A stretch of 64,000 nucleotides of DNA from Anthopleura xanthogrammica (Eukaryota; Cnidaria; Anthozoa; Actiniaria; Actiniidae), in contig OZ025213.1 in NCBI GenBank assembly GCA_964019055.1, positions 10,226,583 to 10,290,582 on the forward strand, written 5' to 3'. Below the pieces are notes generated by a model, which made no database searches, was not told the DNA's origin, and saw only the letters and a list, made by a program, of their open reading frames with translations. The position numbers and the translations under genes were made by a program. Below, piece by piece: positions 1-64,000 of the stretch. Each line of letters starts with the position of its first letter. Position 1 is the stretch's first letter.

Positions 1-262
1 GAAAAAAAAAACAGTCGAGAGCTTCTACTTTAGGTTTTAATATAATTGTTTTATGGTAAGAAGGACCAATAAACTAGTAACAGTACAGTGTAATTAAGGG
101 TAAATCAAGAGATCACTTGCGAAATCATGTGAACCGGCCTGCATGGCAAAGGATTTTCAAATAAAATTGAACGCTTGTCCCAAAAACAACCAAAAACGTT
201 TTCATGGAATTACAAAGGTTGTAAAGAAAGTCGTCTTTGTATTTTAATAGGACATTAAGATC

Positions 263-584
263 TTTAAAGGGGCACTTGGATGAAAATCGATGAAAATTGG
301 AAATTCCTTGAAACTTGGTTAAACTTATCTATATCGCCCCAATAGTAGTCAAGCAACATATTTTCTTCACAGTCAAAATTTGCGGATCTTACTCTATTGC
401 GGATCTTAACGCTATTGTTCTTTTAGTTTTTAAACCAAAATTTCTCAACTGCGAGTGGCTTTCAGGCTAAAATATTTGCCAATCTGGTTTTCATAATCAT
501 GATTGAGTCATATTATTCTTAAATACTTGAACTATTCGGACTTTCAAAATATTTGGCGTTTTCATCATAAAGTGCCCCTTTAAA
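263..584. mobile_element. MITE-like element with 15-bp terminal inverted repeats
   Basis: The sequence TTTAAAGGGGCACTT at 263-277 is matched exactly as its reverse complement at 570-584. The interior of about 290 bp is AT-rich and has no open frame. Short non-coding elements with perfect terminal inverted repeats are usually non-autonomous DNA transposons. I see no clear target-site duplication, so the family is not assigned. Confidence 0.6.
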
Positions 585-1959
585 CATCCTATAACTGTGA
601 TCACAGTTTGAAATTCTGGGATATTCCAGCTATCTGTCATTCAGGTTGTGGGACGAAGCAACAACACACACAAAAAAACCTGCAAAAATATTGTACTTTT
701 TAGAACTTAGAACTAATAGCCACCAACTACAAAATATTTGTAGGATAAACACCGGTTTTATAAAACGGTTGAAAGCCAAACACATCAATCATCAGAGAGC
801 TATGAATTTAGCTGCAGAGTAAAATTAGTCCAATTCTTATTCTTCTTCGCCATTCTGTTTCCTGGTGTCCGCCATCTTGGTTTTGAGGAATAGACCCCTT
901 GCAGCATGTCGTATTGCAGCTCAATTAAGAGGACAAAACAATAGGTTCCGGTTCTCAGGAGGTTGAAAAAATATTTTTTTGTTCCCCAAATTGAGCTGCT
1001 TTGACGTTACGTACAAGGGGTCTATAAAGATAAAGTCAAACTGGGGTCTGGGGTCTTGTAGAGTCAACACCCTTATGAACAAGCTGTGACTTAATAATGA
1101 AATAGGGCAAATGAAATGGAAACCATCATATATTTTTTTTATATGACAGATTAAAACGTTTTTTCTGCCCCCTTCATAAGCCCTATCCCTTTCATAAGCC
1201 CTACCCCCCTCCCTTCCCTTCCCCTCCCCTCCCCTCCTCCTACCCAATTACAAGCCCAACTAAAAACCCTTATGAAGTTTTAGAAGCTCAGCTTTATAAC
1301 TAGGATTCTACGGTACTTGATAATTCAATTGACAAAACATCCAATAAAATTCTCAATGTCTTCTTTTGTTCTTCAGGTTTCTAAATTCGGCAGACGTCAG
1401 ATTAAGTGAAGGAAGACAAGACCTCGTTTAATTCTTTTTTGATGGTCCTGAAGGGGTAAAATGGGACCTGGGATTTTTCTTTTTTTGGGCTGGGAAAATG
1501 GGATTTCATGCACTGGGACTGGGATTTATCCATTACTTGGATTGGGATTTTACTAACTCTCTATCAGTCTAGCTCTAACTCTAAAACTTGGAATGGAATT
1601 TAGCATGAGTGGGACTGTGATTTTGCAAAATGTTTGGCTGGGAAATGGGATATAAGGACCCCCTTCAGGACCTTTTTTTGTGTGTAATCTTGCATGCCAA
1701 CGAAATTTTATTGGGGATTGAATTGTGCATTATAGTGTGGCTGTTTTGACTTAAGATGCCAATTATATACATGACATACTGCCGTGTATATCTTCATTAT
1801 TTCACTAGTCCCGGGGTTCAAAAGGTTAAATCACCGTTATATAACAAAATCCTAATAAAGTATCATAACATTTGAAGAGGGAAAAATTTTGTATATTCAT
1901 ATCTTTATTGAATTATGATTAATTGAAAGACCGATATTTAACAATTAGTCCTCGAGTCC

Positions 1960-2025
1960 GAATGGTCTACGAGTCAATAGCCCATGAGGCCGGAGGCCGA
2001 ATGGGCTATTGACTCGTAGGCCATG
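1960..2025. repeat. Foldback palindrome
   Basis: The arm around CTACGAGTCAATAGCCCA is followed after about 17 bases by its reverse complement TGGGCTATTGACTCGTAG. This makes a strong hairpin, probably part of a larger degenerate inverted-repeat element running to about 2230. Confidence 0.6.
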
Positions 2026-2756
2026 AGGGCGAGAGGTCTAATTGTTTTAGTAAAAACCTACTAATCGGTCCAATAAAAGGATGCAAAAAGTTTTGGATTT
2101 TGCTTTAAATATATTTTTTTTGGTTTTCAAAACCGGCGCTTTTCGCTACTAGAGGTCTATCACTAATAGACCCCTAGTAGCTCAGCCAATCACAGGGCTC
2201 GATTGGTGATAGACCATTAGTAGGTTTTTTCTAACATTAATTATAACCCAACGTTGAATTTTCGCGCGCTGTCATTGGTTCAAATGGGTCACGTGCAGGA
2301 CGGGTATCAGGCGATATCCCCCGTCCGAAGTGATATTCGTCCAGCAGAAGGTAAAAAACGTTAAAAAAGAAAAGAAAAAACACGGAAAACAAAGAAACTC
2401 GCTTTTTACAAACAAGTGAGAGTAAAATACAAAGACTGGTTGAGAAAACTACGCCAGGAAACATGAAAAAATCAACAAAATATACTGTAAATGTCTTCAA
2501 TGGTAAGCATCCATGTTTCGTTGGTTTCTTTTCGAAATTGTCTTTATAAACTACTAAAAACCAACAAACAATTCGACAACAAATGTCAAACAATAGAATA
2601 ATTCAATGTCAAACAGCTTTCATTTACCAAAATAATTGTTTTTATATCCAGCTTGGAGACGAGAGAGAATTATTTTTTGAAAACTTTGGAGATGACGAGT
2701 TGATGCAGTTTGCTGAATTCATTTCAGTGAAGTCGTTGGGTTATAAAATGAATTAA

Positions 2757-2932
2757 CCCCCTCTGGCTCACTGGAATATCGGCTGATAATGTCCTTGGAT
2801 GAGAAATGGTCCTAAAAATATCACATTTGCCCTCGAAACTTCGCTTCTCGGCCAAATGTTCTTTTTTTGGACCATTTCTCATCCTCGGACATTATCAGCC
2901 GATATCCCAGCGGCCAGGAGGGGTTTATTTAC
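2757..2932. mobile_element. Short inverted-repeat (MITE-like) element
   Basis: The left end (CCCCTCTGG ... ATATCGGCTGATAATGTCC ... GAGAAATGGTCC) is matched by the reverse complement at the right end (GGACCATTTCTCATCC ... GGACATTATCAGCCGATAT ... GGAGGGG). Arms of about 65 bp flank a short centre. No coding capacity. Confidence 0.65.
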
Positions 2933-3222
2933 TAAATAGTTACTTCCAAAGAAAAAGAGGAAAAGAGCAGTACTAGATATATATTGTTCATTTTATGTAC
3001 AGCAATGATATGATGTCTCGGCTGTTCTATCATGTGTCAAGGTTTCAACAGTTCGCAGTAGCAAGTCTTTAAAAAACCACTGACAAACAAGTGAGAGCTA
3101 TCTTGCACTCGGTCGCTTGCATTGCCGAATTGAATGATGATATAGTCGATATTTTTATCGGTGTCCCGTTAAGACAGTTAACAGCATTTTTTGTGTTCAG
3201 GTTCAGTTTCATTTTGTTTGTT

Positions 3223-3254
<32 letters not shown>

Positions 3255-4529
3255 TTCTTTCCTTTTGGTTATTGTTTTTATAAATAAATTTATAATAAAA
3301 CTGATCGAGTTGTTCCCTGCAGATGCAAGATGGCTGCTTTTTTTTTTTTTTTTTTCTTTTCTTGAATCTCCAAGTTCCCAGTTCGTCTTTTCAAGTTTTA
3401 AGCTGTGCTTCAGCGATTGCATGCAACAGAGTTTTCAAACCTGAACGGATGTCGGACAGACTAATCAAAGTGCATTATAGACATATAGGTATATGGTGTT
3501 TTACGACAGTCATCTTGTAGGGTAAAACAATAAAATTGTGACCCTGAAGATGGACAATTTGTCCGAAAGCTTGGTCGTTTTGTTTCATTAAAACGTAGTT
3601 GAAACCATATACATCCAAAAATAGAATTGTTCTTCTCGGGGAAATGAAATATCTTCTCATTCAAAAACTTTGCATTGTTAATGCACTTAAAAGACTCATT
3701 GCGATTAAACCATTCTTGTTGCTATCCTTAGTGTGATGATTATCGGCCTAGTATGAAAAAAAAAACCCAAACCAATTAATAATCAAGTTGAATGAGAGAT
3801 TAAATACCACCTGGATTATGGAAATGTGCCGTCTAATTAATAAATAAACGCAAAACGAGATATGAACGACCATCACCATTAATTTGCATCGACTCAGTTT
3901 AAATGAGTACGGATTAAAAATAGGCGGAAAAAATTTATTTCGCATTAAATTGAAGCTACCTTATATGCAAACACATACCTGCATGATAAATACAAGGGAG
4001 CAGAAATAGCTATTTTTTGACCTTTTTTATTTGGGACGGTGCTAGCGGAAAATCACAGAAGGCTTTCGTCCGGGATATGGTTGGTCGTATGATAAGATAA
4101 AATATATCGATTGACTATGTGATTGTTTTCTTCGAACTAAGAAGGACCAAGATATACCAACTCGATAATTTCAACTCTAAATAGCTACGACGAACATCCC
4201 CTCTGCCTTCCTTTTGGGACTGATACCATATATACTACTTTATCCTTGTCTTTTCATGACTGTCTTTAGTTATATAAACAACTGTCTTTCATCGCTGGAG
4301 CCGAATAAGCAGTGAGAACATTAGCAGGATAACCGCAATAGCCAGGCGAAAGGCTGTTCCTAAAAATAGTATTTGGAGTGATACACTTTGGTCATGAATC
4401 AATCTACTTCTACTGAGTGTACGATGATATATGGCACTTCTAGGACAGTATATATACCAACGACCAGCCAATCAGTTTTTGTCTCACAAGTACTGATTAC
4501 ATAAGTGGTTGTCAAACCTTTGCTGGAGA

Positions 4530-4881
4530 TCAAACCTGGTCAAAGCGATTCCAAAAGAGCTTTTTAGCTACACCTGAACGGATGTCGGAAAGACGAAGGG
4601 AATAGATGATGGGGTTGATAATGGACTGCAAGTTTAAGCATGTGGTATAAATAATTTGCGATTCATATCTGAAGTCATCACTCCAGTTGCCCTTCACAGC
4701 TCCTACGATCTTCAAAATCAACATTGGACAAAAACACGCCACGGATGCTAGCACTATCACGCCCAGAGTGAAAGTGCGCTTGTATTCCTTGATCTTACTA
4801 TGCTGGGCTACAGACTTTTGCTGGGCGGCGATGGCTCTTATCTGTCGACGGGCCGTTAAGTTGATTTTAGTGACGCAAAAG

Positions 4882-4916
<35 letters not shown>

Positions 4917-5655
4917 AATTTTTTTTATTTACAACTTATCGAGTATCACACTAAGTGTGATACCCTAGAAGAAATACATGATACATGCAATACATTTTCC
5001 AATAGACGCAAAAGAAGATGATGACAAGGCTTGGACCAGTCGTTAGAATCATAGGAAGCTGTCTCGCCCAGAAAGAGCTGTTCACTAGAAACCTAATGAA
5101 AAATTTTAAAACCCCTACAAGAGCCCAGCTAGCTGCCGCCAATATCATCAGTTTCTTGGATGTGACTGAAGCCTCATAGTACAGGGGATGCTCAATGAAA
5201 AGGTATCTCTCAAGGCTCACGATCGTCATGGTTAAAACTGACCATCCATAGCAAAGTGAAGCAGACGCCATAAATACCATGGTCAGGTCACATAGACGCG
5301 AATACTGGACTATTATACCGACTAATAAAGCAATAAGCAGCGGCTGTACAACGAGTCCTACCAGAAGGTCGCTGAACGAAAGGATGGCTACTAAAAGATA
5401 GTAGTTGTTGGATCTGAGCTGTTCATTTTCCAGCACGGTCCAGATCACCAGCAAATTGATGACGACAGTCGGCGGAGAGGTAACACCGTTGATGGCAGCT
5501 AGAGAAATCCACGTTGGGACGATCGATGTTCGAAGCGGTTCGGTAATGTTTGTGGGATCAAAATCAAAAGTTATCGGGCACTGAAAACTGGAAATATTTT
5601 GGTTTGATGTTGATGCCATGACATAAACCAGAATACGTAAGGTTAACAGAATCAT
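4530..5655 (-). pseudogene. Class A (rhodopsin-like) GPCR interrupted by a retro-insertion
   Basis: The frame from 5655 encodes an extracellular N-terminus with N-x-S/T sites, then TM1-TM4 and part of TM5. Family landmarks are LERYLF at the end of TM3 (the E/DRY position) and, in the downstream frame ending at 4530, NPIIY of TM7. The halves are separated by about 119 bp ending in a long poly-A (minus sense), flanked by the direct repeat GACGCAAAAGAAGA at 4872-4885 and 5005-5018. Without the insert and one repeat copy the frame runs on through TM5-TM7 to the stop at 4530. With it, translation ends at 4951 within TM5. The ligand cannot be told. It may be a pseudogene, or a polymorphic insertion carried by the sequenced haplotype. 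Confidence 0.8.
4886..5004 (-). mobile_element. Short poly(A)-tailed retro-insertion with 14-bp target-site duplication
   Basis: Read on the minus strand the insert ends in AATAAA-like sequence and a long A tract. It carries a small hairpin (TATCACAC-TTA-GTGTGATA) and has matching flanking repeats at 4872-4885 and 5005-5018. These are the marks of L1-type target-primed reverse transcription of a SINE or of a 5'-truncated LINE end. No Pol III A/B boxes are obvious in so short a piece. Confidence 0.75.
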
Positions 5656-7976
5656 TCATTACCAAAAGATCTGAAGACCAGCAAGTGGAAAAAGTCTTTA
5701 AAAGCAATCATTCATTAGTAGTTTTTTTTATCGATCAAACGTTTTACGCAAAACTTTTGTTTTGTTTTGTTTTGTTTGGTTCAACTCAATTTAGTTTCAT
5801 TGTTTTCCCCTTCTACGTGTTTTCGGCACTTAGCAGAGGAAATTCGCCTCGCTTATAAACATATCCGGCTTTTGTGCAGTATTCAGTAAAATATACCAAA
5901 AAGTATGGGAACTGAAAATAATTCCTCGTATTTTCATATCTTTATATTTTATTCTTATTTTTTTATCTTTTTTAGAAAGAAAATATATGTCATAAGCTAA
6001 CTAAACGACATGGGACAGACTGAAACCTTTAGTTTTGATATATTATACCTTAAACCGTAAACGTTTTCGACTGGTCTTTTTACACACCTTCCGCAGTTGA
6101 ACTAATTTGAGACATCAGACATGAGATTCAGATTTAATTTGAAAACGATGACGAAGTTGAAAGCAGTACTTATGAATTGTATCGCGATCAAGATATGATG
6201 CGGAAAAGTGGATAGAAAAATTCTGTACTGATTTGATTATTAGTAAATCCCACACAAATGAAAAAAGGAAAAAGAAAAGAAAAGAAAAAAGATTCCTTGA
6301 AATTCGTTTTGACTATGATCAAAATCTTTTTTATAATAATAATTTAATACCTCAAACATTTTATGGAATAATTCTTTTTCAGTCTTGAGAAGTAATATTT
6401 TAGCTACAGCGCATACACATTCCGTAGATATATAACGTTAAAGTTTAAGTCCCTTATGGGAATTATGAGCAAGTTTCGTGTGGACTTTCTCAAATCGACA
6501 AACAGATGATGGCTTTCGATAAAAGACAGACTGCTCTCTCATTTTCCAGTCACTGAACGATTCGTTTCGGACTTCGGACTACCTGGCAATAAAATTGTGT
6601 GTGGTTTATGTGTGTGATTTTTTAACAATCCTACTTATGATTAAACCAATTGGCAATGATGTTTTTGGAAAGGGTCGTGAAAACTTTGATATTTTAGAAA
6701 GGCAACTTTACGCGCTTCGAAAATTGAAGTGTCAGATCAAGATGTCGTACACAAAACGCCCAGTTATTTCTTATGAATGATATGAGTATTTTTCGTTTTA
6801 ATACCATCATATTTTAGTTTAAGGACTAATTCATACTAGTATATGAAAGTACTCCAAAGTATTCTAGGTTTTAGATGTGTTTATAGGACCTCTGAAAATA
6901 GCCATTGTTTGACAATTCACGAAGTAATTCATTGTAGTTCATTGAGTAAAAAAGCGGTATATTTTACACAAACTACAAGAAAAGTAATAAATTTACAACT
7001 TGTTCGTTTACTAGATGCTGAAATAAGGCAAGTAAGACCTGGGATACACACTTTGTTGAACAACGAGTTCATCGAACAGTTGTCACGACACTCGTCTCTA
7101 AAGCTCTCGCTCTCTCAAATTTATCCAGATAACTGACGAAGCAGTCTAAACACAATTTCAACTCCTTCCAAGTCGGGTATAGAAACAGAAAAACAAAGAT
7201 TTTTCAATACACAATGAACGTAAAATAAATAAGGATTCTGGAAAAGATGCCGAGTAACCAGCAACTGGCCATTTTGATCTTCACTCAGAGCCGGCTCAAA
7301 CACCGTGGCTCAAACAAAGTGATGACGTCACGATAGAATTGAAAATATATTATAAAATGCAATGCAGCATGGGATAACCCTGGACCCTCTTGTTTAGAAG
7401 AGCACGTTTTAGCCAAAAAGCAAAAACGTATAACTATGTATTTTTTTCAAACTAGTCTTGAGACAATAGTAATATTAATATGGCTATAATAGGTACGACC
7501 GTGGCAAGGGCTAAACTGTAAAACAGGGTTACATTAAAGACTTTAAAACTGATCCGTTCTTTTCAGTAGTTTACTTGAATTTTTCCGTAAGTATTCAGCA
7601 TTTCATTTTCAGTGGGTACATAGCAAAGTCTCTACGATTATTTATGTTTAAGGGGACATCAGTGATCGCTGGACCTAGACACCTGCCCGCAAAATGTGTT
7701 GTAGTATTTATGCAAATTTGGCTCTAAGGTTTAGTAACAAGGATCTAAATGTTTCAGTTTGTCTATCGTTGACACCTCCACTGGTTGCTATGCATTAGCA
7801 AATTGTCTGTTTACAAAGGGATTAAAAAATAATGAATTTTGCATGCCAAGCTATAAGCTGTGTTATCAACTCGATGGGAAATATTGGACAAGTAGTTAAG
7901 GATATACTGAATATTAACACATTCTTAAAGATTTCTCCTTGTTCCTAGTGTTTTAACACTAAAAAAGAGGCAGAGA
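5656..7976. other. Intergenic, no gene recognised
   Basis: AT-rich sequence with only short open frames (for example 6595-6780 and 6843-7136), none with recognisable motifs. An AG at about 7948, just before the next gene, could be the acceptor of a 5' UTR intron. Confidence 0.5.
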
Positions 7977-8726
7977 ATGAAGCCCCGCTATAAGCCTGTA
8001 GACCGACCAGAATGCGAAGATACATGGTTCTGTTATTTTTTTCCGCCGAGAGGACAAGGTCAGCCGAGTGCTATAACTAAACCTTTATCTCAAGTCCCCG
8101 ACTTGAATCGAGGGAGAAAGAGTTCCCATATCGGAACAGAAGACCGTAGTACACACATCAGAGGAGCGGTGAATCCTAATGATTCCAAGTACATTCGTTT
8201 AGCAAAGGCTGGTGGAAGGAAACATTTACTGAGCTTCACCCAAAATCCATCGAAAGCAAAAGAACCAGTACCTTATCCTGTGTCAGAGTGGTACTATGAT
8301 AACTATCCTTATCATGCTAACAACACCGAGGACAGAGATTCAAGAGCAATGAAGTATCCACAAAAACCAGACTGGATGACCCATCTTGAGTATGACCCGA
8401 CAACAAATCAACACAAATCGGCTTATCATCCCAACCGTGGAATCATCGCTTGGGACAAGATGTCTGCTTGGAAACGGGAAGAACTGGATAAAATGATGCA
8501 ACAGAAAGCAAAGGCTACCTACGAAAAGAAGCGCAGAGAAGAAAGACAAGCGCTCAAGAAGAAACCGGTCGTATATTCAAAAGTAAATAGTAGTGGATTA
8601 ACCGAAGGAACAAGAGTTAGGCTTCCTAAAATAGACTCGAAGAAGCTTCCAGGGATGAGAAAACTATCCGGTGCTGATCTAAAGGTACATTGGTATGAAA
8701 AGTGGTACATCATTAATCGTGCTTAA
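7977..8726 (+). CDS. C7orf57-like protein
   Basis: A 249-residue intact frame in one exon. It keeps, in order, the segments I associate with vertebrate C7orf57: a proline-rich start with LSQVPDLN, YIRLAKAGGRKHLLSF, PYPVSEWYYDN, KPDWMTHLEYDP, an NRGI segment before a basic/acidic helix (residues about 160-195), and RLPKIDSKKLPG. The protein is basic and soluble with no signal peptide or membrane span. The human protein is poorly characterised, so I assign no activity. The ATG at 7977 is preceded by an AAAAAGAGGCAGAGA context and a possible splice acceptor about 30 bases upstream, so a non-coding first exon is likely. This is an ordinary animal gene that anchors the window as metazoan. Confidence 0.75.
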   Translation: MKPRYKPVDRPECEDTWFCYFFPPRGQGQPSAITKPLSQVPDLNRGRKSSHIGTEDRSTHIRGAVNPNDSKYIRLAKAGGRKHLLSFTQNPSKAKEPVPYPVSEWYYDNYPYHANNTEDRDSRAMKYPQKPDWMTHLEYDPTTNQHKSAYHPNRGIIAWDKMSAWKREELDKMMQQKAKATYEKKRREERQALKKKPVVYSKVNSSGLTEGTRVRLPKIDSKKLPGMRKLSGADLKVHWYEKWYIINRA

Positions 8727-9813
8727 GAAGACCCCTGTCCCTGCCTGGTCTCTAGTTCTCTTTAACATTGTTAAAAGCTCAAGTATGGAAGAGAAAGAAT
8801 TGTATTGTCATCAGATGCAATGTAAATAATAACTGAGATAGTTTGATTATGAAAGCAGAAAGCACGCAAACAAGCTACTCCCTCTAGAAAAGTGTTTTTT
8901 AAACAATAACTTGCATTATCAAAAACATCCTCTCTAAAATAACTCAAAAGTCTGTGGCTAAATGGATTGGGTTTTAATTGAATTCTACAAGTTTCTGAAT
9001 CACTAAGGTATTATATAGGGTCATGTAGCAGTAGTAGTTTTGTTTACATTTTTCCCATTATGTTTGTGCAACTGAAGTGCCATTTTCTCGCCCATAGAAG
9101 CTCAAAATCATTAGTGGCATAGGCATAAAATAAACGGTATGTTCTTTCTTGTTCTAGAGTGTGTGACTGTGCTTAAGCTTGTCTTTAAAACTGAGCCAGT
9201 GTCGTGAGCAACCGATCATCTATTGTATCTTATTTGCTACCACCGCTTTAGTAGTGACTAAAAGCAACTATTGCTTCACTGATTAAAGCTGTAGTCAATC
9301 CGGGAGGGGGGGGGGGGGGGGGATTCCGGGGCATGCTCGTCGTACTCTTAGGGGTAAAAATCAGCGATTTTATATCTTTTATAGGGTAAAATTGAAATTT
9401 AGACTTTTTGCATTTCATGGTATCTTTTAGAGTATCGAAAAAGCTTTTTTGTATTTCAAACAGCTTTTTGTATTACATAATTACGCATAGCATAAGTTTA
9501 TGGTCAGAAAGCTTTTGTCGCAGATCTTGGAAGTCAGTCATTTTAATGACATTAAAAATGTCTTTAACCAAATTCTGAAAAAGTTTAGTGTTATTCATTA
9601 AACTCGTAGTAAATCTGCTGATTTTTAGTCATTAGATATTTAAAACATCTTATAGATTTTGTGTGGTGTCTCTTAGGGGTTAGATATCGTCCAGCCGCTT
9701 CCTTTTAAAAAAACTTGTATCTTTTAGGGGAATTTGGGAAAATTTCCGACGAGCATACCCGATACCTTTTACCCCGGAATACCCCCAGGTTGTCACTCCT
9801 TTACCTCAGCCCC

Positions 9814-9844
<31 letters not shown>

Positions 9845-10051
9845 CTTTTCCCCCCTGCGAGAAAGTTGATAATAGGTAATACTCAGGGGCTACGTTTTGG
9901 ATGATATACCACAGCACTAGTTTTGCTTTAATACAAGGGGTCTCCATCTCTAATATATACTACCACTTAAAGCCTTATAGACTATAAACCGAAAAGGAAC
10001 TGCTGCTTAATTCATTATACTACTAGTATAATCGCAGATTAATCTGAAACA
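8727..10051. other. Intergenic with a degenerate inverted-repeat element
   Basis: Mostly the 3' flank of the C7orf57-like gene. Between a G-run at 9305-9321 and a C-run at 9810-9830 lies an element of about 500 bp whose ends are partly inverted copies (near the left end CATGCTCGTCGTACTC, near the right end GACGAGCATACCCGATAC), probably a decayed MITE. An AC microsatellite follows at 9831-9843. Confidence 0.5.
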
Positions 10052-13000
10052 TTATACTTTGTGTACTCCTTCTTCAACCTTTTCAAACTTGTACTGCTTA
10101 TGTTTCCTTTTCCAATAACAGATACCAAACATTACAAGTATTGCAACCATTGCAACTACGACCAACGCTATCGCCAACGCTGTTGGAGATGTTGTAGATG
10201 TTGTAGGCTGCATATCATCTAAGAACAGTCAAAATTACATTGTCAATAACGTGTGTTTTTTTTTTTTTTTCTAATTTGCATAAATCAAGGTTTTTTTGAA
10301 TCAGATAAAAATCATGGATGAATTCACCTTTGAGGCGATAGGCTTTCACGTGGTGACGTAGTGTTACGGTCACCAAAAAGTTCGGACATTGTTGTTGAAT
10401 TGCCATAGGATCGTACTAACTTTTGTGCAATTTATGAACTTGATTTGTTTATTCTGTTCTCTAAATCTTAGCAAAACTTCTTTAAAAATAAAGTATTTAG
10501 ATAGTTTCGCTAAAATTTTGAGAACAGAATAAACAAATCAAGTCAATAAATTGCACAAAAGTTAGTACGATCCTATGGCAATTCAACAACAATGTCCGAA
10601 CTTTTTGGTGACCGTAACACTACGTCACCACGTGAAAACCTATCGCCTCAAAGGTGAATTATAAATGTGCCCACATTTATAGCAATAATAATAATATAAA
10701 GATTAAAAGCTTTTTTTAATTTTGCCGGTATTCTACGAATATTAATAAATTTAGCGTTGCTGGTCGTCTTTTTTTTTCTAAAAACAAATCCTCGTAATCT
10801 CAAAACGCGCGGTAACTTTTTTTGATGCTGGAACACTGAAATTTTGCTCCTTTACTAATGTTAGCAGTGCAAAAAGGAATTGACGTAATTATTCTTGGCT
10901 CTTTGCAAAGATTCCATAAATAATTAGACATGATTGGAAGTATTTTTTATGATATTTTATAATTTCATCTTTGTAGTACAATAGAGCATTGATTTGTTTA
11001 TCTTTCCTTTTCTCTCTTCAGGGGCGTAGCCAGGGGGTCTAGGGGGCCCGGCCCCCCTCCTCCATCGTGTTGGCCGTTTTTTGTTTGTTTGTGTTCTAAA
11101 AACGGGGTTTTGGGCCCCCTAAGGCAAAATCCTGGCTACGCCCCAGCTCTCCCTTTTGATTGCAGCACCATTTGGTATCCGTTTAGTATTTCTCGTTCTC
11201 TTTGCTCATATCGCTTTATCGCTCTTATCTACCCATATATGTTTATTACCTTTACGAACCATGAGTCTCATGGAGCTGTTGTCTGACTTTTCCCCTTGCT
11301 TAGCGATGCACTCATACTCTCCCTGGTCTTCAGTGTCAACGTTTTCGATAATGTACTGACAATGACGTGTACCATTACAGAGGGTTTGATTGTTTTTCTG
11401 TATTATTGCAAATGGCGCAGGAAACCCTTTTGCTTTGCATCCAATGGTTGTTCTATCGCCATGTTTCACAACAAGGTTCCGAAAAAACATTATTTTTGGC
11501 GGAGCTGGAAAAAAATTAAATAGAAAACATTAAGGGGAACGCTCATTAAATATTGCCAAGGGGTCGAAGGATTTTTGTTGGAGCAAAAAGATTAACTTAT
11601 ACCCACCCCGAAAAGCACTATATTTTTTTTACCCCCCCCCCCTCCCCATTAAAGGTTGCTACTGGGTGATCCCTCCTTTTGATACCTTTACATCAGTCCT
11701 GTTAATTACTGTAACCGAGGTAAATATCACTGGCTAAAAAAAACCAATACTAGTACTCATGATCATACAAGTCAATAATCCCCTTCACAGTTCCCTGCGC
11801 CATCTTGAAAGGTAGCCGTGTTTTGGCATCCAAGCGAGACAAACGGTGACCTTGTGATGATAGAGACCATTTTTTATCACCTTCGACAATTATTCACACA
11901 CTCTATCATAGCAGCTCACCGTTCATCTCGCTTTCTCTAGCTTTCAAGATTGCGCAGGGAACTGTGGAGGGGACTATACTCCGGACTAAATCTTAGCAAA
12001 ACTTCTTTAAAAATAAAGTATTTAGATAGTTTCGCTAAAATTTTGAGAACAGAATAAACAAATCAAGTCAATAAATTGCACAAAAGTTAGTACGATCCTA
12101 TGGCAATTCAACAACAATGTCCGAACTTTTTGGTGACCGTAACACTACGTCACCACGTGAAAACCTATCGCCTCAAAGGTGAATTATAAATGTGCCCACA
12201 TTTATAGCAATAATAATAATATAAAGATTAAAAGCTTTTTTTAATTTTGCCGGTATTCTACGAATATTAATAAATTTAGCGTTGCTGGTCGTCTTTTTTT
12301 TTCTAAAAACAAATCCTCGTAATCTCAAAACGCGCGGTAACTTTTTTTGATGCTGGAACACTGAAATTTTGCTCCTTTACTAATGTTAGCAGTGCAAAAA
12401 GGAATTGACGTAATTATTCTTGGCTCTTTGCAAAGATTCCATAAATAATTAGACATGATTGGAAGTATTTTTTATGATATTTTATAATTTCATCTTTGTA
12501 GTACAATAGAGCATTGATTTGTTTATCTTTCCTTTTCTCTCTTCAGGGGCGTAGCCAGGGGGTCCAGGGGGCCCGGCCCCCCTCCTCCATCGTGTTGGCC
12601 GTTTTTTGTTTGTTTGTGTTCTAAAAACGGGGTTTTGGGCCCCCTAAGGCAAAATCCTGGCTACGCCCCAGCTCTCCCTTTTGATTGCAGCACCATTTGG
12701 TATCCGTTTAGTATTTCTCGTTCTCTTTGCTCATATCGCTTTATCGCTCTTATCTACCCATATATGTTTATTACCTTTACGAACCATGAGTCTCATGGAG
12801 CTGTTGTCTGACTTTTCCCCTTGCTTAGCGATGCACTCATACTCTCCCTGGTCTTCAGTGTCAACGTTTTCGATAATGTACTGACAATGACGTGTACCAT
12901 TACAGAGGGTTTGATTGTTTTTCTGTATTATTACAAATGGCGCAGGAAACCCTTTTGCTTTGCATCCAATGGTTGTTCTATCGCCATGTTTCACAACAAG

Positions 13001-16000
13001 GTTCCGAAAAAACATTATTTTTGGCGGAGCTGGAAAAAAATTAAATAGAAAACATTAAGGGGAACGCTCATTAAATATTGCCAAGGGGTCGAAGGATTTT
13101 TGTTGGAGCAAAAAGATTAACTTATACCCACCCCGAAAAGCACTATATTTTTTTTACCCCCCCCCCCCCCCTCCCCATTAAAGGTTGCTACTGGGTGATC
13201 CCTCCTTTTGATACCTTTACATCAGTCCTGTTAATTACTGTAACCGAGGTAAATATCACTGGCTAAAAAAAACCAATACTAGTACTCATGATCATACAAG
13301 TCAATAATCCCCTTCACAGTTCCCTGCGCCATCTTGAAAGGTAGCCGTGTTTTGGCATCCAAGCGAGACAAACGGTGACCTTGTGATGATAGAGACCATT
13401 TTTTATCACCTTCGACAATTATTCACACACTCTATCATAGCAGCTCACCGTTCATCTCGCTTTCTCTAGCTTTCAAGATTGCGCAGGGAACTGTGGAGGG
13501 GACTATACTCCGGACGTTAAGTCAAAGGCAACGTACACCCATCCCGATATCACAGTAGGAAGGATCACTTGCTTTATAATTTAGCTTGCCTTTATTGCAA
13601 ACGCTGAGGTATATATGAGCAAAGTAAACTTTATAGCTTGGCCTTCTTGATTTATTAAAGTAGTGTTTTTTTCCTATGATTTCTTCAAATTAAACATTTA
13701 CTTCGCTTGATTTTCTTACCTCGTAGTTCGAAGAAGTTTGTAAGAGGACTTCTGTGCAACCCCACCAATATATCGACGTAATGCTTCTTAAGATCTTACC
13801 TCGTAGTTCGAAAAAGTTTGTAAGAGGACTTCTGTGCAACCCCACCAATATACCGATGCCTTACTTCTTAAAATCTTACCTCGTAGTTCGAAAAAGTTTG
13901 TAAGAGGACTTCTGTGCAACCCCACCAATATATCGACGTAATGCTTCTTAAGATCTTACCTCGTAGTTCGAAAAAGTTTGTAAGAGGACTTCTGTGCAAC
14001 CCCACCAATATACCGATGCCTTACTTCTTAAAATCTTACCTCGTAGTTCGAAGAAGTTTATAAGAGGACTTCTGTGCAACCCCACCAATATATCGATGCC
14101 ATACCACTTAAAATCACTTTCTGTCAGATTACGTATGGTAATATTAGCTGAACAGTTTGCACACCCAGCGATGTTAACCCCAAAGGCAACTTTGCTGACA
14201 TATTCTGGCCTTGGTTGTACTCTGTGTTGTGAATTCATATACAGAATCTTGTATTTGACGTATCCAGGATTGGCCCACTCGCCAAAAAGGAAATCTTTGA
14301 TTCCTGATTGCTGCCTCCTGGATTCTATGTGAAAATGCCAATTCATTGTGACGTCTCTTCCTTCATCTTCATACAGTATTGATTTTGGGGTGTAAAGAAA
14401 ACCAGTCTTCTGATTGGCTGAGGACGAAATATATAAGACATTGAATTTTACTTTAAAAATAGGATGATGAAAAAACCTATATACATCCCCCCTCCTTTGA
14501 ACGTCTTATATCTAAGTTAAAAAAAATTTCCATGACCACAAGTGTAAACATTAGAATGATGACATAATCAAACATATATAGTAAGGTTCACTGATCGATG
14601 AGGGCCCTTTCTGGCCGGTCAGCCCGGTGCATTCACTAAGAGAATTCCGTTATTAATCAGAACTGGCCGACGAGATCAAGCAATTCCTAAATATCTTCTG
14701 CTATTCTGATGGGATGAATATAAGACTTGGGCCTTCTCAAAATTCTCTTGCAAATTGGATGAGAGGCTAACATGAAACACAAAATAATTCACAATTTTCT
14801 GGATAGAATTTGTGGCATTTCTTTTGTATTTACATGTTAACGTTAGCCTTGCCTTGAATGTATTTTTGAGAGGGCTCATTAGGGAAAACTCTCGAGGAAA
14901 AAGCCTTCTTCCTTTTCAATTAACCGGTCTAGCGTATCAGTTCCGACTAATGAAAAGTGCCCCGAGAGTGTTGCTCTGCGCATGGAATATCTCTCTATAG
15001 AATACCTTACTTTAGTTGTATGTTGTGCACGTCTCACAGATGAAGAATAAGAAAGAAATGAAAGGGAGGAGAACGCAAAATAAGAAATAAAAATATAAAC
15101 AAAAATAAAACTAAACGAATAAAACATATACACCTAATTGCAAGAACGCTGTCACATAAAAATAAAAAGAGAACAAATATAGGAATTAATTAGAAATATT
15201 TTTCTTTATTTTGATTCTAAAGCCCCCTAGATTGATGACAATAACTGTTTAGTAATATACAAACAAGAGTATCTCAAACATATCAGTCTATACTTTCAAT
15301 CAGTGAAATAATTATGTCTGTTTTGCAAAAATAATCAGTTGCTATTCTATGTCTTATTTTTATATGCTCCAGCGCCTCCAAGACGAGGAAAAACATGAAA
15401 GGATTTTTTTGAAATTCGAAGAGCAAGTCAGGACGGCGCACTAACTCTACGCTTGGGCTACCTGTGCCCGGAAGTGAGTACATTTTCGACCCCCCCCCAC
15501 CCCCCCCCCCCCCCCAGTTTGGCCGCAAAACATCCTGATTCTGGTTACAAATAATCTGAAATCAAGCAAATTGATTGGCCAGAAAAAGAGCTGATTACTC
15601 AGACCCTGATCACCCCTCCCCATAATAAAACCTTCATGAATAATTAATACTTCCTTCTTACTTATATAAAAAATGAAAGTGAAAGTTTGCCATTCTGAGA
15701 TCATGTTCTTACTTAAACTTGCGATGATGCAAGTTTCAAATAATAGAAACTCAGTTAAAAGCTCAATTGGAGTATATATGTATGTAGGCCTAACCTTGGT
15801 TAGAGTATAGACAAAGTAGTTTTAACTGAATATATATAAATTTAAGTTCAAAAACATCCTCGCGAATAATACTTCTTTTAAGTAAGATATCGATTGAACC
15901 TTATGTATCGAAATACAGAAACGAATTTCAATGGAATTTTCAGTTCGTTAACCAGTCTCACTGCCAACACGCATGCACTGGCACATATAAGATAATGTTC

Positions 16001-18055
16001 AGCAGACTGACTGACTTTAGGGGGCTTTCGTTTATTAGTGTATGGAGAATCGGCAAAATCACTTGTTGTCTTTTCCAAATATTACCCAACCCCCCCTTCC
16101 TGGTAGGCAAAAATCTCAGTCGTAGTCGTACTCGATTTCGTACTCGTTCTGGCACCCATTGTTTTCCTTGAGCACTACGGTGCTGATCGAGACAAACTAG
16201 ACTACCGTCAGCTAAAAATCGTAAGAGTATTATAAAGGTCATTTGGAACCGTGAAAGGTACGTGGGAACGATTTATTTTATTGACGATGTTCTGGATCTT
16301 TTGTACGTTAGTGTTTATCTTGATCAGCAAAGTAGGAAGTAGTAGGAATAGCAGAATATACCTCCCTCAAATCTGCCTCGAATGCATGGTTGGAAATCTT
16401 TCTAATATATATATATATATATATTGCTATGGTTAAACATTGTTTGTACCATTGTTTGTGCCATAGGCTCATTTATTTTACGAAACGACGAGCAAATTCT
16501 CAACTAAAGTTAATAGTGTTCGTTAATAAAGGCTTGTTAATTATATAAGGTTACTGCGATTCTAAATATTCTGAGTACTCAGACATTTCAACTGCTTGTT
16601 GTGAAATTGGTTTTTCGCTGCCGTCAATCAAAACTAACTATTCGGTGCATTTTCAGTATATTTTTGACACTGGCAGCAGTGAAAAACCAAATTCCAACAG
16701 GCAACTTGCATCTACCGAGTTCGCAGAATACTGAGAATCGCCTTAGTACACGTGTGTCCAAAATGAGAAGAATGATGATCAGACTGTAAAGAACGAAGAC
16801 ACGTTCAAACTGAAGTTTTTCAATGTGCATTTATACGAAAAGCTCTAGCATGTACTCCAATGAAGATTATTTTGGGTTAAGCAATACTTCGTCCTATAGC
16901 TATATATCACTAGATGCTAGATTAAAAATTAATCATATTTCTTGGAATATATTCACCACATGGTTTTAGAAATTTCTTGGAATTGAACATGGAGGGGATG
17001 TACCTGACGAGCGGAACTAAAAGTAGGATGATTAAGATTTTCTTTATTTTTGGAGAATCTGATCACAGGTAGCCCAAGCTATGGTTCTGAATATATATAG
17101 AGAGAATGTATGGCAGATCAAAAAATTTCTTTAAAATAGAATATATTTCATATTTTATTGTTTCTTTACCGGTATATCAATGTTTTATTGCATGTTTTGT
17201 GGTTTCCTGACGGTTTGGTTGCGTTTTAAGGCGATTTAAGGAAATTTTATCTCCTCTCTAAAGACGAAGTCAAGGTAGGAATCCTCGTACTCGGGTGCTT
17301 TGCTTCAACAGGCCGTAAATCGCCAGAAATATGTTCCACAGCAAATTTTTCACTGGCTACCCTTTGCCCAATAAATATCCAACACATCCAATCCGAAAAT
17401 GGCCATATCGCTTCACTTCTTCCCGTCGAAATTCGCAAATATATACGCTTTACTTTGACAACTTCATCGGCGGACGGATCAGCCTCGCCACGGATTCAAC
17501 GGTTGGTGACAAATCATTAACTATGTGGGGGAGGGTACATGACAAACGTTGACCTTTGCCTAGACTAAAAACCGCTCGAAATAAAAGATTCCTTATCCAT
17601 ATAACCAAAAATAATTCAAGATTTCTAGATAATGTTTACGAAATAGAACTCTAAACGTTCTGGTTTTCCTCTGCATAAATTTTACATTCCGTTCAGCTAA
17701 ACATTGGTCTTGTTTCTCGCTGTCATCGAGCGGTTTTTAGTCTAGGCAAAGGTCAACGTTTGTCATGTACCCTCCCCCACATAGTTAATGATTTGTCACC
17801 AACCGTTGAATCCGTGGCGAGGCTGATCCGTCCGCCGATGAAGTTGTCAAAGTACTATAGTTATTGCTATATGGGTAAACACTGTTTGGACTCCTTTTAC
17901 TTTAATACGAAACGATCGATGAGCGAGCAAATTGTCAAACTATGCAAAGCAAAACGTGTTTGTGCTAGTTAATATAATAATACAATACCTGAAACACTGC
18001 TTGTGACCAAAATGAGAAGAGTCAGGTAACAGACGAAGTCACGTTTTTGATACAT
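10052..18055 (-). CDS. Single-pass immunoglobulin-superfamily receptor (five-exon model)
   Basis: The exon model reads 17989-18055 (signal peptide, YLTLLILVTSSVS), 14040-14417 (V-like domain with FGEWANPGY), 12775-13029 and 11250-11504 (two almost identical C2-type Ig domains with C-K-A-K-G-F-P-A-P and D-x-G-x-Y-x-C), and 10052-10218 (Thr/Ser stalk, membrane span ALAIALVVVAMVAILVMFGI, short basic tail ending GVHKV). All introns are GT-AG and phase 1. The lengths sum to 374 codons. The tail has no ITIM, kinase or death domain. The V-like exon matches that of the divergently placed RTK. This is probably a cell-surface recognition receptor; its ligand is unknown. Two TTCNNNGAA sites lie just upstream of exon 1 (18204-18212, 18237-18245). 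Confidence 0.7.
10321..10660. repeat. Long, nearly perfect inverted repeat (hairpin)
   Basis: The left arm 10321-10461 is the reverse complement of 10520-10660 with very few changes. The 58-bp centre continues the palindrome imperfectly. It lies in the intron before the membrane exon of the Ig receptor. A third copy of one arm sits at about 12045-12185 because the 1.5-kb duplication starts inside the hairpin. Confidence 0.8.
10461..13515. repeat. 1,525-bp tandem duplication, nearly identical copies
   Basis: Copy 1 (10461-11985) and copy 2 (11986-13515) align end to end. The only differences I noticed are one base near 11040, one base in the Ig exon (GCA versus GTA, Ala to Val) and the length of a C-run. 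Each copy contains a complete phase 1-1 Ig exon, so the duplication adds one Ig domain in frame. The near identity means a very recent event, recent conversion, or an assembly join of two alleles. Confidence 0.85.
11020..11147. mobile_element. GGGGCGTAGCCAGG-type MITE (with a second copy at 12545-12672)
   Basis: The ends CAGGGGCGTAGCCAGG and CCTGGCTACGCCCC are inverted copies flanking about 100 bp. Termini beginning CAGGGG are common in animal hAT-like non-autonomous elements. The second copy comes from the surrounding tandem duplication, not a new insertion. Confidence 0.6.
13721..14120 (-). repeat. 80-bp tandem array repeating an exon end and its splice donor
   Basis: Units begin at 13721, 13801, 13881, 13961 and 14041 with a period of exactly 80 bp. 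On the minus strand each carries the end of the V-like exon (coding FFELRG) followed by GGTAAGAT. There are therefore five donor sites in a row, at 14039, 13959, 13879, 13799 and 13719. As 80 is not a multiple of three, use of a later donor changes frame and soon meets a stop. Confidence 0.85.
16745..16830 (-). pseudogene. Diverged second copy of the signal-peptide exon
   Basis: The region about 16425-16960 is a diverged direct copy of about 17870-18140. On the minus strand from 16830 it encodes a hydrophobic leader (FVLYSLIIILLILDT) matching the leader of exon 1 at 18055. The donor has drifted from CAG-GTATTG to CTCAGTATTC. Two TTCTTGGAA palindromes (16939, 16974) sit upstream, as for the intact copy. 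It may be an alternative first exon or a relic. Confidence 0.45.
17451..17854. repeat. Perfect-looking 129-bp inverted repeat
   Basis: The left arm 17451-17579 is the reverse complement of 17726-17854, with a 146-bp unrelated spacer. No open frame. It lies in intron 1 of the Ig receptor, next to its first exon. Near identity suggests a young foldback element or recent inverted duplication. Confidence 0.8.
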
Positions 18056-19610
18056 TACTAAAAGCACTAGCAACACTCCAATGAAGATGTTTTGGGTCAA
18101 ACAATACTTCTTTAGCTATCACTAGATAGCAGGATGAAAAGCAAACAGCGATTATGTCTTGAAGTATTATTTCTTGAGTTGGAACTCCCTTAATTATGTT
18201 CAATTCTGGGAAGTTACGCATCAGTTATCTCAAAAATTCTCAGAAATATTAGGTAATTTTTCAAGGAAAACAGGAAGTAGTAACGATTCAGTTTTTCTTG
18301 AATTTTCTTGAATTTGCTAAATGAGAAAATGCCGTACGACCTTTACTACGCTTATCACCTGAGTAAGAAACGAGAAAGTTTGGAGGCCTAAGTTTTGCAG
18401 TCAAAAGTACAATGTTGTTAGAGGCAACTAAATCTGAAAGCGAAGAGTCACGCTCCATGCATGTAAACAGTTAATTCCAAGAAAATATAATTATATTTGA
18501 ACAGTGTGACCAACACATGCAGCGAAGACTCTAACTAGTGCAAAGGATGCTTGTTTAAATGTGTTTTTAAAATCTCATGAGCATGAAAAACTTACAACAA
18601 CCAACAGCTACTCATAATACATAATATCCTACTTATTTTAGAATTCCTATTAAATATGATCTGCTTGCATTCAAACATGACCTTACGTCACTCAATGTCA
18701 CGTACTCATCCCGAAATTCCCAACAACAAAAAACACCAAGAATACTGGTAATTGTAAAAATATAATAAATAAATAAATAAATGGATTTAAAAGAAAAATG
18801 AAAAAGACGGGCATAAAAATGGTGGGTTTATTACTTTATGGCTTACATATACGATTTTGTGGGATTTATAACTTGTATCTTAGCTCTATTTTATTTCGAT
18901 ATCGTATGAGGATTTAGTTTTAAATTTGGTATACTTAAATCCTGTTGGAAATGAAATAAACGGACGGATAGATGAATGGATGGACGGATGGAGGGAGGGA
19001 GGGAGGGAGGGATGGAGGGAGGAAAGGAGGGAGGGAGGGATGGAGGGAGGAAGGGAGGGAGGGAGGGAGGGACGGATGACAATAGCGAATAAAATAGCGA
19101 AAAAGTAGTAAGTATGATTGATTATCAGTGCAAAGTAGATAATTATGCCATTCGTCAACTAGAAAAAGAACTATAATCATAGGTTATGAATCCCACAAAA
19201 TTGACTCTGTAAAGAAATAAAATAAAATATTAAGGCCCGGCATGAGCCATGAGTCATCTTATAAAAATATTTTGTAACACCAATATATGGAAAGTCGATA
19301 AGAGTGACAGACTGAAGAACTGGGAACTTGGTTCTTTCCAAGAAAAACAACGACGCTTCCAAGAACATTTCCACGCCTATGTTTTTCAGTTTCAGGAACA
19401 AGAAAACTATCTTTGAGTGCCGGGGTTGAAATACCTCTTTAGACTCAGGATATTTAAGACTAATTAATTAGGAAAGTGTTGTGGTCGAACGATCTAGTCC
19501 TGTAAGACCACGAACAACCAAATCAAACATCCGTATTTATCGCAAATTACGACAAAAACAACCACTGAATTATACTTATATACATAAAATATAAGACTGA
19601 GTTAGCGACC
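18056..19610. promoter_or_regulatory. Shared upstream region of the divergent Ig receptor and RTK
   Basis: This interval of about 1.5 kb separates the two divergent first exons. TTCNNNGAA sites lie on the Ig receptor side at 18204-18212 (TTCTGGGAA) and 18237-18245 (TTCTCAGAA), and on the RTK side at 19336-19344 and 19357-19365 (both TTCCAAGAA). The middle holds a GGAG/GATG microsatellite at 18961-19075. That the palindromes are STAT sites is inferred. Confidence 0.45.
18961..19075. repeat. GGAG/GATG tetranucleotide microsatellite
   Basis: Runs of GGAG and GATG units with interruptions. The open frames here on both strands are products of the repeat. Confidence 0.85.
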
Positions 19611-26577
<6,967 letters not shown>

Positions 26578-27861
26578 TATTTGTGAGTCATTTACTGTGA
26601 TGCAACGTTTTTTATACAGATTGATTGATTGATTGATTTTATTTTACTCATATATATATATTAATATATATTTTTAACATCTTTTAACAATTTTACATTA
26701 TAATAATTAATACATTGAAGAAGAAAAATAAAATGTTATACTAATTTCTATCTATATTACATAGTACTAAGTGGAAAGAATAACTTAAAATAGAAATTAG
26801 TATTTTTGTTTGAGCCTGGAGGTCAAATTAACAATATGTTTTCTTGTTGACCTCCAGCCTTTTTACATTAACAATTTTTGACGACAGAATTAAGGAAAAT
26901 TACAAAAGGTATATTCATACTGAGTAGAAATATGGAAAAATGTTGAGCAAAAATGTTAAGCCTACAGATAGCTCTTAGTCATGCAATTATAGTGATAGCA
27001 TTAACTTCTTCATGAAAATAGAAAAGGCACCCATGCCGCCAAAAACGTCCTCTTGCTACAGTGCCCAAAGATGCCGGAGACCCGGTCGGGATAACGAGAT
27101 CAACCAATGGAAGCCGCAACAAAAAGAGAATCTACTCTGACAAAGTACGAATCCCATGGCAATATTATGCAGGGCACCAATTATTTAAATCAAAGTCAGA
27201 TGTATTTCAGAAAATGGAAATAGAAATTCTTTATTTAAAGTGGAACATACACTCTAGCTTACAGGTAGTTCAGCTAAACTATAATAAAAATATACAATTC
27301 ATATTCAAAATATATACAATAAAATGATAATAGACCATTGTCGAATTATATAGCTAGTTAGGTAGAGAACCGAGGATTTCATGAGCAAGAACTCCAGGAG
27401 AGAACATAGATATAGACAAGGGAGTTTTGTGGATGGTCTGTGTGGGCACATCATGTAAGACTGAATCTAGATTTTCAATTAAAATGTTTCCAAAATAAAA
27501 AGTCAAATCACATTAATGTCCTGTTGTTTTCAAGGTATTCATACAACGTATTTCTGACGACTTACCACAGTCACCACTAACCACAAACATCCAGTTTAGC
27601 AAGCACAACAGAGGACTCATGGGAGTGGGAGGGGCTGAAGAGGGGTTGGGACTCAGGAACCTTGGGGAAATTAATTATGTCACGATATCCCTCATACAGT
27701 GTTTTGGTTCTTTACGTTTACTTTAATCAGTAACCTGTAACTAATTATTAGACCTTGCTCCTTGCAAAGATCAGCAAAGAAAAAAAGCTACGACCTGTAA
27801 CTGGCATGAATCGCTCAAATATGCTTCCTTTATTTTAACATACATATGGGATGTCTTCGGT
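26578..27861. other. Convergent 3' flanks of RTK and LRR-GPCR
   Basis: AT-rich 3' sequence with an ATTG repeat near 26621-26640. No supported gene. The open frame at 27061-27327 has no recognisable features. Confidence 0.5.
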
Positions 27862-30800
27862 TTAAGGTTGAGGACCAACAGACCTTCGACAGACAAGACA
27901 TCTCCTTCTCAACTCAGTACGAAATGTTTCATTTCGAAACGAAAATAAAATGGGATTTAAACAAGAATTTATACCGAGAAAAATGATTCCAAACGTTTTG
28001 GAAAAGATATATCGATTGACGTACAATATGTAGTCCCGAAGACTCGAGATGATTAAAATAAAGATTAAAGGAAGGATAAAGAAGAGAACATTGGTGAACA
28101 TGATGAGTGCAATCCTGCGTGCTACACGGTTTTCTCTTTGCAGCTGCACGGTCTTCTGGTTAGTCTTTCGGAAATCCAAATATAAATGACCATATAAGGT
28201 CATAGAGAGGATATACAACCCCACTCCAATACCTCCAATATATTGGAGTATGTTCATCTTGTCAGTATTTTCTAACGGGATACACATGCTGTCTGTTTCA
28301 TTCGAAAAATTCGGGGAAATCATAAAACTGACTGCCAGTGAAATTGACGAACCCCAGACAGTTACCATAGCAACATAACACATTCTCCCAGTGATCCTGA
28401 TGTGTGGTCTCATGCAGTATACAACAGCTAAGTACCTTTCTAATGTCATGATAAACGACATTAAAGGGCTTGAAATTTGTCCAATCAGGAAAAAGAGACC
28501 AACAATCCTGCAGTAATCTGTGATGTAGAACCAAGAGTATTTATCTACATCCATGATCTGTCTCGTCAAGGTAATAATAATCATATATATTGCGATAAAC
28601 AGGTCTCCTACAGCAATATTAGCCACGAGAATATGTGCTACAGACTCTTGTAGTACTCTGCTTCTCAAAGTTGTCATAACAACGAACAGATTTAAAACCA
28701 AAGCACAAATCCCTTCAATCAAAGTGATGCTATGAATTCGTCCAATTGAGTTAAAGCAATACGACGTTTCTACTTGTCTGGTGAAATACCATGAGTTTTG
28801 TTGCTGCAAATGGGAAAAATGACGTTTTGGGATTGATTTTAAAACAAAGCTAGGTATAAGTCTCTTACAATGAAAATAAAAACCACCTTCATCGATAATA
28901 TTCCAGAAACTGGCATCACGGAAAAACAATTTACTCCGCCAACAGTCATCCGCTTTTAATAATAGGACATTTGGCGTAACGCTCTGTTTAATAGAGGATG
29001 GAATTTTTTCCGCGAAGATGGATTTGTTTCCTAGTATTTTTTCGATGTCTCTTCTAACCAAATAACATTTAAATAGCCACCAATAACTTCTTGGCTTGTA
29101 CGTTATCAATAAATATATAATCTTCAGGTTTGGTAAGGACAGAATTTGTTGGTCTGGTTTCCAATGAATATTTTGTGCAATATTTAGTATCGCGAGGTTT
29201 GGTAGATCTTGTTGAATCAACTTTGTGTCCCACTGTTTGATCACGTTGTCTTCGCACAGTAAATCAGTTCGGGGCCGTTTCAGCCCCAAAAATGGGGCCA
29301 ACATTTTGACCCGGATACCGCCCTCTTTTGTCGGGGCCGTTTTAGCCCTTAATATTAGGACCGTTTTTTGGCCCAATTTTATAGGGGCCAATTTAGCCAA
29401 TGTCTAGAGCCAATTTTTGACCCGGATACCGCCCTCTTTTGACGGGGCCGTTTTAGCCCTTAATATAAGGACCGTTTTTTGGCCCAATTTTATAGGGGCC
29501 AATTTAGCCAATGTCTAGAGCCAATTTTTGACCCGGATACCGCCCTCTTTTGACGGGGCCGTTTTAGCCCTTAATATTAGGACCGTTTTTTGACCCAATT
29601 TTATAGGGGCCAATTTAGCCAATGTCTAGAGCCAAATTTTGACCCGGATACCGCCCTCTTTTGACGGGGCCGTTTTAGCCCTTAATATTAGGACCGTTTT
29701 TTGGCCCAATTTTATAGGGGCCAATTTAGCTCATGTCTAGAGCCAATTTTTGACCCGGATACCGCCCTCTTTTGACGGGGCCGTTTTAGCCCTTAATATT
29801 AGGACCGTTTTTTGGCCCAATTTTATAGGGGCCAATTTAGCCAATGTCTAGAGCCAATTTTTGACCCGGATACCGCCCTCTTTTGACGGGGCCGTTTTAG
29901 CCCTTAATATTAGGACCGTTTTTTGGCCCAATTTTATAGGGGCCAATTTAGCTCATGTCTAGAGCCAATTTTTGACCCGGATACCGCCCTCTTTTGACGG
30001 GACCGTTTTAGCCCTTAATAATAGGACCGTTTTTTGGCCCAATTTTATAGGGACCAATTTATCCCATGTCTAGAGCCACTAAATGATCCGGAAATCGCCT
30101 TTTTTGCTCCATAATCGGTGTAGTCATTTTTATTCATATTAAAATAACTGTTGAAGACTTGTTTACAGTGTATAAACCATGATTTAATAAAAATAGCAAT
30201 CACGATCAGAGACAAAAGCGAATTTTCAATTTAGTCAAAAACCTAAAAAAACCTAATTATCTGAAAACATTGTATATTCTTTATATTATGAGTATATCAG
30301 TTTATACTTGCAAGTAGCTGCTACTCCTTTACTCTACATGACTGTATGTAGTCAATTGCTGCTCCATATATAATGTGTAATCTCCATCTCTAGGTAGAAG
30401 CAAACAAAACCATGAGCTTAAAAAGTATTGAAAAAGCGAAACCACAGATAATCATAGACAATTCTACACAATTCATCGGCTTCTATTATCAAAAATTAAC
30501 CCTAAAAAAACATTTGAAGCTCCATGAAGTTTATTATTACAGTTGTAAACTTTTAAAGGCAAAGGACAAAGGTTCGGCTAAAATAATCCACTCACCGATA
30601 ATTTAGCCTTCTTTAAGGAAAAAAAACTGATCCAAAATGATCTTGAACATCTTAAGTGCCGTTCTTCTGAGTTTCAGTCAATATTCTTACCCAAAAGGGT
30701 TTAAAAGAATCACATAAAGAAGCTACTGTTCACCATGTCGTTGGCCATGCTTCTTGAAAATGGCGGGCTTTGAAATGCCTTCCCCGCTGAGAATCATGGT

Positions 30801-33218
30801 CTTTCGGGACGCAATGAATTATGGGATCATTTTTTCGGGAAGGCTTGCATTTCATATACGTTATTGGCTATACAATCAAATGATATTTACTCAAATTGCT
30901 TTTTCGCTACGGCAAAGTTTGTAATTTATATATTTCAAAAAAATATTTGCACGATCAGTTCAAAATAAAAAACAAATTTAGACAAGATATGTAAGGAGCC
31001 AAAATGGCCCCCTGGATTCTAAAATAGCACCTTGGTTTCCATTTTACAGATTTTAGCCCATGATAGAACCAGAACAGCTTCATATATAGGATATAATATT
31101 ATAATTAACCTTTTGTTTTATATGGTAACCCAATTAGCAAATAGTAAACTTAAACAGCCCTTTGGGCCAAAACAGCCCTAAATGTAATAGGGCCAAAATG
31201 GCTCCCGCAAACTGAAATAGCCCCTCGTCCCATTTTGGCCAGCCTTTGGGCCAAAACAGCACTAAATGTTATGAGGCCAAAATGGCTCCCGCAAACTGAA
31301 ATAGCCCCTCGTCCCATTTTGGTCAGCCTTTGGGCCAAAACAGCACTAAATGTTATGAGGCCAAAATGGCTCCCGCAAACTGAAATAGCCCCTCGTCCCA
31401 TTTTGGCCAGCCTTTGGGCCAAAACAGCACTAAATGTTATGAGGCCAAAATGGCTCCCGCAAACTGAAATAGCCCCTCGTCCCATTTTGGTAGGCCTTTG
31501 GGCCAAAACAGCACTAAATGTTATGAGGCCAAAATGGCTCCCGCAAACTAAAATAGCCCCTCGTCCCGTTTTGGCCAGCCTTTGGGCCAAAACAGCACAA
31601 AATGTAATAGGGCTAAAATGGCTGTGGTAGAGCCAAGATAGCCTCTTATTCTTTTTTGGCTTACCCTTGGGCCAAAACAGTACTAATAAAGCTATGCCAA
31701 AATGGCTTTCATGGGGCCAAAATAGCATTTTGGTCCATTTTGACCCATCTCTGGGCCAAAATAGCACTATTTTAAAAATGCCAAAACGGCTCTGTGGGGC
31801 CAAATCAGCCCTATCAAATTTACTGTGCGAGATTCCTGTTTGAAACGAATGTCAAAATGAAAGTGAAAAGAATGCAATAAAAGCGATTCAGCGGAAGCTT
31901 CAAACAGCAGGATGTGTGTCTCGCATGATTATGAAGACAGATGTAATAGATTCATTCCAATAAACCTAGTCAATGGCGGATCCAGAAACTTGTTGAGAGG
32001 GGGTCCAAACGTTGAGAGGGGGACCAAATTTATACTTCATACAAAATGTACATTAAACCTGCGGGAAAACTAAATTTTAGAATGAAACAAATGGAACCTT
32101 AGGTATGACAGGGGGTCTGGACACCCATGACTCTCCCCCTGGATCCGTCCTTGCTAGTAGTTAGTAAGTGTTTATTAGACGCAAAGGAACAAAAGGAGAC
32201 AAAACGTTTGGCATCTAATAATTTTTATTTGATTTATTAGTAGTGCCCAGGTTTATTGGAATGACTCTAAGTATGACTGACTTACAATTCTCGTAGTTTG
32301 GCAAGTCCTGTAAATGCTCCTTCACTGATGGCGCTAATGTTGTTAGAAGACAGCGATCTGTACAGACATAGATGCATATAAGTTAGCTAAGCTCAAAATT
32401 AAAGATCCAGGAACAGAAAAGTAATGGACAAACTGATCTATACACTTACAGATAAATCAAATTTGAAAAGTTTTGAAACGAGTTACGAGGTATATACTGA
32501 ATGTTGTTCCAAGAAAGATTTCTTAAATAAAAAAAATCATTTTTTTAATCAGTCATCACAACATTAATAACGATTAATAATATCTCAAGATGATGAGAAA
32601 CGTATTGACAACGCTGCACCAATTACATTGAAGCAGAATTTTAAAGTAAGAAGTACTTACAATCGAGCGACGTCTTTGGAAGTAACAATAACATATTTCA
32701 GGTCGGTCACGTGAAGAAACTGACATCTTGTGATGACGTTGATCAAGACTGTACTCGTACAATTACAAACCATGGAGTCACGTGTTTCGCAGGTTGTCCA
32801 ATTGAAACTTGCTACTTTCGAAGGCAAAATTAACAGAACTGTTGCTGCAGAAAACAAAAGCTGACGAAAAAAAAGAGGTCCAAAATAGTATTTTTTTTTA
32901 AAGATCTAAAAAAAAAGAAGAATTAAATCAACAAACAAAATAAGATAAGAATAGATAAGATTGAAATAAGAATAGTAAGATGAGTAAGAAAAATAATAAT
33001 AAATAAAATAAGAATTATACTGATCTATTTCCAACATGGCCAACATTATAAGCTTTTCCTACCATGATATAACCACTAAGAGAAAGACTTAGACCTTGAA
33101 GGATGAAGTGAATTTATTTTTAAAAATACTTAAGTTTAAAAGTACTATTTAAAGTATTGTTTGAAGAAAATTCTACATCAACTCGAATAAAAATTATTAC
33201 CTTACGTAAAGAAGCCAT
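27862..33218 (-). CDS. Leucine-rich-repeat GPCR (LGR / relaxin-receptor-like), partial exon model
   Basis: Exon 1, 33206-33218, starts ATGGCTTC. Exon 2, 32661-32844, completes a leader (MASLPTVLLILPSKVAS) and a Cys-containing N-cap. Exon 3, 32286-32357, is exactly 72 nt and encodes one LRR (SSNNISAISEGAFTGLAKL), typical of LGR genes. The long last exon, from about 29250 down to 27862, carries further LRR (LPNLAILNIAQN), a Cys-containing hinge and seven membrane spans with LERYLAV after TM3 and CLNPILF in TM7. Exons 1-3 join in frame. The 3-to-last junction is not resolved, so an LRR exon may be missing from the model. Minisatellites at 29265-30090 and 31150-31803 lie in the intervening introns. 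The role is presumably hormone or peptide sensing at the cell surface. Confidence 0.7.
29265..30090. repeat. 111-bp minisatellite
   Basis: About 7.4 units with a 111-bp period (TGTCTAGAG at 29401, 29512, 29623 and on). Each contains GGGGCCGTTTTAGCCC and GGCCCAATTTTATAGGGGCC. Units differ at a few bases. The open frame from 29400 into the GPCR exon starts in this array, so its first ~35 codons are not real protein. Confidence 0.9.
31150..31803. repeat. 84-bp minisatellite
   Basis: About 7.5 units of 84 bp (CAGCACTAAATG at 31257, 31341 and on), more degenerate at the high-coordinate end. The period is a multiple of three, so both strands stay open (217 and 131 codons). It shares a GGCCAAAA theme with the 111-bp array 1 kb away, which suggests a common origin. 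Confidence 0.9.
31971..32153. mobile_element. GGCGGATCCAG-type hAT-like MITE
   Basis: The ends CAATGGCGGATCCAG and CTGGATCCGTCCTTG are inverted copies, and CTAGT flanks both sides. It sits inside a larger inverted pair (TTCATTCCAATAAACCT near 31951 and AGGTTTATTGGAATGA near 32250), so it looks nested. A relative lies at 47419-47689. Confidence 0.6.
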
Positions 33219-34840
33219 GTCATTCGTGTTTTTCGCCAAACTGAACTCAACTGAACACCGTCCTCCCTGAGTTAATTCCTGTGTTTGATGTTGTTGCGAG
33301 GCACAAATAAAAGTAATATTTTCATTTCTTTGTTTTTTCCCATAAGTTTAATGAAATATGATTTCTTTATCAAGGCTGTAATCTCAAATTTGATTGAATC
33401 AAAAGCCTATGAATCTTGAATTTGCCATCAATTATCATTTCTATTGACTTCATACAGGTGACAAGTACGTCTTTTAATGATTTTTTTTTTAATTCTTTGT
33501 CATTGCTTGAAGAAAATGATTGATATGATCTTTTGATTTACTGACTTGTTATTTTTTTAATAAAAATTATCTGCTGGAGCGCAGTAAAAACTGATATATC
33601 AAAAAAAAAATGAAAATGGATGAATTTTTTTTTAATACAACTCATTTTTCTTGATTTACGAAAAATATGATTGCTTTTAGTTACTAAAATGCTACAAAAA
33701 TATTGTGAGTTTAAACTTAACAGGTTGACAGGGGCAGTCATAAATATCTATTCTATTCATTTAGCTGTTTAGTAGCAATCATGCTTTAGACAGGTGGTAT
33801 AGTTTAAATGGAGACCTTTACATATAACTAAATAAATAAATAAAATTGATTCAGCATGCAACAGGGGAAAGAAAACTAGTTCTTCAAGGCAAAATCTAGT
33901 TTATCTCAGACGAGTTTCAAGACTTTCCTTTCCGATTAAAGACAGAGCTAGAAAAACTCTTGAAATCGAAGCTGAAATTGAAAAAATATATATGTACACT
34001 GTATATATCATTTGACTGAGGTTAAGTTTACGAGGAAAAAGTATGATGTTTAATAAAGCATTAATAAATTCAGTAGCTATTCCGTAGTCTTATTTTCTTG
34101 TTGGAATACTGAATTCAGTTGGTGTAGATGATAAAACCAGATAAAAACGTAACAGATATCCTCTTTGTTAGTAAATAAGAATTCCCTAAAATTGAATCAT
34201 CTATATTTATTCGGTGTTCTTCGGTTTTCCGCATTCCATTTTGTTACAAACGAATTGCCACGAAGCACATATCATCTTTTATCTTGACGTGCTGTTCAGT
34301 ACAACTCGTGTCGTATCACCCCATGTTTTCCAAGAGTTTTTCTTGGGAGTGGATAAGATCGCAACCGTACGTCCTCAATGGTAATGGGGAAGTGTCCTCA
34401 ATATTATAAGAACACGAAGGGGGAAGGGAGGGGAATGGTGAGAGGAGGTTTGATAAGTAGAATTATGCAATCACTCGGTGAAAATATGTGGTATGGTCAC
34501 TCAATATGAAAATATGTGGTATGTTCGCCAAGAAAGTTCTTTGAAATGATTTCACTAGTTAATTGATGCATTTGTTTAACGAACAGGATATATAAAGATT
34601 ATGTAAATACTCGTTTGAGGGTCCATCCTCCCCCCCCCCCCCCCCCCCCTTCCCACTTTCTACCACCACCACTCTTTATTTTTTTATAAACATAAGCATA
34701 ACTATACTATACTATGAGATTAAGTCTTTTGTGATTCTCCGGCTGGACTACAACGAATTCAATTCCAAAAATCGGACAGATTTATTATCTTTGATTTCTG
34801 ATGAAGTAGATCCTTGGAGGTTGTGATGTGACGCGTGTGT
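33219..34840. other. Intergenic between the LRR-GPCR and the ubiquitin-like cluster
   Basis: AT-rich, with a C-run at about 34631-34649. I see no coding region. This marks the boundary of the defence-like cluster. Confidence 0.5.
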
Positions 34841-35200
34841 GACGCGGTTTCCAAGAATTTGGCTGTGATTTATTATCTTTGATTTCTAAGAAAGTCGTTC
34901 CTTGGAGATTGTTTAAACATGATAATCTGCAAATAAGCACATTTTTTAAGTCGTTGAGGGGCTTGCACGTCAGTAACGCGTTACTATACAGCGGATTCCA
35001 AGAATTTGGGTGTGATCTATTATCATTAATTTCTAAGAAAATTGTTCCTTGGATGTATTTATCATATAATTACACAAACATGAAAATCTGCAAATAAGCA
35101 CATTTTTTGAGTCGTTAAGGGCCTTGCACGTGTGACGCGAACTTCAGCGGATTCCAAGAATCTGGCTGTGATTTATTGATTTCTGAGAAAATGGTTTCCT
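34841..35200 (+). promoter_or_regulatory. JAB1 upstream array: six TTCNNNGAA sites in about three direct repeats
   Basis: TTCCAAGAA occurs at 34849-34857, 34996-35004 and 35152-35160. TTCTAAGAA occurs at 34884-34892 and 35031-35039, and TTCTGAGAA at 35181-35189. The units also share CTGCAAATAAGCACATTTTTT and TTGCACGT. A single diverged unit recurs upstream of JAB2 (37890-37990). The spacing and symmetry match STAT (GAS) sites. Confidence 0.55.
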
Positions 35201-35275
35201 TGAAGTCGTCACACCTCTTAACTCATAAATATCCATAAGGTAACGGAATGGTTTGCAGCACAAGTTGCAATCACG

Positions 35276-36379
35276 ATGTACTCGAAAAAAGAAAAGGAAA
35301 GCAACTTTGTGGTCCAAATGTACGAGTCAGAGTACCGAAAGATACAAGCTTGGGTTGATAAACACCAGCACGTTGAGACTGGAGGTGATCTGTTTGGTTT
35401 ATGGGCAGACGATCAAAATGCTTTGGTGCAGCTCGTACTTGGACCAGGGACAAATTGCAGACGAACTGGAGCATCTTTCTACCAAGATGTAGACTATCTT
35501 GAGCGTGTGGGTAACAGATTGACGAACGAGGAAGGTTTGTGTCATATTGGAGAATGGCACTCTCATCACAGAATCGGTTTAAAGGAGCCAAGTGGAGGAG
35601 ACGAGAATACAGTCTGGACCAACATGGAAAGATATGGTATCAACCGATTTTTCCTGTTCATAGCAACCATTGAAGGCGGATATCACCGGCATAAAAGAGG
35701 AGTCAAAAATTCGTCGCTTTGTGATGTGGAGGTTCGTTGCTTTCCTTTTAAAATCGATTCAACAACCAGGAAAAGAAAACCAGTTCTGAAAGGCAAAATC
35801 AAGTTTTTGTCAGACGAAAGTCAAAAAAGTCCTTTCCGATTAAAGACAGAACTAGCAAAAGTCCTCGAAGACGGAGCTGAAAGTCAAAACTTATGGAAAG
35901 ATATGAAAAAGTTTGAAATAAAAGGTAGAGAATCCAAAGAAACAACGACAAATAAGAACAAGATAGGCTCAAACAAAGGAAAGGATAATAGTCATTCTCG
36001 GCCTCAAAACAAAGGTCAAACCAAGAAAGCTGAAAGCCGCAGAGAAATATGTAACACAAATGAAACACTAGTTAATGAAGAGGTACAAGAATCCAAGAAG
36101 AAATTTACAAGTAAAGTTTATATCGAACTCTCAAATCAGAAAAAACTGAGGAAAAGCAACGAGGAAAGAGAAAGCCAGGAAAAGAAAGCAAGTGGTATTG
36201 ACTCAAGCAACGATGATCAAGATCATTCAAGCACTCATGTTGATACAGAAAATAATTTCAAAAATCAACTTAGAGAGACCCATGGCCAAAAATATGCCCA
36301 AGGGATTGAAGACACTCAATACAGCAAAAATAAAACCGCACGTACGCGCCGAAATGCAAGAGGAAACAATAAAAAGTAG
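35276..36379 (+). CDS. JAB1: JAB/JAMM isopeptidase with charged tail
   Basis: Single-exon, 367 residues. Residues about 10-165 form a bacterial-type JAB (MPN+) domain. The JAMM zinc site is complete: E34 in VETGGDLFGLW, H95 and H97 in HIGEWHSHH, then S106 and D109 in PSGGD. Such enzymes cut isopeptide or peptide bonds after the C-terminal glycine of a ubiquitin-like protein. The remainder (about 190-367) is Lys/Glu/Asn-rich, low in complexity and probably disordered. It lacks the RWD-like domain of JAB3 and JAB5. Its JAB domain is most like JAB2, with which it lies in tandem. Expected role: processing modifier precursors or deconjugation. The upstream region has six STAT-type palindromes. Confidence 0.85.
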   Translation: MYSKKEKESNFVVQMYESEYRKIQAWVDKHQHVETGGDLFGLWADDQNALVQLVLGPGTNCRRTGASFYQDVDYLERVGNRLTNEEGLCHIGEWHSHHRIGLKEPSGGDENTVWTNMERYGINRFFLFIATIEGGYHRHKRGVKNSSLCDVEVRCFPFKIDSTTRKRKPVLKGKIKFLSDESQKSPFRLKTELAKVLEDGAESQNLWKDMKKFEIKGRESKETTTNKNKIGSNKGKDNSHSRPQNKGQTKKAESRREICNTNETLVNEEVQESKKKFTSKVYIELSNQKKLRKSNEERESQEKKASGIDSSNDDQDHSSTHVDTENNFKNQLRETHGQKYAQGIEDTQYSKNKTARTRRNARGNNKK

Positions 36380-38126
36380 TATCTCAAAAACACTTAGGAT
36401 GTTAAAGGAACAGAAGGAACTGAACTATAACTTGATCAGAGATGAAGAAAAAAAGGACTGATATCATGTTTTTTTCAAAATGAAAAATGTATCATAGACT
36501 TTTTATAATGAAAGATGCATGATCATGTATATCTGTATATATTATAAAAAATATTATTTTAAAAAGCACGAAAATGTTGTGACCAAAAGTCTAGTAATTA
36601 ATGTACAACCCCGTCTGACGTTGACACACCCTGTTGCTTGTTACCCCCTTTATACTTAGATATCCTTGTTTTATTTCCTATGAATAAATGTTGTATTGAT
36701 AAACTTACTTGATCTTTATGTTACTTAGTTTTAGATATAACCTTTAGTCCTAGTTACGTTAAATCATTAGATTTTTACTCGAATTGACACCGATTATATA
36801 AATATTATATTAATACACCGATTATAAAAATGGCGATTCTTCACTTTTCTATTTATACTTTGTCAATCAAATATTTTATCAGTATATCACTTTTACCTGA
36901 AAGAGCATCCAAAAGTGAGTGAACAGGGAAAGTTTCAATGCCGTGGCATTTTTTTAAAGTTATTATATAATGAATATACAGATATAAGTACCAGATTTTG
37001 CTGATAAATTAATACTGCCTCGCTTTGGTGTCATTTACACACTTAAAATTATCCTTTTTTTGTCCCAGATTGTTTTATAAAATCCTTGTTTATACTATCT
37101 ACTTTCCATTGACATGTTTTGCTCTTCTTGAGGCATTAAATTTAGAAAATATGTAAATAAGAAGCGGCAATTTTTCGAATGGGTCTATAGAATTATTAAA
37201 TTACAAATCACCTTGATCCACTAGCCAATCAAAGCTTAGCAATAGTACACAATAGAAATTTGATTGACGTTTTAATTTTTTCTTAGAATTTAACTGATTT
37301 GTGTTAGATGACCTGAGTAATAGTATATATAGAAAATAACTTAGTATGAATTTACACGGGAGATATAACTGAACTGGGGATCGACTACTTGACGGCATCA
37401 ATTACAATTTCATGTAATCGTAAAGAAAGTATCTTAGGTGTGTTAGACTACATTTTCTTCTCTTTTATACGGTGATGGGATAGAAATAAAGATATTTAAA
37501 AGAACTCGAGTTGGTTCATACTAGTAAACAAAATAACAGTGTATTTAGATAGACTTGCTGAAACGCATATTGAGCTCTTTCCTAGAATTGTGTCACCTCG
37601 GATTGACTAATATTAGACCCTATTAGTTTCATAGGTGCTACTGACAAACAGATAATAATAATAATAACCGATAATTATAATAATAATAATAAATAAACTT
37701 TACTAATGATCACTTTTGCAAATAACTAATAGATTCGTAAAAACGCGATATTACAATAATATATTATTCACCACAATACACACTATATACTAGCTATGAA
37801 AAATGAAAGAAGCCAGGGAATTTTCCATGCATCGACGGAGGGGAAATCCCCTGATACCTAATACATTAGTAACAATTAGAAAGGTTTTACAAACTGCAAA
37901 TAAGCACATTCTTTAGTTTGTCACTGGAGCAAATTGCGTTACACGTGACGACTAGAGTTTCCGAGAATTTAGACATTTCTTAGAAAACGCTTTCATGGAA
38001 GAAGATAACTGAATATTTTATTCATGCATGAAGATCAATTCTTGGAATCAATGCCTTGAACAGTAAGGTTTCCAATGAAATAGAAACAAAATATTCGAGG
38101 CTGAATTCATTGAGAAAAGATTCAAG
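36380..38126 (+). promoter_or_regulatory. JAB1-JAB2 intergenic region with JAB2 upstream sites
   Basis: The first 1.4 kb is AT-rich with no gene. Near JAB2 are two NF-kB-type sites, GGGAATTTTCC (37816-37826) and GGGGAAATCCCC (37840-37851), and three STAT-type palindromes, TTCCGAGAA (37959-37967), TTCTTAGAA (37977-37985) and TTCTTGGAA (38039-38047). Confidence 0.5.
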
Positions 38127-39905
38127 ATGGCACCGAGTAAAAATCGAAAGTTTGTAGTCCAGATGTACGAGTCAGAGTACCGTCAGATACAAGGTTGGGT
38201 TGCTAAATACCAAAACCTTGAGACTGGAGGTGATCTGTTTGGTTTATGGGCAGAAGATAACACTACAGTGGTGCAACTCGTACTTGGACCAGGGAAACAC
38301 TGCAGACGATCATCAGTATCCTTCTACCAAGACATAGACTATCTTGAACGAGTGGGTAACATATTGACGACGGAGGAAGGTTTGTGTCATATTGGAGAAT
38401 GGCACTCTCATCACAAACTCGGTTTATCAAGGCCAAGCGGAGGAGACGAGAATACAGTCTGGACTAACATGGATAGATATGGTATCAACCGATTTTTCCT
38501 GTTCATTGCTACCATCGGTTCATCATCTAATGATGTGAACGTTGGTTGCTTCCTTTTTGAAATCAATCCAAATACAAAGAGAAGAGAACCAGTTCTCAAA
38601 GGCGAAATTCATCCATTTGGGAATGAGGAAAGTCCTTTCCGTAAAAGTGTAAAAGATCATCTCGCTGAAGGAGCTGAGTCCCAAAACTCATCAGAATCTC
38701 TGAAGAGATTCAAGTCAAACGTTATTGGAGCTGATTTTGTAAGAGATTCAACAGGCAAACGAGGGCATGATTATCATGAACAAGATCACAAGAAGCCAAA
38801 GCTACAAAACACAGACAATTATGAATGTTATATAACAGTGATAGCCATTGATCAAGAGATGGAAGAACCAAAAAAGGTCGATTATCAGGAAGACAAATCA
38901 GAAGAAATGAAGAATAAAGACACAGAGAAGTCCAAATTAAGCCAAGAGGTAGAAAATCAGGGGAACGAACTTGGTTGCAGTCCTCATGTTGGCCAACAGT
39001 CTAATCTCACAGAAGATGATAACAAACCAGAAACCCTGAAGAATCAACACTCAACTCCAGCGACAACCGAAGAAAATAAATATCCAAGTTCTAGTGCTAA
39101 GTCTAAGCCCTGTAAAGTGAGGTACGAGGGAGGAGAATTCAAGAATACCATAACCCAAGAGAAACATGAAGCCCTGCATGCCGAAGAATCTAAAGATGGA
39201 CAAGCAACCGAAGAAACCAGTTCCAAAAATATCATCCAGAACCCTAAACCCAATACTATTAACGTTAAGCCGGCAAGCGAAGAAAGAAACACAAACCAAG
39301 GCCAGCCCTCCAACGCTTTGGATCGAAATAAAAACACTACAATAGAAGATGCAAGTGAAAAAGGTCCTAAAGATGAGTTAAAAGATGCCCAGCAAAACTA
39401 CATAAAGAAGTCAGGTGCAACGGAAGAAATTAAAAGTGATGAAACGGGAAACGTATTTTCAGTTAAAGATTCAAAATCGGGATACCTTCAGAAAAAGAAA
39501 AAAACAGCTGAAAAGAAGAAAGAAGAGGAAGTGAAAAGGAAAGGAAAGAAGAACAAAGAGAAGGAAGAAAAGGAAAAGGAAAAGAAAGAGAAGAAGAAAG
39601 AAAAGAAAGAGAGCAAAGAAAAGAAGAAGGAAGAGAAAAAGAAAGAAAAGGAAGAGGAGAAGAAAAAAAAGGAAGAGAAGAAGAAAGAAAAGGAAGAGAA
39701 GAAGAAAGAAAAGAAAGAGAGAAAAGAAAAGAAGAAGGAAGAGAAGAAGAGAAAAAAGAAAGAGAGAAAAGAAAAGAAGAACGAAGAGAAGAAGAAAGAA
39801 AAAGGAAGAAAAGAAGAAAGAAAAGAAGAAGAAAAAGACAAGACAGCAAAGAACAAAGGAAAGAAAGAAATCTCAAAAAGCACATTAATGATAACGTCAG
39901 TGTAA
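38127..39905 (+). CDS. JAB2: JAB/JAMM isopeptidase with long Lys/Glu-rich tail
   Basis: Single-exon, 592 residues. The JAB domain (about 8-160) keeps all JAMM ligands: E32 in LETGGDLFGLW, H93 and H95 in GEWHSHH, S104 and D107 in PSGGD. It is close to JAB1 throughout this part. Residues 190-450 are hydrophilic. From about 455 to 585 the sequence is almost pure KEKK/KKEE, which could form a single charged helix. The tail's role is unknown. The segment is coded by AAG/GAA purine runs and is probably length-variable. The role should be removal or maturation of a ubiquitin-like modifier, as for JAB1. Confidence 0.85.
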   Translation: MAPSKNRKFVVQMYESEYRQIQGWVAKYQNLETGGDLFGLWAEDNTTVVQLVLGPGKHCRRSSVSFYQDIDYLERVGNILTTEEGLCHIGEWHSHHKLGLSRPSGGDENTVWTNMDRYGINRFFLFIATIGSSSNDVNVGCFLFEINPNTKRREPVLKGEIHPFGNEESPFRKSVKDHLAEGAESQNSSESLKRFKSNVIGADFVRDSTGKRGHDYHEQDHKKPKLQNTDNYECYITVIAIDQEMEEPKKVDYQEDKSEEMKNKDTEKSKLSQEVENQGNELGCSPHVGQQSNLTEDDNKPETLKNQHSTPATTEENKYPSSSAKSKPCKVRYEGGEFKNTITQEKHEALHAEESKDGQATEETSSKNIIQNPKPNTINVKPASEERNTNQGQPSNALDRNKNTTIEDASEKGPKDELKDAQQNYIKKSGATEEIKSDETGNVFSVKDSKSGYLQKKKKTAEKKKEEEVKRKGKKNKEKEEKEKEKKEKKKEKKESKEKKKEEKKKEKEEEKKKKEEKKKEKEEKKKEKKERKEKKKEEKKRKKKERKEKKNEEKKKEKGRKEERKEEEKDKTAKNKGKKEISKSTLMITSV

Positions 39906-40100
39906 TTGTTTACATTCATATGATTGAATCATTTCAAAAAAATGAACATAAAAAGAAAGCACAAATACATTAACAAAACAGTAAGAAAGGCACATTAATG
40001 ATAACGTCAGTGTAATTGTTTTCATTCATATGATTGAATCATTTCAAAAAAATGAACATAAAAAGAAAGCACAAATACATTAACAAAACAGTAAGAAAGG
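39881..40100. repeat. 110-bp tandem duplication over the JAB2 stop codon
   Basis: Copies 39881-39990 and 39991-40100 are nearly identical. The first contains the last codons of JAB2. The second is 3' UTR and holds a duplicate of the end of the gene. Confidence 0.9.
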
Positions 40101-40619
40101 CGGTTAAAAACAAAGCAATTACTTATTAGCTTATTACCCTTTCTCAAAAGTAGCAGTCTTCGTATTACGTGCGTTAGTCATTTTTCATTCAACACAAATG
40201 TTTTTTTCAAATATAGCCGAACCTTTTACGTTTCAGTAAAAAAGTAAGTTACAATTCATAAGGAGTTGAGGTGATATTAGATTCTACCAAGAGCTTTACC
40301 ATGACTGTACCAGTGACCTTCAACAGCAGCAGTTTCTGAAGGTCTAGATCAGAGTGCAAGGTTTCCATCGCTCTCTTTCGAAGCTGCTAAGAGCAACTTT
40401 TTTCAAATAATTTCAGTTTGAATAACATAATTTTTACAATGCATTGTAAAAAGAGTATCTTAAATTTCATCAATTATATTCCTTCGTTTCTGTGTTGATG
40501 AAATATGAAACAAATATCAATTATAAGAATTTGAGTTGTTTTCTTTATTACCGATATAAACAACTACTGTTAAAATAGATAATATAGTGTATAACAAGTG
40601 ACCGCGCATTGATCAATTT

Positions 40620-40754
40620 GCATATGCATGGTTTCTTAGAAAACGACTCATTTGAAAAATTTTCAGAAACGCATCTCGAACATTTCTTGGAAATCAAGTC
40701 ACGTAACAGAATTTCCGTGTGAAGTGAGAGATAAACAAAACTGAGAAGTACAAA
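40620..40754 (+). promoter_or_regulatory. Upstream region of modifier 1
   Basis: STAT-type sites TTCTTAGAA (40633-40641) and TTCTTGGAA (40684-40692) lie 60-120 bp before the ATG. The surrounding sequence (GAAACGCATCT, TCACGT) is shared with the region upstream of modifier 2, so the promoter was duplicated with the gene. The rest of 40101-40620 shows nothing. Confidence 0.5.
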
Positions 40755-41210
40755 ATGACTTCACAACGCGAAAAAATTGAGAAACATATGGAAAACCCGG
40801 ATAACAGCGAGACTCTGGTGTTCGATTATGCTACAGGCAGACTTGTGGTACAAAATAAATCTGCAGCGACGAGTGAACAAGAAAGACTTGAGGAGCATCT
40901 GTTAAGCCCTGATAAAAAACGAGTCGTAGTACTTGATGATTATACAGGAAAGATCAAAGTAGTAGAGAGAGGTATAGTACAAAATAAATCTGCAGCGACG
41001 AGTGAACAAGAAAGACTTGAGCAGCATCTGTTGAGCCCTGATAAAAATCGAGTTGTAGTACTTGATGATTATACAGGAAAGATCAAAGTAGTAGGGAGAG
41101 CGGCAGCTGAAAGAAATCAAAGTCTACCTGCCGGTCGTCGACAAGTGATGCTAGGTATGCACGATGATGACGGAGGTGGTTTCTTTCTGAAGGGAAGGCA
41201 TGAACATTAA
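40755..41210 (+). CDS. Modifier 1: small repeat protein with GGGFF near the C-terminus
   Basis: 151 residues in one exon. It has three copies of a short unit, about 'EQERLEEHLLSPDKKRVVVL-DDYTGKIKVV'-like in shape. The first reads SETLVFDYATGRLVVQNKS; the second and third are almost identical and encoded by an exact 129-bp (43-codon) DNA duplication. The C-terminal part is RRQVMLG, then an acidic DDD run, GGGFF and seven more residues. I recognise no known fold. The D-x-x-T-G-(K/R) turn between two strands suggests stacked beta hairpins. By its context with E1, E2 and JAB genes and its glycine-containing terminus it is a candidate ubiquitin-like modifier, processed after the glycines by a JAB protein. 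That role is inferred. Confidence 0.7.
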   Translation: MTSQREKIEKHMENPDNSETLVFDYATGRLVVQNKSAATSEQERLEEHLLSPDKKRVVVLDDYTGKIKVVERGIVQNKSAATSEQERLEQHLLSPDKNRVVVLDDYTGKIKVVGRAAAERNQSLPAGRRQVMLGMHDDDGGGFFLKGRHEH

Positions 41211-41878
41211 CAGAAAGAAAGTGGTGGCCGAGAACAAAAACTGGCAAGATGTGAAAACGTGGCCGTACTTAGACTAAACATTACCAGAAAGTTCTTCCTT
41301 CTTCTTCAGGACTACCAACGACAATCATTGTGACAATCTCAAGATAAACAAGCTAGAAAAGACTGTATATCTCTCTCTATCTTACTATTACATTGTAAAA
41401 AATTATATATAGTTCATGCATTCTTTTCAGGACTACCAAATAAAGACAATATTATTGTGACAATCTCATGTTTAAGAAACTAACTAGAAAAGACTGCATA
41501 TCCCTCACTCTATACTTTCTCTAGTAGTGACTAAGAACGAAAACTAGCGAGATATAAAAACGTGACAATTACATGAAAATTAAATAAATGGGTTTCAAAG
41601 AATTTGAGTTGTTGTATATTAGCTTGCAAATAATACCTATATAAGGATCAATTCACATGTCATGCAAACTGAGCCATCTAAGCATGAATTCTCAGAAATC
41701 GACTCATTTGCAAAATCTGCTGAAACGCATCTTTGATATTTCTTAGAATCGTGTCACGTGATACAAATGGAATTTCCTAACAAGCAATAAACAAATCGAA
41801 GCAATTGCGAGCTGAAAGTGACTGTCTTGCTGAAGTTTGCCATGCCTTAAGAGGCTGAAGAGAACTGAGAAGTACAAA
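41211..41878 (+). promoter_or_regulatory. Modifier 1-2 intergenic region
   Basis: STAT-type sites TTCTCAGAA (41689-41697) and TTCTTAGAA (41740-41748), the latter next to a TCACGTGA E-box-like palindrome. AATAAA at about 41582 may serve modifier 1. No other gene seen. Confidence 0.45.
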
Positions 41879-42094
41879 ATGAGTTCACAACGCGAAAAAA
41901 TTGCAAATTTTATGGAAAAACCTGGTAACAGCGAGACTATGGTGTTTGATCCTACTACGGGCAAACTTATGGTACAAAATAAGTCTGCAGCTCAGAGAGA
42001 ACAAGAAAGAGGAGCTGATCGAAAGGTGATGCTGGACATGAACAAACCAGGAGCCGGAGGTTTCTTCTTGTTTTTGCTGTTTGGAAATAAATAA
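41879..42094 (+). CDS. Modifier 2: single-unit small protein ending GAGGFF plus tail
   Basis: 71 residues from the ATG at 41879. I chose it over the in-frame ATG at 41837 because the context AAGTACAAAATGA-TTCACAACGCG is shared with modifier 1. It has one hairpin unit (SETMVFDPTTGKLMVQNKS), a charged linker (REQERGADRK), then VMLDMNKPGAGGFF and a nine-residue hydrophobic extension. It is almost identical to modifier 5 up to GGFF and unrelated after it. The point where constraint stops suggests maturation there. Function inferred from context only. Confidence 0.7.
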   Translation: MSSQREKIANFMEKPGNSETMVFDPTTGKLMVQNKSAAQREQERGADRKVMLDMNKPGAGGFFLFLLFGNK

Positions 42095-42374
42095 CCGGAG
42101 AAAACAAGCAAATCGAAAAGCTGAGGCCAATTGTACATATGGAATAAACTGACACTGCCGATCGCCGAATCCTGTGTGACTTCAAGGCAGAGAAGCTTAT
42201 CTGAACTATAAAGATGAAATACATGTATCTTAAAAATCAAAACAATCAATTTAGACTTAGCAAAACTATTAGTACACCGTGCTGGAATATATATATATAT
42301 ATACACTATGTACCTGATAATTGAGTAAAGTACGTAAAGCACACTGACACGATGTATAGTTATCTTTATATGTA

Positions 42375-42638
42375 TATACACGCATCAAGCATTCCGCGCT
42401 ACTGCTCTAAGCGCATGCTAAGGGGATTAAAAAGTGGGATAATATTTTGTAAAATATGCATTTTTTTGGTACATTTGACTCAAAATTCGCTTAAACGGTA
42501 CGTGATCTTGAATATATAATGAAAATTGTGTTTGACAAGAAAAATAAAACTAAAATATAACATGTTTTACGAAATATTATCTCACTTTTTAATCCCCTGA
42601 GCACGCGCTTAGAGCGCGGAATGCTTGATGCGTGTATT
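42375..42638. mobile_element. MITE with about 65-bp terminal inverted repeats
   Basis: The left end (TACACGCATCAAGCATTCCGCGCT...GGGGATTAAAAAGTG) is matched inverted at the right end (CACTTTTTAATCCCC...GCGCGGAATGCTTGATGCGTGTA). The centre is AT-rich with no open frame. It lies between modifiers 2 and 3. Confidence 0.75.
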
Positions 42639-43044
42639 CAAGTAACACTGATGTTCACTTTTGAATTACAGTTTTTTGCTTTTTTGTGTAAGAGTTTCTG
42701 TATTTAAGTTTAAGTTATTAATTTTAAATATAAAGATATATATATTAATTTTGGAAAAATAAAATGCTTTTATTGCAATATTTTGTGTAATTAAATTTTT
42801 TTTTAGCATATTTCGACAGTCATTTGTATTATGATAATTTATTACAGCACATGACGTAGCTGTGGTTCATGATTGGTTACCAAAATCTGACCTAATAATA
42901 ATTTTCCCTTTTTTTATAACGAAAGCGATGACTTGCAAAATCCATATAGCAATTCACAAGCTAGTCAGTAGCCATATACCTGTCTTCCTTTCATTCAAAC
43001 ATCAGTTGTTCTGAATCGGTTGTGGAAAGAATTCGAAAAGGAAA
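42639..43044. other. Upstream of modifier 3, no clear sites
   Basis: AT-rich. Unlike the neighbouring genes I find no TTCNNNGAA or kB-type palindrome here. Confidence 0.4.
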
Positions 43045-43485
43045 ATGTCAAGTGACGACTTTGATTTTGACCCAGAAACGTGTAAACTTGTACCAAAAAA
43101 CTTGATGAGGGATGAAGGGAAAGTAAGGAATCGTGAAGATTATTATAGGGAAAGACTACCTGAGATGGACTTTGACCCTGGCCAATCAAGGGTTGTTCCA
43201 AAAACCTTTAACAAGAGAGCCATAATTCATGACACCAGCGAATTCTCTTATAAGAATGGCGAGGAATTTGAGTTTGATGGAGCTTCAAGTCGACTCGTAT
43301 TGAAATCACAAAGTCCAAACATAGAGAAATTCTTGGAGCATCCAAATAGCAGTGAGACAATGGTGTTTGATCCAGTGATCGGAAAATTGACGGTGCGGCA
43401 GAAATCGACTGTGAGAACACGAGATGATGATCGAAGAGTCATGTTGGATATGAACAGACAAGGCCCTGGTGGCTTCTTCCTCTAG
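43045..43485 (+). CDS. Modifier 3: four-unit small protein ending GPGGFFL
   Basis: 146 residues in one exon. Four diverged units are centred on FDFDPETCKLVPK, MDFDPGQSRVVPK, FEFDGASSRLVLK and MVFDPVIGKLTVRQ, followed by RRVMLDMNRQGPGGFFL and stop. Only one residue follows GGFF. The repeat pattern F-D-P-x-x-G/S-K/R-L-V-P-K is the same as in modifier 4. Short hydrophilic linkers separate the units. No match to ubiquitin in sequence. It is probably a chain of beta hairpins, analogous in idea to the multi-domain ubiquitin-like proteins of bacteria. Role inferred from the cluster. Confidence 0.7.
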   Translation: MSSDDFDFDPETCKLVPKNLMRDEGKVRNREDYYRERLPEMDFDPGQSRVVPKTFNKRAIIHDTSEFSYKNGEEFEFDGASSRLVLKSQSPNIEKFLEHPNSSETMVFDPVIGKLTVRQKSTVRTRDDDRRVMLDMNRQGPGGFFL

Positions 43486-44256
43486 ATTGCAGATAACTGA
43501 ACTGTTATTAGTAAATTTAAATATCTCTAGATGGGTTTATAAATGAAAGGAAAAAATTCAAAAATTAATTATGTTGCAAACAGATCACAAATTTTAAAGT
43601 GTATTTTTATCTTTTGATTATTTAATTTATTTAAATCTGGCAGGACCCTACTGTAAAACACTTATGTGACGTAGGCATTTCCTGAATAAAGATTATTATT
43701 ATTAAAAATGTAAAATTATCCGACAATGTGGATTTTTTGGCATGGGATGTCATGAATGATAATGATTATGTTTTGAAATCCGGGGCATTCTAATCCCTGA
43801 CGCTGCTAGTGGAAATCATTGGGTTTCGACATACGGGATATTCTCACTCTCCTTGTTTGACGTCATAGACACCATATTCGAAAAGGGTTGACTGCAGTGA
43901 GATTGTAGTTAAGTAGTAATATCTAGTAGTAGCACTTTTGTTTGATGGATAATCGTAGCTTGCATAGGTACATACATATACACTTTGATAATTTTGTGTT
44001 ACAAATGAACAGCACTGACTAAACAATGAATAAATAATATATGATAATAAATACGAGTATTTTTTTTATTATCCGGTGATCCTCCTGCCATGATATATAA
44101 TTGTATAATCTACGTTATGCCTAAAAGTTGCAAAAGATCAACTTCCTACTACAGTACGTATTTACACAGTGGATTTTTAAAAGAAAGATAAACCACACAC
44201 ATATGAATTTACTAATTTGCATCGGTTATAATATTGAATGTTATGTCAAGTATTTT
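43486..44256. other. Convergent 3' flanks, no gene
   Basis: AT-rich 3' sequence of modifier 3 (plus) and E1-a (minus), with AATAAA-type signals (for example near 43685). Nothing else seen. Confidence 0.5.
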
Positions 44257-45561
44257 TCACTTCTCATCATCTGATGAGTCTGTCTCTTCTTCGGCCTCCT
44301 CCAGTAAGCAGTCCTCGCATTTCACACCTGATGATGGATCTGCATACCAACGAAGAACCGAACTCTCATCAAAACAATTTAGACCACCTTCTTGATAGTC
44401 TAGGTATGGTGCTTCACAGCGATTGGCCCAAACGTAGTACGGGTATTGAAAATCACTTTCCAATGAGGCCAGGGCGCTATCTTCTCCCTTGCATAGTTCC
44501 ACAAGAGCTATTTTCACGATCATATTACTGATAGGGATGATGTCTGATGAAAGTCCCACTTGGATGGTTGCCTCTAATTCGCTATCGGTCACATAGCTTG
44601 GCGCACCTTCTCGAGCCTGACGCATTGATGATATTTCTTCATTATTAGTCCCTGTTCCACAGACACACATGAAGCATGGTGGGCCTTGTTTGGGTCGTAC
44701 CACAATAACCTCTCCTCCAGCAGCTCGTACTGCACATTTCCCATACAATGTCACTATTTTTAACTCAAGAGAGATCATGTTGATGGTACCACGACTCGCT
44801 GACGTATCTGTTGCTGCGACTATCAGATCACATCCTTTCAATATTTCCATTCCTTTCTTTGGGTCGTTGATGTCACAGTTGTGAAGTTCAACATTAGCGA
44901 ATGGATTCTTGTCCAAGATGCGTTCACGAATGGCTTTGGTCTTCAATCTTCCAAGATCACTTACTCCACAAGTGTGGCGTACAATGTTGTTCAGTTCAAT
45001 GCGATCATAGTCAACAAGAACAAAGTTGCCCACTCCAGCTTTGGCTAACTCGATTGCAACGTGAGATCCACCGCTACCGAGTCCAACAATAGCTACCTTT
45101 CGACTCTCTAGCAAACCAGACTCCAATAATCCTTTACTTCTCGAGTACAGCAGGTCTTTTGAGGGTTGAAGTAGTACTTTGGTTTCTTTAGGCACGTCAC
45201 TTGACGTCTTCTTTGTATATGCCTTGATTTGGTTGTCAGAGGTGATCAGTAACGCGATCTGAACGGAGCTACTCTCTTCTAGCTTCTTAAATGCTGTTTG
45301 AACGAGCGCTAGCTCAGTCGTTCCCTGTTCTTCCTTAGGAAAACTTTCTATCACCTCGTAGACGACTTGCTTATCTACTGTGTCGGGATGCTCAGATGAT
45401 GATGATGATGATACAATAATATCTAAAACATCTCCATCATCGATTGACGTGACTGTAAAATACTTTCTCTCTTTTCTGCTGTCATTCTTCTCTCTTATTA
45501 TCTCAATAAAATCCGGTTGCAACAAACGCAAAACAAGATCTTCAGCTTGATGTAGATCCAT
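44257..45561 (-). CDS. E1-a: ThiF-type E1-like activating enzyme
   Basis: 434 residues in one exon. An N-terminal region (1-145) leads, through YSRSKGLLESGLLESRK, to the ThiF/Rossmann domain. This has G-L-G-S-G-G at 160-165 (ATP loop), VDYDRIELNNIVRH at 183-196, GRLKTKA, AATD, and YGKCAVRAAGGEV. Zinc ligands are C296/C299 (CFMC) and C415/C418 (CEDC). ILRWY-type and VWANR motifs near the end recall bacterial ThiF proteins linked to E2 and JAB genes. The enzyme should adenylate the C-terminal glycine of a modifier and pass it to the E2. The acidic C-terminal tail (EEAEEETDSSDDEK) is unlike E1-b. Long central stretches are almost identical to E1-b. Confidence 0.85.
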   Translation of the reverse strand: MDLHQAEDLVLRLLQPDFIEIIREKNDSRKERKYFTVTSIDDGDVLDIIVSSSSSSEHPDTVDKQVVYEVIESFPKEEQGTTELALVQTAFKKLEESSSVQIALLITSDNQIKAYTKKTSSDVPKETKVLLQPSKDLLYSRSKGLLESGLLESRKVAIVGLGSGGSHVAIELAKAGVGNFVLVDYDRIELNNIVRHTCGVSDLGRLKTKAIRERILDKNPFANVELHNCDINDPKKGMEILKGCDLIVAATDTSASRGTINMISLELKIVTLYGKCAVRAAGGEVIVVRPKQGPPCFMCVCGTGTNNEEISSMRQAREGAPSYVTDSELEATIQVGLSSDIIPISNMIVKIALVELCKGEDSALASLESDFQYPYYVWANRCEAPYLDYQEGGLNCFDESSVLRWYADPSSGVKCEDCLLEEAEEETDSSDDEK

Positions 45562-46169
45562 CCTTGAGAAAAATTCAAATGTTTATTAGCAGTTTGGTTG
45601 CATCTACTCAGGGTAAAGTTACGAATATTTTATTAAAAGGGGATTTCCCCTACTATTCGGCAGATGCTCGGATTGGCTCGTTTTCAAAGAAACTAAAATA
45701 ATAGAATACGTCGTACGTCATTGAATGTTCTAGAAATAACCCTCACGTTTATCCCCACGTTTGATATAAGTTCCTATTGGTTTGTTCAATTTCAAAAGAT
45801 GGGGTAATCCCCTAAAATAGTAGAATACGTCATACGTCATTGAATGTTCTAGAAATAACAGGGGTTTTCCCCCAGCGCTTGATATAGATTCCTATTGTTT
45901 TGTTTAATTTCAAAAGATGGGGGAATCCCCTAGAATAATAGAATACGACAAAAATGATCAAGAAAAACATATAATGCTTAAGAAAATGAAGAAAATACTG
46001 AAAATTTCTTAGCAGCTTAAGTAAAAAAAAATTTTAGTTAATAAAAGGTATATTTCTATAACGCAATAGAGATATTTCCTGTTGACTAGTTGCGAAACAA
46101 CAGGTCGTGTCTTTTCCTGATTGGATAAAATCTGACAGCCAAATATTGCTTAGCTAAGGGAAATTCCCA
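45562..46169. promoter_or_regulatory. E1-a / modifier 4 bidirectional region rich in kB-type palindromes
   Basis: kB-type sites: GGGGATTTCCCC (45639-45650), GGGGTAATCCCC (45801-45812), GGGGTTTTCCCC (45861-45872), GGGGGAATCCCC (45919-45930) and GGGAAATTCCC (46158-46168). A STAT-type TTCAAAGAA lies at 45683-45691. TTCTAGAA, which suits heat-shock factor as well, occurs twice (about 45728 and 45848). The central part is an imperfect direct repeat of about 120 bp that carries the sites. Confidence 0.6.
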
Positions 46170-46346
46170 TTGCCAATATTTGGCTTCATATTCTACGTCT
46201 ACGGAAAATACTGCTTATTCAGCAGCCAACAAAGGACCGGCACTATATACTGTCTTTTAGCGATATATATACTTTTTAAATTTCTTGGAAGCCGAACAGA
46301 GACAACTAAAGCACTGATAAAGAGACAGACAACATCGGGATACAAT

Positions 46347-46787
46347 ATGGGGAGTTTTCATGAAAATATGGATCAGTTTGACTTCGATCCAGCAGAAGCA
46401 AAATTTTCACCAAAATCTTTTGAAACTGGTTTCTCTGGGATGTCGTCGGAACAACTCTACGGATCTGGCGCAGAACGTGAATATGATCCATCACAATCGA
46501 AATTGGTTCCAAAAACATCAAGGTACCAAACTGGCTGCACTTCAACAGCCGAACAAGCTTACAAGAATGGTCAGGAGTTTGATTTCGACCCGGCCTCCGG
46601 TCGTCTGTTATTCAAGCAAGAACCTGTCCACGAAGTCGAAGAACAGATGAGAAATCCATCATCAGACAAACATTTAGGGTTCGATAAGAAAAAGAAATGT
46701 ATAAAAGTAGAGAAACAAACCAAACCACGAAGGGACAGAGAAGTGAAGGTCGATATGAACAAAAGAGGAACAGGAGGATTTTTTTAA
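46347..46787 (+). CDS. Modifier 4: four-unit small protein ending GTGGFF
   Basis: 146 residues from the ATG at 46347. The frame is open further upstream, but that part reads through promoter-like sequence and has no relatives. Units centre on FDFDPAEAKFSPK, EYDPSQSKLVPK, FDFDPASGRLLFK and a decayed GFDKKKKCIKVE. The end is VKVDMNKRGTGGFF with the stop directly after FF. It is therefore a form with no extension, needing little or no trimming if FF is the terminus, or loss of FF if glycine is. TTCTTGGAA at 46282-46290 and GGGAAATTCCC at 46158 lie upstream. Confidence 0.7.
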   Translation: MGSFHENMDQFDFDPAEAKFSPKSFETGFSGMSSEQLYGSGAEREYDPSQSKLVPKTSRYQTGCTSTAEQAYKNGQEFDFDPASGRLLFKQEPVHEVEEQMRNPSSDKHLGFDKKKKCIKVEKQTKPRRDREVKVDMNKRGTGGFF

Positions 46788-48270
46788 TGCCAAACAAATG
46801 ATATATAAATTGTATTCGTGAAGTATATGAAAAGGACATGGCAAAAGTCAAGTATTTACCATCATTTGGAAAATGTAACGAACCGGTAGCGAGAACTAAT
46901 GTCGAAGTGACAAGAGAAAACTGAAGACAATGATTCGAAAAGTAGTACGAGGTGTTTTTGTTGCTTCGTAAATTATTAGCCGGAGAGATGTGATTTTGTT
47001 TAAACCTCAAGCAAATTTTTCTCGGTAGGAAAAAGTATTTGCCATCACTGGTTACCACTGCATGTATATTAAATAAGGAAGCTTTAATACACAGAATGTA
47101 AAACGTATTGAACCAATAATTGTGTATTGATAGGACTAAGAAACGAACGCGGCAGAAGTATTTACCATCAATGTAATTATAACTAAAAGTGGTCTTAATA
47201 AAGATAATCTTAAAGGAACTGAGAATCTTGTTGTGAACATCACTGGTTACCACTGCATGTGTAGAGTGATTTTCATAAACCCGTGAAATACACTTTAGTG
47301 TATTACGCATTACTTCACTCTAATTCTTTGGTTTTCTATTGTGTTTATCTGACTATTACATTTTAATAAGCACACTTTGTTTCACTGGTTAATGAAAACC
47401 ACTCTTTAACACACATAACAGGGGCGGATCCAGGATTTTTGAGAGGGGGGTGACTGAGATCCCAAAACTTTGAATGTACTTTTATATAATACTCACGGAG
47501 TGCAAAGGGGTTCACGTGATCTGTCACTGCTTCTGTACTCCCCATGGGTAAAATTGCTAGAATCTTCAGAAGCTCCCTCACGTTTGGAAAAAATCTAAAA
47601 AGCTGATGTCAAGATCAAAAATAAATATTCAACTGGCCAAAAAGGGGGGTGACTAATCACCCCCGTCACCACCCCTAAATCCGCCCTTGCATAATGTAAC
47701 ACGTATTGAACCGATAATTGTGTATTGACAGGTCTGAGAAAAGAACACGGCAGAAAGTACATTTACCATCAATGTAATTATAACCAAAAGTGGTCTTAAT
47801 AAAGATAATGTTAAAGGAACTGAGAATCTTGTTGTGAACATTACTTAAAGGGAAGGGGCGCAGAGTACATGGCATACGGATAATCGATGGTATTTACCAA
47901 GAGCCTGATTAAAATATCACTTTCTACAAGAGGCTCAGACATTATCGGCAGCATATTGAATAAAAACGGATTCGCTACTGTCGAAAGTATGAAGCTTCTT
48001 GTTTGTAAATATCAACTGTTTTTGCTTGTCGTGCAAAAAAAAATTATGAGATGTCAGTTTTAATGCCGACCGGGATACTTTAGGCACTGATTTCCCCTCA
48101 CACATATTGAAAAAAGAAATTAAATACATTTTAAACCTTCTACGAATTGTTATTATAAAAAGGGTTTTTTTTATTGTAAAAAATATTTCAGAAATATTAC
48201 ATGCAAATTACATCATAAATGTTGAACTCAAGTTCAGTAGACGTTCGGTTTGAATATTCATTACAAGCGT
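46788..48270. other. Intergenic with direct repeats and a MITE
   Basis: Contains a direct duplication of about 155 bp (47095-47250 and 47694-47849, both starting near ACGTATTGAACC) on either side of a hAT-like MITE. No gene is supported. Confidence 0.5.
47419..47689. mobile_element. CAGGGGCGGATCCAGG hAT-like MITE
   Basis: The left end CAGGGGCGGATCCAGGATTTT and right end TAAATCCGCCCTTG are inverted copies with changes, enclosing GAGAGGGGGGTGACTGA and its inverse. It is related to the element at 31971-32153. Confidence 0.65.
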
Positions 48271-48405
48271 TTCTAAGAATCACGCCATGCAGTCACGCGG
48301 ACCTTGAAGGGAAATTTCCCCATTTCTAAGAAATCCGTTCAAGATTATTAACAAGCCAGCTACGCCGAGGGAGTGAAATTTCATCGAACAGCAAAGACAT
48401 ACAAA
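48271..48405 (+). promoter_or_regulatory. Modifier 5 upstream sites
   Basis: TTCTAAGAA (48271-48279), GGGAAATTTCCC (48309-48320) and TTCTAAGAA (48324-48332) lie within 135 bp of the start codon: a compact STAT/kB/STAT arrangement. Confidence 0.6.
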
Positions 48406-48618
48406 ATGAGTTCTCAACGACAAAAAATTGAGAAACATATGGAAAATCCTGATAAAAGTGAGACTATGGTCTTCGATCCTGCTACAGGGACGCTTATGGT
48501 ACAAAATAAATCTGCAGCACAGAGAGAACAAGAAAGAGGAGCCGATCGAAAGGTGATGCTGGACATGAACAAACCAGGAGCGGGAGGTTTCTTTTCGATA
48601 CTATTTGACATGGTTTGA
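48406..48618 (+). CDS. Modifier 5: single-unit small protein ending GAGGFF plus tail
   Basis: 70 residues from the ATG at 48406. I chose it because MSSQRQKIEKHMENP aligns with the starts of modifiers 1 and 2; an in-frame ATG at 48373 adds 11 residues. Contents are one unit (SETMVFDPATGTLMVQNKS), REQERGADRK, VMLDMNKPGAGGFF, then SILFDMV. Identity with modifier 2 is nearly total from the hairpin to GGFF and absent beyond it. Expected to be trimmed by one of the JAB enzymes if it acts as a modifier. Confidence 0.7.
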   Translation: MSSQRQKIEKHMENPDKSETMVFDPATGTLMVQNKSAAQREQERGADRKVMLDMNKPGAGGFFSILFDMV

Positions 48619-49212
48619 AGGAAACAAAGACGAAATTTCTATACTCAGCAACCACAAACCTTATTCATTTATTTGATGTACGAGTTACAAGTCTATTCAC
48701 ACAGAATTTCTTCACACAAGCAAGATTAACCCAACTGATAAACATGGCGGGAAAGGAAAGACAAAGTTGTTTCAAATGTTTTAAATGTCAGAATATTGAG
48801 GACTCTTAAACGCTGCATTTTAGTAAATTACATAGAACAGATTTTCAGAAATGTACTTAGTTTCAATTCAATAATTGTTTTCGAAAATGTGTACACCTTT
48901 TGAATAAAAATCGTATTGAATGTTAACGTTTGAAGTTTGTGGTTTATTTGTTACTGCGTGCTCAATTCCATCACGTGATTAGGAGGGATTTTCCCTTTAG
49001 AAAAATGTGATGACTTGCAGAAATTTTTACAGACTTTTAGATTGCGTTCATAATAAGAAGGGATTTTCCCTTTAGAAATGTGATTACTTGCAGAAATTCT
49101 CATACGCAGCCTTTCAATTCATAGTGTCAATCTATAAGCACGCTATTCTTTTGAAGCAAACAAACTGTTCCATTTTTCCACTGAAGCTTATTATTGTCGT
49201 AAGAATAACAAG
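48619..49212 (+). promoter_or_regulatory. Modifier 6 upstream region
   Basis: Two identical kB-type sites, GGGATTTTCCCTTTAGAAA at 48985 and 49060, lie in an imperfect direct repeat of about 75 bp. A TCACGTGA palindrome is at 48971. No other gene seen. Confidence 0.5.
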
Positions 49213-49461
49213 ATGGGTTGTTATAAAGAGGGAAATTTCGAACAAAACTTGAAGATGTGTTCGCAAGAAAATCTTAAATCAAGACAAGAGTTCGATGACG
49301 AGATGAGAGGAAAAACAAAAAAGGGTTTCATCTTCGATCCATCGACAGGAATATTAGGACTGGCTGAGGAAAAGACAAGACAAGAAAAAGTAGTAAGACC
49401 TCAACCAGTCAAAAAAGTAGCTGTTCCAATAAAGACTCGAGGAACTGGTGGACATTTTTAG
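49213..49461 (+). CDS. Modifier 6: diverged small protein ending GTGGHF
   Basis: 82 residues in one exon. It has a single hairpin unit (KGFIFDPSTGILGLAE) with a longer charged N-terminus and a basic linker, then VAVPIKTRGTGGHF and stop. It keeps F-D-P-S-T-G and the terminal GTGG but has H in place of the first F. It is the most diverged member that still ends with glycines. No extension follows HF. Confidence 0.6.
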   Translation: MGCYKEGNFEQNLKMCSQENLKSRQEFDDEMRGKTKKGFIFDPSTGILGLAEEKTRQEKVVRPQPVKKVAVPIKTRGTGGHF

Positions 49462-50462
49462 TTTGCCATTTATGTATCGTCAGCGAATTTAATACATCAT
49501 ATCAAGTGAGATTCCAGACCTGTAGAAGATTGTTTCACTGAGACAGGACTAGAACAGGACTAAGACTGGACGAAGTTATAATAAACAATGACTAAATTCA
49601 ATTAAATCCACTGGTGGTGCTGAATGGAAGAACACTTTTCATGCAAGAAAAGATTTGATATTCCTTTTTGTAAATTTTGTTGTGCATTTTTCAATATTTT
49701 TCAATATCATGAAGATTATATCGATGAACCGCTAATTTCATTATTGTACAATTGACTATTTTTTCTGCTCAATTCATAGTCACGACTCACGTGTATTTTT
49801 TTACTGAAATAATTGAAATATATAGCACTATTTTGAATAGTAATAGCATTATAATAAAGCTGTCTGACCTTAGGTTAACCGAATGGTTATTGTATTTGCA
49901 TAACTGGTACCAAATGACCTGTTAATTTCAAATTACTTACTTACTTACTTACTGGTATCAAATTTTTTTTAAATGTATTCAGTATTTCATTAATTTTCAC
50001 GAAGCATATAGTATATTATACATAAGCAAGAGGAAGTGTCTAAAAAAATGTGTAGGTATTTAACTGAAGTAAATCGGATTGCCATCCTCCGTAAATGCCA
50101 TAAATAAAATAAATAAAAATCTAAAAAAATAAAGCACATTTTTGTTTTTAAATCTATTTTGTATGTCTGGAAATGATTAGGGACTTCAGGGACCTACTAT
50201 ATTCCTGATAAACAAATCAGCGCAATGTGTTTTCATATCATTTATTTCAGTTGAGAACGACTAATTTGTTTTATTACATTTTTCTTGTGAAAGATTTGAT
50301 CAAGAATAAATTCCATACGCTATAATGCTACATTTTCAACTATTTGCGGCAATAAATTTCATTTTCCCCGTGTATATAGATCGCATACATGTGTATATTT
50401 TCTATGGCTCAGTTGAGATATTCGAGCTACCTATATTTTGTATAGTTTAGGATGTTCGTAAG
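49462..50462. other. Convergent 3' flanks, no gene
   Basis: AT-rich. A TTAC microsatellite lies at about 49935-49952. No supported coding region. Confidence 0.5.
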
Positions 50463-51746
50463 TTATCCAAAAAAGGAAGTGTTCTCTAAGTTGGTCTCGA
50501 TTGGTTGGCAAACATTACATTTGTCATCTCTCTTGACTTCCATCGAATACCAACGCAGAATACTCGGAGTGTTAAACTTGTTAAAACCATCTTCTGGGTA
50601 TCCCGCATACTGTCCATCCCTTCGGTTTGCCCAAATGTAGTATGCATTCTCAAAATCCTTCTCCAATGAGGCCAGGGCGCTGTCTTTTCCCTTGCATAGT
50701 TCCACGAGAGCTATTTTCACGATCATATTACTGATAGGGATGATGTCTGATGAGAGTCCCACTTGGATGGTTGCTTCTACCTCACTATCTGGCACATAGC
50801 TGGGGTTAGCTTCTCGGGCTTGGCGGAAAGAGGACACCTCTTCCTTGTCAGCTTCGACAAGAGCATTTCGATACACACAACTGAAGCACGGACCCTGGTT
50901 GGGACGCACTACAACCACTTCTCCTCCGGCAGCTCGTACTGCACATTTCCCATACAAAACAGGAATGTTAAGCTCAAGGGAAAGTGAGTTGATGTTGAGT
51001 CGGCTACGGATGTTGTCTGTAGCTGCAACAATCAGGTTACATTCTTTGAAAATGTCCCTTCCTTTCTCTTGGTCATTGATGTCACAGTTGTGAAGTTCAA
51101 CATTAGCGAATGGGTTCTTGTCCAAGATGCGGTCACGAATGGCTTTGGTCTTCAATCTTCCAAGATCACTTACTCCACAAGTGTGGCGTACAATGTTGTT
51201 CAGTTCAATGCGATCATAGTCAACAAGAACAAATTTGCCCACTCCAGCTTTGGCCAACTCGATTGCAACGTGAGATCCGCCGCTACCGAGTCCAACAATA
51301 GCAACCTTTCGACTCTCTAGCAAACCAGACTCCAATAATCCTTTACTTCTCGAGTACAGCAGGTCTTTTGAGGGTTGAAGTAGTACTTTGGTTTCTTTAG
51401 GCACGTCACTTGACGTCTTCTTTGTATATGCCTTGATTTGGTTGTCAGAGGTGATCAGTAACGCGATCTGAACGGAGCTACTCTCTTCTAGCTTCTTGAA
51501 TGCTGTTTGAACGAGCTCAGTCGTTTCTTGCTCTTCCTTAGGAAAGCTTTCTATCAAATCGTAGGCGACTTGGTTTTGGCATGCATCTTGTCCTCCAGGA
51601 ATAGCTCGCACCGTGACATGCAAGGCATCACCATCATCGAGTGACTTGACAAAGAAATGCTTTGAATCTTGATCTTCTTTCTTTCTCAATATTTCAATGA
51701 AGTCTGGTTGAATCAAACACACAACGAGATCGTCTGGTTGATGCAT
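50463..51746 (-). CDS. E1-b: ThiF-type E1-like activating enzyme
   Basis: 427 residues in one exon, with the same plan as E1-a. G-L-G-S-G-G is at 152-157, VDYDRIELNNIVRH follows, then AATDNIRSRLN, YGKCAVRAAGGEV, and the zinc ligands CFSC (C287/C290) and CNVC (C410/C413). The N-terminal 70 and the C-terminal 100 residues differ clearly from E1-a, and it lacks the acidic tail, ending ENTSFFG. Having two E1s suggests separate modifier preferences, since the modifiers also vary. It is intronless. The upstream region has repeated STAT-type and kB-type palindromes. Confidence 0.85.
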   Translation of the reverse strand: MHQPDDLVVCLIQPDFIEILRKKEDQDSKHFFVKSLDDGDALHVTVRAIPGGQDACQNQVAYDLIESFPKEEQETTELVQTAFKKLEESSSVQIALLITSDNQIKAYTKKTSSDVPKETKVLLQPSKDLLYSRSKGLLESGLLESRKVAIVGLGSGGSHVAIELAKAGVGKFVLVDYDRIELNNIVRHTCGVSDLGRLKTKAIRDRILDKNPFANVELHNCDINDQEKGRDIFKECNLIVAATDNIRSRLNINSLSLELNIPVLYGKCAVRAAGGEVVVVRPNQGPCFSCVYRNALVEADKEEVSSFRQAREANPSYVPDSEVEATIQVGLSSDIIPISNMIVKIALVELCKGKDSALASLEKDFENAYYIWANRRDGQYAGYPEDGFNKFNTPSILRWYSMEVKRDDKCNVCQPIETNLENTSFFG

Positions 51747-52300
51747 CTTGAAGGTGATGTACTATTTTCAGTTAATGACTTCTTGGAAGAAATGAATGGG
51801 TAATAACTATACTTCTTAACATAAAAGGTCACATGATTTCCAAGAAAACGAAAACTGCTTAAAGTGCTTTTTTTACCCGAGACTTGTCTCAGTTGCAATA
51901 TTTTAGACACACAAAATAGCCTTCTGAAACAGATTTACTTATTAGTTTCATAACTCATTAAAAAATATTTTTATTAAGCTTCTACTCCTCGCAATATACA
52001 GCAGCCAAATTTAAGGTATCTAGTCCTCACAAATATAACGTGTTTAAACGTGCTTCAATTCTAAGAAAAGTGTTTCAAAACAAGGGGTTTCCCCGAAACC
52101 TTTGGTAACTAAAGGTTAACCACAGGTGGATAGACTAGCATGCATGCGTATCGTAATCTTTACTTTCTAGGAAATTATGTTGGATTCATAGGCTTTTTTC
52201 ACCCGATACTTAGAAAAGTGTTTCAAAACAAAGGGTTTTCCCCGATACCGATTTCCTTTCTAGGAAATTAGAACCGATCGTTTATTAAGTCGCAGGGGGG
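51747..52300 (-). promoter_or_regulatory. E1-b upstream region
   Basis: STAT-type sites: TTCTTGGAA (51780-51788), TTCCAAGAA (51838-51846), TTCTAAGAA (52059-52067), TTCTAGGAA (52165-52173) and TTCTAGGAA (52258-52266). kB-type sites: GGGGTTTCCCC (52084-52094) and GGGTTTTCCCC (52233-52243). The last two STAT sites and both kB sites lie in two copies of a unit of about 150 bp. Confidence 0.6.
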
Positions 52301-52695
52301 AGGGGGGGGGGCGGTGGTTTTCTGAAAATATTTTCCTTTCAACGAGAAAAGCCGGATTTTATTGCATTAGTTCAAATTTATAATAATAAGAATAATAATA
52401 ATAATAATGATAATAATAATAAATCTTTATTTACTGTGCGTAGCAAATACAGCAAGAAATATACTGAGCTGGTTTCCAATTTGGCCCACAACTAAGATAT
52501 ACAATGACAATAATAAGACAACAACTAACTACTCAGTGACGGCCAGAAAAGAAAATGTAGATCTAGATGGTGTACTAAAACATATTACATAGAACTATGA
52601 TACTAAAAACTATAATACTCAAAAGTTTAATCTTTTTTTTCCTTGTAGTTTATGGAAAATATTTTTCTTCAAGAAGGAACATTTTTCAGTTGCAG
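52301..52695. other. Intergenic, microsatellite
   Basis: A G-rich run lies just before, at 52296-52312, and a TAA-type microsatellite at 52381-52425. No gene seen. Confidence 0.5.
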
Positions 52696-53799
52696 CTACG
52701 GCGAATCGTTAACGCTCAGCCGGTTTTGAAGTAATTTGAATACTACATCTAAAAATTCGTCTAATTTGAATGATTGAATCGTGGTGCACCCGCGCAAAAA
52801 AATGAGGTCTAGAAATTTCTTGTTCACCGTGAGACTTGCCGAAAACGATGGAAAGCTGCTTGAAAAACTTATGGAAACTTCATGATGGTCATGATAAACA
52901 AATGTCATGTTCATGTCTTTGGGATAGTTTTCATCAAAAGTTATTTCTATTTTTCCCACACGTTCACTCAATCCACAGTAAATATCTTTGATTACTGCAT
53001 GATTCTCCTTGTTTGAGTACCACTGGAAACTGCTATATGAGGGCAACGTGACACGGTATACCGTGGATGTTTGGGACATATCCCTTGCACTTGCACTTGT
53101 ACCTGGACTTGAAGAGTTGGAAAATAATGTTCTACCTTCGTAGCTCTCCACAGGTTCTTGACCGAAAATTAGATTAACCACTTTGTCCTTTATATCATCC
53201 AGAAAGGATTTTTGTTTGTGCACCTCCTTCTCTAATTCATTTCTTGGTGCAACCACCTTTTCGGCTTCCTTTCCTTTTTCCAATTCTAGAGAAATATCGC
53301 GTATAAGGCTGAAAGGACTTTTTATACTTATCTCTTCAACATAACCAGATCTACAGCGCCTTGAATTTTCTTTGAAAATGTATGGGGAAAAGCTAACTTG
53401 ATCTTTACTGACAATGTTTGCAATCATAAGGAAAAAGCCACATGAACCTTGTGGAAAATTTCTCTGTATTGTACTACAGTCTCCTTCGCTGGGTCTATCA
53501 AGCTTTAGCTGATGGTGCGAGTGCCATTCACCGATGTGCCCAAGCATGTAGTTTTCTGTTAGAAGGCTGCCTACTTTCTCCAGATAGTTTACATCTTGGT
53601 AGAAATGATAATCACCGTGTGTGCAGCCTCGACCAGGACCAAGAAGAACATGAATGACTGCGTTGTCTTCTTCACCGGACCACAAGCCAAACAAGTCACC
53701 TCCAGTCTCATTATTTGGGTACTGTAAAACCCATTGCTTCATGTTCTCTAAATCTTGCTGGAACATGTAAAGGACAAAATGGTTCCCTTTACTCGACAT
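52696..53799 (-). CDS. JAB3: JAB/JAMM isopeptidase fused to an RWD-like domain
   Basis: 367 residues in one exon. The JAB domain (about 7-150) has all ligands: E31 in NETGGDLFGLW, H93 and H95 in HIGEWHSHH, S104 and D107 in PSEGD. A linker rich in charge and Ser follows (170-255). The C-terminal domain (about 258-360) starts FQWYSNKENH and has the E2/RWD-like strand pattern with a double proline-like turn (VSISFSSSFPSFSASL), but no catalytic Cys. The variant DC-T-QRN after the JAMM motif pairs it with JAB5 rather than JAB1/2. It is likely a deconjugase recruited by its RWD-like part. A STAT-type TTCCAAGAA lies 125 bp upstream (53923-53931). Confidence 0.8.
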   Translation of the reverse strand: MSSKGNHFVLYMFQQDLENMKQWVLQYPNNETGGDLFGLWSGEEDNAVIHVLLGPGRGCTHGDYHFYQDVNYLEKVGSLLTENYMLGHIGEWHSHHQLKLDRPSEGDCSTIQRNFPQGSCGFFLMIANIVSKDQVSFSPYIFKENSRRCRSGYVEEISIKSPFSLIRDISLELEKGKEAEKVVAPRNELEKEVHKQKSFLDDIKDKVVNLIFGQEPVESYEGRTLFSNSSSPGTSASARDMSQTSTVYRVTLPSYSSFQWYSNKENHAVIKDIYCGLSERVGKIEITFDENYPKDMNMTFVYHDHHEVSISFSSSFPSFSASLTVNKKFLDLIFLRGCTTIQSFKLDEFLDVVFKLLQNRLSVNDSP

Positions 53800-54725
53800 T
53801 TCTTGCTCAGTAATTTCAAATTGTTAAGCAGTACTTAATTAAGAACCGGTAAGACTGACGAGAGAAGACCAGACTAGCCAAGATGTCTTTCTCATTTGCA
53901 AATGCGTGACAAGAGGTTACAATTCCAAGAAACGTTTATGGATCCGAGATCAATTATGTACTATTTGTGCTGATTTGCACATTCTTTCGAGCTGACTATT
54001 TATATATATTTAAGTGCATCACAACAGTTTTTTTTCATAGAAAATTGCGTGACCTTTATAAGTGAGGGTTATTTTGGATTCAAATCAGTTTCATTGTTTC
54101 CTAATGAAAATAAAATGAAAACGGCACGCAGGAACACAATTTCGGGATTTGGTATGAAGACTGCAGAGGGAATGAAATAGGTTTACGTAAAGATAAACGT
54201 GACTGGGGTTTCAGGGCTAATTTTTTCGCAATTTTCGACCAGTTATTGTTTGCCTATACACCAGAGGAACCCAAGCCTGCAAACTTGTTTGCCCAAAAAT
54301 TGAAAGAATCGATAGTAATAGTTGATGCATTGAATTGTATGAAATTTTTCATGTCGTTCAGATTACTGCGTGTTTTCTACCGCCTTGGTTTAATTCACTT
54401 CACTCAGTAAGCAAATGTTTTTCCTATTTATCCAATCAATCTAGAATCAATGTTCTGTCAGATTATTTGGTTTATTCAAACTAGTTTCATAACTTAATTT
54501 AAAACATCGTAATAAAAAGCAAAGTTTTATTTCCTTTATTAGACGTTCAACTGTAAAATGTGTACACTTTTTGCATTCTTTTGGTTATGGATATAGTTAA
54601 TTGTATTATAATTACCGTTTTGTAGAGATAAATTATGTGATATTTGTGGCTTTATCCTAAAAGGGCCAAATTCTAATTAGAAACAAAAACTACTTCAAGT
54701 ATTCTTTTTAGCATACGCTATTATT
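53800..54725. other. JAB3-JAB4 intergenic
   Basis: Holds the JAB3 upstream site TTCCAAGAA at 53923-53931, then AT-rich 3' flank of JAB4. No gene. Confidence 0.45.
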
Positions 54726-55913
54726 TTAATAGGAGCACCTACTTCCACAATAGGGCCTGGCACCATAATTCGGACACCGCACACATTTGCTTTGCAATGT
54801 AGATTCCAGTTCAGCCTTAAAAATATCAATGTCCTCTGACCCTTTTACGGAGTAAGAGTAGATCGTTTCCGCCGACCGAAACTGCTTCTTCTTAAGATTC
54901 ACAGTCCCCGTTGGAAAGTCAGAGGGAAAGTGAATTGCCCAGTTATAGTTATGATGTGTGAATGTTATGGTCATTTCCAGTGTTGTCTTATCCCTTGACA
55001 TATTTACTGTTTTCTGGTCACCTGCCAGTGAAGTCAGTACAAAATCAAAGATTTTTTTGAAGGCATCTGGTCGTGTGTCATACCATTGAGCTTTCAAGTT
55101 GTGTTCCGAAACATTCTCGCTTTTTTGTTCTTTGAATCTTTCTTTTGAACTTGGAAATAATTCACAGTGAGAGGTAATGAGGGTGCCTTTAGTTGACGTC
55201 TGATCAGTTACTTTTGACCAATTGCCTTGGATGCCTTGCTTGGTAACAGATGCATAACTGGTAGATTCTTGTGGATTCCTTATTGCTGTTGAAGTCGGGC
55301 TTATCTTTGACTCGGCTTTGTTGAATGCCTCAAATTTATTACAGAGTGATGACACCTGTCCTTTAGTCATTCTTTCTTTTGGTGCGTTTGCTGTTTCATT
55401 ATGTGAAATGTTTGGCAATCTATATGGATTTTTACCTTGCAGTTGTTCAATTCTTCCGTTTTCAACCTTTTGTCCTTCCTTTATGAAAAGGAGTGGATGA
55501 GAGGCGAAGCGGTCTTGATTAATCTTTTCCACTGAGAGGAAAACAAACTTTTGCGGTATAGTGGATGTGTTCTGCTTAGACTTTATATCTTGCCGACCGT
55601 CTTCTGTAAATTGTTCGAAGGACCAATAACCAAAAAAATTAAAAAATGGAATTTCTATTGGATTTTCAAACTGGAGATTTTTGAGAAAAAGGTATTCAGC
55701 AGGAATGTCATCATCGCAAATAATGTGGCAAACAGGATTCAGTGTGTTGGTCAAAAGGCCCAACATGTAACCTCCACTTGGTCGCTTGCTAGGAGAAGAC
55801 GCTTCTGCAGCCCACTTCTCAATCATCTCCAAGTCCTCTTCGAACATGTAAAGAGTAAATTCATCATCTTCTCCTAACGAACGTGTGTTTTTTTTACTAC
55901 TAGTCAAAGACAT
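54726..55913 (-). CDS. JAB4: catalytically dead JAB-like protein with RWD-like domain
   Basis: 395 residues from the ATG at 55913; the open frame upstream of this has no ATG. The N-terminus aligns with the other JABs (FTLYMFEEDLEMIEKWA), but the catalytic ETGGDLFGL is PSGGYMLGL and the HxH segment is lost, replaced by sequence around FFGYWSFEQF. No JAMM site remains. In contrast the C-terminal domain (about 280-370) is well kept (WYDTRPDAF, WAIHFPSDFPTGTVNLKK) and ends in a Cys-rich tail (CVRCPNYGARPYCGSRCSY). I infer a regulatory or binding role, like inactive MPN- proteins of proteasome and COP9 complexes. STAT-type sites at 56008-56016 and 56067-56075 lie upstream. Confidence 0.7.
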   Translation of the reverse strand: MSLTSSKKNTRSLGEDDEFTLYMFEEDLEMIEKWAAEASSPSKRPSGGYMLGLLTNTLNPVCHIICDDDIPAEYLFLKNLQFENPIEIPFFNFFGYWSFEQFTEDGRQDIKSKQNTSTIPQKFVFLSVEKINQDRFASHPLLFIKEGQKVENGRIEQLQGKNPYRLPNISHNETANAPKERMTKGQVSSLCNKFEAFNKAESKISPTSTAIRNPQESTSYASVTKQGIQGNWSKVTDQTSTKGTLITSHCELFPSSKERFKEQKSENVSEHNLKAQWYDTRPDAFKKIFDFVLTSLAGDQKTVNMSRDKTTLEMTITFTHHNYNWAIHFPSDFPTGTVNLKKKQFRSAETIYSYSVKGSEDIDIFKAELESTLQSKCVRCPNYGARPYCGSRCSY

Positions 55914-56274
55914 GGCTAGAAGTCGAACAAACAATGAAAGTTATAAGCGATGAGAATCAGAGTTTTGTTGTGTCACGGGGGTTAAGTGGCTGATTTCCTC
56001 GAGTGAATTCTCGGAAATAGGAAACGCGTCATTAAAATTTGCAATGTGGCACATTTTTTAATAAAATTCTTGGAAATTGGAAAGTCATTAAATGTAATTA
56101 TAAAAATGCAAACAAGTTAAGCATTACTGATCAATAAAACAGATAATCATATAATGTACAAATGTCGGAATTACATGCAAATTATTCCCTAAAAATTAAA
56201 GGATCGAATAAACGGGATATGATTTGTTTTTAACTGAGAAGGAAAGTACAGCTATTATTGTAATCTCTTCCACG

Positions 56275-56305
<31 letters not shown>

Positions 56306-56508
56306 CAATTTTGATTGGAATCGATACCTAAATCTAACAGTATTATAAGAGTCTTATGAGCCCAAAATGCCCATCAGTTCAGACCTGGCTATAGTTAGAT
56401 TACAGTTTTGCTGCAGTTCTATTTGGCCATGAGCAAACTATGCTATACTATACAAAATATTCCAACTAAAGTATCAGAGAAAACCACATATATAATGCGG
56501 AGCTGACA
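55914..56508. promoter_or_regulatory. JAB4 upstream region
   Basis: TTCTCGGAA (56008-56016) and TTCTTGGAA (56067-56075) lie 95-160 bp before the JAB4 ATG. A poly-T run is at 56276-56299. The rest is AT-rich. Confidence 0.5.
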
Positions 56509-56793
56509 TCAAAAATATCCCTGTGCAGCCATCTTGGTCATTACTGGATTCCTGTTTCCTGTGTCAGCAATCTTTGACTTAGATACAGTAAGTTTACCAG
56601 TCTTAATGTCAAAGACAAGTTCCTCTTGATTTGCTGTCGAACCGTGTGATTCATAAGACAGCAATCTGGTCAACGAATCAATATCTTCTTCACTATGATT
56701 TGATCTGGTATCATCTTCTCTATCTTCGTTTCTTCTAATGTAAGCAACTTTCAAACTTCGTCCAGAATCTGGTGGGACATTCTTGTTTTCCAT
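56509..56793 (-). CDS. Modifier 7: outlying small protein ending AAQGYF
   Basis: 94 residues from the ATG at 56793; the codon at 56799 is not ATG. An acidic/Ser-rich N-terminus precedes one hairpin unit (EELVFDIKTGKLTVSKSK), then a linker and PVMTKMAAQGYF with the stop. The hairpin and the M-x-K/D-M spacing to the end match the other modifiers, but only one glycine remains and the end is GYF. It lies head-to-head with the E2 gene, 585 bp away. It may be a modifier that depends on one glycine or an accessory paralogue that can no longer be conjugated. Confidence 0.55.
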   Translation of the reverse strand: MENKNVPPDSGRSLKVAYIRRNEDREDDTRSNHSEEDIDSLTRLLSYESHGSTANQEELVFDIKTGKLTVSKSKIADTGNRNPVMTKMAAQGYF

Positions 56794-57378
56794 TGCCAAT
56801 CGTTTGTTGCCTTCTTTATTGTTCTAGTAACTCAATCGACGAATCAAGCTTTGGTGTGTATTTGTCTTTGTAGCCCAATAACTGTCTTCTGATTTGTTTC
56901 CCTCGTATACAGGGTATATATGTCACTTAAGAATATCTTTAGACAATACAATACGGCAATTCCTCTAGATCTTTAAAGTCCCTAAGGACGCTCTAAAACG
57001 AAGAAGAAATTCAAAAGTTTAGCTCCATTAATGCTTACACTCCAGCTAAAAGTTAGATTACTGGACTGAGGTTACCTGGGCACTAGGGATTCTTATTTCC
57101 TCTTTTCCTCAATTACTTTCACTTTCCTTTTGACAATGACTCAGCATATTTAGTTAAAATTCAAAAACTCCCACATTTAGTAACATTTAGTTAACTCCCA
57201 CTCAAGACCAACGACTTATTCTTGGTCCAAATCCAAAGACAAGGAATCCTGTGGGACTTAAGATACTCTAGCAAGAGCTGTCTAGCTGGTTTCTGTAAAC
57301 ACTGAGCAACTGAACGCATACGCAAAAACAGCTACCGTTAGGACGGATACTGCTGTATGCTACACAACCCTGAGCATC
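56794..57378. other. Divergent region between modifier 7 and E2
   Basis: I find no TTCNNNGAA or clear kB-type site here, unlike most of the cluster. This gene pair may be expressed constitutively. Confidence 0.4.
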
Positions 57379-57822
57379 ATGCCTTGGTCAGGAACTCAGA
57401 GAACAAGACTAGCCACGGAGAAAGAAATTCTGGAAACCTACTTTAGAGAGAGAGTAAGCTGGAATAACCCGACAAGTGACACGAGTGTTGAAGTCAAGAT
57501 GACTACAAGCAATGACCATCATTATACATTGAGAATATATCTTCCAGGTGACTACCCGAACTCGTGTCCTGAACTGACTGTTTCTTCACCACAAACACTT
57601 AAACGATTCAATGGAACGGTATTGAATGGTTCTGCTTCAACAATGGATCATACCTTAGGAGTAAAAAATGGACTTATGAAAATATGCCATTTTGTACCCG
57701 GAAGATGGACGGCTGAGTTCACGATGTACCAAGTGTTCATGAAAGGTTTGCTGTGGTTAGAAGCGTACGAATCACACCTGAGAACGGGAAAGTCACTGGC
57801 TACTTATCTAAGAGAAATGTAA
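57379..57822 (+). CDS. Prokaryote-type E2 ubiquitin-conjugating enzyme
   Basis: 147 residues in one exon, a minimal UBC-fold length. An N-terminal helix (RLATEKEILETYFRER) is followed by strands, the E2 signature turn in RIYLPGDYPNSCPELTV (residues about 52-68), then H91, and the probable catalytic Cys C103 in GLMKICHF. Next comes W109 and a long C-terminal helical part (YQVFMKGLLWLEAYESHL-x-TGKSL). There is no canonical HPN tripeptide. The H-x11-C-H-F and W...WLEAYE arrangement is what I associate with bacterial E2-like proteins found beside ThiF and JAB genes, not with animal UBE2 enzymes. It should take a modifier from E1-a/E1-b by thioester transfer. It is the only E2 in the window, and no E3 is evident. 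Confidence 0.8.
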   Translation: MPWSGTQRTRLATEKEILETYFRERVSWNNPTSDTSVEVKMTTSNDHHYTLRIYLPGDYPNSCPELTVSSPQTLKRFNGTVLNGSASTMDHTLGVKNGLMKICHFVPGRWTAEFTMYQVFMKGLLWLEAYESHLRTGKSLATYLREM

Positions 57823-58340
57823 ATCTAAATAGTACAAATTGTAAGATTATTGATCATATGTGGACATAGTACAACATTTGATGAACAAATCCAAACATCT
57901 TGGGTATTACGTTGTAAACATTTGGTAAGCGGTTAGATATGCCATTTTGATACTTTATTTTGTAGATATCCTAGCATGCATGTGCTATACATCACTACCC
58001 CAGTTAACAATACAAAACACGCCGATGCTTGTACCTGACCGTAAAAAAAATCAACGATTCTATAACATGTAGCTTGTAAGTTTGTGAGCTTAGTCTAATT
58101 AAAATCCGAACGAATTATTTTTATTATGGTTGTTTTATTTTTTTAGAATTTCAGCTCTATTTATATGGCAGATTTTTACTGCTTCAGATTGTCTCGCTTT
58201 CTCGGACTCGAAAAACAAAAAGTCTAAATTCGGAGAAACACCATGTTTATAGAGAACTTATTTCATGTGCTGCTGTCCTTTCTGATGAAGTGTTTGTGAC
58301 CGAAAAACACACTCAATAATGACTGACACATTTCCATAAC
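57823..58340. other. 3' flank of E2
   Basis: AT-rich. No gene or notable repeat seen. Confidence 0.45.
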
Positions 58341-59180
58341 TATCAATGAAATCTGGGGAAATCCCCGTCTCTTTGGGCAAAAGACATCCGTCTTTTCCGA
58401 GAATCAAAGATCTGTTGTGCAGCTGCACTGTTCAAAAGACTAAACAGATACAGATCAAGGTATGATACATAGATAAACAGTAAATTTCGGGGGAAACCCC
58501 TTTTTCTCGGAACAAATATCTTCCTTCTTTTCTTAGAATGAAACATCTCGAGTGTGACTGCATAATGAGATCTATGTCACACAATAATACATCGTTTATG
58601 AATAAACAAACCTCTAAAATTTAGGGAAAACCCCTTTTTCTTGGAACAAATAGCTTCCTTCTTTTCTTAGAATGAAACATCTCGAGTGCGACTGCATAAT
58701 GAGATCCATGTCACACAATAACACATCATTTATGAATAAACAAACCTCAAAAATTTAGGGGAAACCCCTTTTTCTTGGAACAAGTGGCTTCCGTCTTTTC
58801 CTAGAATTAAACATCTCTCGATCAGGCGCGGCTGCGTAGTAAGATACATGTCACACATTAACACATTAGCACATCTTTTTTGCATAAACAAAGCTCTAAA
58901 ATTCAGGGGAAACCCCTTTTTCTTGGAACAAGTGGCTTCCGTCTTTTCTCAGAATTAAACATATCTGTTGCGACTGCGTAGTAAAAATACTACATCGATA
59001 CATGTCACACAATAACAAACATCTAAAATTCAGTAAGGGGACAAGAGTTTCTTGACCTAGACAACACAATAATGATATTCTGATTCTCTCAGACGTTTTG
59101 CATTTTGAAATATAAACAATCTTGTAAAAATGGGGGAAACCCCCTTTTCGTAGAACTCATCTTTTGTTTCCAAGAATTAG
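58341..59180 (+). promoter_or_regulatory. JAB5 upstream array: six kB-type sites with paired STAT-type palindromes
   Basis: kB-type sites are at 58355-58366, 58489-58500, 58624-58634, 58758-58768, 58906-58916 and 59132-59144 (GGGGAAACCCC or close). In four units the kB site is followed after about three T by TTCTTGGAA/TTCTCGGAA, as at 58504, 58638, 58772 and 58920. Further TTCNNNGAA sites: 58395, 58530, 58664, 58798, 58946, 59147 and 59168. Units repeat about every 134 bp in the first part. Confidence 0.7.
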
Positions 59181-59309
59181 ATTTCGCATACGCGCCTGCG
59201 CAGCTGTCATGGTTTCTATAGGGATCAAATAATCTTCATGCTTTCGTCGTTTGGTTCCGCGTCGCATATTCTTTAGCGGTTGAAAACTTTTACACCGTAC
59301 TACAGAACA

Positions 59310-61070
59310 ATGACTCTATATCCACGAGGCCGAACTACGAACTTCCAACCTCGAAGTACAGATTTCACATTATGTATCTTTAATGAAGACTTCATTCATA
59401 TCGGAAAGCTAGTGAGCAAAATACCGTATGCGGAAACTGGAGGGAACCTTTTTGGCTTGTGGACAAATCAAGGCAATGCTGTTGTTCTTGTTGCTACGGG
59501 ACCTGGTAAGAACTGTAAACGAAGCTCTGCATCGTTCTACCAAGATATACCGTACATGCAGCGAGTCGGTAATATGCTCACTGGTGAATATCCGTTGTGC
59601 CACATAGGCGAGTGGCACTCTCATCACCAAATGCAGCTCTATCAGCCAAGCTTTGGGGATTGTAATACAGTGCAACGAAACTATCCAACAGGATCTCAGG
59701 GATTTGTTCTCATGATTGCAAATATCCTTCAAAATGGCAAAGTGAAACTTTCACCTTACAAATTTACGGACGAGAGATCTCCTTATCAAAAAGGAGACAT
59801 CGAAGTTATAAGCGTGGAAAATCCATTCATGAAGGTTATCCAGATAACTAGCAATATCAAGAACGGTGAAGAGGTGAAGATATCACAGCAGAGTTGCCAA
59901 GAAACGCTGACAGAGAAATATCCGTGTCTTCCAGCTGAAAAACAGATTGTCGAGGACATGAATCCAAAAAGAAATCATCATCCTAGTCCTCCCAGTAATC
60001 GGCGATCAGGTACTCCAAGCAAAAAGCCTAAGAGATCATCATCACCTGAAGGACAAAAAGAACAAGATGAACACCAACCAAGACACATTCCTCGCCCTCC
60101 TTCACAGCGAAAGGAAGAGTATAAGCCGTCCCCAAAGAGAGCTAGTGGAATTTTCGGAGCCATAGTGCCACCATCACAAAGTACTATGCCATTCAGAACA
60201 GAAAAGCTACAAGAAACTACCCATTCACACAGGTCATTCACACAAGCAGGAAGAAGTCCCTCTGCGGCAAGACATTTGACCGCAAATCCACAAGAAAGAA
60301 CCCAGGTACAGACTCAGTTGTGGTACAAAGTACGACCAGATGCCTTAAGAACAATGTATGATTTTTTAACTTCACTGGCAGATGACCAGGAAACAGTTAA
60401 CATGTCAAGGGATAAGACAACACTAAACATGACCATGGAATTTACACATCACATTTATGAATGGTCAATTGAATTTCCCTCTGACTTTCCAAGGGGATCT
60501 GTAAATCTTAAGAAGAGGTTTGGGTTTCATGAGGATACTTACCCTGTACAAGGGCGAGGGGACATTGAGAGTTTCAAAACAAAATTAAAGTCAACACTAG
60601 AAAAGGAATGCACAACATGTTGGCATAGGCACCAAAGTCTCCCTGCGAGGAACCAAACCGCGAATCGTCAAGAAAGATCTCAGCTGGTACAGACTGACGA
60701 GGATATATCGCGTAACAGCCACACGAGCAAATGGTACGAAACACGACCAGATGCCTTAAGAACAACTTTGGATTTCGTATCTTCACTGGCTGATGACCAG
60801 AAGACAGTTAACGTATCGAGGAATAAGACAACATTTAACATAACCATGGAATTTACACATCATATTTATAAATGGTCAATTGAGTTTCCCTCTGACTTTC
60901 CAAGGGGATCTGTAAATCTTAAGAAGAGTATTGGGTTTTATGATGATACTTACCCTGTAGAAGACCTAGGGGACATTGAGAGTTTTAAGACAAAATTGAA
61001 ATCCACACTTCAAAAGAAATGCACAAGATGTGGTCCTAGGAGTAACGCAAGGTATAGCTTTTCTTATTGA
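59310..61070 (+). CDS. JAB5: JAB/JAMM isopeptidase with two RWD-like domains
   Basis: 586 residues from the ATG at 59310; the open frame starts ten codons earlier on a TTG. The JAB domain (about 18-150) keeps E42 (AETGGNLFGLW), H103 and H105 (HIGEWHSHH), S114 and D117 (PSFGD). A Pro/Ser/Lys-rich linker (about 210-330) follows. Two tandem copies of the RWD/UBC-like domain follow (WY-x-x-RPDALRT...WSIEFPSDFPRGSVNLKK), each ended by a CxxC (ECTTC, KCTRC). The copies are highly similar, so the repeat is recent. The domain resembles half an E2 without catalytic Cys and probably binds the E2, a modifier or a substrate. It is the longest JAB protein with the most elaborate upstream array. Confidence 0.85.
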   Translation: MTLYPRGRTTNFQPRSTDFTLCIFNEDFIHIGKLVSKIPYAETGGNLFGLWTNQGNAVVLVATGPGKNCKRSSASFYQDIPYMQRVGNMLTGEYPLCHIGEWHSHHQMQLYQPSFGDCNTVQRNYPTGSQGFVLMIANILQNGKVKLSPYKFTDERSPYQKGDIEVISVENPFMKVIQITSNIKNGEEVKISQQSCQETLTEKYPCLPAEKQIVEDMNPKRNHHPSPPSNRRSGTPSKKPKRSSSPEGQKEQDEHQPRHIPRPPSQRKEEYKPSPKRASGIFGAIVPPSQSTMPFRTEKLQETTHSHRSFTQAGRSPSAARHLTANPQERTQVQTQLWYKVRPDALRTMYDFLTSLADDQETVNMSRDKTTLNMTMEFTHHIYEWSIEFPSDFPRGSVNLKKRFGFHEDTYPVQGRGDIESFKTKLKSTLEKECTTCWHRHQSLPARNQTANRQERSQLVQTDEDISRNSHTSKWYETRPDALRTTLDFVSSLADDQKTVNVSRNKTTFNITMEFTHHIYKWSIEFPSDFPRGSVNLKKSIGFYDDTYPVEDLGDIESFKTKLKSTLQKKCTRCGPRSNARYSFSY

Positions 61071-61814
61071 GCAGTCTAATTTTTGCGTTTATAATTAACG
61101 TTTATAATTACCTTCTATCTTACCTTGTAGCTGTAGTGATCGGTTTTTGACTTTTTATCCCTTTACAGTTACAAACATCTTTTAATGATGTCTTTGTCAT
61201 GTACATAAGTCAGTTGATGTTTTATACTTAAATATGCATTACATGAAGCTGTAAAATAAAGTTGTACAATAAAACATAAACTCTTCACACCAGTAGAGTT
61301 GATTCTTCTAGATCACGAAGGAAAGTATTTAGTGAATTGCTCGCTGACTGAAAATTAAAATCATCAAAGAAAGGTAATGAATCGCATGCCTCGAGATCTC
61401 ATTGCTATTCTATACTAAATCAACCTCGAGCTCATGCAATCATAATATATAATACAATATTTCTGGCACTTTACCCCCTGAGTCCCCCCCCCCCCCTCTC
61501 CCCCCCCCCCCCCCCCCCCCCCGGGGGGCGTTTTTCGAAGATTCGTTTTAAGTTCCTAGAAAGAGAAAAACCTGTTTAACAAGTTCGGCGTAGCAGTGGG
61601 CTGTCAATCAAAATATTATTGGGAATTTCCCGGAAACCAATCAGCCAATTCCTTTGGCGTATAAACACAACAGCTCGTGTATTGTTCTACTATTTTTTAA
61701 ATTTTATTTTAAGACGTTGCTGACATATTTTAAGAGTAGATTTTATATTTTCATCAATTCTGGGAAAGACAAGTCGGCAGAGGAACTTTGCTCAACAGCA
61801 AACCTGGTTGAAAC
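61071..61814 (+). promoter_or_regulatory. Upstream region of pseudo-JAB 6
   Basis: TTCCTAGAA (61553-61561) and the overlapping pair GGGAATTTCCC (61621-61631) with TTCCCGGAA (61627-61635), i.e. a kB-type site sharing bases with a STAT-type site. A C-run interrupted by TCTC and ending in a G-run spans 61486-61528 and may be an assembly weak point. Confidence 0.55.
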
Positions 61815-63085
61815 ATGTCGAAAACTGTGACGACTATTACCATTCATCGCGGAGAGCTACTGCAGATCAAGAGAATAATAATAAGAGACAAGAAAAGTAA
61901 GAATCTTAAGGGCAGATTATATGGACTCTACACCGAATCAGATCAGCCAGTTGTACTGATAGTATGTGGTGGTGTTAAAAATACGAAGAAAATAGACGAC
62001 TATTTATGGGAAAAGCATAAACTGTTGCCACTCGGGGAATGGATCGTGAGTATCGTACCAAATTCCAAGAAAGGTAATTGTTTTTTATTAAAGGATAAGA
62101 ATTGGATGCATTGTACTTGTTCATGTGCTATATATTTCTATATAGCTGGTTATTATTTGTGTTATAGTGTGCGACCGAAGATCTGGTTTTCTTTGCAGTC
62201 TTCTTCTTCTTAGTCGAACATTTTATATTTGTATTTGTACTTGCAGATCAAAGAGATTCAAACATTACTGTGACATTTGACAATGAAGGGGAAATTGTCA
62301 TTGCACATTTCAGAGGCAAGGAGGCTAATCGAGGTGAGTAGTTACTGCGGATTCTTGGTACAGTTAGTACAGTTTGCATTACACATGTTGGGACTATGCA
62401 TACACAGTATGTCACGGCTTTGCATTATGTCACGCGTGTAAGGCTGAATATTGAAATATTCTTGCTTCTTAATTTTGCATCTAAATAAAGGTAGATAAGA
62501 AGTATCGTACAGGTTTTCGAGGAGTACAGTAGTATTATAGTCAGTAATCTGATAGACTTTTACTTTTTATTCTTAGATGTTATTGAAGGTCAAAGTGCTT
62601 TTCGTGAGTGCCAGAGCCTAACAAAGTACCTACAAGATAAAACAAATTTAGACAGCTCGCCAATAAAAATAGAAGAAAAACAAATGCCATCAGAACATCA
62701 GCCACCTGGGACTGACGATGTATCGTGCTGTACTCGCACATCTCAGTGGTACAACACTGATCGAGATACCTTCCAGAACACCTTTAATTTTGTGCGTAGT
62801 ACCTTTCCAGATGATGGGATGGTCGAGGTGTCTCGAAACACTTCAACAGAAGACATATCCTTCAAGTTCAACCATTCTCAGTTCTCTTGGGTTATTGAAT
62901 TCCCTGCAGAATTTCCTAGTGGTAATGTTATACTGAAAAGGATTAGGGGTAGCGAGGAAAACGTATTACCATTGCAGCAACACACAGCAAATTTAGCAAA
63001 CACGAAGAATATGTTAAGAGAGAATTTTTTTAACATGTGTAAGTGTCAAAAGTGTTTTAGTCGAGAACCGCAAAGTTGGGTGTAA
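61815..63085 (+). CDS. Pseudo-JAB 6: JAB-like domain without JAMM residues plus RWD-like domain, three exons
   Basis: Exons 61815-62073, 62247-62333 and 62577-63085 join in frame with phase 1 GT-AG introns to give 284 residues. The first 100 residues follow the JAB pattern but with LKGRLYGLYT in place of ETGGDLFGLW and LPLGEWIVSI in place of CHIGEWHSHH, so Glu and both His are gone. The C-terminal domain (WYNTDRDTFQNTFNF...WVIEFPAEFPSGNVILKR) matches those of JAB4 and JAB5 and ends in CKCQKCF. Unlike the active JABs it has introns. It is a probable non-catalytic partner or reader. Confidence 0.7.
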
Positions 63086-63648
63086 TGACATAAGGAAGAT
63101 CGTTTTTGACGGTAGGAATTAAATAATCAATGAAAATAATATTCAATTCATTTATTGCGTGACAAGGAATCTTAATATGAGGACATGAATAGACTAACTA
63201 GACCCCACAATAACCTCCCACAATAAGATATTTCCTTCAAAAATACATAAATAAAAAAGAAAATGTGGAATCTCAATAAAGAAAAACTTACTCTCAGTTG
63301 CATTAATAAAAACATTACAAAAACAACCGTTGTGTGTGTTACAATTTTTTTAAATGTATTTTCTTTAAACATGCTAACGTAGCAGTTTCACTTTCGATGG
63401 TGCATGTATTATCAAGCACAGATTCCTGGAAGAAGGAAGGAATGACGGAAGTAAGACCGGTTTGTCTAGTTTACCTGTCAATCAAAATCGGACTCATTTC
63501 CGAGAATCCGATTGAATTCTGCAAACAGACGATTATCCAGCAACCAGAAGGACTGGAGAGGGAAAATTTACTATTGATTCAGGTCGTTGTCGTGGTTTAG
63601 TTGATATATATTACGAGATTACATTATCTAGGAAGTCTAAAGGCAAGA
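63086..63648 (+). promoter_or_regulatory. Upstream region of pseudo-JAB 7
   Basis: STAT-type sites TTCCTGGAA (63423-63431) and TTCCGAGAA (63498-63506) lie 140-230 bp before the ATG at 63649. No kB-type site seen. Confidence 0.45.
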
Positions 63649-64000
63649 ATGGCACCCATCATCACAGTACACCGAGGTGAGCTCCTTCAGATCAAGAGAA
63701 TGATCGAGAAAGGTAAAGGTAAAAACAAAGGCAAAGGCAAAGGCAAAGGGGATCTAAGAGGAGATATCTATGGGCTACGAACCGAGTCTCGACAACCAGT
63801 CATACAATTCGTTTGTGGCCAAAATGATAAAGCACAGACAGATATGTTACGGAATGGTCATGGACTGCTGAAGCTTGGGGAGTGGGTTGTACAGCCGCTT
63901 CCCGAGAGAAGTAAGTTTTTTCATAATTTAACTATGCGCCAAGCTACAGAAAGAAATAGTAATGGAAATTTCATTGAAATATGTTTGTAGCATTGTCGCT
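63649..64000 (+). CDS. Pseudo-JAB 7 (partial, runs off the window)
   Basis: Exon 1 is 63649-63910 with a GTAAGT donor and the same phase 1 junction as pseudo-JAB 6. It encodes ITVHRGELLQIKRMIEKG, a GKGKGKG-rich loop (coded by an AAAGGC repeat), LRGDIYGLRTES in place of the catalytic ETGG segment, and LLKLGEWVVQPL in place of the HxH segment. All JAMM ligands are absent. Later exons, expected to include the RWD-like domain, lie beyond position 64000. It is a tandem paralogue of pseudo-JAB 6. Confidence 0.65.

Follow-up and report, generated by a model that had tools for sequence, protein, structure and literature searches.

How does a sea anemone come to carry the parts of a bacterial-type protein conjugation system? 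In the genome of Anthopleura xanthogrammica (GCA_964019055.1, contig OZ025213.1), two E1 genes, one E2 gene, four intact JAB genes, three JAB-like genes without the JAMM motif and seven genes for small proteins lie within 29 kb. The window, as we call the whole 64,000-nt stretch analysed, is embedded in a contig that measures 14.8 Mb in a genome of 290 Mb, and the cluster continues ∼3.3 kb beyond its end.

Gene content of the cluster

The two E1s, the E2, the four full-JAMM JABs and the seven small proteins reported in the initial annotation are all present, at the following positions.

35276..36379, + strand: JAB-1, full JAMM pattern and a tail that is long and charged
38127..39905, + strand: JAB-2, full JAMM pattern; Lys/Glu-rich tail
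40755..41210, + strand: candidate modifier M1, ending in GGGFFLKGRHEH and made of roughly three hairpin units; found by the bacterial modifier profile at E 2.4e-4
41879..42094, + strand: candidate modifier M2, end GAGGFF, then a tail; profile E 5.7e-6
43045..43485, + strand: candidate modifier M3, ending in GPGGFFL and built of four hairpin units; profile E 2.9e-5
44257..45561, − strand: E1-a (frame 44257..45582), ThiF family (Pfam ThiF 2.9e-30); in the E1 tree
46347..46787, + strand: candidate modifier M4 (frame 46158), four hairpin-like units; end GTGGFF; M3-like (7.2e-21)
48406..48618, + strand: candidate modifier M5, end GAGGFF, tail different from that of M2; profile E 1.5e-5
49213..49461, + strand: candidate modifier M6, end GTGGHF; profile E 5.1e-4
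50463..51746, − strand: E1-b (frame 50463..51761), ThiF family (Pfam ThiF 6.4e-36); in the E1 tree
52696..53799, − strand: JAB-3, full JAMM pattern, with an RWD-like domain at the C-terminus (profile 1.3e-7)
54726..55913, − strand: JAB-like without JAMM (JAB profile 1.3e-6); RWD-like domain retained (1.4e-5)
56509..56793, − strand: candidate modifier M7, end QGYF; profile E 9.8e-6
57379..57822, + strand: E2 (frame 57286..57822) with invariant Cys and His (Pfam RWD 3.9e-6; bacterial E2 profile 9.8e-53); in the E2 tree
59310..61070, + strand: JAB-4, full JAMM pattern, RWD-like domain in two copies (6e-5, 5.8e-4)
61815..62213, + strand: JAB-like without JAMM (frame 61812..62213), putative first exon (JAB profile 6.6e-5)
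62495..63085, + strand: RWD-like frame, putative second exon of the gene at 61815 (1.1e-8; RWD-like 0.0041)
63649..63990, + strand: JAB-like without JAMM (frame 63601..63990; profile 0.013); RWD-like frame next, past the window end

Each anemone E1 is ∼430 aa long with a single ThiF domain, and E1-b is 45–56% identical to named cyanobacterial E1s over 68–92% of its length. The solved structures matched by the E1 include MccB (1.1e-12) and PaaA (1.3e-8), with UBA5 among the best. An E1 thioester is uncertain because no Cys universal across the E1 family was found outside the two CxxC pairs. Cys190 was considered as the catalytic residue; a Cys occupies this position in at least 46/72 E1s (a lower bound, since some matches landed on an earlier N-terminal site), and it was rejected because several gut-bacterial E1s have other residues there. 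In the E2, the candidate catalytic Cys104 and His92 are invariant in 26/26 aligned relatives, the His lies 12 residues N-terminal of the Cys, and the ICH-type Cys motif with H92 is as in the bacterial operon E2s described below. A Glu/His set C-terminal of the Cys is absent from the 26-row alignment. CaaX-like ends were discarded as a conserved membrane anchor, as 0/120 listed E2 relatives end in this way.

The C-terminal RWD-like domain of bacterial (cyanobacterial) JABs recurs in JAB-3, JAB-4 and one motif-less copy, and the RWD-like profile had no match in JAB-1 or JAB-2. Three JAB relatives had been described as dead. The loss of the motif is confirmed in all three, but two of them, 61812..62213 and 63601..63990, look like first exons, each with a putative E2-like (RWD) exon after it.

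As annotated, six of the seven small proteins carry a glycine pair at the C-terminus or close to it, with F-F or H-F behind the pair; the seventh is M7. A modifier profile built from 33 standalone bacterial modifiers, with no anemone rows, recovered 6/7 of them (E 6e-6 to 5e-4); the standalone set was chosen because an earlier profile was swamped by E1-fused copies. At E ≤ 5e-4 the profile matched 8 of 2751 ORFs in the window and nine other stretches of the same genome. Six of these are in the cluster and the remaining two belong to a second cluster of this chromosome; the best reversed or shuffled decoy reached 0.82. M4 was missed by the bacterial profile (E 4.9) and is linked to the family only through its neighbour M3 (frame 43015). 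Bacteria and anemone share the sequence LVFDPxTGxLxV and a G-aromatic end, although the glycine is not found throughout: in gut bacteria, several small ORFs close with KKDYY or TKPYY. The modifier matched no entry in Pfam, NCBIfam or the PDB, and has no ubiquitin-family match by sequence.

A bacterial operon family and known systems

Bacterial homologues exist for all parts of the anemone cluster, together in one operon. A strong E1 relative is present at 70 bacterial loci. An E2 and a JAB accompany it at 63 of these, and a short modifier was detected by profile as well in 47/70. The usual gene order is JAB-E2-modifier-E1, with modifier and E1 fused at 9/70 loci and, by motif, in 23 among the 120 listed E1 relatives. 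Carriers are Microcoleus, Spirulina, Bacteroidales and others. A Clp-like AAA+ unfoldase adjoins 19 of the bacterial loci, and other neighbours are PtuA, NB-ARC and TIR; this company suggests a function in protein removal or defence. Pup and its proteasome resemble this system in the shortness of the tag (∼60 residues) and in the AAA+ unfoldase that lies close by in some bacteria, but Pup has its own type of ligase instead of an E1 and E2.

The anemone E1, E2, JAB and modifier are all homologous to those of the operon, and the cluster belongs to this family by E1 clade, E2 motif, JAB JAMM pattern and RWD-like domain, and modifier (6/7). In contrast to the operon, the anemone genes are duplicated and scattered over both strands, and the anemone modifiers have multi-unit forms with GG ahead of FF. 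As possible carriers of the operon, viruses gave 0 confirmed cases among 19 pattern matches in viral contigs, phage records one half-length match at 33% identity, and plasmids two Bradyrhizobium records. We found no earlier description of the family in the literature searched, which left out preprints and most subscription papers and is weak evidence of absence.

The initial annotation had likened the anemone genes to bacterial ubiquitin-like operons, the Bil antiphage systems among them, and a Bil system moved into an animal would likewise combine a modifier with an E1, an E2 and a JAB. In the sections of the review PMC11354881 consulted, however, the Bil E1 consists of two adenylation domains, one inactive and one active, together with a Cys domain, the Bil E2 has a CEHH motif and BilA has two beta-grasp domains. 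Against that description the anemone E1s have one ThiF domain, the E2 His precedes the Cys by 12 residues in place of CEHH, and the modifiers, compared by sequence only, lack a ubiquitin-family match. E1 layout and E2 motif refute the Bil reading as far as those sections go, leaving it very improbable; the nearer relatives are the operon family, which we found under no name.

The cluster's E1 and JAB are also related to Cap2 and Cap3 of CBASS (PADLOC profiles 3.1e-31 and 1.3e-16). According to the parts of PMC10097602 consulted, Cap2 conjugates cGAS through the Gly/Ala at the C-terminus of cGAS, and fusions of this kind are cut by the JAB Cap3, a precedent in which a non-beta-grasp protein is conjugated and JAB cleavage at its C-terminus is shown. 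Cap2 combines E1 and E2 in one protein and conjugates cGAS, whereas the anemone and bacterial loci have E1 and E2 as separate frames, beside a short modifier; no cGAS-like gene was noted among the ten neighbours scanned in the bacterial operons inspected. Operon types 6a–6e of Iyer 2006 likewise comprise prokaryotic sets of E1, E2-like and JAB proteins, with RWD-like inactive E2 domains in 6e; as far as the portion consulted describes them, none unites this short modifier with an E2 that is separate and has the Cys and with a JAB whose C-terminus is an RWD domain.

With E1 matches to MccB and PaaA, and modifiers that are short and without a ubiquitin-family match, the small proteins might instead be substrates of a peptide-modifying pathway, in which MccB- or PaaA-like E1 chemistry acts on their C-terminus and they are not joined to proteins. 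This is improbable given the dedicated invariant-Cys E2 and the JAB beside the E1 in 63/70 loci, and the AAA+ unfoldases at 19 loci better fit protein tagging.

Origin of the animal genes

In each of the E1, E2 and JAB trees the animal sequences form one clade (100/100, 100/98 and 98/98, respectively) inside a bacterial radiation. The trees hold no animal UBA5, UBE2 or BRCC36 rows, and these families were compared by search scores. By these scores the genes do not fall within the animal families: cyanobacterial E1s are far closer to E1-b than UBA5, whose match (E 1.4e-14) is confined to the ThiF core. Diverged UBA5, UBE2 and BRCC36-type genes would share the superfamilies and account for UBA5 among the best solved relatives of the E1. 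For JAB-3, though, the PDB gave no match below E 0.06, and the modifiers and the shared layout of JAB with RWD find no explanation in any animal family; on this comparison such an origin can practically be set aside. Bacterial contamination or assembly error, which would suit the single open frames of most genes, deserves hardly any weight against the 14.8-Mb contig around the window, further copies in the same genome (on C4, C6 and C10) and the fact that seven named animals have an E1 or E2, in some cases on contigs >2 Mb.

The E1 type also occurs in stony corals, a soft coral and a sponge. Cnidarian rows of the E1 tree (99/96) are sister to sponge-type rows (100/99), and their joint clade (100/100) has a long stem and no bacterial row within it. 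The transfer is probably old, because the coral and sponge E1s fall in the animal clade. Sponges and cnidarians could each have received the genes independently from related bacteria, and the weakly resolved sister group of the animal clade (88/53) leaves room for this, but the sister relation, its support and the long stem free of bacteria make it unlikely. The proposal that the anemone acquired a full conjugation system of bacterial type and expanded it is borne out by the matching bacterial operon, the common domain architecture and the three trees; the acquisition is not local to the anemone species, as corals, soft coral and sponge carry the same E1 type.

Proposed working of the system

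We favour, with a probability of about 0.8, an old horizontal acquisition of a four-part bacterial operon (JAB, E2, short modifier, E1) that has since been duplicated and would act as a conjugation cascade. The homology of the parts, the matching operons, the conserved active-site residues, the tree positions and the dN/dS values below 1 (0.13–0.73 in the 9 computable of 15 attempted paralogue pairs) make an acquired and expanded cascade the best explanation; that it conjugates, and does so apart from ubiquitin, is an inference.

The JAB would trim the extension behind the modifier's conserved G-aromatic end, the putative cleavage site. Just 5' of the final GFF codons the M2 and M5 DNAs are identical at 58/60 positions, and beyond GFF successive blocks drop to 31/60, 19/60 and 25/60; this drop could alternatively be a duplication breakpoint. 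The E1 would adenylate the newly exposed C-terminus, and the E2 would accept the modifier on its invariant Cys and hand it to targets. The JAB may also take the modifier off again, with the RWD-like domains on some JABs as candidate docking parts. The role may be cell-autonomous defence or protein quality control.

A wider reading, which we put forward tentatively and at somewhat less than even odds, is that early animals took the whole bacterial operon and still run a second conjugation system beside ubiquitin. Its short non-beta-grasp modifier would have multiplied in the anemone into multi-unit GG-FF forms, and in gut bacteria it would be a tag that a Clp-type unfoldase recognises, a route analogous to the ubiquitin-proteasome one but independent of it.

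The locus draws attention to a bacterial system that is widespread and whose modifier is absent from the copies of Pfam and NCBIfam searched. If active, the locus would be a ubiquitin-independent tagging pathway working beside ubiquitin in present-day animals, acquired from bacteria as a cooperating gene set and at least partly present in anemones, stony corals, a soft coral and a sponge. Exaiptasia, which has a matching E2, is an animal in which the pathway can be tested. An active pathway would mean that a multi-gene conjugation cascade is able to cross domains and be tamed.

Putative conjugation genes in the anemone genome

The window occupies C8:10226583-10290582 in a 290-Mb genome of 125 contigs. 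The initial annotation had listed two E1s, one E2, four JABs with the JAMM motif, three JAMM-less JAB-like frames and seven small proteins between 35 and 64 kb, and this parts list proved right:

44257..45561 (-): E1-a, ThiF family
50463..51746 (-): E1-b, ThiF family
57379..57822 (+): E2
35276..36379 (+): JAB-1, with JAMM
38127..39905 (+): JAB-2, with JAMM
52696..53799 (-): JAB-3, with JAMM
59310..61070 (+): JAB-4, with JAMM
40755, 41879, 43045, 46347, 48406, 49213 (+) and 56509 (-): M1 to M7, small proteins, candidate modifiers

The window cluster extends ~3.3 kb beyond the window end. Whole-genome searches counted open frames only and thus give lower bounds: at least two places for E1, both in the window cluster; at least 12 for E2 (one in the window cluster; eight in a second cluster on the same chromosome, at C8:14.57-14.58 Mb, one of these with an internal stop; two on C10; one on C4); and at least seven for JABs with JAMM (four in the window cluster, two in the second, one on C6). 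Genome searches with M3 and M1 found modifiers in the window cluster only, and a bacterial modifier profile identified two further places, in the second cluster.

Two second-cluster E2s (L112:5738-6376 (-) and L112:7975-8529 (-)) carry the CaaX-like end CCVM, and a second-cluster JAB (L113:2959-4041 (+)) carries CAMI; judged by these termini, the proteins could be membrane anchored. None of 120 listed E2 relatives has a CaaX-like end. Just beyond the window lies an RWD-like frame with a long DEPPTGQEKPPS-type repeat (L123:1788-3842 (+)). An open frame at 27862-29403 (-) looks by eye like a rhodopsin-type GPCR, which fits an animal chromosome, and at 31150-31851 a ~28-residue tandem repeat (AVLAQRLxKMGRGAISVCGSHFGLITFS) is open on both strands.

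The bacterial operon and its modifier

Among named non-animal sequences, the top matches to E1-b are cyanobacterial. We scanned bacteria with one genome per species and retained the best 80 of 140 loci, 70 of which have a strong E1 relative. E1, E2 and JAB occur together in 63 of these 70, accompanied in 47 of the 63 by a profile-detected modifier; in the other seven, JAB is missing from two and both E2 and JAB from five, some of these on short contigs. Gene order is mostly JAB-E2-modifier-E1, with modifier-E1-JAB-E2 in three Actinomycete loci. For 13 loci in which the profile detected no modifier, comprising 12 of the 16 such three-enzyme loci and L055, the E2-E1 gap was inspected, and all 13 contain a small ORF ending in an aromatic pair (11/13), GYA (1/13) or GW (1/13). 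The modifier forms the N-terminal part of E1 in 9/70 loci and, by motif, in 23 of 120 listed E1s (P0001-P0120); the same fusion was seen by eye in a Bradyrhizobium plasmid. The tree tool placed relatives in several phyla, among them Cyanobacteriota, Bacteroidota, Caldisericota, Actinomycetota and Planctomycetota.

The modifier profile was built from 33 standalone bacterial modifiers and contains no animal sequence. Run on 2751 ORFs from the window and nine other stretches of this genome, it matched eight at E≤5e-4, and six of these eight belong to the set of seven small proteins; no reversed or shuffled decoy ORF fell below E 0.82. Modifiers share a hairpin-like LVFDPxTGxLxV and the end G-F/Y/H-F/A. 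Among 120 listed of 271 further relatives, a list skewed to the typical form, the end is DGFF in 84, DGFA in 35 and EGFA in one; behind it come another 0-8 residues (17 in a single case) whose sequence varies. By eye, M3 and M4 have four hairpin-like units and M1 three, each with a single C-terminal end. A bacterial modifier at L049:5642-5965 has two tandem units and the end DIFGG. The scanned modifiers had no accepted match in Pfam, NCBIfam or PDB.

An aromatic-F/A pair resembling the modifier end (SFFG, NIFA) lies near the E1's own C-terminus in 98 of the 120 listed E1s; the C-terminus of E1-b was noted alongside these. Genes behind the operon at L034:7251-8033, L053:7298-7735, L035:7230-7949 and L043:7246-8001, some apparently membrane-bound, start with a modifier-like motif by eye (FNPQTGEF and similar) and are possible operon partners or substrates.

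Proposed working and active sites

Sequence features suggest that JAB would release the modifier C-terminus at, or shortly behind, G-F-F, because JAB adjoins modifiers in which non-conserved residues trail the conserved end, modifiers occur fused before E1, and M2/M5 DNA identity is 58/60 ahead of the final GFF codons and 31/60, 19/60 and 25/60 behind them. CBASS provides an experimentally tested precedent (PMC10097602): Cap2 conjugates cGAS, which lacks a beta-grasp fold, via a Gly or Ala at the C-terminus, and such fusions are cut by Cap3, a JAB. Outside two CxxC pairs the E1 family has no universal Cys, so the modifier may pass straight from its adenylate to E2, or a cysteine of a CxxC pair may be used.

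E2 Cys104 and His92 are present in 26/26 aligned rows, six from this genome, and the full JAMM pattern in the four window JABs, three JABs elsewhere in the genome and 58/61 bacterial JABs. All nine of 15 pairs that yielded a value have dN/dS <1 (M2/M5 0.13; E1-a/b 0.34; recent E2 pairs up to 0.73). An RWD-like domain (profile from eight) is common to bacterial JABs, JAB-3, JAB-4 (two copies) and one JAMM-less JAB; compared with the E2 family it gave 84.5% probability over 47 aligned columns.

Origin, novelty and possible role

The nearest named E1s to those of the window are from the sea anemone Actinostola. The E1 tree (53 rows) unites two sets of rows in a single clade (100/100): ten of cnidarian type (99/96) and five that group with the sponge Oscarella (100/99; one a EukProt entry, three with no organism given). 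This clade belongs to a larger group that also contains cyanobacteria and actinomycetes (100/96), and its split from the cyanobacterial side is weak (88/53). Animal rows also form single clades in the E2 tree (16 of 47 rows, 100/98) and the JAB tree (six of 37, all from this genome, 98/98), with the fork to cyanobacteria and actinomycetes not resolved in either. Named carriers are Actinostola, Desmophyllum pertusum, Dendronephthya gigantea and Oscarella lobularis for E1, and Actinia tenebrosa, Exaiptasia diaphana and Oculina patagonica for E2. The simplest reading is that the operon was transferred once, before the sponge-cnidarian split; several separate transfers into animals appear improbable.

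Among known systems, identity with Bil, as described in passages of PMC11354881, was rejected on E1 and E2 features, and identity with Cap2/Cap3 on the E1-E2 fusion: E1 and E2 are joined in Cap2, whereas the anemone system has them separate. Operon types 6a-6e, as described in excerpts of PMC1779556, do not match this gene set, and the prokaryotic Ubl systems described in passages of PMC7159879 are different ones. No prior description of a JAB-E2-modifier-E1 system turned up in the literature searched, which is weak evidence of absence. That early animals took up a whole bacterial operon and still run it beside ubiquitin, with a modifier that is not beta-grasp and that the anemone has expanded into multi-unit forms, while a Clp-type unfoldase reads the same tag in gut bacteria, is a reading to which we tentatively give a probability of about 0.4, lowered by the modifier ends without glycine in gut bacteria.

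A ClpA/ClpB-like double AAA+ protein follows E1 directly or within 292 bases in 19/70 loci, mostly Bacteroidales (three called by Pfam scan, the others by similarity), and another AAA+ protein lies 8-493 bases away in four flavobacterial-type loci. A PtuA-like ATPase of Septu occurs in two of 70 loci, an NB-ARC NTPase lies near seven cyanobacterial loci (adjoining JAB in four, past E1 in one), and a Bradyrhizobium plasmid copy adjoins a dsDNA nuclease and a TIR gene. Ten Caldiserica/Cryosericum-type loci (L023, L024, L026, L027, L029, L031, L032, L050, L076, L077) have a convergent J-domain-like gene (by eye) behind E1, which may be shared synteny. The likeliest bacterial roles are tag-directed unfolding and defence; in the animal, we infer, the system may serve cell-autonomous defence or protein quality control.
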